From positions 62,001 to 126,000 of the forward strand of contig NZ_JAGSNF010000004.1 of assembly GCF_018139485.1 (NCBI RefSeq): a stretch of DNA of 64,000 bases, given 5' to 3'. The notes beneath the pieces were generated by a model. The model saw nothing but the letters and a program-made list of their open reading frames with translations, was not told the origin of the DNA and made no database searches. The position numbers were made by a program, and so were the translations under genes. This document shows positions 1 through 64,000 of the stretch, one piece after another; positions within the stretch are counted from its first letter, which is position 1; each line of letters opens with the position of its first letter. This DNA is from Phycicoccus avicenniae. Its GTDB lineage: Bacteria; Actinomycetota; Actinomycetes; Actinomycetales; Dermatophilaceae.

Positions 1-2
1 TC

Positions 3-107
3 GACGGGCGGACCGTGCTCGTCGTCGCCGACGCCGGCGCCCTCGACGCGGCCGCGCTCCGTCTCGTCGACGAGGTCGTCGAGCTCGTCCCCGCCGACGG
101 GCCGTGA
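3..107 (+). CDS. C-terminal end of an unidentified protein (5' end outside window)
   Basis: An open frame enters from the left edge and stops at TGA 105-107, giving about 34 residues that end in LVPADGP. The text has the usual GC3-rich actinobacterial codon pattern and runs on the same strand as the sensor kinase that follows. There are too few residues to name a family. A -10-like hexamer, TACAGT (122-127), lies just after the stop, so the next gene probably has its own promoter. This could also be chance coding. Confidence 0.35.
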   Translation, partial: DGRTVLVVADAGALDAAALRLVDEVVELVPADGP

Positions 108-167
108 CGCGTGGGCGCTGTTACAGTCGCGACGAGCACCCAGGGGGCAGGAACGAGGCTGGTACCG

Positions 168-1322
168 GTGAAGAGCCAAGGCGGCGGTGACGCCCGCATC
201 GCCCTCGTCGCCTCGTGGGGCGTCGTCGTCGTGGTCGTCGTCCAGGGCACCCTGTCGATGCTCACCCAGGAGAGCGACGACCTCACGCTCCTGACCCGGG
301 CCGTCGCCGTCGTCACCGGCGCGCTCGCCGCGGTCCTCTTCACCGTCGTCCAGCTGCGCTCGGTCCGGGACCGCGACGTCCCCGCCTGGATGCCCTGGCT
401 CGTCGTCCTGTTCGCCACGGTCGCCTTCGTCATCGGCGCCTGGCTGGCCGCGTCCCTGTCGTTGGGCGTGTTCGCGCTGCTCCTCACGCGGTGGCGGCTG
501 CTCGCCGTCGGGGCCACCTACCTCGTCGCGCTCGCGGCGTTCATGGTGTCCCAGGAGGTCAACGCCTTCCTCGTCTTCTTCTTCGCGGTCGTCCTCGCGG
601 CGATCGCCCTCATGCTCTACGTCCTCACCCGGCTCGCCATCACCGTCGGCGAGCTCGCCCGGGCCCGCGAGACCGTGGCCCGGCTCCGCGTCGACGAGGA
701 GCGGCACCGCATCTCGCGCGACCTGCACGACATCCTCGGACGCAGCCTCGTGGCCGTCGGCCTGCGCGTGCAGACCGCCATCCGGCTCCTCGAGCGCGAC
801 CCCGCCCGCTGCGGCGAGCAGCTCGAGGAGGTCGGTCGCATGGTCTCGGAGGGCCAGGCGCAGCTGCGCGGACTCACCAGGGGCGAGACGGTGCTCGGCT
901 TCGCCGACGAGCTCGAGTCCGCCCAGGAGCTCTTCGCCCGGCTCGGCATCCGGTGCGAGGCCGACGTCACGACCGCCGGTCCGATGGGGGAGGTCGTCGA
1001 CTCCCTCGGGTCCCGGGTGCTGCGCGAGAGCGTGACGAACCTGCTCAAGCACTCCCGGCCGTCCTGGGTCGAGATCCGCCTGCGCCAGGAGGCCACCACC
1101 GCCGTGCTCGTCGTCGTCAACGACGGCGCCTCCGACGACGGCCGGGCGCGGGGGACGGGGCTCACCGACCTCGCGAGCCGGGCCGGCGACCTCGGCGGAT
1201 CGCTCGAGGCCGGCCACCTCTCCGACGGCCGCTTCCGGGTCATCGCCCGGCTGCCCCGGGTCGAGGGGTCCGACGCCGCCACGCCCAGCACCCACGAGAG
1301 TCCCTTGGGAGCCCGTCCGTGA
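168..1322 (+). CDS. Two-component sensor histidine kinase, NarL/DesK (HisKA_3) type
   Basis: Membrane sensor kinase that should autophosphorylate on histidine and pass phosphate to the response regulator it overlaps. About five hydrophobic segments fill residues 10-165. The H-box RISRDLHDILGRSL follows, with the phospho-acceptor His near residue 187, then an N-box (RESVTNLLKHS, near 288) and a glycine-rich G-box (GTGLTDL, near 330). The length of 384 aa is normal for the family. The GTG at 168 is chosen over an earlier in-frame GTG at 111 because TACAGT (122-127) looks like the -10 element and GAGG sits about 9 nt before 168. The stop overlaps the regulator start (GTGA). No ligand can be inferred. 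Its position beside the exporter suggests it controls the biosynthetic cluster, but that is inference. Confidence 0.85.
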   Translation: MKSQGGGDARIALVASWGVVVVVVVQGTLSMLTQESDDLTLLTRAVAVVTGALAAVLFTVVQLRSVRDRDVPAWMPWLVVLFATVAFVIGAWLAASLSLGVFALLLTRWRLLAVGATYLVALAAFMVSQEVNAFLVFFFAVVLAAIALMLYVLTRLAITVGELARARETVARLRVDEERHRISRDLHDILGRSLVAVGLRVQTAIRLLERDPARCGEQLEEVGRMVSEGQAQLRGLTRGETVLGFADELESAQELFARLGIRCEADVTTAGPMGEVVDSLGSRVLRESVTNLLKHSRPSWVEIRLRQEATTAVLVVVNDGASDDGRARGTGLTDLASRAGDLGGSLEAGHLSDGRFRVIARLPRVEGSDAATPSTHESPLGARP

Positions 1323-1927
1323 CCGACACCGACCGCCTGCGCATCCTCATCGCCGACGACGTCGACCTCGTCGCGGAGGCCTTCCAGGCGCTCCTCGACA
1401 CCGAGCCCACCTTCGAGGTCGTCGGACGGGTGAGCCGCGGCGACGAGGTGGCCGCGGCCGTCGAGCGGCTCTCCCCCGACGTCGCCGTCCTCGACGTCGA
1501 CATGCCGGGGATGAGCGGCATCGAGGCCGCCGCCGGCGTCAGCGGCTGCAAGGTCCTCCTGCTCACGGCCCTCGAGGGTCCCGGGCACATGCACAAGGCG
1601 CTCGCCGCGGGCGCCAACGGCTACATCCTCAAGTCGACGACCGGCAGCCGGCTCGTCGAGGCCATCCGCACCGTCGCGTCCGGTGGGACGGCGATCGACC
1701 CCGAGCTCGCCGCCGAAGCACTGCGCAGCGGACCGTGCCCGCTCACCGACCGGGAGATCGACATCCTCCGGCTCGTCGGGCAGGGTCGCAGCACGGAGGC
1801 GATCGCCGGTGAGCTCTACCTGTCCCGGGGCACGGTGCGGAACTACCTGAGCAACGCCATGGTCAAGCTCGACGCCGAGTCCCGGGCCGAGGCCTTCGCC
1901 AAGGCCGAGCGACGCGGCTGGCTCTGA
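1319..1927 (+). CDS. LuxR/NarL-family response regulator
   Basis: DNA-binding response regulator of 202 aa, translated from a GTG that overlaps the kinase stop. The N-terminal receiver is complete: acidic pair DD (13-14), phospho-acceptor Asp59 in VLDVDMPG, and the conserved Lys in GYILKS. The C-terminal GerE/LuxR helix-turn-helix starts at CPLTDREIDIL and contains the recognition segment LSRGTVRNYL. Its HTH resembles that of the orphan regulator at 10846-11589 (both have GTVRN and end in GWL), so the two proteins may read the same site. The repeated palindrome TGAC-N4-GTCA, whose first copy is 72 nt downstream of this gene, is a candidate target. The family assignment is firm; the target is inference. 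Confidence 0.9.
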   Translation: MTDTDRLRILIADDVDLVAEAFQALLDTEPTFEVVGRVSRGDEVAAAVERLSPDVAVLDVDMPGMSGIEAAAGVSGCKVLLLTALEGPGHMHKALAAGANGYILKSTTGSRLVEAIRTVASGGTAIDPELAAEALRSGPCPLTDREIDILRLVGQGRSTEAIAGELYLSRGTVRNYLSNAMVKLDAESRAEAFAKAERRGWL

Positions 1928-1998
1928 CCCCGCGGCCGGCTCGCGGCCCGCGGCCGGCTCCGAGGCCCCGTCCGGTCCCGACCACCGACCGGCACCCC

Positions 1999-2010
1999 TG
2001 ACACACGTCA
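1999..2010. promoter_or_regulatory. TGAC-N4-GTCA palindrome, copy 1 (before ABC exporter)
   Basis: TGACACACGTCA ends 118 nt before the exporter ATPase start. It is followed by TCCGC, as in copies 12244 and 24362 when read toward their genes. It is one of six perfect copies of the pattern in non-coding DNA of this cluster. The rest of the 1928-2128 gap shows no further clear signal. Confidence 0.6.
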
Positions 2011-2128
2011 TCCGCCCGGTGTAGCGGGTCACCGCCCGTGCGGACCTCCGTTGTCCGGCAGCCTCCCCCGTGCGTCGATGGGAGCATCCGCGGAGGCACC
2101 CGGCCCCCGCCCGCCGAAGGGGACGTTC

Positions 2129-3091
2129 GTGATCCAGACCCGAGACCTGCGGATGTCGTTCGACTCCGGGAGGGGCCGGCGACGCCGGACCGTCGAGGCG
2201 GTCCGGGGGATCGACCTCGACATCGGCCGCGGCGAGATCGTCGGCCTGCTCGGGCCGAACGGCGCCGGCAAGACGACGACCCTCCGGATCCTCTCGACCC
2301 TGCTGCGCCCCACGTCCGGCGAGGTCCTCGTCTGCGGGCGCGACGTCCGCGCCGACCCCCGCGAGGTCCGCCGCCGCCTCGGCTACGTCTCCCAGGGAGG
2401 GTCGACCTCCCGTCGGGCCCGGGCCGGCGACGAGGCGACCGACCGCGGCATGCTCTACGGACTGACCCGGCGGGCGGCCCGTACCCGGGCCCGCGACCTC
2501 TTCGACCGGCTCGACCTCGGCGACCTGTGGGACCGGCCCGCCGGGTCGCTCTCCGGCGGCCAGCGGCGGCGGCTGGAGATCGCCACCGCCCTCGTCCACG
2601 ACCCCGAGCTCGTCGTCCTCGACGAGCCGACGACCGGGCTCGACCCGCAGTCCCGCGCCAACCTCTGGGACCACATCCGCGACCTGCGCGCCTCCCGCGG
2701 TGCGACCGTGCTCGTGACGACCCACTACCTCGACGAGGCGGACGCCCTGTCGGACCGGCTCGTCGTCGTCGACCACGGCAGCGTCGTCGCGACCGGGACG
2801 AGCGAGGACCTCAAGGCAGACCTCGACGACGACGTCCTCACCGTCCGGCTCGCCGACCCCGCCGACGCCGGCCGGGCCGCGCTGTGCGCCGGGGCGGCGA
2901 CCGGGGACGTGTTCACGCCGGGCGACGGCGTCGTGACCGGCCCGCTCCGCGCCGGGTCCGGCGGGCTCGCCGTCGTCGTCCGAGAGCTCGACCGGCACGA
3001 CGTCGCCGTCGCCGGCCTCGACGTGCGTCGGCCCACCCTCGACGACGTGTTCCTCACCCTCACCGGCCGCTCGCTCCGCGACGCCGCCTGA
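2129..3091 (+). CDS. ABC exporter ATP-binding protein, DrrA-like
   Basis: ATPase subunit of an ABC-2 type exporter, pairing with the permease that starts 14 nt after its stop. It has Walker A GPNGAGKTTT (about residues 42-51), signature LSGGQRRRLEIA, Walker B LVVLDEPTTGLDP and the switch His in THYLDEAD. The length of about 320 aa, with a C-terminal extension after the ATPase core, fits the daunorubicin-resistance DrrA/NodI group. GTG 2129 is preferred because AAGGGG precedes it by about 7 nt; longer in-frame starts lie upstream. It sits in a biosynthetic cluster and has the shared palindrome in its promoter, so export of, or self-protection against, the cluster product is likely. The substrate is inferred. 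Confidence 0.88.
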   Translation: MIQTRDLRMSFDSGRGRRRRTVEAVRGIDLDIGRGEIVGLLGPNGAGKTTTLRILSTLLRPTSGEVLVCGRDVRADPREVRRRLGYVSQGGSTSRRARAGDEATDRGMLYGLTRRAARTRARDLFDRLDLGDLWDRPAGSLSGGQRRRLEIATALVHDPELVVLDEPTTGLDPQSRANLWDHIRDLRASRGATVLVTTHYLDEADALSDRLVVVDHGSVVATGTSEDLKADLDDDVLTVRLADPADAGRAALCAGAATGDVFTPGDGVVTGPLRAGSGGLAVVVRELDRHDVAVAGLDVRRPTLDDVFLTLTGRSLRDAA

Positions 3092-3105
3092 CCCCGGGAG
3101 ACCCC

Positions 3106-3861
3106 ATGACCCTGCTCCGCGACGCCACCGTCGTCCTCCGCCGCCAGGTGCGGCTCAACCTGCGCAACCCCGCGTGGGTGCTGCTCGGCGTGGCCCAGCC
3201 GATCCTGTACCTCGTCCTCTTCGCCCCACTCCTCGGGCCCATCGCCGACCAGATCGGGGTGGAGAACGCCTACACCTTCTTCGTCCCGGGGCTCGTCGTC
3301 CAGATGGGGCTCTTCGGAGCCCTCTACGTCGGGTTCAACCTCCTCGCCGAGTGGCGGGAGGGGGTCGTCGAGGCCGAGCGGGTGACCCCGGCGAGCCGCG
3401 GCGCCCTCCTGCTCGGCCGGCTCGGGCGCGACGTCCTCCAGCTGGGCATCCAGTGCCTGATCCTCGTCGGCGCCGGCTACGTCATGGGGATGGACGCGCC
3501 GGTCGCCGGCGCTCTCGCGGGGGTCGGGATCGCCCTGCTCCTCGGCGCCGCGGGGTCGGCGCTGTCGAACGCCGTCGCGTTGCGCACCCGCAGCGAGGAG
3601 GTCATGGCCCCGCTCGTCAACGTCGTGACGATGCCGGTCCTCCTGCTGTCCGGGATCCTCCTGCCGATGACGCTCGGACCGGGATGGCTGCGGACCGTCA
3701 GCGACGTCATGCCGGTGCGTCACGTCGTCGACGCGGTCCGCGACGTCTTCTCCGGCACCCCGTCGGCCCCGACCGTCGGGCTGGGCGTCGGCGTGACCTG
3801 CGCGATGCTCGTCGCCGGCCTCACGGTCGGTGTGCTCGCCTTCCGCCGAGAGGACGCCTGA
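3106..3861 (+). CDS. ABC-2 type exporter permease, DrrB-like
   Basis: Integral membrane subunit of 251 aa with about six hydrophobic helices and the ABC-2 family layout. A cytoplasmic N-terminus leads into a first helix beginning WVLLGVAQPILYLVLF, and a late loop after VTMPVLLLSGILLPM precedes the last helix. The ATG at 3106 has GGGAG 5 nt upstream and follows the ATPase gene by 14 nt, so the two form one operon. Together they would make a half-transporter dimer moving a hydrophobic product outward. No separate resistance gene is visible in the cluster, so this pair is the best candidate for producer self-protection. Confidence 0.87.
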   Translation: MTLLRDATVVLRRQVRLNLRNPAWVLLGVAQPILYLVLFAPLLGPIADQIGVENAYTFFVPGLVVQMGLFGALYVGFNLLAEWREGVVEAERVTPASRGALLLGRLGRDVLQLGIQCLILVGAGYVMGMDAPVAGALAGVGIALLLGAAGSALSNAVALRTRSEEVMAPLVNVVTMPVLLLSGILLPMTLGPGWLRTVSDVMPVRHVVDAVRDVFSGTPSAPTVGLGVGVTCAMLVAGLTVGVLAFRREDA

Positions 3862-3881
3862 CCCGGCGTCGCCCCTGTCGA

Positions 3882-3920
3882 ACACCCGGTGGTCGTGTCC
3901 TGTTCCCGACCACCGGGTGT
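3882..3920. terminator. Hairpin terminator after the exporter operon
   Basis: Perfect 14-bp inverted repeat (3882-3895 with 3907-3920) and an 11-nt loop, 20 nt after the permease stop. It has no T-run, as is usual at this GC content. It separates the exporter operon from the next promoter region. Confidence 0.65.
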
Positions 3921-3973
3921 CGGCGTGCCCGGGTCCGGGCCGCCGCAGGACGGCCGGTCCGCCGGGCCGCCGG

Positions 3974-3985
3974 TGACCGATGTCA
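3974..3985. promoter_or_regulatory. TGAC-N4-GTCA palindrome, copy 2 (before oxidase/AHBA operon)
   Basis: TGACCGATGTCA ends 109 nt before the multicopper oxidase start and lies just after the exporter terminator. It is the only strong symmetric element in the remaining gap and matches the five other perfect copies in the cluster. Confidence 0.6.
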
Positions 3986-4094
3986 CCGCCCGCGTGATGG
4001 CTGCCGCCGGTCCCCGCCCCACCCCTTCCTGCGCTGCGGCACAAGCCGTTCGATGGCTGCAGACCGACCGTCCGACCCGCCCCGAGAGGCCACC

Positions 4095-5606
4095 ATGAAC
4101 CGTCGCACCGCCCTCCGCCTCGCCGGAGCCGGCCTCGCCACCACCGTCGGCGGGCACCAGCTCGCCGCCCGGGCCGGCACCGCCGAGCTGCCCCCCGGTC
4201 TCGCCCTCGGCCGGGGCCTGACCCACGACCACGGCCCGGCGATGCCGACCGAGCGCCCCGCCGACGCCGGCACCCGGCCGGCCCTGGAGAAGTTCTCGCT
4301 CCCGCTGCCGATCCTGCCCGACGCGGTCCCGGTCGTGAGCAGCCGAGGACTCGACGTCTTCGAGAGCCGGATCCGCGAGGTGCGGGCCGAGATCTTCCCC
4401 GGCCACCCCACGTCGGTCTACGGCTACTTCAGCAGCTGGGTCCCACCCGTCGTGCGGGCCCGTCGCGGCCGCCGGACCATCGTCCGGCAGCGGAACGAGA
4501 CCGACGTCCCGGTCTCGGTGCACCTGCACGGCGGGGTGAACCGTGAGGTCTTCGACGGCCGGATGTCGCACCCGGTCCTCCCCGGCGGCAGCTTCGCCTA
4601 CGTCTACGACAACGACCAGCCGGCGAGCACGCTGTGGCTGCACGACCACACCCACCACACCGACGCCGAGAACGTCTACCGCGGCATGTCGAGCCCCTAC
4701 CTCGTGACGAGCGACGAGGAGGAGGCGCTGGGCCTGCCCTCGGGCGAGTTCGAGGTCCCCCTCGTCCTGCGTGACGCGGACGTCGGCTCCGACGGCGGGC
4801 TCGTCTTCACGATGGACGACACGGAGCACCGCTCGACGATCCTCGTCAACGGCACGCCGTGGCCCCGCATGGAGGTCCGCCGCCGCAAGTACCGCTTCCG
4901 GGTCATCAACTCCTCCGCGATGCGCTTCTTCGTCCTCGGCCTCTCCGACGGCACGCCGATGACCCAGATCGGCGCGGACGCGAGCCTCCTGGAGTCGCCG
5001 GTGCCCGCGCCCGTCGTCCTCCTGTCCCCCGGGGAGCGCGCCGACCTCGTCGTCGACTTCTCCCAGTGGCCCACGGGCACCGACGTCGACGTCGTCAACT
5101 ACACGGGGCCGGGCCCGATGGAGGACGTCGGCCAGGTCATGCGGTTCTCGGTCGGCGCCGACGCGAGCGACGACAGCGTCGTCCCGGACCGACTCACGAC
5201 GCTGCCCGCGGTGCCGCCGGCGAGCGTCGAGCGGCACGTGACGATGCGGATGAGCGAGCCCGGGACGACCCCGATGATCGCGACGATCGACGACCGCTCC
5301 TTCGACATGAGCCGGGTCGACACCCGGGTCGACTTCGGCACGACCGAGGAGTGGACGGTGACGAACGAGAGCGCCACGATCCCGCACAACTTCCACTGCC
5401 ACCTCGCGCACATGCGGGTCCTGGACCGCAGCACCGGCCCGGCCGCACCGAACGAGCTCGGCCTCAAGGACACCGTCGCGATCTTCCCCGGCGAGAGCGT
5501 CCGGGTCCGGATGACCTTCGACCGGCACCGGGGCCTCTACCCCTACCACTGCCACATGCTCGACCACGGCGCGATGGGCATGATGGCCCAGCTGAGGGTG
5601 GTGTGA
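4095..5606 (+). CDS. Tat-exported multicopper oxidase (laccase / phenoxazinone-synthase superfamily)
   Basis: Copper oxidase of 503 aa that should oxidise phenols or o-aminophenols with O2. All four copper-ligand blocks are present: HLHGG (near 142), HDHTHHT (near 183), HNFHCHLAH (near 431) and HCHMLDHGAMGMM (near 485), the last with the type 1 Cys-His-Met set. The N-terminus MNRRTALRLAGAGLATT is a twin-arginine-like signal, so the enzyme probably acts outside the membrane. It heads an operon with an acyl-AMP ligase and the pair that makes 3-amino-4-hydroxybenzoate, an o-aminophenol, which is the kind of substrate Streptomyces phenoxazinone synthase couples. CotA- or CueO-like copper detoxification is the alternative. 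Its role with AHBA is inference from context. Confidence 0.85.
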   Translation: MNRRTALRLAGAGLATTVGGHQLAARAGTAELPPGLALGRGLTHDHGPAMPTERPADAGTRPALEKFSLPLPILPDAVPVVSSRGLDVFESRIREVRAEIFPGHPTSVYGYFSSWVPPVVRARRGRRTIVRQRNETDVPVSVHLHGGVNREVFDGRMSHPVLPGGSFAYVYDNDQPASTLWLHDHTHHTDAENVYRGMSSPYLVTSDEEEALGLPSGEFEVPLVLRDADVGSDGGLVFTMDDTEHRSTILVNGTPWPRMEVRRRKYRFRVINSSAMRFFVLGLSDGTPMTQIGADASLLESPVPAPVVLLSPGERADLVVDFSQWPTGTDVDVVNYTGPGPMEDVGQVMRFSVGADASDDSVVPDRLTTLPAVPPASVERHVTMRMSEPGTTPMIATIDDRSFDMSRVDTRVDFGTTEEWTVTNESATIPHNFHCHLAHMRVLDRSTGPAAPNELGLKDTVAIFPGESVRVRMTFDRHRGLYPYHCHMLDHGAMGMMAQLRVV

Positions 5607-5609
5607 CCG

Positions 5610-7190
5610 ATGACGGTCCAGGCCATCCCGCGCCTCGCCGCCCCGCAGGCGACCGCCGGCACCTCCGGCACCCCGGAGGCCCGGGCGGCGACGGTCCTCA
5701 CCCGCACCCTCGAGCGCCTCGCGTGCTCCGACGACGCGGCCCTGCTCACCCCCGACCGGGCGCTCACCGGCCGCGAGGTCGTCGCCCGGGTCCGCGCGAC
5801 CGCGGGAGCGCTCGCCGACGCGGGCGCCGGGCCCGGCACGGTCGTCGCCGTCCTCACCGGACCCAACGACCCCGACGTCGTCGTCGGTCGGTACGCCGCC
5901 CGTCTCGTCGGCGCCGGCGTCGTGCACCTGCGCTCGATGAACCCGCGGACCGACGAGGAGGCGTTCGGGGTCGAGGCCCAGCTCGACGTCCTCGATCGCA
6001 CGGGCGCCGTGGCCGTCGTCGTCGACGCCGCCTCGCTCGAGCGGGCGACCACGCTGCGCTCCCACCGGCCCCTGCTGCGCGTCGTGCCCGTGGGGACGGA
6101 CGCCGCCACCGACGGGCCGGCCGCGGTCACCGTCGTCCCGGTCCCCACCCCCGACGCCGCGTGCGCGGTCGTCGACGTCACGAGCGGCACGACCGGGGCG
6201 CCCCGCCTCGTCCGCCAGAGCCACCGCTCCCGCGAGCGCCTCGTCGAACGGCTCGCCGACGACCTCGGGAGCGCACCGGTCCACCTGCTGTCGGTGACGC
6301 CCGCGACCCACACGACGGCCCCGATGCTCGACGCCGTCCTGCTCTCCGGCGGCTCCGTCGTGCTCCACCGCCGGTTCGACCCGGGCGCGGTGCTGGGCGC
6401 CGTCGAGGGTGGCGTCACCGACCTGTACCTCGCGGTCCCGCACCTCTGCGCGCTGCTCGACGACCCCCGCACCGCCACCGCCGACCTGCGCTCCCTGCGC
6501 CGGGTCGTCTACAGCGGTACCCCCGCGGCGCCGCACCGGGTGGCCGCGGCCCGGCGGGTCCTCGGGCGGACCGTCGTCCAGGTCTACGGGACGACGGAGA
6601 CCGGCGGGATCAGCGCCCTCACCCCCGAGGACCACGACGAGCCGGTCCTGCACGGCACGGTCGGGCGGCCCTTCCCGTGGGTCGACGTGGAGGTCCGTGA
6701 CCCGGACACCGGCGAGTCGCTCCCGCGCGGTCACGCCGGTGCCGTGTGGGTGCGGTCGGGCACGACCGCCGACGGCTACTGGGGGGAGGACCCCTCGGCG
6801 CTGACCCGGGACGGCTGGGTGGCCACCGGTGACCTCGGCGCGCTCGAGCCGCACGGCCGGCTGCGGCTCGTCGGGCGGCTCGCCGGGGTCATCAAGCTCG
6901 GTGGGCTCAAGATCTACCCGGCGGCCATCGAGTCCGCCCTGCGCGAGCACCCGTCGGTCTCCGACGCGGTCGTCCACGGCATCCGGGACGCCGAGCGCCG
7001 CGAGGCCGTGCACGCCGTCGTCGTCCCGCGGGCCGGCCAGGTCGTCGACGAGGACGAGCTCGTCGCGCACGTGACGGCCCGGCTCAGCGCCACCCACGCG
7101 CCGACCCGCGTCGTCGTGTGGACCGGTGTTCCCCTGACCCGGTCGGGCAAGCCGGACCGGCGGCTCGTCCGAGAGCTGCTGGGAGGATGA
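5610..7190 (+). CDS. ANL-family acyl-AMP/CoA ligase, probably for an aromatic acid
   Basis: Adenylate-forming enzyme of 526 aa that activates a carboxylic acid with ATP. Motifs in order are TSGTTGAPR (near 191), YGTTETGG (near 325), GDLGALEPHGRL (near 407), the hinge and core motif IKLGGLKIYPAAIE (near 428) and PLTRSGKPDRR with the catalytic Lys (near 514). It starts 3 nt after the oxidase stop and overlaps the aldolase region downstream. No carrier-protein domain is fused to it and none lies nearby. The neighbouring AHBA genes make 3-amino-4-hydroxybenzoate the obvious substrate candidate, activated either for attachment to a peptide or as CoA thioester. An unrelated fatty or benzoic acid cannot be excluded from sequence alone. 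Confidence 0.85.
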   Translation: MTVQAIPRLAAPQATAGTSGTPEARAATVLTRTLERLACSDDAALLTPDRALTGREVVARVRATAGALADAGAGPGTVVAVLTGPNDPDVVVGRYAARLVGAGVVHLRSMNPRTDEEAFGVEAQLDVLDRTGAVAVVVDAASLERATTLRSHRPLLRVVPVGTDAATDGPAAVTVVPVPTPDAACAVVDVTSGTTGAPRLVRQSHRSRERLVERLADDLGSAPVHLLSVTPATHTTAPMLDAVLLSGGSVVLHRRFDPGAVLGAVEGGVTDLYLAVPHLCALLDDPRTATADLRSLRRVVYSGTPAAPHRVAAARRVLGRTVVQVYGTTETGGISALTPEDHDEPVLHGTVGRPFPWVDVEVRDPDTGESLPRGHAGAVWVRSGTTADGYWGEDPSALTRDGWVATGDLGALEPHGRLRLVGRLAGVIKLGGLKIYPAAIESALREHPSVSDAVVHGIRDAERREAVHAVVVPRAGQVVDEDELVAHVTARLSATHAPTRVVVWTGVPLTRSGKPDRRLVRELLGG

Positions 7191-7192
7191 CG

Positions 7193-8041
7193 ATGACGAC
7201 CCGGACCGGCCCCCGCGAGACGCGACTGCGACGTCTCTACCGCCACTCCCCGAGCGGGCTCCTCGTGACCCCGCTCGACCACACCCTGGCCTGCGGTCCC
7301 GTGACCCGCCCCGGGCGCTCGCTCGACGACCTCGTCGCCGCGCTGGCCGCCGGGGGGTCGGACGCCGTCGTCCTCCACAAGGGCGCCGTGCGGCACGTCG
7401 CCCCCGAGCACCTCGCCGCCGTCGGGCTCGTCCTGCACCTCAACGGCAGCACCGCCTCGGCTCCCGACCCCGACGCCAAGGTGCTCCTCACCTCGGTCGA
7501 GGAGGCACTGCGGCTCGGCGCCGACGCGGTGAGCGTCCACGTCAACCTCGGGTCGAGGACCGAGGCCGACCAGCTCCGCGACCTCGCCGCCGTCGCGGAC
7601 GCCTGCGAGCGGTGGCAGCTGCCGCTGCTCGTCATGGCCTACCCGCGCGGTCCCGGCGTGATCGACCCGACGGACCCCGACCTGCTGCTCCGGGCCGTCA
7701 CCGTCGCGCACGACCTGGGGGCCGACCTCGTCAAGACCTCCGCCCCCCGCGACACCGCGACGACCCGCGACCTCGTCGCGAGCTGTCCGGTCCCCCTGCT
7801 GCTCGCGGGAGGCCCCCCACGCGAGGACGAGCGGCGGCTGCTCGCCGACGTCCGCCGTGCGGTCGCCGCCGGCGTCGGCGGGCTCGCCATGGGTCGGGCG
7901 CTCTTCGGCGCCGCCGACCCCCGACGCACGACCGCCTGCGTGGCGGCACTCATCCACCGGAGACCGGGTCTCGTCGCGAGCCCGCACCCCATCGAGGAAG
8001 GAAAGACCCATGTCGACGACGACCAGGCTGTGCTGGCTTGA
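7193..8041 (+). CDS. Class I aldolase, 2-amino-3,7-dideoxy-hept-6-ulosonate synthase type (GriI-like)
   Basis: Schiff-base aldolase of the DeoC/LacD-related family that includes archaeal AroA' and Streptomyces GriI. In grixazone synthesis GriI joins dihydroxyacetone phosphate with aspartate semialdehyde to give a C7 precursor of 3-amino-4-hydroxybenzoate. Visible here are the family start LVTPLDHT, VMAYPRG in mid-protein, and the Schiff-base Lys181 in DLVKTSAP; the protein ends with a GG/GLAMGRALFG phosphate-binding region. ATG 7193 is chosen over ATG 7187 because GGGAGG lies 6 nt before it but directly abuts 7187. The next gene begins 32 nt before this stop and is the matching second enzyme, which strongly supports the assignment. 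Confidence 0.85.
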   Translation: MTTRTGPRETRLRRLYRHSPSGLLVTPLDHTLACGPVTRPGRSLDDLVAALAAGGSDAVVLHKGAVRHVAPEHLAAVGLVLHLNGSTASAPDPDAKVLLTSVEEALRLGADAVSVHVNLGSRTEADQLRDLAAVADACERWQLPLLVMAYPRGPGVIDPTDPDLLLRAVTVAHDLGADLVKTSAPRDTATTRDLVASCPVPLLLAGGPPREDERRLLADVRRAVAAGVGGLAMGRALFGAADPRRTTACVAALIHRRPGLVASPHPIEEGKTHVDDDQAVLA

Positions 8042-9122
8042 CCTGCGCGAGGCCCCGTCCCGGGACGCGATCGTCGAGGAGGCCCTGCACCACGGCATCG
8101 ACGCCCTCGTCACGGCCCACCCCGACGACCTCGCGGACCTGCCCCCGTCCGTGGACCGCGTCCTGCTGTCCGAGGAGCCGATCGACACCACGACCCCGAT
8201 CGGCGCCGCCGACGTCGTCGTGGCACCGATGACCCCCGAGGAGCGGCAGGCCCTCGAGCGGGCGCACCCGGACGTCCGGTTCGGCGTCTACGTCGACGTC
8301 GCGGACGCCCCGACCCTCGAGGACGCCTGCGTCGCGGCCGCCCGCGAGGACCTCACCGTCATCCGCTTCCGCGACCCGACGAAGATCCCGCTGGAGATCG
8401 TCCTCGCGGCGGCCTCCGGGGCGTCGGGCTCCGTCGTCACCCTCGCCGGCGACCTCGAGGAGGCGGAGATCGTCTTCACCGTCCTCGAGCACGGCTCCGA
8501 CGGGGTCGCGCTGCGGGCCCGGGCCGTCGGCGAGGCGGGGGCCCTGCGCTCGGCCGCCCGGGCCGGGAGCGACCCGGTGAAGCTCGAGGAGCTGCGGGTC
8601 GTGCGCACGACGCACGTCGGCCTCGGCGAGCGAGCGTGCATCGACACCTGCTCCTATCTCGGCCTCGACGAGGGCATCCTCGTCGGCTCGACGTCGAAGG
8701 GGCAGATCCTCTGCGTCAGCGAGACCCACCCGCTGCCGTACATGCCGACCCGACCGTTCCGGGTCAACGCCGGCGCCATCCACTCCTACACCGTGGGGGA
8801 GGGAGGCCGGACCCGCTACCTCAGCGAGCTCACCGCCGGCGACCGGGTGACCGCGGTCCGCACCGACGGCAGCACCCGGCTCGTCACGGTCGGCCGGGTC
8901 AAGATCGAGAGCCGTCCGCTCATCAGCATCGACGCCGAGAGCGCCGACGGCCGCCCCGTCAACCTCATCCTCCAGCACGACTGGCACGTCCGCGTGCTCG
9001 GCCCGGGCGCGGAGGTCCTCAACAGCACCGAGCTGCGCCCGGGACACCTCGTCCTCGGGTACCTCCCGACGGCCGACCGGCACGTCGGGTACCCCATCGA
9101 GGAGTACTGCCGCGAGCAGTGA
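8010..9122 (+). CDS. 3-dehydroquinate synthase II family protein (GriH-like AHBA synthase)
   Basis: Protein of 370 aa in the AroB'/GriH family. GriH turns the C7 product of GriI into 3-amino-4-hydroxybenzoate; archaeal relatives make dehydroquinate. Family blocks seen are VGLGERACIDTCSYL, EGILVGSTSKGQILCVSE, RPFRVNAGAIHSY and GRTRYLSELTAGDRV. The ATG has GGAAGGAAAG about 6 nt upstream and overlaps the end of the aldolase gene by 32 nt, so the two are probably translationally coupled. Because an ordinary shikimate pathway is expected elsewhere in this bacterium, and the surrounding genes are an oxidase, a ligase and a monooxygenase, the AHBA role is much more likely than dehydroquinate synthesis. 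Confidence 0.87.
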   Translation: MSTTTRLCWLDLREAPSRDAIVEEALHHGIDALVTAHPDDLADLPPSVDRVLLSEEPIDTTTPIGAADVVVAPMTPEERQALERAHPDVRFGVYVDVADAPTLEDACVAAAREDLTVIRFRDPTKIPLEIVLAAASGASGSVVTLAGDLEEAEIVFTVLEHGSDGVALRARAVGEAGALRSAARAGSDPVKLEELRVVRTTHVGLGERACIDTCSYLGLDEGILVGSTSKGQILCVSETHPLPYMPTRPFRVNAGAIHSYTVGEGGRTRYLSELTAGDRVTAVRTDGSTRLVTVGRVKIESRPLISIDAESADGRPVNLILQHDWHVRVLGPGAEVLNSTELRPGHLVLGYLPTADRHVGYPIEEYCREQ

Positions 9123-9169
9123 CCCCCGTCCACCCCGTGCCGACCGGCACCCCACGAAAGGAACCTCCC

Positions 9170-9604
9170 ATGTCCACCATCACGCCCACCGCCGAGGTCG
9201 CCCCGCGGCCCGTGCCCACCGTGTCCACCCTCGTCGCCGTCGTCGTCCGGGCGGCCGTCGTCGCGCTCGTCGCCAACATCGTCCTGCAGACCATCGCCCG
9301 GATCGCCGGCGTCGAGACCGTCGTCGTCCCCCCGGGCGCCGCCGCCGTCACCGTCGCCCCGGTCTCCGTCGTCACGATGACCGTCGTGCCCCTCGTCGTC
9401 GGCGGCGCCGTCCTCCTGGTCGCCTCCCGCATCTCCGCGGCCGCCGTCACCGCGCTGCCGTGGATCGGTGTCGTCCTCGGGGTCGGCACGGCGCTCATGC
9501 CGCTGTCGATGGGTGGCGACCTCGCGGGACGCCTCGTCCTCGCCGCGATGCACGTCGTCGTCGGCGTCGCCTGGTTCGTCTCGGTCCGCCGCAGCCAGGG
9601 CTGA
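9170..9604 (+). CDS. Four-helix membrane protein, DUF6069-like
   Basis: Small integral membrane protein of 144 aa. After a soluble N-terminus of about 20 residues there are four hydrophobic segments, including VRAAVVALVANIVLQTIARI and a last one near AMHVVVGVAWFVSV. The layout fits DUF6069 proteins, whose function is unknown. It is the last gene of the oxidase-ligase-AHBA operon, has a good AAAGGA ribosome site 9 nt before ATG, and is followed by a strong terminator. A helper for export, immunity or membrane placement of the product is possible but not shown. Confidence 0.7.
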   Translation: MSTITPTAEVAPRPVPTVSTLVAVVVRAAVVALVANIVLQTIARIAGVETVVVPPGAAAVTVAPVSVVTMTVVPLVVGGAVLLVASRISAAAVTALPWIGVVLGVGTALMPLSMGGDLAGRLVLAAMHVVVGVAWFVSVRRSQG

Positions 9605-9610
9605 CGGCCC

Positions 9611-9655
9611 ACGACGAAGGGCCCGCCGGCGACCAGCCGGCGGGCCCTTCGTCGT
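9611..9655. terminator. Strong bidirectional hairpin terminator
   Basis: Perfect 20-bp inverted repeat (9611-9630 with 9636-9655) and a 5-nt loop, placed between the convergent ends of the AHBA operon and the monooxygenase gene. It should stop both transcripts. Confidence 0.8.
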
Positions 9656-9671
9656 GCCGTGGGTCGGCGGC

Positions 9672-10844
9672 TCAGCCCGGGGGCAGCCAGCCGAGCGGGG
9701 CGAGGAGCTCGTCCTGGGCGGAGAGCGAGGCGCCCGCGACGAGCTGCGCGTCGCGCACGTCCCGCCACGGGCCGTCCGGGACGTGGAGCGAGGCCGCGAG
9801 GTGGCGCGAGGCCACCTGGGCCTGCGCCGCCCGCGGCGCCCGGAGCCGGCTGTAGGCGGCGAGCCGCTCGACGACGCCGGTCGGCTCCGGGGCGGCGAGG
9901 CAGCGGCCGAGCACCCAGGCGTCCTCGAGGCCCTGGTTCACCCCCTGCGCGGCGAACGGCAGCATCGGGTGCGCGGCATCACCGACGAGCACCGTGCGTC
10001 CCCGCGCCAGGTGGTGCAGCGGCTCCCGGTCGTGCAGCGCCCACGCACTCGTGGCGCCGACCCGGGAGACGATCGCGGCGAGGAGGGTGTCCCAGCCGAG
10101 GTAGGCGGCGAGCAGCTCGTCGACCGGCGCCGGCGCGGTCCAGTCCTCGCCGCCGCCGCTCGAGGGGACGACGGCGACGATGTTGAGCATCTCCCCGCCG
10201 CGGATCGGGTACACGACGGCGTGCGACCCGGGCCCGACCCAGATCCGCACGACCGGCTCGGCGGCCTCCGGCGGGCACAGCATCGTCGGGACGAGCGCGC
10301 GGTACGCGGCGAGACCGCTCGGCGTAGGGGTGTCCGGGACGAGGGTGCCGCGGACGGTCGAGCGGATGCCGTCGGCGCCGACGACGACGTCGCCCTGCTC
10401 GACGCTCCCGTCCTCGAGGGTCACGGTGGCGCAGCCGTCGGCCGTGTCGACGTCGGTGACGCAGGCGTCGAGCCGGACCGTGCCCTCCGGGACGGCGCCG
10501 AGCAGGGCGTACTGGAGGTCGGCGCGGTGCACGGCGAGGTACGGGGCGCCGTAGCGCTCCTCGCAGGAGTCGCCGAGCTCGGTGCGGCTGATGACCTCCC
10601 CGCGCCAGGAGCGGACCTCGCGGGAGGACACCGCGACGGCCCGCTCCAGGACGGCCCCGAGGACACCGGTCTGGCGCAGCAGGTTCACCGAGCGCGGCGA
10701 GAGCTGCACCCCGGCCCCGACCTCGTCGAGGGACGACGCGCGCTCCAGGACGGTGCACCGGCGCCCGTGGCCGCCGAGGGTCGCGGCGAGCATGAGACCG
10801 GCCATCCCCCCGCCGACGACGACGGGGTCGCAGGGGCCCGTCAT
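9672..10844 (-). CDS. FAD-dependent monooxygenase, salicylate-hydroxylase-like
   Basis: Flavoprotein aromatic hydroxylase of 390 aa, group A. It has the Rossmann FAD motif VVVGGGMAGLMLAATLGG near the N-terminus, DG in VVGADGIRSTVR, and the GD motif VLVGDAAHPMLPFAAQG before the C-terminal helix. Relatives hydroxylate aromatic acids, sometimes with loss of the carboxylate. The start lies one base after the stop of the LuxR gene, so both are co-transcribed. Here the substrate may be 3-amino-4-hydroxybenzoate or a group derived from it, giving a more electron-rich aminophenol for the oxidase. That substrate is inferred only from context; related enzymes also act on kynurenine-type and polyketide substrates. 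Confidence 0.85.
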   Translation of the reverse strand: MTGPCDPVVVGGGMAGLMLAATLGGHGRRCTVLERASSLDEVGAGVQLSPRSVNLLRQTGVLGAVLERAVAVSSREVRSWRGEVISRTELGDSCEERYGAPYLAVHRADLQYALLGAVPEGTVRLDACVTDVDTADGCATVTLEDGSVEQGDVVVGADGIRSTVRGTLVPDTPTPSGLAAYRALVPTMLCPPEAAEPVVRIWVGPGSHAVVYPIRGGEMLNIVAVVPSSGGGEDWTAPAPVDELLAAYLGWDTLLAAIVSRVGATSAWALHDREPLHHLARGRTVLVGDAAHPMLPFAAQGVNQGLEDAWVLGRCLAAPEPTGVVERLAAYSRLRAPRAAQAQVASRHLAASLHVPDGPWRDVRDAQLVAGASLSAQDELLAPLGWLPPG

Positions 10845-10845
10845 C

Positions 10846-11589
10846 TCAGAGCCACCCCTTGTCGTGCGCCAGCCGCGCCGCCTCGTAGCGGTTGCGCGCG
10901 TCGAGCTTGCGGATCGCCGAGGAGCTGATGTTGCGGACCGTCCCCCCGGTGAGGAAGAGGCGGGTCGCGATCTCCTTGACGGGCAGGCCCTCGGTCGTGA
11001 GCAGGAGCACGTCCCGCTCCCGGGGGGTGAGCGTGCAGCCGTCGGCGTCGTCCGCCGACGGAGCGAACGAGGTGTCGATCGTCGGGCAGCCCATCGCCGT
11101 CCCCCGCACCGCGTGAAGCAGGTGGGAGAGCCCTGCCTGGTGGGACAGGAGGCTGATGTTGCCCTGGCGCAGCGCCGTGTCGACGGCGGCGCGGGAGGGC
11201 TCGGTCGCGACGACGACGACACCGCAGCGGTGCGTCTCGGCGATCTCCTTCGCGAGCTCGAGCGACGGGCGGCCGACGACGCCGGCGAGCAGGACGACGT
11301 GCGGGTGCCAGCCGGCGACGACGTCGGCGACCTGCTCGAGCCCGTGGACGAGCTTGATGGCGGCGAAGTCGCCCGAGCCGCCGAGGCTCTGGGCCAGGAC
11401 CTCGCCGGTGAGCCGGCAGGGGTGGCCGACGACCAGCCGCAGGACCGCCTGGCCACCGGGGCGCGGGGCCGATCCGGAGCGGGCGGGGGACCGGGTCGCC
11501 TCGGGGTGCGGGGCCGGCAGCGGCGTCGTCGGGGCGACGGTGGCCGTCGCCGTCCGCGGTGCGGGAGCGCGGGTGGGTGTCGTCGTCAT
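10846..11589 (-). CDS. Orphan LuxR-family regulator with degenerate receiver
   Basis: Transcription regulator of 247 aa. A low-complexity Pro/Thr/Ala N-terminus of about 45 residues is followed by a receiver-like domain. That domain lacks the acidic pair (VVGHPCRL where DD would be), the phospho-acceptor Asp (VVLLAGVVG) and the usual Lys, so normal phosphorylation is unlikely. The C-terminal LuxR HTH is intact (CTLTPRERDVL, LTGGTVRNISSS). No kinase gene is adjacent. It shares its transcript with the FAD monooxygenase, and its start codon overlaps the stop of a 23-codon frame that has a good ribosome site. It is the best candidate for the pathway-specific regulator that reads the TGAC-N4-GTCA sites, two of which (one imperfect) lie upstream of its own operon. 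Confidence 0.82.
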   Translation of the reverse strand: MTTTPTRAPAPRTATATVAPTTPLPAPHPEATRSPARSGSAPRPGGQAVLRLVVGHPCRLTGEVLAQSLGGSGDFAAIKLVHGLEQVADVVAGWHPHVVLLAGVVGRPSLELAKEIAETHRCGVVVVATEPSRAAVDTALRQGNISLLSHQAGLSHLLHAVRGTAMGCPTIDTSFAPSADDADGCTLTPRERDVLLLTTEGLPVKEIATRLFLTGGTVRNISSSAIRKLDARNRYEAARLAHDKGWL

Positions 11590-11657
11590 GAGCCGGTGCC
11601 CCCTGCCAGGTCGTGGCGCGCCGGGGTGCTGCGGCGGGCGGTGGCGGTGTCCTCCAT
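11586..11657 (-). CDS. Possible 23-aa leader ORF coupled to the LuxR gene
   Basis: ATG 11657 has AGGAG about 8 nt upstream, better than the ribosome site of the LuxR start itself. The frame encodes 23 residues (begins MEDTATARRS, ends LAGGTGS) and its stop overlaps the LuxR start as ATGA. It has no Cys and no recognisable family. It could be a translational-coupling leader, or a short peptide in its own right. Confidence 0.4.
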   Translation of the reverse strand: MEDTATARRSTPARHDLAGGTGS

Positions 11658-11766
11658 GGCCGTCTCCTCTTCGGGTCGGTGCGGCGACCGGGGTGGTCGT
11701 CGGCATGCTCCGACTCTCGTCGCGAGGGGGGTCCCCGCGGCAGTGCGCGAGGACACGGGAGCCACG

Positions 11767-11778
11767 TGACCGGTGTCA
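11767..11778. promoter_or_regulatory. TGAC-N4-GTCA palindrome, copy 3 (before LuxR operon)
   Basis: TGACCGGTGTCA is 109 nt from the first start of the LuxR-monooxygenase operon on the minus strand. A copy with one change (GGAC-GGGT-GTCA) lies at 11811-11822, so this promoter may carry a tandem pair and could be autoregulated. Confidence 0.55.
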
Positions 11779-11876
11779 CCGGGCGACGGGACGCGGGGTC
11801 ACGGCGGCCGGGACGGGTGTCATCCTGCGCAGACCCCTCGGGACGGGCGGGTCGCCGACACCGGTCGGCACGCACG

Positions 11877-11910
11877 ACAGGACCCACCCGGTGCACCGGG
11901 TGGGTCCTGT
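11877..11910. terminator. 34-nt perfect palindrome, terminator of the precursor gene
   Basis: Every base from 11877 to 11910 pairs in a 17+17 inverted repeat, centred on GTG/CAC. It begins 24 nt after the precursor stop on the minus strand. A hairpin this close behind a short abundant precursor mRNA probably ends or stabilises it. No T-run follows. Confidence 0.75.
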
Positions 11911-11934
11911 GGTCGTGCGCTGCGAACGCGGGGT

Positions 11935-12093
11935 TCAGCAGGCGGAGCAGGTCGAGCTCGAGGAGGACGAGGTCCCGATCGAGCCGCTCGAGGCGCCCAT
12001 CTCGGGGAGGGCGGTGCCGTCCGCGGCCTCGAGCACCTCGACGTCCTGGACGTCGAAGCCGTCGAAGGTGATGTCCTGGGTGTCCTTGCTCAT
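11935..12093 (-). CDS. Thiazolyl-peptide-type RiPP precursor peptide (52 aa)
   Basis: Ribosomal precursor with an acidic leader (MSKDTQDITF, then DVQDVEVLEAADGTALPEMG) and a Ser/Thr/Cys-rich tail from about residue 35: SSGSIGT, six Ser in a row (42-47), then TCSAC-stop. An acidic leader with a DVEVLE-like stretch and LPEMGAS before a Ser/Cys-rich core is the layout of thiopeptide-type precursors (TIGR03892), recalled from family knowledge. Cleavage near Ala34 would give an 18-residue core with Ser1 and several Ser at positions 10-13, the spacing used for a central pyridine. Only two Cys are present (49, 52), so most heterocycles or dehydro-residues must come from Ser/Thr, as in berninamycin-like peptides. 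AAGGAG lies 7 nt before ATG. It is divergent from the enzyme operon. Core boundaries and product structure are inference. Confidence 0.88.
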   Translation of the reverse strand: MSKDTQDITFDGFDVQDVEVLEAADGTALPEMGASSGSIGTSSSSSSTCSAC

Positions 12094-12564
12094 GTTCTTC
12101 TCCTTCTCGTGGTGGTGATCTGGGATCCGGCGCTACCACCGGATGTCCCAGCGGCTGTTCTTGCGCCACGACGAACGTAGGTCGGTGCCGGTGCCCAGCT
12201 GAAGGGTCGAGTGCCGCATCGGTCGTCCCTGTCACCCCGCGGATGACCCACGTCACGGCGGCGGTGCCGGCGAGCCTCCGCTCCCGGCACCACCGTCGGT
12301 CACGAGACACATTGTCCTGCAGTCTTTTCCGGGACGATCCCGCGCCGCGCAGCTCGGGAGGCACCTCCCGGTCCGAGGTGGCAGGCACGGCGGGCGGGGT
12401 CCCCACGACGAGCCCCACACCCGTGGGTACGCGGCGTCGGGGACGGCCCCGTCACGGGCCGGATGACGGCTGTCACCACCTCGGCCCACGGACCTGTCCG
12501 GCGCCCCCACCCGCGTGAGAGGACGGAGGGGACACGAACGGACGGACCCCGAACGGAGCACCCG
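12094..12564. promoter_or_regulatory. Divergent promoter region with two TGAC-N4-GTCA palindromes
   Basis: This 471-nt non-coding stretch separates the precursor from the RiPP enzyme operon. TGACCCACGTCA (12244-12255) lies 150 nt before the precursor start on the minus strand, and TGACGGCTGTCA (12464-12475) lies 89 nt before the operon start on the plus strand. An AT-richer patch occurs near 12305-12330. No convincing -10 hexamer, second precursor or small gene was found. Having one operator per direction suggests the two transcripts are switched on together but can be tuned separately. Confidence 0.6.
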
Positions 12565-13686
12565 ATGACACGCACGACCACCCCGACCGGCACCCCCGCC
12601 GGCCCCCCGGAGCTGGAGGTCGTCGGCCTGCGCGTCCACACCCACGGCGAGGTGACCCCCGCGTGGGTCCGCGACACCGTGCTCCCCGTCTGGGACGAGG
12701 TGCGCGACGGCGGCCGGCGGCTCGTCCGCCTCCGCCGCGGCTGGCTCGGCGGACCCCACGTCGACGTCGTCGCCGTCGGGCCGACCCCCGATCGGGACGT
12801 GTGGGCCGCCCTCGCCCGGTCGCTCGACGCCGGTCCGCCGCCCGCGACGCCGCTGGACCCGGAGGAGTACCTCGACCGGGCGCGGGTCCGCGGCCGGCTC
12901 GAGCGGGTCGACCCGCCCTACCTGCCGCTCCGCGAGCACGGCACGACCCTCCTCCTCGACCGGGCGGCCGCCGAGGCCACGGGCCCGACCGCCGCGCTGC
13001 GCGGGCTCGCCGACGCCGTCCTCGCCCCGGCCCTCGTCGGGAACCTCCGCGAGGTCGCCGAGCGACCCGACCGCCTGCCCGCGACCCTTCTGGACGTCCT
13101 CACCGTCGTCGCCGACGCCCACGTGCTCGGCGCCGGCTTCGGGACCTTCTCGCTCCGTTCGCACGCCGAGGCGCTGCTCGCCTCCTGGTCCCCGCGGGGC
13201 GACCTGCGACCCGAGCTGCACGCCCGCTACGAGCAGCAGCGGGGCCCGATCGTCGAGCGGGTCGCCGAGCTCCTCGGCGGTGACGGCGGCGGCGGGGTCA
13301 CCGCCTGGCGGACCGCGGTCGCCTACACCAGGGGCGTGCTCGACGAGTCGGTCCGGCGGGGTGACCTCACGAACGCCGCCGTCGACGCCGCGGCGGACCC
13401 CGACGCCGCCGCCCGGCCCGCGACGACCACCGACCACCCCGACACCGACTTCCACCGCGCGGTCCACGGGTCCGGCGCCACCGACGGCGCGGGCGAGTGG
13501 TTCGCCGCCTACCGCGTGCTCGTCAACTGCGTCTACGGGCAGCTGCCGCTCCTCGGCGTCTCCCCGCTGCACCGGGCCTGGGGCTGCTGGGCCGTGGCGC
13601 ACGCCGTCGACGAGGTGCTCGGCGAGACCTGGACCGACCGCCTCGCGGCCGCCGCGCCGCGTCCCCGACAGGAGGCCACCCGATGA
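12565..13686 (+). CDS. LanB C-domain-like protein, possible thiopeptide pyridine synthase (TbtD/PbtD-like)
   Basis: Protein of 373 aa, first in the RiPP operon. Its N-terminal half resembles the SpaB_C/TIGR03891 fold: RRLVRLRRGWLGGPHVDVVAVG corresponds in pattern to the RYWxGGPHLRLR block of elimination domains, but it is diverged. Later blocks such as LTVVADAHVLGAGFG and a helical C-terminus near YGQLPLLGVSPLHRAW complete it. Thiopeptide clusters carry two such proteins, one for Glu elimination and one that performs the formal [4+2] cyclisation to pyridine. The canonical elimination protein is at 21263-22168, so this diverged copy is the better candidate for the pyridine synthase. ATG 12565 is used because it starts the conserved part; an in-frame frame extends to 12463 over the operator. 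Function is inferred. Confidence 0.65.
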   Translation: MTRTTTPTGTPAGPPELEVVGLRVHTHGEVTPAWVRDTVLPVWDEVRDGGRRLVRLRRGWLGGPHVDVVAVGPTPDRDVWAALARSLDAGPPPATPLDPEEYLDRARVRGRLERVDPPYLPLREHGTTLLLDRAAAEATGPTAALRGLADAVLAPALVGNLREVAERPDRLPATLLDVLTVVADAHVLGAGFGTFSLRSHAEALLASWSPRGDLRPELHARYEQQRGPIVERVAELLGGDGGGGVTAWRTAVAYTRGVLDESVRRGDLTNAAVDAAADPDAAARPATTTDHPDTDFHRAVHGSGATDGAGEWFAAYRVLVNCVYGQLPLLGVSPLHRAWGCWAVAHAVDEVLGETWTDRLAAAAPRPRQEATR

Positions 13687-16262
13687 CCGACCTCGCGCCC
13701 CCCCGCCACACCGCCGCCCCGGAGCCGTCCGACGCCGGCCCGGTGTGGTTCCACCGGATGAACCCGTTCGCCCGGGCCCTCCTGTCCGACCCGGACCAGG
13801 CCGCCCTCCTCGCCCGGCTCGGCGACGCCGACGCCGACGCCGCACGGGCGGCCGAGAGCGCCGGCGCCGAGCTGCACGACCTCGTCGGCGCCACGGAGGA
13901 CCCGGCCGAGCGCAAGGCCCTCCTCGGGGTCAGCCGCGCCCTGCGCAAGGGGCGCCCCCTGCCCGACGGCCCGCGCCCGGCCTCCGTCGTCGCGTGGGAG
14001 CAGGCCGCACGCCGACGGGCGGACGTCGTCGCGCAGGTCCGGGACGGCCACGCCGACGCCCTGGCACGAGAACGCCGTGAGCTCGCCCGGCAGCTCACCG
14101 ACCCCTCGCTGCGGGCCTCCCTCGAGCTCGTCGCCCCGGAGGTCGCCCGGCAGGCGGGGCGCTACGTCGACGCCGTCGCCGACAGCGGCCGCGCGGCGAG
14201 CCGGGTCCTCAAGGCCGAGCGCGGGCTCCTGCAGTACGTCCTGCGGGCCGCGGTCCGCACCAGCCCCCTGTCCCGGCTCACGGCCGTGGGGCTCACCCAC
14301 GCCGCACCCGGCGGCACCCACCCGGACACCCCCGTCGTCCTCGACGAGCGGTCCGTCTGCTCCCTCGACCGGGTCATGTTCGACCACGTCGTCGGCGGCG
14401 CGCTCGAGCGGGACGGCGTCCTCGGCGACGACCCGCACGTCGGCGTCCCCGCGACCGGCGCCGTCGCCGACGGCCGGCTCTACGTCCTGCGCCCCACGAG
14501 CGAGGGCTGGCAGCGCGTCGGCGTCCCGCTCACCTCGCCGCTGGCGGAGGTCGTCGACGCCGTCGCCCTCGGTCCGGCGCCGCTCTCGCGCGTCGTGGCC
14601 CGCGTCGCGCAGACCCTGCGCACCGACGACCGGGAGGTCGTCGCCGGCGTCGTGCGGTCGGCCGTGGCCCAGGGCCTGCTCTGCACGCTGGAGCCGACGA
14701 CCGACGCCGACCTGCTCGACCTCGACCCCCGGGGGTCCGCGCTCCTCGCGGAACACCTGCCGGCCGTCGGCCGCGCCCTCGCGGACCTCGCCGAGGCCCC
14801 CGCGGAACGACGCCGCGAGATCGTGGAGACGCTCGACACCACGCTCGGCACGCTGAGCCGGGCCGCCGGCCGGCCGGCGCGCGTCGCCGTCGCCGAGGAC
14901 CGGTTCGTCGAGCTCGCCCCGGTCGACCCGGCGGGGTGGGGGCCGGCGCTGGACGACCTCGGGCCGGCCGTCGACCTGCTCGCCACCTTCGACTGGCTCG
15001 CCGACGTCGCCGTCGCGCTCGAGGACGCCTTCCTCGAGCGGCACGGCGCCGGCTCCCGCGTGTCCCTCGTCGAGGAGGCGCCCGCGCTCGTCGCGTCCGT
15101 CACGGCCGCCGCGGAGCGGATGACCCGCGTGTACGCCGAGGCCGCCGACGACCCGGCCGTCCTCGACACCATCGGCGGCGCCGACTCCGTCCTCGCGCGG
15201 CTCTACGCCGTCCGCCGCGGCATCGAGAACGCCGTCGGGGCCGCCGTCGAGGCCGCCCTGGCCGAGGGCCGGGAGGAGGTCGTGCTCGACGTCGGCACCG
15301 TCCACCGGCTCCTCGACGGGCTGCCGGACCGGCTCCGGGCCCGCCCGCTCGGCTACGGCGTGCTCGTGCAGTCCCTCGGGGACCGGCTCGTCGTCAACGA
15401 CGGGCTGCCGGGCCACGGCATGCTCTTCTCCCGCTTCCTCGGGCCGGACCGCGCCCTCGGGGGCGACGCCCTGCCCCGGCTGCGGGCCGGGCTGCTCGAG
15501 CGCTACGCCGAGCCCGGGAGCACCCTCGTCGAGGACCGCACCCACCACGGCATGAACGTCAACGTCCACCCGCCGGTGCTCGACGACACGCTCGAGCCCG
15601 CCGACTGGCACCGCCTCGAGCTCCGCCACGACACCGGCACCGGCCGGCTCGACGTCGTCGACGGCGAGCGCCCGCTCAAGGTCCTCCCGATCGGTGGCGG
15701 ACACCCCGGCCTGTACCCACCGCCGCTGTCGGTCGCCTCGGGTCTCGTCATCGCGGGGCGCCTCTACAACGGCATGCCCGACGCCTGGGCCGAGCGGGAC
15801 GGCCGGGATGCCACGACGACCCGTCGGGTACCCCGCGTCCTCGTCGGGGACGTCGTCGTGAGCCGGGCGCGCTGGTACCCCGGCGCGGACCTGGAGCAGG
15901 CCCTCGCCGAGCCCGACGAGGCCGAGCGCCTGCTCGCCGTCGCCCGCTGGCGTGCGGCGCACGGCGTCCCGCACGAGGTCGTCGTCAAGTCCGTCCCCGC
16001 CGACAGCGGCCCGGCGTCGGTGGGCAGCCCCGACGCCCAGGCGGTCCGCTTCCGCAGCAAGCCGCAGTACGTCGACCTCGACAGCGCGCTGTGCGTCCGG
16101 GTGCTGCCTCGGATGCTCGAACGGCGCGGCGGCGAGGACGCCCCCGCGCTCTACCTCGAGGAGGCCGCACCGGGTGTGCGGCCGGGCACCCACGCCGCCG
16201 AGTGGGTCGTCGAGGTCTCCCGCCCCGCCGGCGGACGGTTCACCCACGGAGGATCCCGATGA
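13683..16262 (+). CDS. Split LanB N-domain: tRNA-Glu-dependent Ser/Thr glutamylation enzyme (TbtB-like)
   Basis: Lantibiotic-dehydratase N-terminal protein of 859 aa. Such enzymes move glutamate from Glu-tRNA to Ser/Thr of the precursor, the first half of dehydroalanine formation. Features seen include RTSPLSRLTAVGL (compare the family R-SP-S block), ERYAEPGSTLVEDRTHHG followed by a conserved Asn/His-rich stretch, GLYPPPLSVASGLVIAGRLY, and KPQYVDLDSALCVRVLPRML near the C-terminus. No elimination domain is fused, which is typical of thiopeptide and goadsporin systems and explains the separate gene at 21263. The start overlaps the previous stop (ATGA). With six consecutive Ser in the precursor there are many possible substrates. 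Confidence 0.88.
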   Translation: MTDLAPPRHTAAPEPSDAGPVWFHRMNPFARALLSDPDQAALLARLGDADADAARAAESAGAELHDLVGATEDPAERKALLGVSRALRKGRPLPDGPRPASVVAWEQAARRRADVVAQVRDGHADALARERRELARQLTDPSLRASLELVAPEVARQAGRYVDAVADSGRAASRVLKAERGLLQYVLRAAVRTSPLSRLTAVGLTHAAPGGTHPDTPVVLDERSVCSLDRVMFDHVVGGALERDGVLGDDPHVGVPATGAVADGRLYVLRPTSEGWQRVGVPLTSPLAEVVDAVALGPAPLSRVVARVAQTLRTDDREVVAGVVRSAVAQGLLCTLEPTTDADLLDLDPRGSALLAEHLPAVGRALADLAEAPAERRREIVETLDTTLGTLSRAAGRPARVAVAEDRFVELAPVDPAGWGPALDDLGPAVDLLATFDWLADVAVALEDAFLERHGAGSRVSLVEEAPALVASVTAAAERMTRVYAEAADDPAVLDTIGGADSVLARLYAVRRGIENAVGAAVEAALAEGREEVVLDVGTVHRLLDGLPDRLRARPLGYGVLVQSLGDRLVVNDGLPGHGMLFSRFLGPDRALGGDALPRLRAGLLERYAEPGSTLVEDRTHHGMNVNVHPPVLDDTLEPADWHRLELRHDTGTGRLDVVDGERPLKVLPIGGGHPGLYPPPLSVASGLVIAGRLYNGMPDAWAERDGRDATTTRRVPRVLVGDVVVSRARWYPGADLEQALAEPDEAERLLAVARWRAAHGVPHEVVVKSVPADSGPASVGSPDAQAVRFRSKPQYVDLDSALCVRVLPRMLERRGGEDAPALYLEEAAPGVRPGTHAAEWVVEVSRPAGGRFTHGGSR

Positions 16263-19200
16263 GGCTCAAGGCCCGACCCGACCTGCACCACGCACCGCTG
16301 CCCGACGGGGTCTACGTCTCGTCGGGCACCGGGGAGTTCGCCCTCTCCGGCTGGTCGGGCTTCGCCGACCTCCTCGGTCGCTGCCTGCCCCTGCTGGGGC
16401 GGGGCGCCGACGAGGACGAGCTGGTCACGGCCATCGGCACGGAGAAGGCCCGGCCCGCGGTGCGTCACCTCGTCGGCCAGCTCGAGGCCCACGACATGGT
16501 GCTCCGCCTCGACGCCCTCGGCACCGAGGAGCCGGACGGGGAGGACCGGGCCCGGCACGCCGAGCTCCTGGCCTACCTGGAGTGCCGCTCCTCGGAGCCG
16601 TACGCGGCGTTCGAGGAGATCCTCTCGGCCCGCGTTCTCCTCGTCGGACCCGACGCCGCCCTGACCGTCGCCGGCAGCGCCCTGCGCGAGCTCGGGATCT
16701 CCGGCGACGTCGAGGACACCGGTGGTCGCGACCACGACGTCGCGGTCACCGTCCTGCCGCGGGACCGCGTCGGGGAGATCCCGCCCCGGGCGCGACGCGT
16801 CCTGCCGGTCGTCGTGGGCGAGCGGGCTGCTCTCGTCGGTCCGCTCGTCCACGACCTGCACGGCTGGCGCCGGTGGCGCTCCCTCGTCGAGCGCACCCTC
16901 GACCGGGACGGCCCGGGGCTCGACGAGGCGGCCGGGACGGCCGTCGCCGTCTCCTCCGCCGTGCACCTGCTGCTCCAGGACCTCGCCTCGGTCGCCGGTC
17001 CCGACGCGTACGTCGTCGCCGGCGAGACGCTCGCGGTGCAGGCGCTGGACCTGCCCCGCGAGACCGGTCACGACGGCGACGAGACCACGCTCGACGACGC
17101 CGACGACGAGGACCACGACGCCGACCTCGGCGGCTGGCTCGTCCGGCTCACCGACCCCTGGGTCGGCCCGGCCGAACCCCTCGACGAGGACACGCTGCCG
17201 CAGATGCCGGTGGCCCTGCGCCGGGTGCGCACCCCCGACGGAGGCGTCGTCGTCGCGGACGGCCCCGACCAACGGACCGCCGCGGCGGCGGCCGTGCTCG
17301 CCGTGTCCCGGCGGCTGTGCGGCGGCGGGTCGGCGGGCGCGAGCACGCTGCGGTGGCTCCTCGACGGTGCGCTCCGTGCCCTCGCCGACCGCGCCGTCGG
17401 CACGTCGGGCGTCGCCGTCGGAGGAGGCGACGACGCCCGGCTCGCCGCCGCCCTCGAGGCCGCCGGCGCCTCCCCCCGGCTCACCGCCGCCCACGTGCCG
17501 GGCCTCACGTGGGTCCTCGTGCGCTGCGCCCTCCCCGACGGCCGGTCGACGACGGCCTGGGGTCCGGACATGGGGACCGCGACCCGGGACGCGCTGTCGC
17601 GGGCGGTCGCCGTGCACACCCTCCGCGGACACGGCTCCGCCCTCCTCGGCGCCCCCGGGACCGCCGCGCTGCGCGACGCCACCCCCGAGCAGGCGTCGGC
17701 GCTCGCCGAGGAGATCCGGGGCTGGCTCGTGGCGCGCGGCTTCCGGCTCGTCGGACGGCGTCACCCGGCCGACCCCCACGTCGGTGCCGGGCCGGTGCAC
17801 CACGGCCGCGTCCGTCTCGTCGAGAGCCACGAGGCCGCACGCGGACCGGAGGACCGACGCACCGGGCTGCAGACCCTCACCGCCCTGCTCACCGCCCGGA
17901 CCGGCGCCGACCCCGTCGTGACGAGCGGCTGGGAGCACGACGTGCTCGAGGAGGCCGTGACCCGCTCGCGCACCTCCGGTCGACCGCTCGTCCCGGTCCG
18001 GACGGGCGCGGACGCCGTCGTCGTCGGGCCGCTGTGGTCCGCGGCCTCGGCGGCGGGGTGTCCGGCGTGCGCCGAGACCCGGCGGCGGACCGTCCTCGAC
18101 CACGTGCTCGGGGTCGACCTGCGGCAGCCCGCGACGCCGGCGGGACCGGCGCCGGCGAGCCTCCTCGACCTCGCGGCGACGACGCTGCGCGGGACGAGCC
18201 CGCCCCGCGAGGGTGAGGTCCTCGTCGTCGGCGCGGACGGCGTGAGCCGCCACCACGTGCTGCGGCACCCCACGTGCCCGTGGTGCGCCCCCACCCCCGG
18301 GTCGGACGCGCCGCAGGGCCTCGACCTCCTCGACGCGCCGGTCGACCCCGAGGACCCGACCCGGGTCGCGGCGGGGACGCCCCTGCTCGACGCGGACCGG
18401 CTCGCCGCCGCCGTCGACGACCGCTACGGACCGGTCCGCGGCATCCTGCGCGAGGAGGCCGTGCCGTACGCCATGAGCATGGCCGTCCTCGCCGGCGGCC
18501 CCGTCATGGGGCACGGCCGTGCGCTGTCCTTCGACCGGACCCGCTCGGTCGCGGTCCTCGAGGCGTACGAGCGGCTCGCGGGCTTCCCCTACGAGGCGCC
18601 CGTCGTCACCGACCGTACCTACCGCGAGGTCGCCGCGGACGCCGTGGACCCACTGCGGCTGGGCCGGTACTCGCCGGCGCAGCTCGCGCACCCGAGCTCC
18701 AAGGTCGAGGCCTACCACCCCGACCTGCCGCTCGACTGGGCCTGGGGCGTCGACCTCGCCTCGGGACGGGCCCGGCTCGTCCCCGCCGAGGTCGGCTTCT
18801 ACCAGTACGACCACGCCTTCAAGCGTGACCTCCGCGCGTCACGGTCCGCCCCGCCGGAGCAGCGGCGTCGGGTCTTCCTCGAGTCCTCGAGCGGGTGCGC
18901 CCTCGGCTCGACGCTCGCCGAGGCGGTCGTCCACGCCCTCTTCGAGGTCGCCGAGCGGGACGCGTTCCTCCTCGCCTGGCACCGGGGCGACCCGCTGCCG
19001 GAGGTGCCGGCCCGTGAGCTCGCCGACCCGGTCGTCGACGCCCTCGTCGCCCTCGTCGAGTCCCGGGGACTCGACGTCCACTTCCTCCGGGCGACCCAGG
19101 ACGTCGACCTCCCCGTCGTGTGGGTCCTCGCCGTGTCCCGGGACGGGACGTTCCCCGCGTCCTTCACGAGCGCCGGCTCGGGCGCCGACCCGGTCTCGGC

Positions 19201-19693
19201 CGCTCGGTCCGGGCTGCGCGAGGTCGCCCAGCTCGCGACGATGCCGCTGGACTGGGACGAGGACGACGCCCGCGCCCTCGTCGCCGACTCGTGGCGGGTC
19301 CGTGAGCTCGAGGACCACGTCCGCTGGTCCTCGGCGCCCGAGGCGCTGGAGCGGGTGACCTCCGTCCTCGGCGGACCGCAGGTCTCGCTCGCCGAGGCCT
19401 TCCCGGGCTGGCCCGCGCGGCTGCGACCGCACGACGGCAGCATCCGCACGACCCTGGGGCTCGTCGCCGGCGCCTTCGCCGACGCCGGTCTGGGCGAGGT
19501 CGTCGTCGTCGACCAGTCGACGCGCGAGCACCGGGACCAGGAACTGCACGTCGTGAAGACCGTCGTCCCCGGCACCGTCCCGATGGTCTTCGGCCAGGCC
19601 CACCAGCGGTTGCTCGGGATCCCGCGGCTCGAGGCGGCCCTCGCCGGCCGTGACCCGGCCGCGCACCCCCACGACCCGCACCCGTTCCCGTGA
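16259..19693 (+). CDS. Fused E1-like/YcaO azoline cyclodehydratase
   Basis: Protein of 1144 aa joining the two cyclodehydratase parts that are separate (TbtF/TbtG) in thiomuracin-type clusters. The N-terminal 80-90 residues look like a winged leader-binding (RRE-type) region and lead into an E1/ThiF-like domain. Two zinc-type pairs, CPAC (601-604) and CPWC (near 673), mark the end of the E1-like part. The YcaO domain follows from about residue 690, with ESSSGCALGSTLAEAVVHAL and the acidic helix FEVAERDAFLL characteristic of ATP/Mg binding. The last residues HPHDPHPFP match the proline-rich C-terminus needed by azoline-forming YcaO enzymes. It should cyclise Cys (and possibly Ser/Thr) of the precursor to azolines. 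Overlaps at both ends (ATGA, GTGA) show tight operon coupling. Confidence 0.9.
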   Translation: MRLKARPDLHHAPLPDGVYVSSGTGEFALSGWSGFADLLGRCLPLLGRGADEDELVTAIGTEKARPAVRHLVGQLEAHDMVLRLDALGTEEPDGEDRARHAELLAYLECRSSEPYAAFEEILSARVLLVGPDAALTVAGSALRELGISGDVEDTGGRDHDVAVTVLPRDRVGEIPPRARRVLPVVVGERAALVGPLVHDLHGWRRWRSLVERTLDRDGPGLDEAAGTAVAVSSAVHLLLQDLASVAGPDAYVVAGETLAVQALDLPRETGHDGDETTLDDADDEDHDADLGGWLVRLTDPWVGPAEPLDEDTLPQMPVALRRVRTPDGGVVVADGPDQRTAAAAAVLAVSRRLCGGGSAGASTLRWLLDGALRALADRAVGTSGVAVGGGDDARLAAALEAAGASPRLTAAHVPGLTWVLVRCALPDGRSTTAWGPDMGTATRDALSRAVAVHTLRGHGSALLGAPGTAALRDATPEQASALAEEIRGWLVARGFRLVGRRHPADPHVGAGPVHHGRVRLVESHEAARGPEDRRTGLQTLTALLTARTGADPVVTSGWEHDVLEEAVTRSRTSGRPLVPVRTGADAVVVGPLWSAASAAGCPACAETRRRTVLDHVLGVDLRQPATPAGPAPASLLDLAATTLRGTSPPREGEVLVVGADGVSRHHVLRHPTCPWCAPTPGSDAPQGLDLLDAPVDPEDPTRVAAGTPLLDADRLAAAVDDRYGPVRGILREEAVPYAMSMAVLAGGPVMGHGRALSFDRTRSVAVLEAYERLAGFPYEAPVVTDRTYREVAADAVDPLRLGRYSPAQLAHPSSKVEAYHPDLPLDWAWGVDLASGRARLVPAEVGFYQYDHAFKRDLRASRSAPPEQRRRVFLESSSGCALGSTLAEAVVHALFEVAERDAFLLAWHRGDPLPEVPARELADPVVDALVALVESRGLDVHFLRATQDVDLPVVWVLAVSRDGTFPASFTSAGSGADPVSAARSGLREVAQLATMPLDWDEDDARALVADSWRVRELEDHVRWSSAPEALERVTSVLGGPQVSLAEAFPGWPARLRPHDGSIRTTLGLVAGAFADAGLGEVVVVDQSTREHRDQELHVVKTVVPGTVPMVFGQAHQRLLGIPRLEAALAGRDPAAHPHDPHPFP

Positions 19694-21258
19694 CGTTCGC
19701 CCCGACCCGCGTCCCCGGTCCCGGCTGGCTGCCCGGACCGGGACGCCAGGGTGCCGTCGACCGCGAGACCCTCTGGTACGACCACGCCCTCGGGGACGAC
19801 GCGCCGGTCCCGCCGCCGTGGGCCGGACGGCCGGCGGGGGACGAGGAGCCGGTGCCGGACGACCTCGTCGACCTGGTCGCCCGCCCGGGGAAGGCCCGAC
19901 CCTGGCCGTCGGGGCTGTGGGGGTCCGCGGTGGCGACGGCCTTCCCGGCTCCCGCCCCGGCGGGACCCGACGCGACGGGATCCGTGGGGCGGGCCTCGCT
20001 GCGGCTGGCGGCGCACGCCGTGGCCGCGGTCCGCCGCGACCCCGACGACCCCTACAACGACCACCGCGCCTACGCCTCCCCGCGGTGCGTCTTCCCGGTC
20101 AGGGCGGCCGTCGTCACCGACGGCGAGTGGCACGTCCTCGACCCCGACCGACGACGTGTCGTCCCCTCGGGCGTCGACGCCGGCCCGGCGGCCGACGAGG
20201 GGACCATCGCGCTCTCCGGGCGGTGGGACGCCGTCCCCGCGGGCTACGGCTGGTTCCGCGGCGGACTCGTCGCGATCGAGACCGGGATCCTCCTGCGTCA
20301 CCTCGCGGTGCTCGGCCGGCTGCACGGGCTCCCCCTGTCGGTCTCGGCGCCGGGACCCGGGGCCGGCACCACCTCGGCGCGCCGGACGTGGCGCGACCCC
20401 GCGCGGTGGTCCCCGCCGTGGGTCCTCACCCCGGACACCGCGGCTCCGGCCACCGGGGGCTCCGCGGTGTCGCCGGACCTGCCGCCCGACCCGTGGGCAG
20501 GGGCGTCGGCCCCGGCCGCCGGCCCCGTCCTGCACGGCGACGACGCGGGCGAGGACCTCGCGCGCGTCTACGGCTCGCACGTCGTCCCGGGGCCACCCGC
20601 AGCCCTCGGGACCGGCCTCCCGGACCACCCGGGGACCGGTGACGCCGGGTCCTGGGCCGAGGTCCTGTGGCGTCGGAGTGCGGGACGGATGCCCCGGGGC
20701 CTCTTCGGCTTCCGGGTCGCGGACCGTGCCGTCGACCGCGGGGACGCCCACGCGCTGGCGCGCTGGGCGCTGCTCCCCCCACCGGGACCGGTCGCCGCGG
20801 CCGACGCCGGCCGCCGGGTCCACGCCCTCGTCCGGGACGTGCCGGGACTCGAGCCCGGCGTGCACGAGGTCGTCGACGGGGCGTTCCACCCGCGGGCCAC
20901 CCTCCCGGACGCCCTCGACCGCTTCGCCGCCGCCTACCTCTACGGGTCGGACGTGATGTCCCGCAACGACATCGCCCACGCCCCCCTCGTCCTCGTGACG
21001 ACGAGCCGTCCCCGCGCCGCGGTCCGGCGGGCCGGGCCGGGCGGCTGGACCGCGACGCACGTCGCCGCGGGCTGGCTCGCCCACGGGGTGTCGCTCGCCG
21101 CGGCGGCCCGCCGGCTCGTCGCCCGCCCGGTCCGTGCGCTCGACGAGCGCGACGTCGCCGCGGCCCTCGACCTCGACGACGACGAGATGGTGGGCCTCGC
21201 CGTCGTCGTCTCCCACCACGCCCCCCACGGCGGACTGCAGATCGACCTCAGGAGCTGA
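19690..21258 (+). CDS. TbtE-like flavin-dependent azoline dehydrogenase (double nitroreductase fold)
   Basis: Protein of 522 aa, with a GTG start overlapping the YcaO stop. It is a diverged nitroreductase-superfamily enzyme with two similar halves. The N-half contains YNDHRAYASPRCVFPVRAAV and FRGGLVAIETGILLRHLAVL; the C-half contains SDVMSRNDIAHAPLVLVTTS and a final helix region near DDDEMVGLAVVVSHH. This layout is that of thiopeptide dehydrogenases such as TbtE/PbtE, which use FMN to oxidise thiazolines or oxazolines to azoles. Its place between the cyclodehydratase and the elimination protein fits that step. A second, more typical SagB-type dehydrogenase is encoded at 22216-23673, so work may be divided between Cys- and Ser/Thr-derived rings; that is speculation. 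Confidence 0.75.
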   Translation: MTFAPTRVPGPGWLPGPGRQGAVDRETLWYDHALGDDAPVPPPWAGRPAGDEEPVPDDLVDLVARPGKARPWPSGLWGSAVATAFPAPAPAGPDATGSVGRASLRLAAHAVAAVRRDPDDPYNDHRAYASPRCVFPVRAAVVTDGEWHVLDPDRRRVVPSGVDAGPAADEGTIALSGRWDAVPAGYGWFRGGLVAIETGILLRHLAVLGRLHGLPLSVSAPGPGAGTTSARRTWRDPARWSPPWVLTPDTAAPATGGSAVSPDLPPDPWAGASAPAAGPVLHGDDAGEDLARVYGSHVVPGPPAALGTGLPDHPGTGDAGSWAEVLWRRSAGRMPRGLFGFRVADRAVDRGDAHALARWALLPPPGPVAAADAGRRVHALVRDVPGLEPGVHEVVDGAFHPRATLPDALDRFAAAYLYGSDVMSRNDIAHAPLVLVTTSRPRAAVRRAGPGGWTATHVAAGWLAHGVSLAAAARRLVARPVRALDERDVAAALDLDDDEMVGLAVVVSHHAPHGGLQIDLRS

Positions 21259-21262
21259 CGAC

Positions 21263-22168
21263 ATGACGCACTGGACCTCCCGGCACCTCCATCTCGCGAC
21301 CGGCGCGACGAGCGCGCTCGACCGCGTCCTCGCGGAGGTGGCCGCCCCCGCAGCGCGGGACACCGGCCGACCCTGGTTCTTCGTCCGGTACTGGCAGGGC
21401 GGCCCGCACCTCCGCCTGCGGGTGGCGGACCTCGACGGCCCGGCCGCCGACCGCCTCACCGCACGCCTGGAGCGGCTCCTCGAGCCGCACCTCGCGCCGC
21501 GCGCCGGAGAGCCGCCGGTCGAGGAGGCCGCCTACACCGCCGAGGCGTCCCGGCACGCCCGCGGCGAGACCGGCGAGAACCGCACCGTCTCCGCTCTGCG
21601 TCCGGCCGGTGCCCACCCCGCGACGTACGAGCCGGAGCTCGAGCGGTACGGCGGCGCGGACGTCATGGCGGCCTCGGAGCGGCTCTTCGTGCGCTCCTCC
21701 GAGCTCGTCGTCGACGTCCTGCCGAGCGTGCCCACCCTCGCCGACCGACGGCGGCTCGCGCTGCGGCTCGCGGCCGCCGCCGCACGTCCGCTCGGCCCGC
21801 TGCCCGCGCAGTCGGTCTTCTTCGAGGTCGGTCGTCGGTCGTGGGCGGCCTGGGCCCGGTCGTACGGCACGGACGAGGCCGTGGTCACGGCCACGGCCCG
21901 CGTCGACCGTGCGCCGGCGCCCGGGGCCTTCGAACCCCTGCCGGGGGTGCTGGGGACATGGCACGACGACGTCGCGGTCCTCGTCGCCACCCTCGGGCAC
22001 GCGGGGCACCCGGTACCGGGGGCCGTGGTCTCCTCGCACGTCCACATGACGCACAACCGGCTGGGGCTGGGCATCCTCGACGAGCTGCGGACCTACGCCG
22101 TCCTCGCGCGGACGTTCCCGGCCGACCCGGCGGCGGTCCCGGACCTCGGGCTGCCGGTCCCGGCCTGA
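21263..22168 (+). CDS. Thiopeptide-type elimination protein (TIGR03891/SpaB_C-like, TbtC-like)
   Basis: Protein of 301 aa that should remove glutamate from glutamylated Ser/Thr to leave dehydroalanine or dehydrobutyrine. The family blocks are clear: WTSRHLHLATG at the start, WFFVRYWQGGPHLRLRV (about residues 36-52), YEPELERYGG in mid-protein, and SSHVHMTHNRLGL near the C-terminus. The length is normal for a stand-alone SpaB_C protein. AGGAG lies just before ATG 21263, four bases after the previous stop, so it closes the enzyme operon. It partners the glutamylation protein at 13683-16262. The assignment to elimination rather than pyridine formation rests on its canonical motifs. Confidence 0.83.
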   Translation: MTHWTSRHLHLATGATSALDRVLAEVAAPAARDTGRPWFFVRYWQGGPHLRLRVADLDGPAADRLTARLERLLEPHLAPRAGEPPVEEAAYTAEASRHARGETGENRTVSALRPAGAHPATYEPELERYGGADVMAASERLFVRSSELVVDVLPSVPTLADRRRLALRLAAAAARPLGPLPAQSVFFEVGRRSWAAWARSYGTDEAVVTATARVDRAPAPGAFEPLPGVLGTWHDDVAVLVATLGHAGHPVPGAVVSSHVHMTHNRLGLGILDELRTYAVLARTFPADPAAVPDLGLPVPA

Positions 22169-22173
22169 GCGGT

Positions 22174-22199
22174 GACGTCCCGACCGCGCCGGGGACGTC
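22174..22199. terminator. Weak hairpin between convergent RiPP operons
   Basis: 8-bp inverted repeat GACGTCCC / GGGACGTC with a 10-nt loop, in the 47-nt gap between the stops of the elimination protein and the SagB-type dehydrogenase. Confidence 0.35.
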
Positions 22200-22215
22200 C
22201 GGGCGAGGCGAGAGG

Positions 22216-23673
22216 TCAGTCCGGGTCGCCGCTCCCGAGGACCGTCCACCCGGCCAGCGGCTCGCCGGCGACGACGTCCGCGGCGTCCCGGCGGCCGAGG
22301 ACGAAGTCCCCGACGGAGGACTCGCGCAGCCAGTCCAGGCCGAGGACCCGCGCGGAGAGGTCGGCGTCGCCGTTGCCGAGCGCGCACGGCGCGAGGTCGA
22401 GGTCGGTCGCCACGAGGTACATCGTCTGGTAGATCGCGCCGGTCGTGCGCAGCACGTTGGCGTAGGCGATCGAGCGGTACCGCCAGGACATCCGCTGGAA
22501 CCGGGCCGTCAGGGTGAGGAGCACGTCGGGGCTCGAGGGATGTCCGGTGGCGGCGGCCGCGACGGCGAGCATCGCGCGGGCCGGCTCGGGGTCGTCGTCG
22601 ACGAGCTCGAGGCGGTGCCGCAGGGCGTCGTAGTGGTAGACGCCGGGGTCGAGCCCGTCGCACCGCCGGACGGTGAGGTACAGCTCGTGCTCGTACAGCC
22701 CGCCTCCGCTCGGGTACGGACGGGAGACCTTGGACTCCTCGGCGGAGCCGACCGGGGGGTCGAAGCGCGCCCGGTCACGGAAGCTGCGGTGCAGGAAGGT
22801 CGCGAGCTCGACGAGGGTGACCGGCGCGTCGGCGTAGTCGCGCACCGAGCGCCGCTGCCGGACGGCGTCGGCGAGGCTGAGGCCCCCGGACCAGGGCGGC
22901 GGGTCGGGCAGGGCGACGACGCGCGCACACTCCGGACGGGGGTCGGTGACGGCGGGTAGCGGGTCGACGAGTCCGCGGTGAGGGCTGAGGGCACCGAGCG
23001 GCTCGTCCCACCGGCCGCTGCGACTGCGACTGTGCATGAGCAGGTCGTGGAAGTCCCACTGGCGCAGGACCTCGTCGGTGTCGCTGCGGAACGTCCCGTC
23101 GGCGTCCGCGCGCTCGAGCAGGCCCGCGCCGGCCCAGTGACCCAGCAGCTCAGCGGCCGCGAGGCCCCCGGGCAGGGTGGGGAGGTCGCCGACCCGGCGG
23201 GGCACGGCCACCTCGGCGGCGAGGGACCGGGCCTCGGGGGAGGTGAGGACGAAGCGGTGGACCGACCGCGGGCACTCGAGGACGAGCTGGTCCTCCCGGC
23301 TGCGCAGGAGGGCGAACCGGTCGAGCCGGACGACGTCGTCGTCGCTCGGCGGATGTGGGGTGTACCCGGTCGCCCGGGTCGTCCCCTCGTGCCGCATCAC
23401 CTCGTGCTCCGCCAGCGTCAGGCGGTTCGTCGCGAGGTGCGCGAGCCGGCCGAGCAGGGCGTCGGCGGCGCGCCGGGCCTCGTCGGGGAGGTCGTCACCG
23501 ACGGTCGCACCGTTCCCGGCGAGGTGCTCGCGGACCGGGACCGGCAGGCCCCGCAGGCGGGTGACCCTCCCGGCGCCGTCGAGGACGAGGTCCTCGCCGT
23601 CGAGGTCCGCAGCGACCGAGGGGCGCAGTCCGGCGCGGCCCTCGAGGAGGCCGACCGCGGGGAGCGGGGTCAT
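22216..23673 (-). CDS. SagB-type FMN dehydrogenase with N-terminal RiPP domain
   Basis: Protein of 485 aa. The N-terminal 190 residues form a helical/winged region seen in many SagB-type proteins (EHEVMRHEGTTRATGYTP, then RFALLRSREDQLVLEC). The C-terminal nitroreductase domain carries the flavin-site blocks SLADAVRQRRSVRDYADAPV, SRPYPSGGGLYEHELYLTV and TGAIYQTMYLVATDLDLAPCALG. TIGR03605 enzymes oxidise azolines to azoles in thiazole/oxazole-modified peptides. Its ATG overlaps the stop of the membrane protein gene (ATGA), so both share a promoter that carries the cluster palindrome. It is a second dehydrogenase beside the TbtE-like one, unusual for a single small precursor. Confidence 0.88.
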   Translation of the reverse strand: MTPLPAVGLLEGRAGLRPSVAADLDGEDLVLDGAGRVTRLRGLPVPVREHLAGNGATVGDDLPDEARRAADALLGRLAHLATNRLTLAEHEVMRHEGTTRATGYTPHPPSDDDVVRLDRFALLRSREDQLVLECPRSVHRFVLTSPEARSLAAEVAVPRRVGDLPTLPGGLAAAELLGHWAGAGLLERADADGTFRSDTDEVLRQWDFHDLLMHSRSRSGRWDEPLGALSPHRGLVDPLPAVTDPRPECARVVALPDPPPWSGGLSLADAVRQRRSVRDYADAPVTLVELATFLHRSFRDRARFDPPVGSAEESKVSRPYPSGGGLYEHELYLTVRRCDGLDPGVYHYDALRHRLELVDDDPEPARAMLAVAAAATGHPSSPDVLLTLTARFQRMSWRYRSIAYANVLRTTGAIYQTMYLVATDLDLAPCALGNGDADLSARVLGLDWLRESSVGDFVLGRRDAADVVAGEPLAGWTVLGSGDPD

Positions 23674-24272
23674 CGCGGAGCCGGGGCGGGCCGGAGTGCG
23701 TCGACGGCCATGAGGGCGAGCATCGCGACCCCGGTCAGGACCGCGGCGGCCGCGACGGCCTCGGCGCCGACGACCCATCCCAGAGCGAGGCCGAGCACGC
23801 CGAGGCCGGCGAGGGTCCAGCCGAGGACCCCGAAGACCGGCGCGTCGAAGGCGGAGGCGAAGGGGACGAAGTGCAGCCCGACGGCGAGGACGACGACCCC
23901 GGGCATGAGCTCGGGCCGACCCGCGGCGTCGAGCGCGACGCGGCCGACGGCGAACGCGGCGAGCATGCCGAGCACCGAGCCGGTGTAGACGAGCCCGGCG
24001 AACCGACCCGGCGGCTCGAGGTCCCGCAGACGGCGGCGACGCAGGAGGACCGCCCAGGCGCAGAGGGCCAGGGCCAGGGCCCACGCGGCGACGGCGAGCG
24101 CCGGCCAGGGGTCCGGCAGCAGCACACGGTTGACGTGGACGAACGCGCTGGCCCCCGACGCGCCGATGATGACGCCGAGCACCTGCGGGTGGAGCAGGTG
24201 GTGGATCCCCCGGTGTGGGCGGTCGAGGTCCGATGCGGGGGCGTGCACGGTGGGTCCTGTCGTCGCCGCCAT
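23670..24272 (-). CDS. Six-helix integral membrane protein of the RiPP cluster
   Basis: Membrane protein of 200 aa with about six hydrophobic helices starting near LGVIIGASGASAFVHV and ending near GVAMLALMAVDAL, plus a soluble N-terminus of 30 residues. No family is recognised with confidence. ATG 24272 is supported by GGAAGG about 9 nt upstream. It is the first gene of a two-gene operon with the SagB-type dehydrogenase and has a perfect TGAC-N4-GTCA palindrome 89 nt upstream. Immunity, export or localisation of the maturation complex are all possible. No catalytic residues can be pointed to. Confidence 0.7.
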   Translation of the reverse strand: MAATTGPTVHAPASDLDRPHRGIHHLLHPQVLGVIIGASGASAFVHVNRVLLPDPWPALAVAAWALALALCAWAVLLRRRRLRDLEPPGRFAGLVYTGSVLGMLAAFAVGRVALDAAGRPELMPGVVVLAVGLHFVPFASAFDAPVFGVLGWTLAGLGVLGLALGWVVGAEAVAAAAVLTGVAMLALMAVDALRPAPAPR

Positions 24273-24645
24273 GGCGGTCGTCCTTCCGGCCGGGGTGCTC
24301 ACCCCACCACTGTCCACCCCCCGCTGCCCCCGGTGCAGTGTCAGGACGCATCGTCAGCGGATGACGGGTGTCATCCGGGACGGCGATGGAGCCGGGGTGA
24401 TGCCAACGCGCCCCTGCACGCGCCATCACCCCGGCTCGTCCGGCGACGCCCTGCACGTCCCGGCCCGACCGCCACGTCCGAACGGACGCGACAGCCGTGA
24501 TGCGACATGGGGGGAACGGTGCCGCCCCCCTGCCTATTCCTCGTCCACCGAAAATCGCGTCGTTCACCTGCGAGGAGGTGTGGCTGTCGGAGCGATGGGT
24601 AAGGATGGACGGACTGACCGGCTACCTGATGGAAGGACCCCGGCC
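24273..24645. promoter_or_regulatory. Divergent region with palindrome copy 6 and the egtB leader
   Basis: 373 nt without a gene. An 18-bp palindrome at 24359-24376 has TGACGGGTGTCA (24362-24373) as its centre, 89 nt before the membrane-protein gene on the minus strand; it is the most symmetric copy in the window. On the plus side GGTAAGGATGG (24599-24609) is a possible -10 region for egtB, about 40 nt before its start, and GGAAGGA gives the ribosome site. The part between 24380 and 24590 shows no clear element. Confidence 0.55.
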
Positions 24646-25953
24646 ATGACCACCACGACGACGTGGGACCCCACCACGCTGACCAGCCGCTACGACGCCG
24701 TCCGCTCCCACACCGAGCGCCTCGCGTCCCCGCTGTCCCCCGAGGACCAGACCGTCCAGTCGATGCCCGACGTGTCACCCACGAAGTGGCACCGGGCGCA
24801 CGTGACGTGGTTCTTCGAGACCTTCGTGCTGTCCGAGCACGAACCGGGCTTCGCCCCGTTCCAGGACCAGTACTGGTTCCTCTTCAACAGCTACTACGAG
24901 GGCATCGGCCCGCGGTACGCCCGCCCCGACCGCGGCCTCGTCACCCGCCCGGGGGCGCACGAGGTCGGGGACTACCGCGGCAACGTCGACGAGCGGATGC
25001 GCGACCTCATGACGACGCTCGACGAGGGCACCCTCGACAAGCTCGCCGCGACGATCGAGCTCGGCTTCCACCACGAGCAGCAGCACCAGGAGCTGCTCCT
25101 CATGGACATCAAGCACGTCCTCTCCCGCAACCCGCTCCAGCCGGTGTACGCCGGACGCCCCCGCGCGTCCTGCGAGCCGGACGCGATGGGCTGGGTGGAC
25201 GTCGAGGGCGGGCTCGTCGAGGTCGGCCACGAGGGCGGCGGCTTCTCGTTCGACAACGAGCTGCCCCGGCACCGACAGTGGCTGGAGCCGTACCGCCTCG
25301 CCGACCGGCTCGTGACGAACGGCGAGTGGCTGGAGTTCATGCGCGACGGCGGGTACGCCCGTCCCGACCTGTGGCTCTCCGACGGCTGGGCGACGGTGAG
25401 GGCCGAGGACTGGGACGCGCCGTTCTACTGGACCGAGCACGACGGCGTCTGGCTCGAGCACACCCTGCACGGCACCTTCCCCGTCAACCCGGGCCTCCCG
25501 GTGAGCCACGTGAGCTTCTACGAGGCCGAGGCCTACGCGACGTGGGCGGGCAAGCGGCTGCCCAGCGAGGCCGAGTGGGAGCACGCCGTCGTCCAGGACG
25601 GTCAGGCGGGCGCCGAGGCGACGGCCGGCAACCTCGCCGACGACGAGAGCTACCACCCCTCGCCCGCCCCCGACCACGACGGGAAGCACCGGCTGCGCCA
25701 GGTGTACGGCGACTGCTGGGAGTGGACGTCGTCGGCCTACCACCCCTACCCGGGCTTCCACCCGCCCGAGGGCGCCATCGGCGAGTACAACGGGAAGTTC
25801 ATGTCGAACCAGATGGTGCTGCGCGGCGGCTGCGCCCTCACCCCGGCGGGGCACGCCCGGGCGACGTACCGCAACTTCTTCCCGCACCGCTCGCGATGGG
25901 CGCTCTCGGGTGTCCGGCTGGCCGACGGCGGCGTCGCGCGGGACCTCACGTGA
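24646..25953 (+). CDS. egtB: EgtB, hercynine oxygenase of ergothioneine synthesis
   Basis: Non-haem iron sulfoxide synthase of 435 aa that joins hercynine to a thiol (gamma-glutamylcysteine or cysteine, depending on the type) with O2. The N-terminal DinB-like helical domain supplies WHRAH and HHEQQHQE, whose three His bind iron, and the C-terminal FGE-sulfatase domain has VSHVSFYEAEAYATWAGKRLP, YGDCWEWTSSAY and RNFFPH. The stop overlaps the egtD start (GTGA), so the two are one operon. EgtA and EgtC are not encoded next to it in this window. The family call is firm; which thiol it uses cannot be read with confidence. Confidence 0.93.
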   Translation: MTTTTTWDPTTLTSRYDAVRSHTERLASPLSPEDQTVQSMPDVSPTKWHRAHVTWFFETFVLSEHEPGFAPFQDQYWFLFNSYYEGIGPRYARPDRGLVTRPGAHEVGDYRGNVDERMRDLMTTLDEGTLDKLAATIELGFHHEQQHQELLLMDIKHVLSRNPLQPVYAGRPRASCEPDAMGWVDVEGGLVEVGHEGGGFSFDNELPRHRQWLEPYRLADRLVTNGEWLEFMRDGGYARPDLWLSDGWATVRAEDWDAPFYWTEHDGVWLEHTLHGTFPVNPGLPVSHVSFYEAEAYATWAGKRLPSEAEWEHAVVQDGQAGAEATAGNLADDESYHPSPAPDHDGKHRLRQVYGDCWEWTSSAYHPYPGFHPPEGAIGEYNGKFMSNQMVLRGGCALTPAGHARATYRNFFPHRSRWALSGVRLADGGVARDLT

Positions 25954-26945
25954 GCGCGCGACCGGTCGAGCCGCGCGTCGAGGTCCTCCTCGACCCCGAC
26001 TGGGCCTCCGGCTCCCTCGTCGAGGACGTCCGACGCGGGCTCGGCGGCCTGCCCCGCCGGCTGCCGCCGAAGTGGTTGTACGACGACGTCGGCGCCCGGC
26101 TCTTCGACGAGATCACCCGGCTGCCGGAGTACTACCCGACCGAGGCCGAGCGCTCGATCCTCGCGGAGCACGCCGTCGACATCGCCGCGGCGTGCGACGC
26201 CTCCACCCTCGTCGAGCTCGGCAGCGGCACCTCCGACAAGACCCGGACACTGCTCGACGCCTTCCGGGCGCCCGACCGGCCCGGGGGGTCGCTGCGCCGG
26301 TTCGTCCCGGTCGACGTCAGCGACGCCACGCTCCGCGAGGCGGCCTCGATGCTCAGCGAGCGGTACCCCGGCCTGGCCGTCGAGGCCGTCGTCGGTGACT
26401 TCACGCTGCACCTCGGCCGGCTGCCGCGCGGGGACCGCCGGATGGTCGCCTTCCTCGGCAGCACGATCGGCAACTTCTACCGCGAGGAGCGGGCGGCCTT
26501 CCTCGGGGCGCTCGCCGACTCGCTCGACACCGGGGAGTGGCTGCTCCTCGGGACCGACCTCGTCAAGGACGAGGGCCGGCTGCTCGCTGCCTACGACGAC
26601 TCCGCCGGGGTCACCGAGCGGTTCATCCGCAACTGCCTCACCGTCGTCAACCGCGAGCTCGGGGCCGACTTCGACCCCGGAGCCTTCTCGTACGCGCCGC
26701 TGTGGGACCGCCGGATGGAGCGGGTCGACATGCGGCTGCGCGCCGAGGAGGACCAGCACGTCACCGTGCCAGGCGCGGGCCTCGAGATCGACGTCGCCGC
26801 CGGTGAGGAGATCCGCGTCGAGATCTCGACGAAGTTCCGCTTCGCCGGGATCCGCGACGAGCTCGCCGAGGCCGGCTTCTCCGTCACGCAGAGCTGGACG
26901 GACGCAGCGGGCGACTTCGCCCTCACCCTCGCCCGCCGGGACTGA
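25950..26945 (+). CDS. egtD: EgtD, histidine N-alpha-methyltransferase
   Basis: SAM-dependent enzyme of 331 aa that trimethylates histidine to hercynine, the first ergothioneine step. Family blocks are KWLYDDVGARLFDEITRLPEYYPTEAE near residue 35, the SAM-site text VELGSGTSDKTRTLLDA, FLGSTIGNF, and a C-terminal substrate region with NRELGADFDPGAFSY and EIRVEISTKF. The length is normal. It is translated from GTG inside the egtB stop. Ergothioneine is a thiol antioxidant common in actinobacteria, and nothing links it directly to the RiPP cluster beyond position. Confidence 0.94.
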   Translation: MSARPVEPRVEVLLDPDWASGSLVEDVRRGLGGLPRRLPPKWLYDDVGARLFDEITRLPEYYPTEAERSILAEHAVDIAAACDASTLVELGSGTSDKTRTLLDAFRAPDRPGGSLRRFVPVDVSDATLREAASMLSERYPGLAVEAVVGDFTLHLGRLPRGDRRMVAFLGSTIGNFYREERAAFLGALADSLDTGEWLLLGTDLVKDEGRLLAAYDDSAGVTERFIRNCLTVVNRELGADFDPGAFSYAPLWDRRMERVDMRLRAEEDQHVTVPGAGLEIDVAAGEEIRVEISTKFRFAGIRDELAEAGFSVTQSWTDAAGDFALTLARRD

Positions 26946-27022
26946 GCCACCGCCGGGCAACCTTCGACACCCGGCGCCGCCGAGATGCCGCGGGAGGCGG
27001 CGCGGTCGACGAGACTGGGGCG

Positions 27023-27865
27023 ATGCTCCTGCGCGGTCGCCACGTCCTGCTCACCGGCGCGACGGGGGCGATCGGGCAGCGGCTCGCGGAGGGCCTCGCC
27101 GTGCGGGGCGCCCTCGCGACGCTCGTCGCCCGGTCCGAGGAGGACCTGAGCCGGCTCGCCGAGCGTGTCGGCGGGCGGTCGTTCGCCGCCGACCTCACCG
27201 ACCGGGCCGCCCGGGACGACCTGGTGCCGCGGGTCGAGGCGGGGCACGGGCCGGTCGACGTCGTCGTCCACAACGCGGGGGTCGAGACCGCGGGCCTCCT
27301 CGTCGACCTGGGACCCGACGACGTCGAGCGCACGAGCGCCCTCAACCTCGTGGCCCCGCTCGATCTCACCCGGGCGCTCCTGCCCGGCATGCTCGAGCGG
27401 GGCCGTGGGCACGTCGTCATGGTGTCCTCGCTCGCGGGGGTGGCGAGCTTCCCGGGTCTCGCGGTCTACGGCGCGACGAAGGCCGGGCTGACGCAGGCGA
27501 GCGCCGCCCTCGCGACAGAGCTCCGCGGGACCGGGGTCCGCACGACCGTCGCCGAGCTGGGCCCCGTCGCCTCGCCGATGATGGACCGGGTCCGTGAGCA
27601 CCCGACCGTCGCCGCCTCCTTCGCGCGGGCCCGGCTCCTGCGGGTGCTGCGCGACCTCGACCCCGACGAGGCGGCCCGAGCGGTGCTCGACGCCGTGGAG
27701 GCCGACCGGTCCGTCGTCCGCCGCCCCCGGCGGGCGGCCCCACTCGCCCTCCTGCCCGCGGCGCCGCGCCGGCTCGTCGGCACCGTGCTGCGGGGGGTCC
27801 CCGTCGTCCGTGCGGGCGAGCGACCCGACGGGACGGCCGCTCGCCGCGCCGGGAGCGACGCGTGA
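27023..27865 (+). CDS. Short-chain dehydrogenase/reductase
   Basis: Classical SDR of 280 aa using NAD(P)H. It has TGATGAIGQRLAEGLA (cofactor TGxxxGxG) near the N-terminus, NAGVE in place of the NNAG motif, the catalytic Ser in MVSSLAGVASF, and Tyr-Lys in YGATKAG. GAGACT six bases before the ATG resembles a -10 element and no ribosome site is present, so the message may be leaderless. The stop overlaps the next gene (GTGA), an E2-type acyltransferase, so the two probably act in one pathway. The C-terminal tail resembles SDRs linked to lipid metabolism, but the substrate is unknown. Confidence 0.85.
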   Translation: MLLRGRHVLLTGATGAIGQRLAEGLAVRGALATLVARSEEDLSRLAERVGGRSFAADLTDRAARDDLVPRVEAGHGPVDVVVHNAGVETAGLLVDLGPDDVERTSALNLVAPLDLTRALLPGMLERGRGHVVMVSSLAGVASFPGLAVYGATKAGLTQASAALATELRGTGVRTTVAELGPVASPMMDRVREHPTVAASFARARLLRVLRDLDPDEAARAVLDAVEADRSVVRRPRRAAPLALLPAAPRRLVGTVLRGVPVVRAGERPDGTAARRAGSDA

Positions 27866-28653
27866 GCCCTCGGCCCGTCCGGCGCAAGATCGCCGCCGCC
27901 ACCTGGCGCGCGCCCGCCGAGGGCCGGATCCACGCCCGCACCGTCGTCGACGTCAGCGCCGCCCTCGCCCACGTGGACCACCTGAGGGAGACGACCGGGG
28001 AGCGGGTGACGCTGCTGCACCTCGTCGGCGCCGCCCTCGGGCGGGCCCTGCGCGCCGTCCCCGAGGCCCGGGCCCGGGTCGTCCTCGGGCGGGTCGTGCG
28101 CACCGACGACTGCACCGTCGCGTTCGCGGTCGACGTCGCCGACGGGCTCGACCTCGGGCCGGTGCGGGTCCAGCACGCCGACCGGGCCACGACGGTCGAG
28201 GTGACCCGGAGCCTGTCGGCCTCGGCGGCCACGCTGCGGCGGGCCGAGGACCGGCACCACCGCCGCACGAGCGCGCTGGTGCGGGTCGCGCCGTGGTGGG
28301 TCATGCGACCGGTCATGGCGACGGCGAGCGTGCTCGTCGGCGGCTTCGGCGTCCCCGCGTTCGGCCAGCCCGGCCGACCGCTCGGGACGGCCTTCGTGTC
28401 GAACGTCGGCAGCCTGGGCCTGGACGAGGCGTTCCTCGCCCCGGCACCGTTCGCGCGGACGGCGGTCTACCTCGCCGTGGGCGCCGTACGGGACCGGCCC
28501 GTGGCCGTCCACGGCGAGGTCGTCGTGCGCCCGACGGTCGTCCTCGTCGCCACGGCGGACCACCGCATTGTCGACGGCGCCCACGCCGGCCGGCTGCAGC
28601 GGGTGCTCGTCGACCTGCTCGCCGACCCCGCGGCGCTCGACGTGGCAGGCTGA
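27862..28653 (+). CDS. 2-oxoacid dehydrogenase E2-like acyltransferase domain, no lipoyl domain
   Basis: Protein of 263 aa corresponding only to the catalytic domain of dihydrolipoamide acyltransferases. The active-site motif ATADHRIVDGAHAGRL near residue 230 holds the catalytic His and Asp, and TAFVSNVGSLGLDEAF gives the conserved NxGxxG-like turn. There is no lipoyl or E1-binding domain, so it cannot act as a normal E2 core by itself. An internal hydrophobic stretch (MRPVMATASVLVGGFGV) is unusual. It is coupled to the SDR by a 4-nt overlap and followed by a terminator. It may be a free acyltransferase; the substrate is unknown. Confidence 0.75.
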   Translation: MSPRPVRRKIAAATWRAPAEGRIHARTVVDVSAALAHVDHLRETTGERVTLLHLVGAALGRALRAVPEARARVVLGRVVRTDDCTVAFAVDVADGLDLGPVRVQHADRATTVEVTRSLSASAATLRRAEDRHHRRTSALVRVAPWWVMRPVMATASVLVGGFGVPAFGQPGRPLGTAFVSNVGSLGLDEAFLAPAPFARTAVYLAVGAVRDRPVAVHGEVVVRPTVVLVATADHRIVDGAHAGRLQRVLVDLLADPAALDVAG

Positions 28654-28689
28654 CGAGCGGGTCGACCCCGACCACGGGCGCCGGACACG

Positions 28690-28724
28690 ACGGAGGGCCA
28701 CCCGGCGTCCGGGTGGCCCTCCGT
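28690..28724. terminator. Bidirectional hairpin terminator
   Basis: Perfect 16-bp inverted repeat with a 3-nt loop (28690-28705 with 28709-28724), between the convergent E2-like gene and bacterioferritin. Confidence 0.8.
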
Positions 28725-28739
28725 GCCGTGCGGGATCGG

Positions 28740-29234
28740 TCAGGACGGGTCGGGACCGGTCCCGGGCTCGATCATCGTCGCGAGGTACTGCTGGACGCTG
28801 ATCCGCTCGATGGCCTCGAGCTGGGACTCGAAGAAGTCGGCGTGCTTCTCCTCGTCGCGGACCATCTCCTCGAAGATCGCGGCCGAGCCGTGGTCGCCGA
28901 GGTCGTGGCACTCCTTGGCCGCGGCGTTGAACTGCGCGACGGCGGCCAGCTCGGAGGCGTGCGCGAGCCGGAGCATCTCCTCGGCGGTCTCGCCGACGGT
29001 GATGGAGTTCAGCTTCTGGACGTTGGGGTGGCCCTCGAAGAAGAGGATGCGGTTGATGATCGCGTCGGCGTCGCGCATCTCGTCGATGGACAGGTCGTAG
29101 AAGACCTTGCCGAGCCGGGTGAAGCCCCAGTTGTCGAGCATCCTCGCGTGGAGGAAGTACGTGTTGGTCACGGTGAGCTCGAAGGTCAGGGCCTCGTTGA
29201 ACAGGTCCACGACCCGCCGGTCAACTGGCTGCAC
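28740..29234 (-). CDS. bfr: Bacterioferritin
   Basis: Haem-containing ferritin of 164 aa that stores iron in a 24-mer. The ferroxidase helices are visible: NEALTFELTVTNTYFLHARM, EMRDADAIINRILFFEG (its Met is the haem ligand), ELAAVAQFNAAAKECHDLGD and EEKHADFFESQLEAIERI. GTG 29234 is chosen because GAGGAGA lies about 6 nt upstream and VDRR follows directly, as in other Bfr proteins. The start overlaps the end of the bfd gene by 14 nt, so storage and release proteins are co-transcribed. The upstream iron box suggests IdeR/DtxR control. Confidence 0.93.
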   Translation of the reverse strand: MQPVDRRVVDLFNEALTFELTVTNTYFLHARMLDNWGFTRLGKVFYDLSIDEMRDADAIINRILFFEGHPNVQKLNSITVGETAEEMLRLAHASELAAVAQFNAAAKECHDLGDHGSAAIFEEMVRDEEKHADFFESQLEAIERISVQQYLATMIEPGTGPDPS

Positions 29235-29464
29235 GGATGCTCTCCTCGTCGATGCTGATGGCCCGCAGGTCGTCCATCGTGCGGGCTCGGACCACGTCAT
29301 GGTCGCAGACGATCGCCTTGACCGCGAAGACGCAGCCGCCACAGTCGGTCCCCGCACCGGTCTCGCGGCAGACGGCGGCGAGCGAGGTGGCGCCGGCGTC
29401 GACGGCGTCGGTGATCGCCCGGTCGTTGACGACCTTGCAGTGACAGATGATCACGCGGCACCTC
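29221..29464 (-). CDS. bfd: Bacterioferritin-associated ferredoxin (Bfd-like)
   Basis: [2Fe-2S] protein of about 80 aa that passes electrons to bacterioferritin to mobilise iron. Four cluster Cys are present: ICHCK at residues 4-6 and CGGC in mid-protein (AGTDCGGCVFAVK). The GTG at 29464 is preferred because GGAGG lies 6 nt upstream and the protein then begins IICHCK, as expected; a longer frame has no support. It overlaps the bfr start. The C-terminal tail of about 30 residues (VVRARTMDDLRAI) is longer than in E. coli Bfd, as in other actinobacteria. Confidence 0.88.
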
Positions 29465-29514
29465 CGCTCCCGAGCACGCCCACCCCGTCGGTGGTGAGGA
29501 CAACCTAACCACAC

Positions 29515-29533
29515 AAAGGTGAGGCTCACCTAA
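29515..29533. promoter_or_regulatory. IdeR/DtxR iron box upstream of bfd-bfr
   Basis: The 19-mer AAAGGTGAGGCTCACCTAA agrees with the known consensus TTAGGTTAGGCTAACCTAA at 15 of 19 positions and is palindromic over AGGTGAG/CTCACCT. A half-site, AACCTAACC, lies at 29502-29510. It is about 50 nt before the bfd start, so iron-dependent control of this operon is likely. Confidence 0.85.
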
Positions 29534-29604
29534 CAGACCGCTGAGAGCGGGTCGCGCGTTCCGGGGACCGGGACGCCCGTCGCCCGCGGCGCCGATCCCC
29601 TGCC

Positions 29605-29670
29605 TGTCGCCCGATCTCGAGGTCGGGCAACACGCAGGCGCGCGGCGCCGGCTCCCTGCGTGTTGCCCGA
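29605..29670. repeat. Nested inverted repeats built from TGTYGCCCGA
   Basis: TGTCGCCCGA (29605-29614) faces TCGGGCAACA (29623-29632), and a 16-bp perfect stem (29623-29638 with 29655-29670, loop 16 nt) adds a third copy, TGTTGCCCGA, at 29661-29670. Two alternative hairpins can form. The arrangement resembles REP/BIME-type extragenic repeats or a compound terminator. Confidence 0.65.
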
Positions 29671-29812
29671 TCTCGACGGCGGGTCGACCGGGCCCGGTGC
29701 TGCGATGTCGCCGAGCACCACGCACCGGGCCGCCGGGTGGCCTCGGCACACAGGGCGCACGTCCGGCCCGCGGTGCCATCATCGACGGGCCACCCCAGCG
29801 AAGGGACCTCCC

Positions 29813-30886
29813 ATGACACCGTCGTCCGCCCCCGCCGGCTTCACCTGCTCGCGCGTCGAGACCTCCCGCCTCACGACGAACGTGTGGACGAGCGGCCCGG
29901 AGGACGGCCGCCCCGTCCTCCTCGTCCACGGCAACCTCACGACGGGTGGCTTCTGGGCCTACGTCGCGGCCGCGCTGCCCGACGACGTCCGCGTCCTCGC
30001 CCCCGACCTGCGCGGGTTCGGGCTGACCGACCCCGAGCCCGTCGACGCGACCCGCGGGCTCGCCGACATGGCCGACGACGTCCACGCCCTCCTCGAGGCC
30101 CTCGACCTCGCCGGGACCGGCCGGGTCACCGCCGCCGGCTGGTCGATGGGAGGTGGGGTCGTCCAGCACCTGCTCGTCGACCACCCCGGGGACCTCGGGG
30201 CGGCCGTCCTCGTCGCACCCGTGTCGCCCTACGGCTTCGGCGGGACGACCGGTGTCGATGGGCGGCTGGCCTTCCCCGACGGTGCGAGCACCGGTGGCGG
30301 CGCCGCGAACGCCGACTTCGTCCGCCGCCTCGCCGCGAAGGACACCTCCGCGGACGACCCCCAGTCGAGTCCGCGGGTGATCCTGCGGACCTTCTTCGGC
30401 GCCGAGGAGAACACCGGCGCCGTCGACGAGGACTTCCTCGTCGACGAGCTCCTCACGACCCGGACGGGCGACGACTTCTACCCCGGCGACGCCGTCCCGT
30501 CCGAGCACTGGCCCACCGTCGCCCCCGGCCCGCACGGCATCCTCAACACGATGGCGCCGGTGCACTTCCGTACCGCGGAGGACCTCGTCGCCCTCTCGCC
30601 CAAGCCCCCGGTCACCTGGGTCCACGGCCTCGAGGACCAGGTCGTGAGCGACGCCTCGCTCTTCGACCTCGCGACGCTCGGGGCCGCCGGCGCCGTGCCC
30701 GGCTGGCCGGGGTCCGACGTCCTGCCGTCCCAGCCGATGGTGGCGCAGACCCGGGCCGTGCTCGCCCGGTACGCCGACCGGGGCGGCGTCACCCGCGAGG
30801 TGCCGCTCGAGGGGCGGGGACACGGCATCCCGCTCGCGGCGCCGGACACGGTCGCCGACGAGATCGTCGCCCTCCTGCCCCGCTGA
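29813..30886 (+). CDS. Alpha/beta hydrolase
   Basis: Alpha/beta-hydrolase fold protein of 357 aa. The nucleophile elbow GWSMGGG holds the catalytic Ser near residue 110, PVLLVHGNLTTGGFW gives the oxyanion region, LAPDLRGFGLTDPE follows, and the C-terminal acid and His lie in WVHGLEDQVVSDASL and GRGHGIPL. It is longer than average because of an insertion between the Ser and the acid (residues 130-260), probably the lid. AGGGACCTCCC precedes the ATG. The substrate cannot be told; it runs convergently with the condensation-domain gene. Confidence 0.85.
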   Translation: MTPSSAPAGFTCSRVETSRLTTNVWTSGPEDGRPVLLVHGNLTTGGFWAYVAAALPDDVRVLAPDLRGFGLTDPEPVDATRGLADMADDVHALLEALDLAGTGRVTAAGWSMGGGVVQHLLVDHPGDLGAAVLVAPVSPYGFGGTTGVDGRLAFPDGASTGGGAANADFVRRLAAKDTSADDPQSSPRVILRTFFGAEENTGAVDEDFLVDELLTTRTGDDFYPGDAVPSEHWPTVAPGPHGILNTMAPVHFRTAEDLVALSPKPPVTWVHGLEDQVVSDASLFDLATLGAAGAVPGWPGSDVLPSQPMVAQTRAVLARYADRGGVTREVPLEGRGHGIPLAAPDTVADEIVALLPR

Positions 30887-30898
30887 GCCGGCGGACGG

Positions 30899-32221
30899 TC
30901 AGCCGGCGAGGCCCCGCAGCCCCTCCTCGACGGCGTCGAGCCAGCCGCCGACGCTGTCGCGCGCCTGCGGGGTGTCCGGGTAGCGGCAGCGCAGGTGCAG
31001 CCCCTCGTCGTTGACGACGAACCAGATCATCACGCCGTCGGTGCGGATGGACGCGGACACGTACTGCGTCGCGAGCCCGGGGTCGAGGCGGACCGGCAGC
31101 CGCCGCGTGTCCAGCCACGACACGGCGAACATCCCCGGAGCCTGCGGCATCCCGCCCCACGGCGCGAGGATCGGCCCGAGCGGCCACGACCCCAGCTCCA
31201 TCGCCTCCTTGACGGCCGCCCGACACGCCCGCGGGTCGGGGTCGGCCGACTCGAGGACGGCGTTGGTGATGAACCAGCCGACGGCGTCGTGCCAGCGCTC
31301 GTCGTAGCGGCTGTGGACCGGGAAGACCGCTCGCAGCGGCCGCCCGGCGACCTCCCTCGTCACCCGGGTGAGCGCGGACACCGCGAGCGCGATCATCCGC
31401 ACGCCGGCCCCCGACGCCGCCTCGGACAGCCGCCCGACGCCCGCCGTGTCGAGGACGTCCCGGACCTCGACGACCTCGTCCCGCGGCACGGACACGTCGC
31501 CGAGCGGCAACGGGAAGAGGGGCATGACACCGCCCTCGGCCTCGAGGACGTCGGCCCACCGCCGTCGCACCGGGCCCGGCGCCGGCGGACGGGCCGCGAG
31601 CTCGGCGGTGTGCTCGGCGAACGACGGGACGGCCGCGAGCCCGCCGCCGACGGGGCGTCCGGCCGCGACGTCGTCGAGCGTGGCCAGGAGGTCGCGGACG
31701 AGGACGACGAGGCTCCACATGTCGACGTGCGCGTGGTCGGCGGCGAGGACGGCGACCGGGCGGCGATCCTCCTGGTCGCAGCCCTGCGGGTCGCCGTCCG
31801 GCTCGACGACGACGAGCCGGTGCGACGGGGTCGCGAAGGGGGTGCAGGCGTCGTCGAGCACCTCCCGCACCACCTCCCGGGTGGCCCGCTCGGGGGGTGC
31901 GTCGTGCTCGACCCACCCCCGCACGGCGAGGTCGACCTCGTGGAGGGTGACGGCGCCCGACCCGCGGTCGAACGCGGTCGTCAGCGTGCCGTGCCGGGCG
32001 ACGACCGCGGCCCACGCGACGGCGAGCGCCTCGTCCTCGAAGGGTCCCGGCAGCCGGGCCGCGATCGCCATCCAGGACCCGGGCCGGTCACCCTCGCCGA
32101 CGTGCCGCCCCTGGTCGAACGACACCGGGCGCGCGGCGCCCGGTGGACCGGTCGGCGCGAGGACGAAGCTGCGGACCCGCCCGTGCGGCAGGGCCATCTG
32201 CGTGACGGTGGTCAGCCGCAT
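30899..32221 (-). CDS. Stand-alone condensation-domain (acyltransferase-like) protein
   Basis: Protein of 440 aa with the two-lobed chloramphenicol-acetyltransferase-like fold of NRPS condensation domains and Pap/wax-ester acyltransferases. The active-site block is ADHAHVDMWSLVVL (HxxxD), and later motifs are AVFPVHSRYDERWHDAVGWF and a terminal lobe with YVSASIRTDGVMIWFVVND. No adenylation or carrier domain is attached or nearby. TAGAGT lies seven bases before the ATG at 32221 and no ribosome site is seen, supporting that start as leaderless. It could acylate a small molecule or lipid. It is 8 kb from the RiPP cluster, and no link is shown. Confidence 0.75.
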   Translation of the reverse strand: MRLTTVTQMALPHGRVRSFVLAPTGPPGAARPVSFDQGRHVGEGDRPGSWMAIAARLPGPFEDEALAVAWAAVVARHGTLTTAFDRGSGAVTLHEVDLAVRGWVEHDAPPERATREVVREVLDDACTPFATPSHRLVVVEPDGDPQGCDQEDRRPVAVLAADHAHVDMWSLVVLVRDLLATLDDVAAGRPVGGGLAAVPSFAEHTAELAARPPAPGPVRRRWADVLEAEGGVMPLFPLPLGDVSVPRDEVVEVRDVLDTAGVGRLSEAASGAGVRMIALAVSALTRVTREVAGRPLRAVFPVHSRYDERWHDAVGWFITNAVLESADPDPRACRAAVKEAMELGSWPLGPILAPWGGMPQAPGMFAVSWLDTRRLPVRLDPGLATQYVSASIRTDGVMIWFVVNDEGLHLRCRYPDTPQARDSVGGWLDAVEEGLRGLAG

Positions 32222-32269
32222 GCGCCGTACTCTAGGGGCACCCCCGACGACGGCTCCCCTGGAGGAAGC

Positions 32270-33211
32270 GTGTCCACGTTCGACGTCACCGGTGCCACGC
32301 TCGACCACGACGTGGCGGGCGACGGGGGCCCGCTCGTCGTCCAGCTGCACGGCCTGACCTCGAGCCGGGACCGTGACGCGCGCATCGGGCTCGACGTGAG
32401 CCGGGCGATCGGGGGCCACCGGATCCTGCGCTACGACGCCCGCGGACACGGGCGCTCGACGGGCACCGCGGACCCGGACCGCTACCGCTGGGACGCCCTC
32501 GCCGAGGACCTCCTCGCGCTCCTCGACGACGTCGCCCCCGGCGAGCAGGTGCACGGCGTCGGCCCCTCGATGGGCACCGGCACCCTGCTCCATGCCGCGG
32601 TCCGCGACCCGGGACGCTTCGCGACCCTCACCCTCACCGTGCCGCCGACCGCGTGGACGACCCGGCGGGTGCAGGCGCGCACCTATCTCGCGAACGCCGA
32701 CGTCGTCGAGCGCGAGGGGCTCGCGCACTTCGTCGCCCTGGCGCGCGAGCAGGCCGGGCCTCCGGCCCTCGCCGACGCCCCGCTCACCGAGCCGAGCGTC
32801 GCCGAGACGCTGCTGCCCGCCGTCCTCCGCGGCGCCGCGGCGACGGACCTGCCCGAGCCGGAGCTCGTCCGCGAGATCGGCGTGCCCACCCTCGTCCTCG
32901 CGTGGAGCGACGACCCCAACCACCCGCTGAGCACCGCCGCCCTGCTCCACGAACTCGTCGACGACAGCGAGCTCGTCGTCGCCCGTACCCCCTACGGGAT
33001 CATGGCGTGGCCGGGGCTCGTCGCCGACCACGTCCTGACCCACCCCGCTCCGCTGGCGCCTTGGGCCCCGCCGGTCGACCCGACGCCGGCCCTGCGCGGG
33101 TTCGGCGCACTCTTCCCCTGGCGCCGCCGGGGCGAGGCCGTCTCACCCGTCCAGGGACCCGCCCCCGCCGGAAAGCCCATCCGCAGCGGGGCCGTCGTCG
33201 ACGAGGGGTGA
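32270..33211 (+). CDS. Alpha/beta hydrolase, 3-oxoadipate enol-lactonase-like
   Basis: Hydrolase of 313 aa with GTG start and GGAGG four bases before it. It shows VVQLHGLTSSRDRD (oxyanion region), RYDARGHGRSTG, the nucleophile elbow GVGPSMGTGT (Gly-x-Ser-x-Gly, catalytic Ser near 100) and LVLAWSDDPNHPLSTA with the acid. A candidate His lies in the C-terminal part (VADHVLTHP). The last 60 residues are Pro-rich and run 69 bp into the end of the convergent dinB gene. It is divergent from the condensation-domain gene over a 48-nt gap. Substrate unknown. Confidence 0.82.
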   Translation: MSTFDVTGATLDHDVAGDGGPLVVQLHGLTSSRDRDARIGLDVSRAIGGHRILRYDARGHGRSTGTADPDRYRWDALAEDLLALLDDVAPGEQVHGVGPSMGTGTLLHAAVRDPGRFATLTLTVPPTAWTTRRVQARTYLANADVVEREGLAHFVALAREQAGPPALADAPLTEPSVAETLLPAVLRGAAATDLPEPELVREIGVPTLVLAWSDDPNHPLSTAALLHELVDDSELVVARTPYGIMAWPGLVADHVLTHPAPLAPWAPPVDPTPALRGFGALFPWRRRGEAVSPVQGPAPAGKPIRSGAVVDEG

Positions 33212-34594
33212 CCACTCCGGGGGTGGCGCCGGGGCGAGGTCCGGATCGTCCTCGGGGAAGGTGCGGATCCGGCCCGGCGGGGTGTGCGGCCCCTCGAACC
33301 GCACGGTGACCCGCCCGACGCCGCTGCCCTGGACCCACCCCAGGCCGTGCTCGGAATGCGCGACGTCCTGGCCGGGCCGCCAGCGCGGTCCCGTCGGCTC
33401 GGGGACGGCCTCGACGAGCACCGTGGAGCCGTTCTCCTCCGTCGTCACCTCGCCGGCGTCGGGTCGCGCGAACTCCTCGTCGTCCTCGTCCGGCTCCGGG
33501 GCGGGCGCCGGCAGGACGTCGTCGAGCAGGCCGTCGAGCAGGTCGGGCTGGGTGTAGAGCGACAGGCCGGACACCCCGACACCGACGAGCCGCAGCCCGT
33601 CGCTCACGTCGAGGGCCGCGAGGAGCCGGTCCGCGTGCCGCCGGACGACGACCGGGTCGTCGGTCGGCTGGTCGAGCGTCGTCGAGCGGGTGAGGGTGCT
33701 GAAGTCGTGCCGCCGCGCCTTGAGGACGACGGTGCGGCCGGACAGCCCGTCCGTGCGGAGCCGGTCGGTGACCCGCTCGGTGAGCCGCGAGACGTGGCCG
33801 CCGAGCCGACCCCGGTCGGTGACGTCCGTGGGGAACGTCGTCTCGGCCGACACCGACTTCGCCGCCCGTTCGGTGACGACCTCGCGCGGGTCGACGCCGA
33901 GCGCGAAGGCGTGCAGCTGGGTGCCGTGCGCCCGACCGAGGAGCGCGACGCACTCGTCGGCGCCGATCTCCGCGAGCCGCCCGACGGTGGACACCCCGTG
34001 GGCGGCGAGCCGGGCGGCGGTCGCCGGACCGACGCCGGGGATGGCACGCACCGACATCGGGGCGAGGGTGGCGGCCTCCTCACCGGGCGGGACGAGGGCG
34101 AACCCGTCGGGCTTGGCAAGGTCGGAGTGGATCTTCGCGACGAGCTTGCTCGTGCCGGCACCGATCGAGGCGGTGAGGCCGGTGCGCTCGCGGATGGCGG
34201 TGCGCAGGTCCTCGGCGAGCGCGGTGACCTCGTCGACCGTGGGGGAGGGGTGGGCGGGGGTGAGGTCGAGGTAGGCCTCGTCGATGGACACCTGCTCCAG
34301 GAGGGGGGTGACCTCGCGGGCGAGATCCATCACCTGCACCGAGCAGTGCCGGTAGGCCTCGAAGCGCGGCCCGAGGTAGGCCGCGTTCGGGCACCGGCGC
34401 CGGGCGTCGGCCGTCGGCATCGCCGAGCGCACCCCGAAAACCCGGGCCTCGTACGACGCCGTCGAGACGACACCGCGACCCCCCACCCCACCGACGACGA
34501 CCGGCTTGCCGCGCAGGGACGGCTTGTGCAGCTGCTCGACGGCGGTGAAGAACGCGTCGAGGTCCAGGTGGAGGATCACCGGACGCGCACGCAC
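33143..34594 (-). CDS. dinB: DNA polymerase IV (Y-family) with C-terminal Tudor-like tail
   Basis: Error-prone lesion-bypass polymerase of 483 aa. Catalytic text is LHLDLDAFFTAVEQL at the start and VSIDEAYLDLT near residue 108, with the palm, HhH (AIPGVGPATAARLAAHGV) and little-finger domains following. After residue 375 there is an extra acidic linker and then RWRPGQDVAHSEHGLGWV with a following beta-rich stretch, much like the Tudor-like C-terminal domain of UvrD/PcrA helicases. GTG 34594 begins the conserved domain; CAGACT six bases upstream suggests a leaderless start. The tail overlaps the end of the convergent hydrolase gene. The polymerase call is firm; the Tudor comparison is from memory of that family. 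Confidence 0.92.
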   Translation of the reverse strand: MRARPVILHLDLDAFFTAVEQLHKPSLRGKPVVVGGVGGRGVVSTASYEARVFGVRSAMPTADARRRCPNAAYLGPRFEAYRHCSVQVMDLAREVTPLLEQVSIDEAYLDLTPAHPSPTVDEVTALAEDLRTAIRERTGLTASIGAGTSKLVAKIHSDLAKPDGFALVPPGEEAATLAPMSVRAIPGVGPATAARLAAHGVSTVGRLAEIGADECVALLGRAHGTQLHAFALGVDPREVVTERAAKSVSAETTFPTDVTDRGRLGGHVSRLTERVTDRLRTDGLSGRTVVLKARRHDFSTLTRSTTLDQPTDDPVVVRRHADRLLAALDVSDGLRLVGVGVSGLSLYTQPDLLDGLLDDVLPAPAPEPDEDDEEFARPDAGEVTTEENGSTVLVEAVPEPTGPRWRPGQDVAHSEHGLGWVQGSGVGRVTVRFEGPHTPPGRIRTFPEDDPDLAPAPPPEWSPLVDDGPAADGLSGGGGSLDG

Positions 34595-34683
34595 CCCGCC
34601 AGTCTGCCCCCGGCCGCCGACCTGCACGGAATCTCCACACCCCACGCACGCGACGGGCCGCCGCCCCGGTCGAGGATGGCGGC

Positions 34684-36150
34684 ATGACGACCGGGGGACC
34701 CCACGACCGACGCCGACCCGCGCCGCCGAGCGCGACGCCGACTGCGTCACCGACCTCGCCACCGAGCGCTGCGTCCGGGCGGCCGCGACGCCACCCGCGA
34801 CGTCGCACGCGCCGCCTCGCCCTCCCGGGGCTCTCGGCCGCGGTCGCCGCCACCCTCGTCGCTCTCGGTGGCTGCTCGCTCGCCGCACCCGTCGCCGACG
34901 ACCCCGAGGACGCCTCGACCCTCGAGGGCCTCGTCGCGGCCTGGGACACCGCCCTCGCAGGGACGGCCCCGGCGACGCGCGGCGCGCTGACGCAGGCCCT
35001 GCGGGACCTCGAGCCCGAGGTGGCGGAGGGCCGCGGGACGGTGCGGTACGTGCCGGTGCTCGGGCGGGACCAGGACCTCGAGGAGGACGACCCCGTCGCG
35101 CTCGTCGTCTGGGAGCAGCGCACCGGCCCCGACCCCTTCACCGACGACGTCCCGCGGTGGGAGTCGATGTGCGCCCAGGTGCACGTCGACCGGTCCGCCG
35201 CCTCGCTCGTCGCGACCCAGCGCCGGTGCCCCGGGAGCGTGCCGGACGAGCCGCCGGAGCGGCCCGGCGGCCGGATGCCCGAGGGGATCGACGCGAGCGT
35301 CGTGACGGAGGGGTCGCTCCTCCGCGGCGTGGCGACGGCGACCGGCTCCTCCGCGGCCCCCCTGCGTCGGGCGACCAGCGCCCGTTCCCCGGGCGGCGCC
35401 GTCGACGCCTCACCCTGCCTCGACGGCGACCTCGTCGCGGCGACGGACCGGCTCACGGTGACGATCGGCGCGCGGGACGAGATGGTCGTCCGGGTCGTCA
35501 ACGTCTCGGCGATCCCGTGCACCGTGCCGCCGCCGGACGACCTGCGCGCCACCCAGAACGGTTCCACCCCGACGCTCGACGCCCGGACGGCGCCAGGCCC
35601 CGACGTCACGCTGCACCCTCGGGAGTCCGCGACGACGACGCTCACCTGGCGACCGAGCCAACGCGTCGACCGGGAGACCCCCCAGCGGCTCGTCCTCGGC
35701 GTGGGCGGCCTCGAGCTGCCCGTGCATGCGGGTGTCGGCCTCCCCGTCGCCCCGCTCTCCGCGGAGGTCGGCGCGCGCGTCGACCTCTCGGCCTGGACCG
35801 TCCTCGGCTACGGCGCCACCCCCGACGACCGTCCGCTGGCCGTCGACGTCGCCCCGCGCTGCGAGCCGAAGGACCTCGCCGTCCGGACACTGCCACCGGC
35901 CGACGGGTCCGGGTCGGGGGCGCCCCCGCGCGCTGAGCTGCGCACCGTCGGTGTCCTCCCGTGCCGGGTCGACCCCGCGGTCCGGTGGCCTCCGCTGCCG
36001 GACGGGCTGCCCCCGCTGCTGCCGGGTCCGCCGGTCGTCCTGACCCCGGGGTGGGCGGCGACCGTCGACCTCGCGGCGCCCCTCGACGAGCGTCCGGGCG
36101 AGGTCCTCGTCGCCGGTCGCTGGGTCGCGGTGCGGACCGGCTCCGGCTGA
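34684..36150 (+). CDS. Putative secreted lipoprotein, unknown function
   Basis: Protein of 488 aa not assigned to a family. After a basic, Pro/Arg-rich N-terminus of about 45 residues a hydrophobic stretch ends in a lipobox-like LVALGGC (Cys near 64), so it is probably a lipid-anchored surface protein. The rest is low in hydrophobic segments, with a conserved-looking region VTIGARDEMVVRVVNVSAIPCTV and paired Cys that could form disulfides. GAGGAT sits six bases before the ATG, so it may be leaderless. Neighbours are dinB (divergent) and a DUF427 gene (convergent), which give no clue to function. Confidence 0.65.
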   Translation: MTTGGPHDRRRPAPPSATPTASPTSPPSAASGRPRRHPRRRTRRLALPGLSAAVAATLVALGGCSLAAPVADDPEDASTLEGLVAAWDTALAGTAPATRGALTQALRDLEPEVAEGRGTVRYVPVLGRDQDLEEDDPVALVVWEQRTGPDPFTDDVPRWESMCAQVHVDRSAASLVATQRRCPGSVPDEPPERPGGRMPEGIDASVVTEGSLLRGVATATGSSAAPLRRATSARSPGGAVDASPCLDGDLVAATDRLTVTIGARDEMVVRVVNVSAIPCTVPPPDDLRATQNGSTPTLDARTAPGPDVTLHPRESATTTLTWRPSQRVDRETPQRLVLGVGGLELPVHAGVGLPVAPLSAEVGARVDLSAWTVLGYGATPDDRPLAVDVAPRCEPKDLAVRTLPPADGSGSGAPPRAELRTVGVLPCRVDPAVRWPPLPDGLPPLLPGPPVVLTPGWAATVDLAAPLDERPGEVLVAGRWVAVRTGSG

Positions 36151-36189
36151 GGCGCAGGAAGGACCGGCGGCTCGCACCGCACGCTCGGG

Positions 36190-37050
36190 TCACTCCACCG
36201 TCGTCGTGAGCCCGTCGGCGAGCAGGCAGAGCATCCCCTGGGCAGGGCCCGCCTCGGGCAGCGCGTCGGGGTAGGTCCACGCGACGTCGGCGGGGCCGCC
36301 GGCGAGCGAGCGATAGTGCGCGACGCCCTTGTAGGGGCAGACCGTCCGGGTCGGGCTCTCGAGGAGCAGGTCGGTGCGCACGTCCTCCTGCGGCACGTAC
36401 CAGCGCACCGGCAGAGCGGTCTCGAAGACGCCGACCGCCCGGGTCGTGTCCGCGAGCACGACGTCGTCGCCGTCGTCGCGGTGCCACGTGACGACGACGC
36501 GCCGGCTGCTCGGGACGGCGTCGACCCGGTGGTAGGGGTCGCGGGGGTGGCCGAGGAGCACGGCGTCCTCCTCGAGGACCGCGTCGAGCGGGTCGTGGCC
36601 GTCGTCGCCCTCCTGGTCCCGGGCGTGCGGCGGCAGGAGGTCGAGGCGGTCGAGGGCGACCCCCGCGAGACCGGCGAGCTCCTCCATCCCCTCGACGGGG
36701 TCGCGGTAGAACCAGAACAGGTCCTCGACCACCCGGTCACCGACCCGCACCCCGGCGTACGTCGCGTCGCCCTTGAACGGGCAGTGGGTGCGGGTGTCGC
36801 TCGGGACGAGGGCGGCGTCGTCGAGGTCCTCGACCGGCACGTAGTACACGGGGAGAAGGTTCGACTCGTGGAGCAGGACGGCGCCGGTCGAGTCGAGGAC
36901 GGTGCGGGCGCCTCCGGAGCCGTCCCCGACGCGGACCCGGACCCGCTTGTCGGTCGGGGCCAGCATCACCTTGTGCGCCGGGCCGTCGACGGTGAAGTTA
37001 CCGGTGCCCGGACGCGAGGACAGGGGGCCAGGGGGGAACGTCAGTGCCAT
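36190..37050 (-). CDS. Tandem DUF427 protein
   Basis: Protein of 286 aa with two DUF427 domains in a row. Each has the signature of a beta-barrel with a Cys-Pro turn: THCPFKGDATY (domain 1, near 95) and TVCPYKGVAHYRS (domain 2, near 240), preceded by YYVPVEDL and WYVPQEDV respectively. The duplication is visible from these repeated blocks. The biochemical role of DUF427 is not established. It ends 40 nt from the convergent lipoprotein gene. Confidence 0.85.
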   Translation of the reverse strand: MALTFPPGPLSSRPGTGNFTVDGPAHKVMLAPTDKRVRVRVGDGSGGARTVLDSTGAVLLHESNLLPVYYVPVEDLDDAALVPSDTRTHCPFKGDATYAGVRVGDRVVEDLFWFYRDPVEGMEELAGLAGVALDRLDLLPPHARDQEGDDGHDPLDAVLEEDAVLLGHPRDPYHRVDAVPSSRRVVVTWHRDDGDDVVLADTTRAVGVFETALPVRWYVPQEDVRTDLLLESPTRTVCPYKGVAHYRSLAGGPADVAWTYPDALPEAGPAQGMLCLLADGLTTTVE

Positions 37051-37156
37051 GGGGGGTCAACATCGACCGACCGCGAGGACTTCCGCGCGACCCACCCGAC
37101 CCGCCCCACCGCGAGGTGACGCGCCGACCGCCGGTACGGACACCCGGCGTGTCAGG

Positions 37157-37606
37157 TCACCTCGCCGTCGACGCCCCGTCGCGGTCCCCGGCGTAGAGCG
37201 CGGCCGCGACCATCGCCGGCTGCCCGAGCAGCCGGCCGGCACGCTTCTCGTCGGTGTCGAGGCCGAAGCCGTCCTTGCGCTCCAGCCACTGCGCGACGTT
37301 GCCGGGGAAGACCGCGACGAAGAACGCCGCCCCGAGGCGACCGACGCGCGCCCGCGCCGGCTGCCGCCACGCGAGCAGCGTGGCCGCCCCGAGCGCGATC
37401 TCGGCGTAGCCCGACCACACGACGACGTCGTCCGGGTCGAAGGGCACCCACTCGGGCACCTGCGCCTGGAACTCCTCCCGGGCCACCGTCAGGTGCGCCA
37501 CCCCGGCACCGACGAGGGCGGCCCCGAGCGCGACCTTCGTCAGCCCGCGGGCGACCCGCCCCGTGCGTCCCCGACCGTCCTCGACCTGCGTGTCAGTGCG
37601 TCCCAT
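37157..37606 (-). CDS. DoxX-like four-helix membrane protein
   Basis: Integral membrane protein of 149 aa resembling small DoxX-family proteins. Helices begin near LTKVALGAALVGAGVAHLTV, VVWSGYAEIALGAATLLAW and VGRLGAAFFVAVFPGNVAQW, the last with the FPGN turn seen in this group. CATGAT lies six bases before the ATG, suggesting a leaderless mRNA. Function unknown; relatives are often linked to redox or thiosulfate metabolism, but nothing here supports that specifically. Confidence 0.7.
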   Translation of the reverse strand: MGRTDTQVEDGRGRTGRVARGLTKVALGAALVGAGVAHLTVAREEFQAQVPEWVPFDPDDVVVWSGYAEIALGAATLLAWRQPARARVGRLGAAFFVAVFPGNVAQWLERKDGFGLDTDEKRAGRLLGQPAMVAAALYAGDRDGASTAR

Positions 37607-37629
37607 CCCCCGATCATGCCCCGTCCGGC

Positions 37630-37878
37630 TCAGCGGCCGCGGGCCCGGCGCCACGCCGCCCGGGCGCTGAGAGCGGACACGAGGGCGAGCAGCCCCGCGC
37701 AGCCGGTGAGGTACCAGCCCTCCCGGCCGACCGGCCCGTGCGGCTCGGCGACGACGAGCGCCTCGACCTTGGCGGGCATGAGGGCGACCACGACGGTGAG
37801 CACCGTGAGGACGAGCGCGAGCGCGGTGTGCGCGATGGCCTGGCGCACCCGATCCCGGCGCACGCTCGACGGCGTCAT
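37630..37878 (-). CDS. Small two-helix membrane protein
   Basis: Protein of 82 aa with two transmembrane segments (AIAHTALALVLTVLTVVVAL and YLTGCAGLLALVSALSARAA) and a basic C-terminus. ATG 37878 has AGGAGG about 8 nt upstream, a much better start than the longer in-frame ones. It lies 23 nt before the DoxX-like gene on the same strand. No family recognised. Confidence 0.6.
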   Translation of the reverse strand: MTPSSVRRDRVRQAIAHTALALVLTVLTVVVALMPAKVEALVVAEPHGPVGREGWYLTGCAGLLALVSALSARAAWRRARGR

Positions 37879-38081
37879 CCCCAGGCCTCCTCTCCGCGGT
37901 ACGAGGACACCGGCAGTGTCCTCCGACCAGGAGGCCCGGGTCGACCCCCTGATACCTCGCACCGGGAGCGACCCCGACCCCGCACCGGACGACGACCGGC
38001 CGGCGGGCCGGTGAACCGGTGCCGGGACCCCGACTCACCGCCCCGCCGGTACCGCCCACCCCCCGGAAGGGCACCGAACGA

Positions 38082-38118
38082 CCGAACGGCCCCGACCGGT
38101 GAGGTCGGGGCCGTTCGG
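38082..38118. terminator. Hairpin terminator of tRNA-Leu
   Basis: Perfect 16-bp stem with a 5-nt loop (38082-38097 with 38103-38118), 7 nt after the tRNA 3' end on the minus strand. The rest of the 37879-38124 gap has nothing recognisable. Confidence 0.75.
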
Positions 38119-38124
38119 GTTCGG

Positions 38125-38207
38125 TGCGCAAGGGGGGATTTGAACCCCCACGCCCGTAAGGACACTGCCACCTGAAGACAGCGCGTCTGCCGTTCCGCCA
38201 CTTGCGC
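38125..38207 (-). tRNA. tRNA-Leu (CAG)
   Basis: Class II tRNA of 83 nt. The acceptor stem GCGCAAG pairs with CTTGCGC. The anticodon loop TTCAGGT gives anticodon CAG inside stem CTGTC/GGCAG. A long variable arm (TGTCCTTACGGGCG region) and T-arm with GTTCAAATC are present. CCA is not encoded. Confidence 0.93.
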
Positions 38208-38285
38208 GTGGTGCTCGTGCGAGCCGTACCAGTGTGCCCGATGGAGGCCCGATGCTCCAAAGCGCTCGCGGGTACGGCGTCCGCG

Positions 38286-39281
38286 TCACGACATCGCGGG
38301 CGCCTCGGCCTCCGGGTGCCCCGGTCGGCCGCGATTGCCCCGCGAGCGCAGCCGCACTCCGGGTAGGGCGGGCGCCGGGATGCGCGGTGTCTCCCCCGAG
38401 TAGCCGTCGACACGGCCGAAGGGTCCGGCCTCCTCGCCGTCCGCCCCGGACTCCCAGGCCTCCCGGGCGGCGACGACCTCGTCGTGGCTGCGGCCGACGA
38501 AGTTCCACCACATGACGATCTCCTCCCCGAACGGCTTGCCCGCGAGGACGAGGACGCGGGCCCCGTCGGACCCGGCCCGCACGACGCGCGGACCCGGCGA
38601 CGACGCGGCCGCAGGGTCGGCGGCGTCGACGACCCCGAGCTCGGCCCGCTCGAGCGCCTGGCCGCAGAACGTCACGCCACCGTCGTCGACGAGCACCCCG
38701 ACCTCCCAGTCGTCGGGGACCGGCAGCCCGACCTCGGCGCCCCCGTCGAGGACGACCTCGACGCCGAGCAGCGGCGACTCGGTGCGCACCGGCGACGCCG
38801 CCCCCCAGAGCGACCCGACGAACACCTGGGCCGTCACCCCCTCGGCGGGCCGCAGCACCTCGGGCACGTGGTGCTCGAAGCGCGGCTCCACCCCGGCGGC
38901 GGCCTCGGGCAGCGCCACCCACAGCTGTGCGCCGTGGAGCACGGTCGTCGCCGACGTCGAGACCTCCGAGTGCGAGATCCCCCGGCCGGCCGTCATGAGG
39001 TTGACCTCGCCGGGCCGCACGAGCGCGGTCGTGCCCAGCGAGTCGCGGTGCTCGACCTCGCCGGAGAACAGCCACGACACGGTCGCGAGCCCGCAGTGCG
39101 GGTGCGGCGCCACGTCCATCCCCCCGGTGGCGGCGACGTCGTCCGGTCCGTAGTGGTCGGCGAAGCACCAGGCCCCGACGAACGACCGCTCCCGGGCGGG
39201 CAGCGTGCGCCGCACCGTCATCGCCCGGGGACCGCCGAGCGGCACCTCCCGCGGGCCCAGCACCTGCACGACGTGCTCCAT
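38286..39281 (-). CDS. Pirin family protein
   Basis: Two-barrel cupin protein of 331 aa. The N-terminal metal site is clear: MDVAPHPHCGLATVSWLFSG supplies the two His, with further ligands in GEVEHRDSLG and the following GRGISHSE block. Pirins bind one metal and some degrade quercetin; most bacterial ones have no known role. TACCGT six bases before the ATG and no ribosome site suggest a leaderless mRNA. The gene is divergent from fhaA. Confidence 0.88.
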   Translation of the reverse strand: MEHVVQVLGPREVPLGGPRAMTVRRTLPARERSFVGAWCFADHYGPDDVAATGGMDVAPHPHCGLATVSWLFSGEVEHRDSLGTTALVRPGEVNLMTAGRGISHSEVSTSATTVLHGAQLWVALPEAAAGVEPRFEHHVPEVLRPAEGVTAQVFVGSLWGAASPVRTESPLLGVEVVLDGGAEVGLPVPDDWEVGVLVDDGGVTFCGQALERAELGVVDAADPAAASSPGPRVVRAGSDGARVLVLAGKPFGEEIVMWWNFVGRSHDEVVAAREAWESGADGEEAGPFGRVDGYSGETPRIPAPALPGVRLRSRGNRGRPGHPEAEAPAMS

Positions 39282-39390
39282 GGCCCCACGGTACGCACCC
39301 GCCCGGACGGGCGTCCTCGGCGGCGTCCGGACGGTCGGCAAGTACGCTGGGCGGACGTCTGCCGACCCGAGACCGTGGAGGAGGTGCGCC

Positions 39391-40251
39391 GTGGGGCTGC
39401 TCGACCGCCTCGAGGCGGGGATCGAACGCGCCGTCCAGGGCACGTTCGCACGTCACCTGCGCTCCACCGTCCACCCCGTCGAGATCGCCAGCACGATCCG
39501 GCGGGCGATGGACGACCGCGCCGTCTCCTCCTCCGGACGCGCCATCGTCCCGAACGTCTTCGTCGTCGAGCTGAGCACCACCGACTTCGACCGACTCGCC
39601 GCCGACGACCTGCAGGGCGTCGAGGACGACCTCGTCGCCGCGGCCGAGGAGCACTGCGACGGCCAGGGCTACCAGCCGGCCGGCCCCATCGACATCGTCT
39701 TCGAGGAGCACGACGACCTCGAGACCGGCGTCTTCCGGCTCCGCCCGTCCAAGGCCTCCCGACCCCGGGCCACGGGGACGACCGGTCAGCACCAGCGGCT
39801 CGACCGCTCCGGCTCGGCCGGTCGCTCGTCCGGCCCGGCCGCCGCCGCGGGGGCCGGGGCCGCCGCGGCCGCCTCCGGGGCCGACGACGACGAGGCCACC
39901 CGCGCCCACGCGCAGCGTGAGGCCCCGCCGAGCCCCCCGCGCCGCAACAACCCGGCCGACCGGCCGTGGCTCGACGTCGACGGCGAGCGCTACCCGCTCA
40001 TGGGGGCGATGACGATCCTCGGGCGGGACGACGCCGCCGACATCATCCTCGACGACCCGGGCATCTCCCGGCGGCACAGCGAGCTGCGGGTGACGACCGA
40101 CGGCCCGCACTTCGTGACGACGGTGCGCGACCTCGGCTCGACGAACGGCACCTTCGTCAACGGCGAGCGGATCTCCAGCGCCCACCTCGACGACGGCGAC
40201 CGGATCACCGTCGGACGGACGTCGATCACCTTCCGCGCGGGCCGGCGGTGA
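39391..40251 (+). CDS. fhaA: FhaA: DUF3662 plus FHA domain protein
   Basis: Phosphothreonine-reading adaptor of 286 aa. The N-terminal DUF3662 domain (GLLDRLEAGIERAVQGTFAR) is followed by an Ala/Gly-rich linker and a C-terminal FHA domain with GRDDAADIILDDPGISRRHS and DLGSTNGTFVNGE. In mycobacteria FhaA is a PknB substrate that binds MviN/MurJ and limits peptidoglycan synthesis. GTG 39391 has GGAGGAGG nearby, and TACGCT (39343-39348) is a likely -10. It heads the operon running to pknB. Confidence 0.92.
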   Translation: MGLLDRLEAGIERAVQGTFARHLRSTVHPVEIASTIRRAMDDRAVSSSGRAIVPNVFVVELSTTDFDRLAADDLQGVEDDLVAAAEEHCDGQGYQPAGPIDIVFEEHDDLETGVFRLRPSKASRPRATGTTGQHQRLDRSGSAGRSSGPAAAAGAGAAAAASGADDDEATRAHAQREAPPSPPRRNNPADRPWLDVDGERYPLMGAMTILGRDDAADIILDDPGISRRHSELRVTTDGPHFVTTVRDLGSTNGTFVNGERISSAHLDDGDRITVGRTSITFRAGRR

Positions 40252-40258
40252 CCACCCG

Positions 40259-40762
40259 ATGCTGAGCGAGCTCACCCTCACCGTGCTCCGGCTCGGTCTC
40301 CTCGTCCTCCTGTGGCTCTTCATCTTCGCCGTCGTCGGCGTGCTGCGCGGCGACCTCTACGGCACCCGCGTCAACCGACGGCCCACGACCCCGGCCCGCG
40401 GCACCCCCGCGGTGCAGCCGCCGCCCGCGCCCCCGCGCCGGCGCGGCCTGCCGAAGCCGGTGAAGAAGGGGCCCTCCCGCCTCGTCGTCACCGCCGGGCC
40501 GCTGTCCGGGACGACGCTGCCGCTGCACCGCAGCGGCACCCTCATCGGCCGCAGCCCGGAGTGCGCGCTCGTCCTCGACGACGACTACGCCTCGGGCCGG
40601 CACGCCCGGATCTACCAGGACGACTCCGGGACGTGGATGGTCGAGGACCTCCGCTCGACGAACGGCACCTACCTCGGCGCGACCCGCCTCACCGAGCCGC
40701 GGGAGGTCGCCGTCGGCAGCGTCCTGCGCATCGGGCAGACGATGCTCGAGCTGCAGAGGTAG
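40259..40762 (+). CDS. fhaB: FhaB (FipA-type): membrane-anchored FHA protein
   Basis: Protein of 167 aa with an N-terminal transmembrane helix (LGLLVLLWLFIFAVVGVL), a Pro-rich linker and a C-terminal FHA domain (IGRSPECALVLDDDYASGRHAR, then DLRSTNGTYLG). FHA residues Arg, Ser/Arg-His and Asn-Gly for phosphothreonine binding are intact. It sits 7 nt after fhaA and 3 nt before the phosphatase gene. Relatives recruit division and septum proteins phosphorylated by PknA/PknB. Confidence 0.9.
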   Translation: MLSELTLTVLRLGLLVLLWLFIFAVVGVLRGDLYGTRVNRRPTTPARGTPAVQPPPAPPRRRGLPKPVKKGPSRLVVTAGPLSGTTLPLHRSGTLIGRSPECALVLDDDYASGRHARIYQDDSGTWMVEDLRSTNGTYLGATRLTEPREVAVGSVLRIGQTMLELQR

Positions 40763-40765
40763 CCG

Positions 40766-42139
40766 ATGCCCTTCGCCTTCCACTACGCAGCCCGGTCCGA
40801 CGTCGGCATGGTGCGGTCCAAGAACGAGGACTCGGGCTACGCCGGACCCCACCTGCTCGCGATGGCGGACGGGATGGGCGGTCACGCCGGCGGCGACGTG
40901 GCCTCCTCGACGGTCGTCGCGGCGCTCGTCGACCTCGACGGCGAGTCCTTCTCCGGCCGGGACGCGAGCCAGGCCCTCCTCGACCGGATCCACGGCGCGA
41001 ACCGCGACATCGGCGCGCAGATCGGCGACGACTCCGACCTCAGCGGGATGGGGACGACCCTCATCGCGATGCTGCGCACCGGCGAGAAGATCACCCTCGC
41101 TCACATCGGCGACTCCCGGGCCTTCCTCGTGCGCGACGGCCAGGTCACCCAGGTGACGAAGGACCACTCCTTCGTGCAGAACCTCGTCGACGAGGGGCGG
41201 ATCAGCCCCGAGGAGGCCTCGACCCACCCGCAGCGCTCGCTCGTCACCCGGGTCCTCACCGGGGACGACGGGGACGAGCCGGACCTCGTCGTGCGCCAGG
41301 GCAAGGCCGGCGACCGGTACCTCATCGCCTCCGACGGCCTCACCGACTACGTTGCCCGCGACACCGTCGACGAGGTCCTCATCGGCACGGCCGACCCCGG
41401 CGAGTGCGCCGACCGGCTCGTCTCCCTCGCCCTCAAGGCGGGTGCCCCGGACAACGTGACCGTCGTCATCGGCGACCTCGTCGACATCTCCCGGGTCGAC
41501 GCCCCGCCGACCCAGCCCCAGGTCGTCGGCGCCGCCGCGGCCGCCCGGCGCGGCACCCGTCCCATCCCCACCTCCCCCGCCGCCAAGGCCGCGGCGCTGA
41601 CGAAGCAGGCGACGGGTGACGACGAGGACGAGGGGCTGACCCTCGCCGAGGAGGGCCCGCGCGGCACCCGGGGCACCGTCCTGCGCGCCGCCGCGGCCCT
41701 CGTCGTCGTCGGCGTCGTCCTCGCCGGCGGCGGGTACGCCGCGTACGCGTGGTCCCAGCAGCAGTACTACCTCGGGGCGGAGGAGGGCCAGGTGACGATC
41801 TTCCGCGGCGTCGACCAGGACCTCGGCTGGGTGTCGCTGTCGAGCCCGGAGCTGCGGACCCCCATCGCCGTCGACGACCTGCCGACGTCCTACCAGCAGA
41901 GCATCGAGGCCGGCATCGAGGCCACCGACCGCGCGGACGCCGACGAGCGGGTGGAGGAGCTGACCCTCCAGGCGGAGGCGTGCCGCTACGCCCGCTCGCA
42001 GGGCGACCCCTGCCGGACCGTCGCGAGCACGTGGACGACGCCGACCCCCACCCCCACCGGGTCGGTGACCGGATCGCCCACGGGCACGGGCACGGCCACA
42101 CCGACGCGCACGCCCACGCCGACGGGGAGCGCCTCATGA
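40766..42139 (+). CDS. pstP: PstP: PP2C-family Ser/Thr protein phosphatase
   Basis: Metal-dependent phosphatase of 457 aa that reverses PknB phosphorylation. Catalytic motifs are DVGMVRSKNEDSGY, MADGMGGHAGGDVAS, AHIGDSRAFLV and the late KAGAPDNVTVVIGD, together giving the metal-binding Asp set. A transmembrane helix (AAALVVVGVVLAGGGYAAYA, near 315) leads to an extracellular domain and a Thr/Pro-rich tail of TPTPTG-like repeats. Its stop overlaps the rodA start (ATGA). This is the usual actinobacterial arrangement. Confidence 0.95.
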   Translation: MPFAFHYAARSDVGMVRSKNEDSGYAGPHLLAMADGMGGHAGGDVASSTVVAALVDLDGESFSGRDASQALLDRIHGANRDIGAQIGDDSDLSGMGTTLIAMLRTGEKITLAHIGDSRAFLVRDGQVTQVTKDHSFVQNLVDEGRISPEEASTHPQRSLVTRVLTGDDGDEPDLVVRQGKAGDRYLIASDGLTDYVARDTVDEVLIGTADPGECADRLVSLALKAGAPDNVTVVIGDLVDISRVDAPPTQPQVVGAAAAARRGTRPIPTSPAAKAAALTKQATGDDEDEGLTLAEEGPRGTRGTVLRAAAALVVVGVVLAGGGYAAYAWSQQQYYLGAEEGQVTIFRGVDQDLGWVSLSSPELRTPIAVDDLPTSYQQSIEAGIEATDRADADERVEELTLQAEACRYARSQGDPCRTVASTWTTPTPTPTGSVTGSPTGTGTATPTRTPTPTGSAS

Positions 42140-43518
42140 GCATCGTCTCCTCGCTGAGCCCCCGCAGCGGGCGGTCCACCGAGCTCGTCCTGCTCCTCGG
42201 GGCCGTCGGCATCGTCGGCGTCGCCTACGTCAACCTCGGCCTCGCGACGACCGGCACCGTCCCGCCGGGGCTCGCCGCGCTCGGCGCCGGCTACCTCGGG
42301 GTCACGCTCGCGTTCCACCTCGTCCTGCGCTGGCGGGCCAAGCACGCCGACCCGCTCATGCTGCCGATCGTCACGCTGCTCAACGGGCTCGGCCTCGTGA
42401 TGATCCACCGCATCGACATCGCCCGCGGCCGCGACCTGTCCGACGGCGTCGCCCTGCGCCAGCTCATGTGGTCGGCGCTGGCCGTCGGCATCGCCACCGC
42501 CGTCCTCGTCGTCCTGCGCGACCACCGGCTGCTGCGGCGCTACACCTACATCGCCGGGGTCGGCGGCTTCGCCCTGCTCCTGCTGCCGCTGCTGCCGGTC
42601 ATCGGGACCGAGGAGTTCGGCTCGCGCATCTGGATCCGCCTCGGGCCGCTGTCCTTCCAGCCGGGCGAGGTCGCCAAGCTCGCCCTCGCCGTCTTCTTCG
42701 CCGGCTACCTCGTCCAGACCCGGGACGCCCTCTCGGTCGCCGGGCGCAAGATCCTCGGGCTCACCCTGCCCCGGGCGCGCGACCTCGGGCCGATCCTCCT
42801 CGCGTGGGGGGCGAGCCTCGGCGTCCTCGTCTTCGAGCGTGACCTCGGCTCCTCGCTGCTGTTCTTCGGCCTGTTCGTCGCGATGCTCTACGTCGCCACG
42901 GAGCGGGTGTCCTGGATCGCCATCGGTCTCGGCCTCTTCGTCGCGGGCGCGTACGTCGCCTACCTCGTCTTCGGCCACGTCCAGACGCGGGTCCTGCTGT
43001 GGCTCGACACCTTCAGCCCGGAGGCCCTCGAGACCTCCGACCAGCTGGCCCGCGGGCTCATGGGGATGGCGGCCGGCGGGATGGTCGGCACCGGTCTGGG
43101 CCAGGGACGCCCCGACATCACCTACCTCGCGGAGTCCGACTTCATCATCCCCAGCTTCGGCGAGGAGCTCGGGATGATCGGCCTCTTCGCGATCCTCACG
43201 CTCTACGCGCTGCTCGTCGAGCGAGGGCTGCGCACCTCGCTCGGCACCCGTGACGGCTTCGGCAAGCTGCTCGCGGCCGGGCTGTCGTTCTCGCTCGCGC
43301 TGCAGTGCTTCGTCGTCGTCGGCGGGGTCACCCGGATCATCCCGCTCACCGGCCTCACGGCGCCCTTCCTGTCCTCCGGCGGGTCCTCGCTCCTCGCGAA
43401 CTGGGCCCTGCTCGCCCTCCTGCTGCGCATCTCCGACCACGCCCGCCGGCCGCTGCCCGACCCCTCGGAGGCCGAGGCCGTCGGGGCGGCCCACACGCAG
43501 GTGGTGAAGCTGCCGTGA
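42136..43518 (+). CDS. rodA: RodA/FtsW-type SEDS peptidoglycan glycosyltransferase
   Basis: Polytopic membrane protein of 460 aa with about ten to twelve helices, polymerising lipid II with its partner PBP. SEDS blocks are GSRIWIRLGPLSFQPGEVAKL, FERDLGSSLLFFG (with the catalytic-region Asp), GLGQGRPDITYLAESDFIIP and PFLSSGGSSLLAN. It is translated from ATG inside the pstP stop and overlaps pbpA (GTGA), so it works with that PBP. RodA rather than FtsW is favoured by position in the pknB operon. Confidence 0.93.
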   Translation: MSIVSSLSPRSGRSTELVLLLGAVGIVGVAYVNLGLATTGTVPPGLAALGAGYLGVTLAFHLVLRWRAKHADPLMLPIVTLLNGLGLVMIHRIDIARGRDLSDGVALRQLMWSALAVGIATAVLVVLRDHRLLRRYTYIAGVGGFALLLLPLLPVIGTEEFGSRIWIRLGPLSFQPGEVAKLALAVFFAGYLVQTRDALSVAGRKILGLTLPRARDLGPILLAWGASLGVLVFERDLGSSLLFFGLFVAMLYVATERVSWIAIGLGLFVAGAYVAYLVFGHVQTRVLLWLDTFSPEALETSDQLARGLMGMAAGGMVGTGLGQGRPDITYLAESDFIIPSFGEELGMIGLFAILTLYALLVERGLRTSLGTRDGFGKLLAAGLSFSLALQCFVVVGGVTRIIPLTGLTAPFLSSGGSSLLANWALLALLLRISDHARRPLPDPSEAEAVGAAHTQVVKLP

Positions 43519-44969
43519 ACGCCCCCGTCCGCCGGCTGTCGCTCCTCGTCGGTGCGCTGTTCGCCGCGTTGCTCGTGTCGACGACGCTCATCCAGTACGT
43601 CTTCGCCGCCGACCTCAACGCCCGCGGCGACAACCGGCGCACCCTGCTCGCGACGTACGCCCGCGAGCGCGGCGAGATCCTCGTCGGCCAGGACGCCGTC
43701 GCCCGGTCCGTCCCCACCGACGACGAGTTCCGCTTCCAGCGCGAGTACGCGGACGGCGAGCTGTACTCGCACGTCACCGGCTTCTACTCCTTCTACGGGG
43801 CGTCGGGCGGTCTCGAGCAGGCCGAGAACGCGCTGCTGTCCGGGGCGAGCGACAAGCTGTTCTACCGCCGCGTCTCCGACCTCTTCACCGGCCGCTCGCC
43901 GCAGGGCGCGACGCTCGAGACGACCCTCGACCCCGCCGTCCAGCAGGCCGCCTCCGACGGCATCGGCGACAACCGCGGCGCCGCCGTCGCGCTCGACCCG
44001 CGGACCGGCGCCGTCCTCGCGATGGTGAGCAAGCCGACGTACGACCCGAACTCGCTCGCCGGCCACGACCTCGCGGCGCTCGACGAGACCTACCAGCAGC
44101 TGCAGGGCGCGGAGAACCGACCGCTCGTCAACCGGGCCATCGGCGGCGACCTCTACCCGCCGGGGTCGGTCTTCAAGGTCGTCACCGCGGCCGCCGCCCT
44201 GTCCGACGGGGAGTACACCGCCGACTCCGTGCTGCCCGGCGGCGCGGAGCTCGACCTGCCGCTCACCGACACGCCGCTGCCGAACTTCGGGAACCAGCCG
44301 TGCAGCGCCTCCGGCGAGGTGACGCTGCGGCAGGCGCTCATCACCTCGTGCAACCCGGCGTTCGGCGACCTCGGGATGAAGCTCGGCCAGGACACCCTCC
44401 GGGAGCAGGCGGCGATGTTCGGCTTCGGCGACGAGCTCTCCGTCCCGATGCGGGTGACGCCGAGCAGCATCGGCGCCGACCTGAACGAGCCGCAGCTCGC
44501 GCAGTCGGCCATCGGGCAGTTCGAGGACCGGGTCACCCCGATGCAGATGGCGATGGTCGCCGCGGGCGTCGCGAACGACGGCATCGTCATGCAGCCCTAC
44601 CTCGTCGAGTCGGTCATCGGCTCGGACCTGTCGGTCATCGAGTCCGCCGACCCGGGCGAGCTGTCCGAGGCGGTGAGCCCGGACGTCGCCGAGACCCTCA
44701 CCGAGATGATGGTCGCGACCGTCGACGAGGGCACGGGGCGCAACGCGCAGATCGGTGGGGTCCAGGTCGCCGGCAAGACGGGCACGGCCGAGCACGGCGA
44801 GGGGCGGCGCGCCCACGCGTGGTTCATCTCCTTCGCGCCGGCCGACGACCCGCAGATCGCGGTCGCGGTCGTCGTCGAGGACGGTGGCGAGTCCGGCGAG
44901 CAGACGGGGGGTGGCGCGGTGGCGGCACCGATCGCGCGCCAGATGATGGAAGCACGGCTGAACCGGTGA
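43515..44969 (+). CDS. pbpA: PbpA: class B penicillin-binding protein
   Basis: Transpeptidase of 484 aa with one N-terminal membrane anchor. Catalytic motifs: Ser218 in PGSVFK, SCN near residue 278 and KTGTA near 421. The N-terminal non-catalytic part (TYARERGEILVGQDAVA and VTGFYSFYGASGGLEQAEN) is typical of actinobacterial PbpA. It cross-links peptidoglycan made by the adjacent RodA and depends on PknB signalling in mycobacteria. The GTG start overlaps the rodA stop. Confidence 0.95.
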   Translation: MNAPVRRLSLLVGALFAALLVSTTLIQYVFAADLNARGDNRRTLLATYARERGEILVGQDAVARSVPTDDEFRFQREYADGELYSHVTGFYSFYGASGGLEQAENALLSGASDKLFYRRVSDLFTGRSPQGATLETTLDPAVQQAASDGIGDNRGAAVALDPRTGAVLAMVSKPTYDPNSLAGHDLAALDETYQQLQGAENRPLVNRAIGGDLYPPGSVFKVVTAAAALSDGEYTADSVLPGGAELDLPLTDTPLPNFGNQPCSASGEVTLRQALITSCNPAFGDLGMKLGQDTLREQAAMFGFGDELSVPMRVTPSSIGADLNEPQLAQSAIGQFEDRVTPMQMAMVAAGVANDGIVMQPYLVESVIGSDLSVIESADPGELSEAVSPDVAETLTEMMVATVDEGTGRNAQIGGVQVAGKTGTAEHGEGRRAHAWFISFAPADDPQIAVAVVVEDGGESGEQTGGGAVAAPIARQMMEARLNR

Positions 44970-44981
44970 GGAGTGCACGAC

Positions 44982-46898
44982 ATGAGTGACGTCCCTGAGC
45001 TGCTCGGGGGACGGTACGAGGTGGGCGACCTCCTCGGCCGGGGCGGCATGGCCGAGGTCCACAAGGGGTTCGACACCCGGTTGGGCCGGCCCGTCGCCGT
45101 CAAGATGCTGCGCAGCGACCTCGCCCGGGACGCGACGTTCCTCAGCCGCTTCCGCCGCGAGGCGCAGTCCGCGGCGGCGCTCAACCACGCCTCGATCGTC
45201 GCCGTCTACGACCATGGCGAGGACCACGTCGTCACCCAGTCCGGCGGCGCGACGATCAACGTCCCGTACATCGTCATGGAGTTCGTCGACGGTCGGACGC
45301 TGCGCGAGGTCCTCACCGAGAAGGGCCAGCTCGAGCCGACCGAGGCCATCCGGGTCACCGAGGGGGTGCTCGACGCCCTCGCCTACAGCCACCGGCAGGG
45401 CATCGTGCACCGCGACATCAAGCCCGCGAACGTCATGATCGGCGGGGACGGCGCCGTCAAGGTCATGGACTTCGGCATCGCGCGGGCGATGGCCGACGCG
45501 AACGCCACGGTCACCCAGACCCAGGCCGTCATCGGCACCGCGCAGTACCTCTCCCCGGAGCAGGCGCAGGGCCAGTCCGTCGACGCCCGCTCGGACCTGT
45601 ACTCCGCCGGCTGCATGCTCTTCGAGCTGCTCACCGGCCGGCCGCCCTTCCAGGGCGAGAGCCCGGTCGCCATCGCCTACCAGCACGTCGGCGAGCCGCC
45701 ACCGCCGCCGTCGCGGTACGCCGACGCCGACCTCGACCCCGACCTCGACGCCGTCGTGCTCCACGCGCTGGAGAAGCCGCGCGAGAGCCGGTACCAGGAC
45801 GCCGGCGAGTTCCGCGGCGACCTCCAGGCCGTCCGGCTCGGACGTGGGGTCAGCGCGTCCGCGAAGGCGTCGGCCGCGGCGGTGGCCGGTGCAGCCGCGG
45901 GCGCGGCGGGCGCGGCCGGCGCCGCGGCGGCGGCGCACGGTGGGGCGACCCAGGCCCTGCCGGCGACCGGGGGCGCGGCGGCCGGGAAGTACGCGCAGGA
46001 CCGGACCGCCGCCTACCAGATGCCCGGCGAGTCGGGCACGCCCACGCCTCCGCCCCGGGACACCCGGGAGGACCGGTACGACGACGAGCCGCGACGCAGT
46101 CCGGCGGCGTGGACCGCGCTCATCGTCGCGGTCGTCGCGGCCCTCGGGCTGCTCGGCTACGGCCTCTACACCCAGCTGCGCGAGGACCCGGTGACGACGG
46201 TGGCGGTCCCCGACGTCACGGGGCAGCCGCAGCAGACCGCCGAGCTGAACCTCACCCGCGAGGGCTTCCCCTTCGACGTCCAGGTCGTCGCCGACGACGA
46301 GGTCGAGGAGGGGACCGTCATCTCGCAGACCCCTGCGGGCGGGACCCAGGCGGAGCCGGACACGACCGTCCGGCTCACCGTGTCCGGCGGGCCCGACAAC
46401 GTCTCCGTGCCACCCCTGGAGGGGCGGTCCCTCGACGAGGCGGAGAACCTCCTCGCCGACCTCGGTCTCCAGCTGGGCACGGTGACCCGCACCGACGACC
46501 CGGAGGCCGCGGAGGACGAGGTGATCTCCAGCGACCCCGCTGCGGGCGACGAGGTGCAGCCCGGGACCCGGGTCGCGCTCGAGGTCGGCACCGGTCAGGT
46601 CGAGGTGCCGAACGTCGTCGGGCTGTCCCAGAACGAGGCCCAACGCGAGCTCGCCGACGCCAACCTGCGGGTCGAGACGGAGTACCGGCAGACGAACGAC
46701 GCCGACGAGGGCACCGTCATCGAGCAGGACCCCTCGAGCGGCGGCAGCGTCGACACCGGGTCGAGCGTCCAGATCGTCGTCGCCCAGCGGCAGGCGCCGA
46801 CGGTGACCCCGACGACGGTCACGCCGACCCCCTCGGAGTCGCCGACGCCGAGCGAGAGTCCGAGCCCCAGCCCGTCCCCGAGCGAGGGCGGCGACTGA
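44982..46898 (+). CDS. pknB: PknB: membrane Ser/Thr kinase with three PASTA domains
   Basis: Receptor kinase of 638 aa. The kinase domain has LGRGGMAEVHKG, the Lys in VAVKML, HRDIKPANVM (Asp near 144), and MDFGIARAMA. An Ala-rich juxtamembrane linker precedes a helix at about 378-398 (TALIVAVVAALGLLGYGLY). Three PASTA repeats follow, starting TVAVPDVTGQPQQTAE, VSVPPLEGRSLDEAE and VEVPNVVGLSQNEAQ, and a Ser/Pro tail ends the protein. ATG 44982 is preferred to GTG 44973 because AGGAG is 8 nt before it. PASTA domains sense muropeptides or lipid II and control growth; three repeats rather than the four of M. tuberculosis is ordinary variation. Confidence 0.95.
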   Translation: MSDVPELLGGRYEVGDLLGRGGMAEVHKGFDTRLGRPVAVKMLRSDLARDATFLSRFRREAQSAAALNHASIVAVYDHGEDHVVTQSGGATINVPYIVMEFVDGRTLREVLTEKGQLEPTEAIRVTEGVLDALAYSHRQGIVHRDIKPANVMIGGDGAVKVMDFGIARAMADANATVTQTQAVIGTAQYLSPEQAQGQSVDARSDLYSAGCMLFELLTGRPPFQGESPVAIAYQHVGEPPPPPSRYADADLDPDLDAVVLHALEKPRESRYQDAGEFRGDLQAVRLGRGVSASAKASAAAVAGAAAGAAGAAGAAAAAHGGATQALPATGGAAAGKYAQDRTAAYQMPGESGTPTPPPRDTREDRYDDEPRRSPAAWTALIVAVVAALGLLGYGLYTQLREDPVTTVAVPDVTGQPQQTAELNLTREGFPFDVQVVADDEVEEGTVISQTPAGGTQAEPDTTVRLTVSGGPDNVSVPPLEGRSLDEAENLLADLGLQLGTVTRTDDPEAAEDEVISSDPAAGDEVQPGTRVALEVGTGQVEVPNVVGLSQNEAQRELADANLRVETEYRQTNDADEGTVIEQDPSSGGSVDTGSSVQIVVAQRQAPTVTPTTVTPTPSESPTPSESPSPSPSPSEGGD

Positions 46899-46971
46899 CC
46901 CGCGCCCCTGAGCGAGGGCGGCGGCTGGGCCGCCGGTGCGTGGGGCCCGGGCGACGAGGCACGATAGGGGC

Positions 46972-47628
46972 ATGACCCGCGTCCTCGTCGTCGACAACTA
47001 CGACAGCTTCGTCTTCACGATCGTCGGGTACCTCGAGCAGCTCGGGGCCGACTGCGAGGTCGTCCGCAACGACGCCGTCGCCCCCGCGGACGCCGCCGAC
47101 TTCGACGGCGTCCTCGTCTCCCCGGGCCCCGGCACCCCCGAGGAGGCCGGGGTGTCGATGGCCATGATCGAGGGCTGCGCCGAGCGGGCCCAGCCGATGC
47201 TCGGGGTCTGCCTCGGGCACCAGGCGCTCGGGGTCGTCATGGGCGGCGTCGTCGGACGGGCGCCCGAGCTGCTGCACGGGAAGACCTCGACCGTGCTCCA
47301 CGATGGGTCGGGCGTCCTCGCCGGGCTGCCGGACCCGTTCACCGCGACCCGGTACCACTCGCTCACCATCGAGCCGGCGTCGATGCCGGACACCCTCGTG
47401 GCGAACGGGCACACCGCGTCCGGGGTCGTCATGGCCGCGCGGCACGTCTCCCTGCCGCTGCACGGCGTGCAGTTCCACCCCGAGTCGGTCCTCACCGAGG
47501 GCGGGCACCGGATGCTCGCGAACTGGCTGCTGCTCACGGGGATGGACGACGCCGTCGAGCGCTCGGAGGGCCTGTCGCCGCTCGTCCACGACGCCGCCGG
47601 CGTGGCCCGAGCCGTCGCCGCCGACTGA
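46972..47628 (+). CDS. Glutamine amidotransferase of anthranilate/aminodeoxychorismate synthase (TrpG/PabA type)
   Basis: Class I amidotransferase of 218 aa supplying ammonia to a chorismate-using partner. The catalytic Cys is in GVCLGHQALG (near 79) and His-Glu in FHPESVLTEGG (near 166); VDNYDSFVFTIVGYL opens the protein. In many actinobacteria this gene sits next to pknB away from trpE, and one copy can serve both anthranilate and p-aminobenzoate. No partner TrpE/PabB is in the window. The C-terminal 20 residues are Ala-rich and variable. Confidence 0.92.
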   Translation: MTRVLVVDNYDSFVFTIVGYLEQLGADCEVVRNDAVAPADAADFDGVLVSPGPGTPEEAGVSMAMIEGCAERAQPMLGVCLGHQALGVVMGGVVGRAPELLHGKTSTVLHDGSGVLAGLPDPFTATRYHSLTIEPASMPDTLVANGHTASGVVMAARHVSLPLHGVQFHPESVLTEGGHRMLANWLLLTGMDDAVERSEGLSPLVHDAAGVARAVAAD

Positions 47629-47656
47629 CCGTCGAGCGAGGCGTCGCCACAGGTCG

Positions 47657-47812
47657 TCAGCCGACGGTGTTGTCGTTGAAGGGCAGGGAGTCGGCGACGG
47701 CGGGGAAGACCCACTGGAAGAGCACGACGACGACGGCCGCGAGCAGCACGAGGGCCTCGATCGCCTTGAACCAGGCCGGCCCCGGCAGGGCGCGCCACAG
47801 GGCGGCGTACAT
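47657..47812 (-). CDS. 51-aa single-pass membrane protein downstream of class E sortase
   Basis: Short gene with good GC3 coding bias and GGAGG 9 nt before ATG. The protein begins MYAALWRALPGPAWFK, has one hydrophobic helix (ALVLLAAVVVVLFQWVFP) and a short polar end (SLPFNDNTVG). Its ribosome site lies in the end of the sortase gene, so the two are coupled. Similar short proteins follow sortase E in other actinobacteria (from general knowledge); function unknown. Confidence 0.75.
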   Translation of the reverse strand: MYAALWRALPGPAWFKAIEALVLLAAVVVVLFQWVFPAVADSLPFNDNTVG

Positions 47813-47816
47813 CGGG

Positions 47817-48518
47817 TCAGGCCTCCGGGCTCACGCGCGGACCGGTGACGTCGTTCCAGTCCTCGAGCCGCCACTGCTCCCGCGGCACGGTCTCGACGAG
47901 CCGCCCGTGCGTGACGTAGCGGTGCGTCGCCGAGTACTTGGGGTGGCAGGACGTCATCGTGATGAGCGCCTCCTCGGGTGCGGCCCCGGGGTCGTCGGGC
48001 ACCGGTTGGATGACCTGGGTCTCCCACGGGCGGACGATCTCGGAGCTCTCGATCTCGTAGACGAACACCTCGGGGCGGGTCTCGATGATGACCCGGTCGC
48101 CCTCGCGGAGCGCGTCGATGGTGTGGAACGGGCGGCCGTACGTCGTCCGGTGGCCGGCGATCGCGAAGTTGCCGACCTCGCCCGGGTCGGCGCTGCCGTC
48201 GTAGTGGCCGACGCCCAGCTCGAGGACCGGCCGACCCGTGCCCTCGATGACCGGGCGAGCGTAGTCCTCGCCGAACCGGGGGACGCGCACGATGGCGAAG
48301 GCGGCGTCCTCGTCGAGGTCGGGATAGGCGTCGGCGACCTCCGGGGGCAGACCCGTGCCGCCGCTCGCGAAGTCGTCGGCGAGCGCCTGGACGATGCGCT
48401 CCTGGTCCCGTTCGGCGACGACGTCGGTCCACCACAGCTGCCAGGCGACGAAGAGCAGGACGAGCGCGCCGGCCGTGATGAGGAGCTCGCCGAGCCCCCC
48501 GACGAGGCGCCGGATCAC
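47817..48518 (-). CDS. Class E sortase
   Basis: Membrane-anchored cysteine transpeptidase of 233 aa. One N-terminal helix (LLITAGALVLLFVAWQLWW) precedes the sortase barrel. The catalytic His is in NFAIAGHRTTYG, the Cys in LITMTSCHPKYSATHR with the Arg close behind in THGRLV. Class E enzymes anchor LAxTG-type proteins to the wall of high-GC Gram-positives. GTG 48518 overlaps the stop of the DUF881 gene. No sorting-signal substrate was seen in the window. Confidence 0.92.
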   Translation of the reverse strand: MIRRLVGGLGELLITAGALVLLFVAWQLWWTDVVAERDQERIVQALADDFASGGTGLPPEVADAYPDLDEDAAFAIVRVPRFGEDYARPVIEGTGRPVLELGVGHYDGSADPGEVGNFAIAGHRTTYGRPFHTIDALREGDRVIIETRPEVFVYEIESSEIVRPWETQVIQPVPDDPGAAPEEALITMTSCHPKYSATHRYVTHGRLVETVPREQWRLEDWNDVTGPRVSPEA

Positions 48519-49267
48519 GACTCGTCCACCTCGGCGTGGGCGAGCGAGATGCTGCCGGAGTACGCGGGGAAGGTCTGCTCGCCGACGTCGGCGACGGAGT
48601 AGCCGAGCCCCACGGCGGTCGACCACTGCCGCAGCGTGTAGACCGCCGGGTCGGTGTCGAGCGCCTCCTGCATCGCCGCCGGGTCGCCGATCGCCGTCAC
48701 CACGTAGGGCGGTGAGTACACGCGGCCCTTGAGGACGAGGGTGTTGCCGACGCAGCGGACGGCACTCGTCGAGACGACGCGCTGGTCCTGGAGCATCATC
48801 GCCTCGGCCCCGCCGGACCACAGAGCGTTGACGACGGCCTGGACGTCCTGCTGGTGGATGACGTAGTCGTCGGGGTCGGCGCCCTCCGGGACCTCGCCAC
48901 CGACGAGCTTCGCGTCGTCGAGGGTCACCCGGACGGCGGGCCCGGCCACCGCGGTGCGTCCGGCGGACGGGGCGATGGCCGCGGCGCGCGACTCGAGCCC
49001 GGACGTCGTCGCGTCACCGGGCGCGAGGGCGGCGGTCGCCTCGTCGACCTCGGCCCGCAGGGTGCGGATCTGCTCGGTGCGTGCCGTGTTGACCTGGGTC
49101 TGCTCGCGGATGAGGTCGGGCAGGCGCGCGTAGTCCTCGCGCACGTCGCCGCCGTCGGAGACCCGGACGCTCGAGGCGAAGAGGGCGCCGGCGACGAGCG
49201 CCGCGACCGGGACGAGCCAGGGCCGCGGCGAGGGTCGCCGCACCGCTCCCGCGTGGGTGCCTGCCAC
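48515..49267 (-). CDS. DUF881 protein, membrane-anchored
   Basis: Protein of 250 aa with an N-terminal helix (PWLVPVAALVAGALFASSV), a coiled-coil-prone stretch (QTQVNTARTEQIRTLRAEVD) and the DUF881 domain, seen as GPAVRVTLDDAK, HQQDVQAVVNALWSGGAEAM and VYSPPYVVTAIGD. This family is found beside sortase and crgA in the division region of actinobacteria; its job is unknown but it is probably a cell-surface or divisome factor. It is divergent from crgA. Confidence 0.88.
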   Translation of the reverse strand: MAGTHAGAVRRPSPRPWLVPVAALVAGALFASSVRVSDGGDVREDYARLPDLIREQTQVNTARTEQIRTLRAEVDEATAALAPGDATTSGLESRAAAIAPSAGRTAVAGPAVRVTLDDAKLVGGEVPEGADPDDYVIHQQDVQAVVNALWSGGAEAMMLQDQRVVSTSAVRCVGNTLVLKGRVYSPPYVVTAIGDPAAMQEALDTDPAVYTLRQWSTAVGLGYSVADVGEQTFPAYSGSISLAHAEVDES

Positions 49268-49339
49268 CCCGTCACCTCCGTCCGCGCGTGTCGACGTCTA
49301 CGCTAGGCCACGACGCTGAACGAATCCGAGGAGTTCCCC

Positions 49340-49594
49340 GTGCCCGAGTCCAAGGGTCGCCCCAAGCCCGCCTTCACCCCGCCGCGGCGGACGCGGTCCA
49401 CCGAACCGCAGTCGAACGCCCCGTGGTTCGTGCCGGTGATGCTCGGTCTCATGGTCGTCGGCCTCGTCTGGGTCGTGACCTTCTACATCTCCGGGATCAA
49501 CCAGTACCCCGTGCCGCAGATCGGCCGGTGGAACCTCGGCGTCGGCTTCGGGCTGATGCTCGCCGGGTTCCTCATGACGACCCGCTGGCGCTGA
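49340..49594 (+). CDS. crgA: CrgA: cell-division inhibitor/regulator
   Basis: Small membrane protein of 84 aa with two helices (WFVPVMLGLMVVGLVWVVTFY and WNLGVGFGLMLAGFLMTT) and a basic, Pro-rich N-terminus. It starts at GTG with AGGAG 8 nt upstream; TACGCT (49299-49304) is a likely -10. CrgA binds FtsZ, FtsQ and PBPs and helps assemble the actinobacterial divisome. Confidence 0.93.
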   Translation: MPESKGRPKPAFTPPRRTRSTEPQSNAPWFVPVMLGLMVVGLVWVVTFYISGINQYPVPQIGRWNLGVGFGLMLAGFLMTTRWR

Positions 49595-49631
49595 CCCTCG
49601 CACGCGTCCCGGCGTTCCCGCGCGGACGGAG

Positions 49632-49700
49632 TTGTCCACAGGGGATGTCCACACTGGGGACAGAACTACACGCGTGTAATCCACAGGCACCTGTGGACAG
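49632..49700. other. Cluster of DnaA-box-like sequences
   Basis: Within 69 nt of non-coding DNA lie TTGTCCACA (49632-49640), ATGTCCACA (49645-49653), TAATCCACA (49677-49685) and, on the minus strand, CTGTCCACA (49692-49700), plus CTGTCCCCA (minus, 49655-49663). TTGTCCACA is the actinobacterial DnaA-box consensus. It may be a DnaA-binding or titration site between crgA and rhomboid, or part of their promoters. Confidence 0.6.
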
Positions 49701-49709
49701 GCGGACCGC

Positions 49710-50630
49710 CTAGGCCAGGGCGTACCGGGCGACGGCGAGCACCACGAGGACGACCCCGATGCCCGCGAGCGCGGCCCAGTGCACGGTCGGCCGACCCCGC
49801 TCGGTCATGCTCTTCGCCCGGCCGAGGTAGCCGATGGCCGCCGCGCACGCCGCCCCGACGACGAACCCGCCGAGGTGGGCCTGCCACGCGATGTTCGGGT
49901 AGACGAACCCGATGACGGCGTTGATGCCGATGATGACGTACATCCCGGCGGCCGACCGGTTGAGCCGGCGCTGCAGGACGAGGTAGGCGCCGAAGAGCCC
50001 GAAGACCGCCCCGGAGGCTCCGACCGCGGGTGTCCACCAGCCGACGCCCTGGCCCGCGACCGCCTCGGCGTACGTCGAGGACGGGCCGGACAGGAGCAGG
50101 TAGACGACGGAGCCCCCGACCGCGCTCAGCAGGTAGAGGGCGATGTAGCGGGCGCGGCCCAGCATCGGCTCGAGGTACTGCCCCATGAGGAAGAGCGCGT
50201 ACATGTTGAACGCGATGTGGAAGATCGGCCCGTGCGCGAAGGCCGAGGTGAGGAAGCGCCACGGCTGGCTCTCGCCGAGCGCCGGGACGAAGGAGATGTC
50301 CCCGGTCAGACCGGGCATCACCTGCTGGAAGAGGTAGACGACGACGCACATGCCGATGAGGGTGAAGCTGACGACGGGGCGGCCGTCGGTCACCGTCCCG
50401 CCGAACACCGTCCGCGCCTGCCGGACCGACTTCTGCCCCTCCCGGACGCAGTCGACGCACTGGACGCCGACCGCCGCCGGCCGCTGACACTCGGGACAGA
50501 CGGGCCGGCGGCAGCGCTGGCAGCGGACGTAGGACTCGCGGTCGGGGTGCCGCGGGCACACCGGGACCTCCTGCTCGGCGCTCGGCTCGGCAGGAGGCCC
50601 CGTCGGGGGCACCGGGGGTCGGTCGTCCAC
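49710..50630 (-). CDS. Rhomboid-family intramembrane serine protease with N-terminal zinc-ribbon
   Basis: Protein of 306 aa. The first 60 residues have CPRHPDRES, CQRCRRPVCPECQRP and CVDC, a B-box-like zinc region. The rhomboid core has six helices with the catalytic Ser in GASGAVFGLFG and His in IAWQAHLGGFVVG; HIAFNMYALFLMG is the conserved loop helix. Both catalytic residues are present, so it is likely active. Substrate unknown. The neighbour ppiA is conserved in this place across actinobacteria. Confidence 0.92.
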   Translation of the reverse strand: MDDRPPVPPTGPPAEPSAEQEVPVCPRHPDRESYVRCQRCRRPVCPECQRPAAVGVQCVDCVREGQKSVRQARTVFGGTVTDGRPVVSFTLIGMCVVVYLFQQVMPGLTGDISFVPALGESQPWRFLTSAFAHGPIFHIAFNMYALFLMGQYLEPMLGRARYIALYLLSAVGGSVVYLLLSGPSSTYAEAVAGQGVGWWTPAVGASGAVFGLFGAYLVLQRRLNRSAAGMYVIIGINAVIGFVYPNIAWQAHLGGFVVGAACAAAIGYLGRAKSMTERGRPTVHWAALAGIGVVLVVLAVARYALA

Positions 50631-50655
50631 GGTCTCGTCCAGGGTGAGCGGTGGG

Positions 50656-51177
50656 TCAGTCCTCGTGAATCTCGACGCGCTCGATGACGACGTCCTCGCG
50701 CGGCTTGTCCTGCGGGCCGGTGGGGACGTTACCGAGCTCGTCGACGACGGCGCGGCTGGGGGCGTCGGCGACCTCGCCGAAGATCGTGTGCTTGCCGGTG
50801 AGCCAGGTCGTCGGCGCGACGGTGATGAAGAACTGCGAGCCGTTCGTGCCCTTGCCGCCGCGCGAGCCGGCGTTCGCCATCGCGAGCAGGTAAGGACGGT
50901 CGAAGCTCTTGTCCGGGTGGATCTCGTCGTCGAACGTGTAGCCGGGGCCGCCCATGCCCTTCCCGAGCGGGCAGCCGCCCTGGATCATGAAGTTCGGGAT
51001 GATCCGGTGGAAGATCAGGCCGTCGTAGAACGGGGTCGGGTTCGTGCGGCCGGCGTCGTCCTGGTACTCCTGCTCGCCGGTGGCGAGGCCGGTGAAGTTC
51101 TTCACCGTCTTGGGCGCCTCGTTGGGGAAGAGCTCGACGACGATCGGGCCGTGGTTCGTGTGCAGCGTTGCCTTCAT
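50656..51177 (-). CDS. ppiA: Cyclophilin-type peptidyl-prolyl isomerase
   Basis: Cytoplasmic PPIase of 173 aa. Cyclophilin blocks are NFTGLATGEQEY, YDGLIFHRIIPNFMIQGG (catalytic Arg and Phe), NAGSRGGKGTNGSQFFIT and WLTGKHTIFGEV. Full length, no signal peptide. It catalyses cis-trans isomerisation of X-Pro bonds. It lies 25 nt upstream of the rhomboid gene on the same strand. Confidence 0.95.
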   Translation of the reverse strand: MKATLHTNHGPIVVELFPNEAPKTVKNFTGLATGEQEYQDDAGRTNPTPFYDGLIFHRIIPNFMIQGGCPLGKGMGGPGYTFDDEIHPDKSFDRPYLLAMANAGSRGGKGTNGSQFFITVAPTTWLTGKHTIFGEVADAPSRAVVDELGNVPTGPQDKPREDVVIERVEIHED

Positions 51178-51317
51178 GTCCCGATCCTCTCACGCAGGGC
51201 TGGACGGTCCCTGTGGAGCCCGCGCGCGGGACACACCGTGGACGGATGCCGCCCCGACGTGTGCCCAGCAGGCAAAACAGGGCAGGATGGGGTGAGACGA
51301 CCAGCCAAGGAGGACAC

Positions 51318-52319
51318 GTGTTCCGCAACAAGAGCAGGACCGACCAGGCGAAGGACGCCGTCGTCGACGCCCGTTCCCGCGTCAGCGATGCCTCGCACGG
51401 GGCGGCCGCCGAGGCTCGTGGGCGGGCCAAGGACCTGCGGAAGCAGAGCGACGACCTGCGCAAGCAGAGCCGCAAGCAGGCCAAGCACCTGCGCAAGCAG
51501 GCGGAGTCCGAGTACGCCCACGCCCGCAAGTCCGGCAAGAAGCTGTCGAAGCAGGCGCAGTCGGAGTACGACGACGTCCGCAAGCAGGCCGCCGGGTACG
51601 CCGGTGCCGCGAAGGGCGCCGCCCAGGACTACGCCGACGTCGCCCGCAAGAAGGCGCACGAGGCCGCCGACGAGATCACCCCGCGCGTCGAGCACGCCCG
51701 GGACGCGTTCATGGAGGACGTCGTCCCGAAGATCGCCGCCGCCGTCGCGACCGCCGTCGCCGGTGCCGCGACGATGCGCGACCAGGCCACCGAGGCCGCC
51801 GAGCGCGCCCCCGACGCCTACGCCGTCCTCAAGGGCGATGCCACCGTGAAGCAGAAGAAGGGCAAGGGCCGCTGGGTCCTCGTCCTCGGGGCCGTCGCCG
51901 CGGGTGCCGCCGTCTACGCCTACCGCAAGAGCACCGAGCGTCCCGACCCGTGGGCGAGCGCTGGCTCCTACTCCCCGCCGTCCTCGGCGTCGACGCGGGT
52001 CAGCGAGACCGTCGACTCCGCGAAGGCCAAGGCCGGGGAGCTCAAGGACAAGGCCGCCGAGGCCGCGACCTCCGCCAAGGAGACCGCGTCGGCCAAGGCG
52101 ACCGAGGCCAAGGCCGCCGCGTCGACGAAGGTCGAGGAGGCCAAGGGCGCCGCGGGCGCGGAGACCGACAAGGGCACCGCGACGTGGACCGACGCCACCG
52201 ACAAGGCCGACGAGGTCCCGTCGACCTCCGGAACCTCGGAGGGCTCGGACCTGTCGACGCCGTCGATCGACGAGGGCTCGAACACCGCTGTCGACGAGAG
52301 CGACAAGCCCCAGAACTGA
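51318..52319 (+). CDS. Coiled-coil/helical repeat protein with membrane helix (DUF5324-like)
   Basis: Protein of 333 aa with a perfect AAGGAGG site 5 nt before its GTG. The first 200 residues are highly charged, Lys/Ala/Gln-rich helix, with repeats such as LRKQSDDLRKQSRKQAKHLR that look like apolipoprotein or phasin-type coils. A single helix (WVLVLGAVAAGAAVYAYRKS) lies near 190. The C-terminal part has Lys/Ala/Glu repeats (KAKAGELKDKAAEAATSAKE) and ends Ser/Thr-rich. It is probably a membrane-associated structural protein; DUF5324 fits the layout. Exact role unknown. Confidence 0.75.
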   Translation: MFRNKSRTDQAKDAVVDARSRVSDASHGAAAEARGRAKDLRKQSDDLRKQSRKQAKHLRKQAESEYAHARKSGKKLSKQAQSEYDDVRKQAAGYAGAAKGAAQDYADVARKKAHEAADEITPRVEHARDAFMEDVVPKIAAAVATAVAGAATMRDQATEAAERAPDAYAVLKGDATVKQKKGKGRWVLVLGAVAAGAAVYAYRKSTERPDPWASAGSYSPPSSASTRVSETVDSAKAKAGELKDKAAEAATSAKETASAKATEAKAAASTKVEEAKGAAGAETDKGTATWTDATDKADEVPSTSGTSEGSDLSTPSIDEGSNTAVDESDKPQN

Positions 52320-52350
52320 CCGGTCGCCTTCCGGGCTTCCTGTCGAGCAG

Positions 52351-52386
52351 CGAACGCCGGTCGTCCTTCGGGACGGCCGGCGTTCG
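52351..52386. terminator. Hairpin terminator
   Basis: 16-bp stem with one G-T pair and a 4-nt loop, 32 nt after the coiled-coil gene stop. Confidence 0.65.
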
Positions 52387-52431
52387 TGTGTCCGGGCTGC
52401 CGGGTGGGGCGGCCCGGAGCGGTGGCTGCTC

Positions 52432-52740
52432 CTACTCCTCGAAGCCCTTCGTCGGGTTGCACGCGTCACCGGGGGAGGGCAGGATCGCGCCCTTGACCTC
52501 CTGGGGACCCACCCCGAGCTGCTTCTTGATGAGGACGAGGAAGGTACCGTGGGACTGGGTCCTCGTCGGCTCCTCCTCGGTGATCTCGTCGTTGAGACCG
52601 GAGTACTTGCAGATGGAGCTGCCCTTGAGCGGCAGCTCCTGCCCGTTGCCGTTGACCTCGCCCGCCGAGGCGGGTGCGGCGGCGGCGACCGCGAGGGCAC
52701 CCGCGGCGGCGAGTGCCGCCAGGGCGCGATGTGCTGACAT
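52432..52740 (-). CDS. Small secreted protein with signal peptide
   Basis: Protein of 102 aa. MSAHRALAALAAAGALAVAA with ASAG as the likely cleavage site is a Sec signal peptide, and AAGGAG precedes the ATG. The mature part of about 75 residues has two Cys (SSICKYSG and GDACNPTK), which may form one disulfide. No family recognised. It is a plausible small exported factor and gives no clue to its role. Confidence 0.7.
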   Translation of the reverse strand: MSAHRALAALAAAGALAVAAAAPASAGEVNGNGQELPLKGSSICKYSGLNDEITEEEPTRTQSHGTFLVLIKKQLGVGPQEVKGAILPSPGDACNPTKGFEE

Positions 52741-52873
52741 GATCCACTCCTTCTGCGACCCCTGCTCGGAGTGGTTTCGGGACCGCGAGCGAAATCTAGG
52801 GCCGGTGGGTCGCGGGTGACCATGGCCCGATCGAGCCATCCGCGAACGGCTCGTGGGGCGAGTGGGACGGGGG

Positions 52874-53443
52874 TCAGCCGGTGAGCGTCACGAGAAGGAC
52901 GAGGACGACGACGTTGACGACCGCCGTGAGCCAGAAGACGGTGCGGAACGGCTGCTTCGTCGTCTTGTGGCGGAAGAGCGGGCGGGCGACGAGGCCACCC
53001 GGCCAGCCGCCGAGCAGGTCGACGAGGTGCAGCCCGGACTCGGGGATGCGCCGGGTGCGGTCGCGGGCGGCGCGCTTGTCGACGCGATAGAGAGCGAAGG
53101 AGACGAGGCCGAGGACGAGGTAGACCGGCGCGACCCACGGGGTGACGCTGCCGGTCGCGACGAGGACGACGAGCACGACGAGGAAGACGCCGGCGACGAC
53201 GAGCGCCGCCGTGAGACCCGCGCGGTTCCGCCGGCTGCGGCCGAGGAGGCGGGCGTCGGCGGCCTGCGGGCGTCCGCGCTCGTCCGTCGCGGTGAGGAAG
53301 GAGATGCGGTTCCCGTCACGCGGGCGCCGGCCGCGGGGGAGGGCGCTGATGTGGACGAAGACCCACTGGCTCCCGTCGTCCGGGACGATGAAGCCGAAGC
53401 CACGATCGTCGTTCCACTCCGTGACGACGCCCTCGGTGCGCAT
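52874..53443 (-). CDS. Cold-shock domain fused to DUF1294 membrane domain
   Basis: Protein of 189 aa. The N-terminal cold-shock/OB domain has GVVTEWNDDRGFGFIVPD (RNP-1-like) and VFVHISAL (RNP-2-like), so it should bind single-stranded nucleic acid. The C-terminal DUF1294 region has about four helices with the motif YRVDKRAARDRTRRIPES and LLGGWPGGLVARPLFRHKT. This fusion is known in many bacteria but its function is not. It may place nucleic-acid binding at the membrane. Confidence 0.88.
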   Translation of the reverse strand: MRTEGVVTEWNDDRGFGFIVPDDGSQWVFVHISALPRGRRPRDGNRISFLTATDERGRPQAADARLLGRSRRNRAGLTAALVVAGVFLVVLVVLVATGSVTPWVAPVYLVLGLVSFALYRVDKRAARDRTRRIPESGLHLVDLLGGWPGGLVARPLFRHKTTKQPFRTVFWLTAVVNVVVLVLLVTLTG

Positions 53444-53570
53444 GACCCTCCAGTTCGCTGACCTGGGTAGAGGCTAACCCCCTGCACCCTCACCCGCGCC
53501 TCGTCAGGTGGTCACGGGTCGGGGTCGTCGTTCGCCCCGGACAGCGGCGCCTCGTGTGCGAAGCTGACGC

Positions 53571-54545
53571 GTGTCCTCCATGCCGCCCCCACCGCGAGCG
53601 TGGTTGCTCATGGCGGCGGGGGACGACCGCGGCCACGGGGGGAACGCCGGGTACGACGACCAGATCGACGCGTACTACTCGTGGGACAGCAACGTCCCGA
53701 ACCACACGAAGCTCACGGTCGGTGACCCCGTCGCCGTCTGGGACAAACGACGACTTCTCGGCATCTCGGTCATCGAGCAGATCGACCGCCGCCCGGGCAT
53801 CAAGGCCCTCAGCCGGTGTCCTCGCTGTGGCACGACGCGGATCAGCATCCGCAAGTCGGCCCGGCCGCTGCACCGGTGCATGAAGTGCCATCGGGAGTTC
53901 GACGTTCCCGACGTCGAGAGTGTGGAGGTCACCGAGTACGTCGCCCGGTACGACGCGGCGTGGACCTGGCTCACGGGTGTGCTGGGTGCGGACGAGATCA
54001 AGGCCGTCGCGGTGAACCCGAAGGAGTTCAACGCCATGCGCCTCCTCGACTGGACGGCCCTCGAGCGCGCGCTGTTGGATCGCGACGTCCCCCGGGCCGT
54101 CGGCCGGGTCACCTCCAGGGTCGACATCGCCCACGCCACGGACGACGGCATCGTCGTCGACCTGCCGCATGGACACACGACGGCGTTGGTCCGGGTTCGA
54201 CGCGGTCAGAGTCGCTTCCGTGAGCAGACGCTGAGGCGGCAGGGCAGCGTCTGCGCGTTCACCGGTGATGCTCCCGACCGCGTTCTCGAGGCCGGCCACC
54301 TGTACAGCTACGCCCGACTCGGTGAGCACCACGAACACGGCGGTCTCATGCTGCGGCGGGACGTCCACCGTCTGTTCGACGACGGTCTGCTGTCGGTCGA
54401 CCCCGACCGTCTCCGGGTGGACGTCGGTGACGATCTGCAGCGATACCCGCAGTACGCGGAGCTGCACCAGCGGACCCTCACGGTCCCCGTGCACGACCGT
54501 CAGATCGAGTGGCTCGCTCAACACTGGGCGGAGCATCGCACCTAG
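53571..54545 (+). CDS. EVE-like/HNH endonuclease, possible modification-dependent (type IV) restriction enzyme
   Basis: Protein of 324 aa. The N-terminal 60 residues (AWLLMAAGDDRGHGGNAGYD, then LTVGDPVAVWDKRRLLGISV) resemble an EVE/PUA-type base reader. A zinc ribbon follows (CPRCGTTR and CMKCHREF), and the C-terminal HNH nuclease has RQGSVCAFTGDAPDRVLEAG and LRRDVHRLFDDGLLSV with the metal-site His. EVE-HNH proteins cut DNA carrying modified cytosine. The start may be GTG 53571 or ATG 53580. Codon use looks less GC3-extreme than its neighbours and it lies beside tRNA-Ala, so recent transfer is plausible. Restriction activity is inferred. Confidence 0.72.
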   Translation: MSSMPPPPRAWLLMAAGDDRGHGGNAGYDDQIDAYYSWDSNVPNHTKLTVGDPVAVWDKRRLLGISVIEQIDRRPGIKALSRCPRCGTTRISIRKSARPLHRCMKCHREFDVPDVESVEVTEYVARYDAAWTWLTGVLGADEIKAVAVNPKEFNAMRLLDWTALERALLDRDVPRAVGRVTSRVDIAHATDDGIVVDLPHGHTTALVRVRRGQSRFREQTLRRQGSVCAFTGDAPDRVLEAGHLYSYARLGEHHEHGGLMLRRDVHRLFDDGLLSVDPDRLRVDVGDDLQRYPQYAELHQRTLTVPVHDRQIEWLAQHWAEHRT

Positions 54546-54574
54546 GCCGTCCGCGTGGAGCTGACGACACGACG

Positions 54575-54598
54575 AGGGCCCGGCACACGGCCGGGCCT
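54575..54598. terminator. Hairpin between HNH gene and tRNA-Ala
   Basis: GGCCCGG / CCGGGCC stem (54577-54583 with 54591-54597) in the gap between the convergent HNH gene and tRNA-Ala. Confidence 0.55.
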
Positions 54599-54604
54599 GA
54601 TCGA

Positions 54605-54680
54605 TGGTGGAGCCAAGGGGACTCGAACCCCTAACCCCCTGCTTGCAAAGCAGGTGCGCTACCAATTGCGCCATGGCCCC
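54605..54680 (-). tRNA. tRNA-Ala (TGC)
   Basis: 76 nt including encoded CCA. Acceptor GGGGCCA pairs with TGGCTCC. The anticodon loop between CCTGC and GCAGG gives TGC. T-arm GGTTCGAGTCC. It forms the usual Ile-Ala pair near gyrA with the tRNA at 54884. Confidence 0.96.
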
Positions 54681-54727
54681 TGGGTGGCCGGCGGGGCATC
54701 CTGCCGGCGGTGAAGCGAGGGGAGTCG

Positions 54728-54850
54728 TCAGCTCCGGGGGGTGTCGGTCGCCTCTGCCCAGAGCCGGTTCTCGGACTGCTTGTCCTTGATCTGCTTCGTC
54801 ACCGCGAACGCACCCGCGGCCGACGCGACGAGGAGGAGGAGCTTCTTCAC
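54728..54850 (-). CDS. DLW-39 family small membrane protein
   Basis: 40-aa protein from GTG 54850, between the two tRNAs. It begins VKKLLLLVASAAGAFAVTKQ, then a charged stretch, and ends with LWAEATD, the signature that names the family (DLW; here RLW). The gene lies in its conserved place beside tRNA-Ile/tRNA-Ala near gyrA. Function unknown. Confidence 0.82.
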   Translation of the reverse strand: MKKLLLLVASAAGAFAVTKQIKDKQSENRLWAEATDTPRS

Positions 54851-54883
54851 GCGGTCACCACCTGGGACGAGGAAAGGGTCGGT

Positions 54884-54960
54884 TGGTGGGCCTAACAGGA
54901 CTTGAACCTGTGGCCTCTTCCTTATCAGGGAAGCGCTCTAACCGTCTGAGCTATAGGCCC
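54884..54960 (-). tRNA. tRNA-Ile (GAT)
   Basis: 77 nt including encoded CCA. Acceptor GGGCCTA pairs with TAGGCCC. The anticodon stem TTCCC encloses TGATAAG, giving GAT. D-arm GCTCAGACGGTTAGAGC and T-arm GGTTCAAGTCC are standard. Confidence 0.96.
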
Positions 54961-55284
54961 GTCGCCGACCGGCGTCGCGCCCCCTGTGAGGAGGGCGCGG
55001 TGACCGAGGTTACCCGATCCCCGCCCGGCGCCCCAAAACGGCGGCCACACGGCTCCTGGCACCGATCGTGGAGTGCGTGCTGGTGGCGGAACGAGTGCGA
55101 TCATCCCGGTTGTGGGACCAGAAACCGCACCTGGTGGCAGAAGGGGGGTCGGGTGGCGCCACACGCAGCGGCACGGCATCCGACGGGTACTGCGGGGGCG
55201 CCAGGAAGGCCGCGGGGGCTGCCGCAGAGGGACACGCCGCAAGGAGGCCGGGTGGAGGGCTGCCGCAGAAGGAGCGGCGACGGA
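54961..55284. promoter_or_regulatory. Intergenic region with tRNA-Ile promoter
   Basis: 324 nt without a gene. On the minus strand TTGGGG (55031-55036) and TAACCT (55007-55012) are spaced 18 bp, a good sigma-70-type promoter about 46 nt before tRNA-Ile. Short CTGCCGCAGA elements recur at about 55218 and 55260, without clear meaning. The region between is otherwise featureless. Confidence 0.6.
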
Positions 55285-55926
55285 TCAGTCGTCGGTGAGG
55301 GTGAGGTGCAGCCCGCCGACGAGGGCGCTCGAGACGTTGTAGAGGAACGCCGCGAGCGTCGCGATCGCCGTGAAGAGGATGACGTCGATGACCCCGATGA
55401 CGATCGACAGCGACACGACCCGCGTGAAGCCGATGAAGTCGAGGATGTCGAAGCCCTCGCCGCCGTCCTGGATGACGGAGCCGATGACGCCGTTGACCTG
55501 GTCGAAGACGCCCATCGCGTCGAGGACGGTCCACAGCACGACCGTCATGACGACCAGCGCGATGCCGAGCGCCACCGACAGCAGGAACGAGACCTTCATC
55601 GCCGACCACGGGTCGATCCGCGACACGATGAGTCGCACCCGGCGCGGGGCCGCCTGACGCGGCGCCTGCGGACGGGGAGCCCCGCCGCCCTGACGGGCCG
55701 GCGCCGACTCGGGCCGGCGCACCGGGGCGGTCCCACCGGCCTGACGGGCGGGCACGGGGCGCGTCGCGTCCTGGCCCTCCTGCCGTGCCGCGGGGCGCCG
55801 GTCCTCGCGCGACGGCTGGGTGGCGGTGCGGGCGGCGCCCTGCGGGGCGTCGGCGCGACCGCCGGAGGACGACCCGGTGCGGGCGGACGGACGCAGGGGG
55901 CGGCCGGCGCTGTCAGCGGTGCTCAC
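55285..55926 (-). CDS. DUF3566 membrane protein
   Basis: Protein of 213 aa conserved beside gyrA in actinobacteria. The first 95 residues are low-complexity (Pro, Ala, Arg, Gln), then RVRLIVSRIDPWSAMKVSFL opens the DUF3566 domain with two membrane helices, one starting near FLLSVALGIALVVMTVVLW and one near SIVIGVIDVILFTAIATLAA. Function unknown. It starts 14 nt after the gyrA stop on the same strand, so gyrB-gyrA-DUF3566 may be one unit. Confidence 0.9.
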   Translation of the reverse strand: MSTADSAGRPLRPSARTGSSSGGRADAPQGAARTATQPSREDRRPAARQEGQDATRPVPARQAGGTAPVRRPESAPARQGGGAPRPQAPRQAAPRRVRLIVSRIDPWSAMKVSFLLSVALGIALVVMTVVLWTVLDAMGVFDQVNGVIGSVIQDGGEGFDILDFIGFTRVVSLSIVIGVIDVILFTAIATLAAFLYNVSSALVGGLHLTLTDD

Positions 55927-55940
55927 GGGGTCCTCCTCGG

Positions 55941-58568
55941 TCAGACATCGTCATCCGACGGTACGGCATCCCCGGCGTCCGCTGCGACATCGCCACCACC
56001 GGTCTCGGTGTCCCCGCCCGTCACGCCGCCGTCCGCGTCGACCGCGGTGCCGGCGATCGCGTCGGGGTCGACCCCGGCCTCGACGAGCGCCTCGTCGACC
56101 GCCTCCTCGACGGCCTTCTCGGGGTTGCGGGCGACGGCCTTGACCTTGTCGCCCTTGCCCGGCTTGACGAGGATGACGCCCTGAGTGTTGCGGCCCTTGG
56201 GGGCGATCTCCTCGGTCGAGGACCGCACGATGTTGCCCTTCTCGAAGACGACGAGCAGCTCGTCGCCACCGAGGGTCGTCAGCGCCCCGGCGAGGTCGCC
56301 GTTCCGCTCGGTGATCTTCGCGACGGCGACACCGAGCGTCGCCCGCCCCTTGGCGTTCCACTCCGAGGCGTTGGTGCGCTTGGCCATGCCGTTCTCGAAG
56401 ACGACGAAGACGTCCGGCTCGGTGCCGTCGCGCAGCACCGACATCGACAGCAGCTCGTCGTCGCCGCGGAACTTCATCCCGGTGACGCCGCTCGTCCCCC
56501 GTCCCATCGGCCGCAGCTGCGCGTCGTCGGCGTGGAAGCGCACCGACATCCCCTTCCGGGACACGAGCAGCAGGTCGTCCTCGGCCGCGACGAGCCCGAC
56601 GCCGACGAGCTCGTCCTCGTCGCGGAGGTTGATCGCGATGAGGCCGCCCGTGCGAGGGCTGTCGTACTCGGTGAGGCGGGTCTTCTTCACGAGTCCGCCG
56701 CGGGTGGCGAGCACGAGGTACGGCGCGTCCTCGTAGGTGCGCAGCGCGAGGACCTGGGCGATCTCCTCGCCCGGCTGGAACGCCATGATGTTCGCGACGT
56801 GCTGGCCCTTGGAGTCGCGGCCGGCGTCCGGCAGCTCGTAGGCCTTCGCACGGTAGACCCGCCCGAGGGTGGTGAAGAACAGCAGCCAGTGGTGCGAGGT
56901 CGTCGCGAAGAAGTGCTCGACCATGTCCTCGCCCCGCAGCGTCGCCCCGCGCACCCCCTTGCCGCCCGGCTTCTGCGCCCGGTACAGGTCGACCCGGGTG
57001 CGCTTGGCGTACCCGCCCCGGGTGATCGTCACGACGACGTCCTCCTCGGGGATGAGGTCCTCCATCGACATGTCGCCGTCGCCCGGCATGATCGTCGTCC
57101 GCCGCTCGTCGCCGTACTTGTCGACGATGGCGCCGAGCTCGGAGGAGACGAGGTCCCGCTGGCGCTGCGGCGTCGCGAGGATGTCCTGATAGTCCTCGAT
57201 CTGCGCCTGCAGCTCGTCGTGGTCGTCGATGATCTTCTGCCGCTCCAGGGCCGCGAGCCGCCGCAGCTGCATGTCGAGGATGGCCTGCGCCTGGATCTCG
57301 TCGATCTCGAGCAGGTCCATGAGGCCGGTGCGGGCCTCGTCGACGGTCGGGGACCGGCGGATGAGCGCGATGACCTCGTCGAGCGCGTCGAGCGCCTTGA
57401 GCAGGCCGCGCAGGATGTGGATGCGCTCCTCGGCCTTGCGCAGCCGGTACTCGGTGCGCCGGCGGATGACCTCGATCTGGTGCTCGACCCAGTACTTGAC
57501 GAACGCGTCGATCGGCAGGGTGCGCGGCACCCCGTCGACGAGAGCGAGCATGTTCGCGCCGAACGTCGTCTGCAGCTGGGTGTGCTTGTAGAGGTTGTTG
57601 AGGACGACCTTGGCGATCGCGTCGCGCTTGAGGACGATGACGAGCCGCTGGCCGGTGCGGCCCGAGGTCTCGTCCCGGATGTCGGCGATGCCGGCGAGCC
57701 GGCCGTCCTTGACGTGCTCGGCGATCTTCTGCGCCAGCGAGTCCGGGTTGACCTGGTACGGCAGCTCCGTGACGACGAGGCACTGCCGGCCCTGGATCTC
57801 CTCGACCTCGACGACCGAGCGCATCATGATCGAGCCGCGGCCCGTGCGGTAGGCGTCCTCGATCCCCTGATGGCCCATGACGAGGGCGCCCGTCGGGAAG
57901 TCGGGGCCCTTGATCCGCTGCATCACCGCGGTGAGGGTCTCCTCGCGGGAGGCGTCGGGGTTGCGCAGCACCCACTCGGCGGCCTCGGCGACCTCGCGCA
58001 GGTTGTGCGGCGGGATCTGGGTCGCCATGCCGACGGCGATGCCGGCGCTGCCGTTGACGAGGAGGTTCGGGAACCGGGCCGGCAGGACCGTCGGCTCGAG
58101 GGTCTTGCCGTCGTAGTTCGGGGCGAAGTCGACGGTCTCCTCGTCGATGTCCCGGACCATCTCCATCGACAGCGGGGCCATCCGGCACTCGGTGTACCGG
58201 GGGGCCGCGGCCGGGTCGTCACCGGGGGAGCCGAAGTTCCCCTGGCCCTGGACGAGCGGGTAGCGCATCGACCAGTCCTGGACGAGCCGGACGAGGGCGT
58301 CGTAGATCGCCGTGTCGCCGTGCGGGTGGTACTGGCCCATGACGTCACCGACGACGCGGGAGCACTTGTTGAAGCCGCGGTCGGGCCGGTAGCCGCCGTC
58401 GTACATCGCGTAGAGGACACGGCGGTGCACGGGCTTGAGGCCGTCCCGGACGTCCGGCAGCGCGCGGGAGACGATGACGGACATCGCGTACTCGATGTAC
58501 GAGCGCTGCATCTCGGCGTTGAGGTCGATCGGCTCCGAGCGGTCGGTCTCGACGGGCTGGTCAGTCAT
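55941..58568 (-). CDS. gyrA: GyrA: DNA gyrase subunit A
   Basis: Type IIA topoisomerase subunit of 875 aa that breaks and rejoins DNA. The catalytic Tyr is in [14 protein letters not shown]. The quinolone region reads [14 protein letters not shown], with Thr where E. coli has Ser83 and M. tuberculosis has Ala90. C-terminal beta-pinwheel repeats are present, including [12 protein letters not shown] and [12 protein letters not shown]. An acidic, Gly/Asp-rich tail of about 50 residues ends the protein. It starts 66 nt after gyrB on the same strand. Confidence 0.98.
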
Positions 58569-58634
58569 GCGGGTCCTTGCCGGGAGGGATGGTCAGGAGG
58601 TCGGGGGCGACGCGGACGACGTCGGGCGTCGACG

Positions 58635-62797
<4,163 letters not shown>

Positions 62798-62832
62798 GGT
62801 GAGCCTCCGTGGTCGCTGTCTAGCCTCGTGCC

Positions 62833-63408
62833 ATGGCCTGGTGGAGAACGACCGACGAGCCCGCCCGTCCGGCGGACGAGGTCCCCGGCGACGGCGAGTG
62901 GGCCGCCGGAGGCGGTCCCGAGCCTGCCGCAGGGGTGCAGGCGCCCGCTCCCGGACGGCCGGAGGTCGGCCCTTCGACGGGCGACGACGGTCCGAACGGG
63001 CGATCCGTCGAGGGGAGCGCGACGGCGACCCGCTTCGAGCGGGTGCTCGCGTCCGCCCTCGAGGCGGCGACGGCGATCGAGGGCGCACTCGGCGCCGCGG
63101 TCGTCGACAGCAGCCTCGGGATGGCGCTCGCGACGGCGGGCGACCCCCCGGGGATCGACCTCGACGTCGCCGCGGCCGGTAACTCCGCACTCGTCGCGGC
63201 CAAGCAGCGGACGATGGCCGACCTCGGACTCACGGACCGGATCGAGGACGTCCTCGTGACGCTCGGGACGCAGTACCACGTGATCCGGATGTCGGACGCC
63301 CATCCCGGGCTGTTCCTCTACCTCGTCCTCGACCGCTCCCGCGCCAACCTCGCGGCCGCGCGCTTCGAGCTCGGTCGGATCGAGCGCCGGATCCTCTCCC
63401 GGCCCTGA
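62833..63408 (+). CDS. Roadblock/LC7-like protein
   Basis: Protein of 191 aa. After a Pro/Gly-rich N-terminus of about 65 residues the fold is seen as EGALGAAVVDSSLGMALATA, then GNSALVAAKQRTMADLG and HPGLFLYLVLDRSRANLAAA, typical of roadblock/LC7 domains that act as GTPase modulators. TAGCCT (62821-62826) lies six bases before the ATG with no ribosome site, so the mRNA is probably leaderless. No MglA-type GTPase is in the window. It is divergent from the HSP90-like gene over 35 nt. Confidence 0.75.
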   Translation: MAWWRTTDEPARPADEVPGDGEWAAGGGPEPAAGVQAPAPGRPEVGPSTGDDGPNGRSVEGSATATRFERVLASALEAATAIEGALGAAVVDSSLGMALATAGDPPGIDLDVAAAGNSALVAAKQRTMADLGLTDRIEDVLVTLGTQYHVIRMSDAHPGLFLYLVLDRSRANLAAARFELGRIERRILSRP

Positions 63409-63422
63409 TCCCGCCGGTCGGC

Positions 63423-64000
63423 TCAGTCCCGGCGCACCGTGCGGTCGAGGAGGCCGCGCACCTCGGGGGTGAGGCCCGACTCGGGCAGGTCGACCGCGAG
63501 GGGTGGGGCGTCGCACGCGACGGTCCAGCAGAAGCCGTCCCGCACGGGGTCCGGGGTCCGGGCGGCCTCGGCGATGCGCCGCAGCCGGCCGGCCGCGAGG
63601 AGCGAGCGCCAGTGGTGGGCGTCGTCGACCGGCAGCTCGGTGAGGTCGACCGTGCGCTCGCGGACCGTCCCGGCGACGCCCCCGGTGCGCCGGACACGCA
63701 CCGTCGTCGGGTCGGCGTCGCCGGGCTCCTCGTCCGCGACCGGCGGGTCGGCCTGCGCCCCGTCGGCGGCAGCCCCGCCGTCCTCGTCGCCCGGGAGCAC
63801 GCCGACCCCGGTCCACGCGGAGCGCACCGCCGCGACGACGGGGGAGTCCTCGCCGTACCGGGCGGAGGCCGCGGCGAGCGTGAGCCCCGCGAAGGTGGCG
63901 AAGTCGCAGTCGGCGCGGATGTCCCCGACGACGGTGTCGTACCAGACCTGGCCCGCGACCTCCCAGGCGTTGCCGCCGAGCGCGACGGCGAGGTCGTGGA
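63423..64000 (-). CDS. M4 (thermolysin-family) metallopeptidase, C-terminal part, with emfourin-like tail
   Basis: Open frame continuing off the right edge; the zinc site lies outside. The visible upstream text (LHDLAVALGGNAWEVAGQVW, then ATFAGLTLAAASARYG) is the C-terminal helical domain of M4 peptidases. After an acidic linker the last 85 residues (VRRTGGVAGTVRERTVDLTE, then HHWRSLLAAGRLRRIAEAA) resemble emfourin, the small inhibitor usually encoded by its own gene downstream of protealysin. This looks like a peptidase-inhibitor fusion. The peptidase assignment rests on the partial sequence; the inhibitor match is from memory of that family. Confidence 0.7.
   Translation of the reverse strand, partial: HDLAVALGGNAWEVAGQVWYDTVVGDIRADCDFATFAGLTLAAASARYGEDSPVVAAVRSAWTGVGVLPGDEDGGAAADGAQADPPVADEEPGDADPTTVRVRRTGGVAGTVRERTVDLTELPVDDAHHWRSLLAAGRLRRIAEAARTPDPVRDGFCWTVACDAPPLAVDLPESGLTPEVRGLLDRTVRRD

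Follow-up and report, generated by a model that had tools for sequence, protein, structure and literature searches.

Nosiheptide and thiostrepton are thiopeptides that bear an aromatic acid, made separately and adenylated, and their acids (methylindolic acid, quinaldate) derive from tryptophan. The clusters for thiomuracin (Tbt) and GE2270 (Pbt) encode TbtB-, TbtC- and TbtD-type enzymes, a YcaO protein, a dehydrogenase and a precursor of the family also found here. A cryptic thiopeptide cluster with the 18-residue core SSGSIGTSSSSSSTCSAC has been described in Streptomyces venezuelae NRRL B-65442 (RS25565-25620); in the available parts of its descriptions, no product is given and 3-amino-4-hydroxybenzoate (AHBA) is not named (PMC9769785, PMC11256431). 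GriI/GriH and an adenylating ligase are encoded in the grixazone, bagremycin/ferroverdin and ahbamycin clusters, some of which also contain an aminophenol oxidase, and the available parts of their descriptions are without a ribosomal peptide (PMC10179220, PMC6692506).

We analysed a 64,000-nucleotide stretch of the Phycicoccus avicenniae genome (contig NZ_JAGSNF010000004.1, positions 62,001 to 126,000), hereafter the window. It contains a cluster of a predicted thiopeptide gene set and a predicted AHBA module (oxidase, AMP ligase, GriI, and GriH), with a core identical to that of S. venezuelae. Compared with Tbt and Pbt, it additionally carries a SagB-type protein, the AMP ligase, the AHBA genes and a multicopper oxidase (MCO). 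Whereas the acids of nosiheptide and thiostrepton come from tryptophan, the predicted source of the acid here is GriI/GriH, giving AHBA. With a probability of about two in three, we regard these genes as the regulon of a thiopeptide cluster carrying its own AHBA pathway, in which AHBA is most likely transferred onto a core side chain.

Gene content of the cluster

The assignments made in an earlier note from the sequence (oxidase, ligase, aldolase, synthase, LuxR, monooxygenase, precursor, YcaO, TIGR03891, and SagB) were borne out by family models (Table 1).

Table 1. Genes and palindromic sites of the cluster (window coordinates)
Feature	Position	Strand	Evidence or context
3' end of 228-aa lanthipeptide-operon protein	1..107	+	gene start 579 bases left of window (L003:15421)
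Sensor histidine kinase, lanthipeptide operon	168..1322	+	Pfam HisKA_3
NarL/LuxR-type response regulator	1319..1927	+	Response_reg, GerE; 91% identity in two sister genomes
Site TGACACACGTCA	1999..2010	.	upstream of exporter (2129)
ABC exporter ATPase, DrrA type	2129..3091	+	profile matches
ABC exporter permease, DrrB type	3106..3861	+	profile matches
Site TGACCGATGTCA	3974..3985	.	upstream of oxidase (4095)
Multicopper oxidase	4095..5606	+	family match; HxH copper motifs
Acyl-AMP/CoA ligase	5610..7190	+	family match; homologues at thiopeptide GriH loci
GriI/BagB/FevI-type aldolase (DhnA)	7193..8041	+	NF041223 296 bits, below 500; NF005556 263, over 241
GriH/BagC/FevH-type AHBA synthase	8010..9122	+	NF041224 497 bits, below 750; DHQS II NF002625 over cut-off
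DUF6069 membrane protein	9170..9604	+	family match
FAD monooxygenase	9672..10844	-	vanillate and 4-hydroxybenzoate 1-hydroxylases among its closest solved relatives
LuxR-family regulator	10846..11589	-	family match
Site TGACCGGTGTCA	11767..11778	.	upstream of LuxR (11589-)
Thiazolylpeptide precursor, core SSGSIGTSSSSSSTCSAC	11935..12093	-	NF033400 51.9 bits (cut-off 30); TIGR03892 35.1 (cut-off 25)
Site TGACCCACGTCA	12244..12255	.	upstream of precursor (12093-)
Site TGACGGCTGTCA	12464..12475	.	upstream of pyridine synthase (12565)
Pyridine synthase, TbtD/PbtD type	12565..13686	+	NF045556 E 2e-36, 125.8 bits, below cut-off 325
LanB-type glutamylation domain, TbtB type	13683..16262	+	G328 orthologue over Pfam cut-off
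Leader-binding protein fused to YcaO cyclodehydratase	16259..19693	+	TIGR03604 224.1 bits (219.25); TIGR03882 47.9 (36.9)
Nitroreductase-like protein	19690..21258	+	Pfam Nitroreductase 27.8 bits, cut-off 23.5
TbtC-like elimination enzyme	21263..22168	+	TIGR03891 93.1 bits, cut-off 48.45
SagB/ThcOx-type dehydrogenase	22216..23673	-	TIGR03605 164.7 bits, cut-off 78.4
Membrane protein	23670..24248	-	weak DUF7010 match below cut-off
Site TGACGGGTGTCA	24362..24373	.	upstream of membrane-SagB operon (24248-); part of full palindrome GGATGACGGGTGTCATCC

The putative pyridine synthase gave profile matches to PbtD (1.7e-24) and TbtD (6e-13), and all 13 Foldseek hits of its model (pLDDT 69.7) at E <=0.001 are PbtD, TbtD or TsrL; it is a predicted TbtD/PbtD homologue that scores below the equivalog cut-off. 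The best fold for the 859-aa LanB-type protein is TbtB, from a weak model (pLDDT 58) whose nine Foldseek hits at E <=0.001 are all LanB-type enzymes; a sequence comparison with the PDB gave no useful match. Glutamylation and elimination are assigned to separate proteins, the split LanB arrangement. The leader-binding and YcaO parts are two genes in G213, G328 and G465, and the nitroreductase-like protein is presumed to be the azoline dehydrogenase.

In the AHBA module, the DhnA-type aldolase and AHBA synthase genes are adjacent, as expected of an AHBA pathway. NF041223 is the best match of GriI and NF041224 the second match of GriH; the cut-offs of both models are of the exception type, and the scores for the broader families exceed theirs. 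The acyl-AMP/CoA ligase is presumed to activate AHBA and would provide the adenylating enzyme expected for a thiopeptide with a tethered aromatic acid, and no carrier protein, acyltransferase or esterase for loading the peptide was found among the scanned cluster proteins. The N-terminus of the MCO carries what we take to be a twin-arginine signal motif, and the enzyme is probably exported. The closest solved relatives of the FAD enzyme are decarboxylative 4-hydroxybenzoate-type 1-hydroxylases, and it could divert AHBA from carboxyl activation; an AHBA that has lost its carboxyl group could not be joined through it.

The palindromic site and the regulon

TGAC-N4-GTCA lies 101-178 bp upstream of all six operons between positions 1999 and 24373. 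The window contains eight matches to TGACNNNNGTCA, compared with 0.71 expected (0 of 100 shuffles reached eight); six are the intergenic sites of Table 1, and the others start at 32203, within a called gene, and at 41457. The earlier note had described one perfect palindrome at the six promoters, which is accurate for the two 4-base half-sites present at all six but not for the 4-base spacer, which differs between sites. TGAC-N4-GTCA is thus one site type, not a single identical string. In two sister genomes, sites are retained at eight corresponding promoters, with the spacer altered in four of nine sites, and equivalent promoters in three further families also carry the site. The 13 Streptomyces-type class A loci contain 41 sites (4.05 expected when each locus is resampled 20 times under a first-order Markov model), and in each of them an exact site separates the oxidase gene from the SagB gene. 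Across the 3.54-Mb genome, the extended version GGATGACN4GTCA is found at 11 separate places: six inside 28 kb at the cluster and five elsewhere.

The LuxR-family regulator, whose HTH segment recurs in other class A clusters, is most likely the protein that binds the site. The LuxR protein is not the sole candidate, as the HTH segment of the response regulator resembles its own. An Rfam scan of positions 1-30000 detected no RNA element at gathering cut-offs.

The six-operon regulon proposed earlier holds for the shared site type but missed an arm beyond the left edge of the window: a class III lanthipeptide operon also belongs to it in three genomes. Three more sites are located there, two before the synthetase gene (LanKC) and one before its precursor gene, so that the regulon covers two RiPPs in these genomes; a few kb separate the synthetase and precursor genes from that of AHBA synthesis. 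LanKC matches RamC_N over the cut-off and lanthi_synth_III at 473.9 bits (below the cut-off of 575), and the precursor ends in STISIVYC, presumably an instance of the class III precursor motif SxxSx(2-5)C. The 228-aa protein of this operon has no Pfam match and reads like a degenerate ABC ATPase. Comparison of the remaining 25 thiopeptide-AHBA loci by tblastn or by blastp against called genes, each over 20 to 55 kb, returned no LanKC match, and family genomes without GriH contain LanKC relatives of 35-43% identity.

Co-occurrence of the RiPP and AHBA genes

The earlier note had reasoned that its hybrid idea would fail if the RiPP and AHBA genes rarely co-occurred in related genomes and were expressed independently. 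Co-occurrence does not refute the idea: the two gene sets are co-inherited in the genus and in wider samples. GriH and the pyridine synthase occur together in three of the 12 genus genomes and are both missing from the other nine. Among 238 genomes drawn regardless of GriH, GriH lies within 18 kb in all 15 with a cluster-type (strong) pyridine synthase and in none of the 21 with other (weak) types; co-location was taken from match coordinates, and G465, one of the 15, contributed rows to both models. The absence from the 21 was taken from the wider GriH search, most of whose non-matches were not listed one by one; nine of the 21 were re-searched for GriH with every candidate scored, and none matched. 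In the class sample, the pyridine synthase adjoins GriH in 5 of 41 genomes, these five enzymes scoring at least 238 bits against the window enzyme; five of the remaining 36 contain GriH elsewhere; separate contigs of a draft assembly might still be neighbours. Pyridine synthases inside the thiopeptide-AHBA group score at least 232 bits, whereas the thiopeptide-type enzymes of 25 other fetched loci are distant from that of the cluster (17 at <=62.5 bits, 8 without a match). Of 186 family genomes, just three contain GriH. All co-occurrence counts ignore kinship (G160 is closely related to G156, and several of the Streptomyces-type loci are almost identical); several loci were compared by tblastn, on which G271 rests. 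A plasmid search returned only a distant YcaO.

In the GriH tree, a branch with support of 100/99 separates 28 thiopeptide-linked GriH from 33 others, the GriH of the grixazone, bagremycin/ferroverdin and ahbamycin clusters not being identified among the 33; class A does not resolve as a single group. A homologue of the AMP ligase (~45% identity or more, at least 476 aa) is present at 21 of 21 thiopeptide GriH loci versus 0 of 19 other GriH loci, in a comparison of 40 of the best-scoring GriH loci ranking after G465, without G224, in which 21 of 40 is not a rate; the 238-genome sample is the less biased test. G648, lower in this ranking, is a further co-located case. In the same comparison, all 13 Streptomyces-type class A loci have the MCO and lack a match to the FAD enzyme within 20 kb, and the MCO is absent from all eight class B loci.

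In 31 precursors, drawn from four families, the core SSGSIGTSSSSSSTCSAC does not differ by a single letter; it is encoded by 16 DNA versions with silent differences at up to 18 of 54 bases. Thirteen Streptomyces-type loci with this core, found through GriH, contain GriI/GriH. Letter identity across such distances suggests one precise molecular job.

Proposed pathway and alternatives

From the genes, sites, site conservation and co-inheritance observed in the sampled genomes, we infer a site-binding protein, a series of enzyme steps and a covalent AHBA-peptide link as follows. The LuxR-family regulator would control the operons via TGAC-N4-GTCA. Ser/Thr residues of the core would be dehydrated by the LanB-type enzyme together with the TIGR03891 protein, the YcaO fusion and two dehydrogenases would form azoles, and the TbtD-type enzyme would close the pyridine macrocycle and free the leader. 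AHBA would meanwhile be built by GriI and GriH from aspartate semialdehyde and dihydroxyacetone phosphate and adenylated by the AMP ligase; it would most likely end on a core side chain as an appended or side ring, comparable to the aromatic acids of nosiheptide and thiostrepton. The product would leave through the ABC exporter, after which its o-aminophenol group may be oxidised by the copper oxidase, itself probably an exported enzyme. Distant bacteria have the same pairing, in many cases with an identical core, and a hybrid AHBA-thiopeptide product is therefore likely.

Alternatively, one regulator might control two co-acting products: beside the thiopeptide, an independent pigment of the o-aminophenol or phenoxazinone type that derives from AHBA and is oxidised extracellularly by the copper oxidase. 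The presumed signal motif suggests export of the oxidase, AHBA might lose its carboxyl group through the FAD enzyme, and the MCO and FAD enzyme interchange between clusters. AHBA, a ligase and an oxidase make up the grixazone tool set, and the ahbamycins, in the available part of their description, are free AHBA derivatives including acylated AHBA and a phenoxazinone (PMC10179220). We consider this arrangement unlikely, given that the sample shows co-inheritance both ways (15/15 versus 0/21), that the GriH of thiopeptide clusters group together and that the ligase accompanies all 21; independent co-products would be expected to separate somewhere. The first and second of these observations also led us to reject chance co-location of the AHBA and RiPP genes.

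The remaining alternatives are far less probable. A general genome-wide regulator, whose site would be uninformative about the cluster, could account for the five GGATGACN4GTCA places elsewhere, but the concentration of 6 of 11 places at the cluster and the half-sites kept at cluster promoters in sister genomes (despite spacer changes) and other families led us to reject a purely general regulon; this reading is very improbable. Lipolanthines are acylated, and AHBA could likewise be joined to the class III lanthipeptide, the thiopeptide being a neighbour. Although the lanthipeptide genes share the site and lie close to the AHBA operon in three genomes, this acceptor was rejected on the lack of a LanKC match at the 25 other loci, the LanKC relatives in genomes without GriH also speaking against it, and it seems slighter still. 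Least credible is an archaeal-type dehydroquinate route, with GriI/GriH-like genes for aromatic amino acid synthesis placed here by chance: only broad shikimate-type models are exceeded at their cut-offs, yet the best and second-best models are BagB/FevI and BagC/FevH, and GriH is confined to 3 of 186 family genomes and sits beside the ligase at all 21 thiopeptide loci.

Within the preferred reading of a thiopeptide carrying AHBA, a more specific and rather doubtful proposal is that a stand-alone AMP ligase bonds the 3-amino-4-hydroxybenzoyl group to the peptide in a recurrent subclass of hybrid thiopeptides, the copper oxidase generates an extracellular quinone imine and a core cysteine can capture it. 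Since the core is letter-identical over four families, its role would be a conserved one, as a signal or metal binder, and not that of a diversifying antibiotic.

These results point to a thiopeptide subclass with its own AHBA pathway, present in about 1/16 of the sampled Streptomyces-type genomes (15/238) and in four other families. The same core is reported, in the available descriptions, from the model organism S. venezuelae, in which the question of a hybrid product may be approached.

Co-occurrence of GriH and the pyridine synthase

In a class sample of 394 genomes, GriH, the putative 3-amino-4-hydroxybenzoate (AHBA) synthase, was found in 18 genomes and a match to the pyridine synthase in 41. 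The two genes lie within 20 kb of each other in five of the 41 (G000, G213, G271, G328, and G465), which represent five families; in the remaining 36 they are not co-located, and five of these 36 carry GriH elsewhere. All five co-located pyridine synthases score at least 238 bits against the window protein, and among 25 other fetched pyridine-synthase loci, 17 score at most 62.5 bits and eight have no match. Within the genus of the window, GriH and the pyridine synthase occur in the same three of 12 genomes, and the other nine contain neither.

The genus of G465, which appears to be Streptomyces-like, was sampled more deeply. GriH was found in 83 of 392 genomes, and 40 of the best-scoring GriH loci comprised 21 thiopeptide clusters and 19 loci in which 20 kb contained no thiopeptide genes (a short SagB match of 34% occurs in L162, one of the 19). 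To reduce bias, the pyridine-synthase profile was run against 238 genomes of this genus. Strong matches (423–579 bits) were obtained in 15 genomes, one of which, G465, had supplied rows to both models, and GriH is located at 7.4–17.1 kb in 15/15, whereas weak matches (≤133 bits) were obtained in 21 genomes, with GriH nearby in 0/21. The AHBA and RiPP genes therefore do not show the rare co-occurrence that the earlier note had set against its hybrid proposal (Fisher p 1.8e-10, with genomes counted as independent and relatedness uncorrected). Two of the weak genomes (G609 and G627) have GriH elsewhere, and a repeat search for GriH in nine of the remaining 19 gave 0/9 matches. On a midpoint-rooted tree of 61 GriH proteins, one branch (support 100/99) splits 28 thiopeptide-cluster proteins from 33 others; the tree does not establish class A, described below, as a single group.

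Two classes of thiopeptide-AHBA loci

The loci were classified into two kinds. Class A includes 18 loci from four families and has the core SSGSIGTSSSSSSTCSAC, whereas class B includes eight loci together with those of G465 and G271 and has variable cores with CC-S-run-CC(CC). The class A core is letter-identical in 31 precursor copies but is encoded by 16 DNA versions, which differ at as many as 18 of 54 bases, indicating strong selection on the peptide rather than recent copying. Each of the 13 Streptomyces-type class A loci contains a multicopper oxidase (MCO), SagB, and two precursors; the tandem precursors share the same core, and their leaders are often different. In these loci (among L131–L148), a gene for a 155–179-aa protein and one for an HTH protein (261–334 aa) also reside beside the LuxR gene, adjacent to GriH. 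In the class B precursors of L132, L153, and L156, the SS start and the CC-S-run are separated by long stretches that vary, in contrast to the class A core, which is invariant.

Both the MCO and the FAD enzyme (a monooxygenase) are present in the genus of the window. Among the other class A loci, that of G213 contains the FAD enzyme, with no MCO found among the called genes of 55 kb, and that of G328 contains the MCO, with no FAD enzyme found among those of 52 kb. No MCO or SagB match was found within 20 kb in the eight class B loci, seven of which contain the FAD enzyme (42–47% identity) and one of which (L130) gave only a weak match (29%). Because FAD enzymes with 41–47% identity also lie near GriH in seven of the 19 non-thiopeptide loci, this gene accompanies AHBA pathways more generally.

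Shared promoter site and its candidate regulator

The palindrome TGACNNNNGTCA occupies six intergenic places in the window scan, each 101–178 bp upstream of its operon, which bears out the claim of the earlier note that one palindrome stands at all six operons, with the span (1999–24373) exactly as given there. Two additional places are located at 32203 (within a called gene) and 41457; 0.71 matches were expected in the window, and eight or more were reached in 0/100 shuffles. The genome contains 11 distinct places with the longer form, GGATGACN4GTCA, six of them inside 28 kb here. Including the region left of the window, the regulon contains nine sites at eight promoters and covers two RiPPs. 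All nine sites have counterparts with intact half-sites in both sister genomes (G160 and G156), the spacer being changed in four and the same in five. The SagB-side site at 24362 faces a second neighbour, the ergothioneine gene egtB (24646), 284 bp downstream (130 and 129 bp in the sister genomes), and egtB/egtD could be members of the regulon.

In other families, enrichment of TGACN4GTCA is seen in the 13 class A loci of Streptomyces type (41 vs 4.05 expected), in G213 (5 vs 0.45 expected), and in G328 (5 vs 0.75 expected), but not clearly in the eight class B loci (4 vs 1.5 expected). An exact site lies in the MCO-SagB gap of 13/13 Streptomyces-type loci, and in 8/13 one separates the membrane-protein gene from the pyridine-synthase gene. 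In the window, G213, G328, and all 13 Streptomyces-type loci, a LuxR protein containing the segment GTVRNxxSxAxxKxxxRNR is encoded either inside the cluster or no more than ~5 kb away; the LuxR of the window is 83% identical in both sister genomes. LuxR is the best candidate for the predicted binder of TGACN4GTCA. The response regulator at 1319–1927 has a similar segment, ending in ESR instead of RNR, and could recognize this site or one like it; LuxR is preferred because a different segment is found in the proteins labelled as response regulators in the Streptomyces-type loci.

Two GGATGACN4GTCA places (TGAC starts at -3491 and -3469) precede a lanthipeptide synthetase gene left of the window. 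After the gene for the lanthipeptide precursor (MSVNEMQ...DWPFSTISIVYC; ...DWQFSTISIVYC in the sister genomes) come those for a 228-aa protein, which looks like a degenerate ABC ATPase, for a histidine kinase, and for a response regulator. Four of the LanKC relatives (35–43%) in other genomes of the family likewise adjoin short open frames that place a cysteine at the C-terminus or adjacent to it. The full set from the lanthipeptide synthetase through the membrane protein occurs in G160 and G156 in the same order, with three genes inserted mid-cluster that separate the DUF6069 gene from the FAD monooxygenase gene (L018 and L021); the three read like a sugar ABC transporter (a binding protein and two permeases), and the G160 insertion carries one further gene.

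Coordinates of features in and left of the window (negative values lie to its left; L003 is the corresponding locus)
Feature	Position	Strand	Remark
Class III lanthipeptide operon	-3600 to 107 (L003:12400-16107)		Same site type at its promoters
Class III lanthipeptide synthetase	-3376 to -785		RamC_N over cut-off; lanthi_synth_III 473.9 bits, under cut-off of 575
Further site	-810		120 bp before 32-aa lanthipeptide precursor
MCO	4095..5606	+	
GriI-type aldolase	7193..8041	+	
GriH-type AHBA synthase	8010..9122	+	
FAD enzyme	9672..10844	-	
LuxR	10846..11589	-	
Pyridine synthase	12565..13686	+	TbtD/PbtD type
859-aa protein	13683..16262	+	LanB-type glutamylation protein
SagB	22216..23673	-	

Identity of the cluster enzymes

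The window thiopeptide precursor matched thiazolylpeptide models over cut-off, and the TIGR03891, SagB, and YcaO models were likewise matched over cut-off by other cluster proteins. The pyridine synthase profile matches solved PbtD (1.7e-24) and TbtD (6e-13), and the 13 best Foldseek matches of its model (pLDDT 69.7) are PbtD, TbtD, and TsrL; its NCBIfam equivalog score is 125.8, below the cut-off of 325. The 859-aa protein gave no direct family match in the family model scans. Of its orthologues, the one in G328 passes the Lant_dehydr_N cut-off and three others compared do not. A structural comparison of the weak model of the 859-aa protein gave LanB-type enzymes as the top nine matches, led by TbtB. 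GriI is matched best by BagB/FevI, and GriH by a DHQS-II family model, with BagC/FevH second; for both proteins, the specific models score under their cut-offs. The AMP ligase comes closest to fatty-acyl-CoA ligases, followed by luciferase and 4-coumarate ligase, and the oxidase, which contains HxH copper motifs, is nearest to laccase-like enzymes.

Novelty and proposed joint product

No description of an AHBA thiopeptide was found in the open-licence PMC literature, judged mostly at the level of listings; in the passages concerned of PMC12224297, PMC10972967, and PMC11213898, thiopeptide and AHBA-type terms occur, but apart from each other. The class A core has already been printed as a thiopeptide core for S. 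venezuelae NRRL B-65442 (RS25565-25620) in PMC9769785 and PMC11256431. For S. venezuelae (strain or species), PMC8788739 lists a thiopeptide cluster without a product, and PMC12466573 one with BD-12 and cutimycin bracketed as names. We therefore do not claim the core as new; the claim of novelty extends to the partnership with AHBA, to how widely it is distributed, and to the site that the operons share.

In the proposed route, the thiopeptide steps are deduced from the enzyme families. According to PMC10179220, grixazone formation draws on AHBA made by GriI and GriH and activated by an AMP-binding enzyme, and the same making and activation are proposed for the ahbamycins. Bagremycin is proposed to arise by an adenylating-type ligase joining AHBA to a phenol (PMC6692506), and amides and phenyl esters are reported products of ClxA (PMC12519233). 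By analogy with such ligase-only joining, the lone AMP ligase could acylate the thiopeptide with AHBA, which would answer the missing acyltransferase. The class A core has a mass of 1594.6087 Da before modification, to which a single aminohydroxybenzoyl group would contribute a calculated 135.03 Da. The FAD enzyme, however, is nearest to decarboxylative vanillate and 4-hydroxybenzoate hydroxylases and to tropone monooxygenase, and these decarboxylating relatives argue against covalent joining, to which we assign a probability of about two in three. The observation of the earlier note is real and now has stronger support than was visible from the sequence alone: a joint RiPP-AHBA system is well supported, and a joint AHBA-peptide product is likely.
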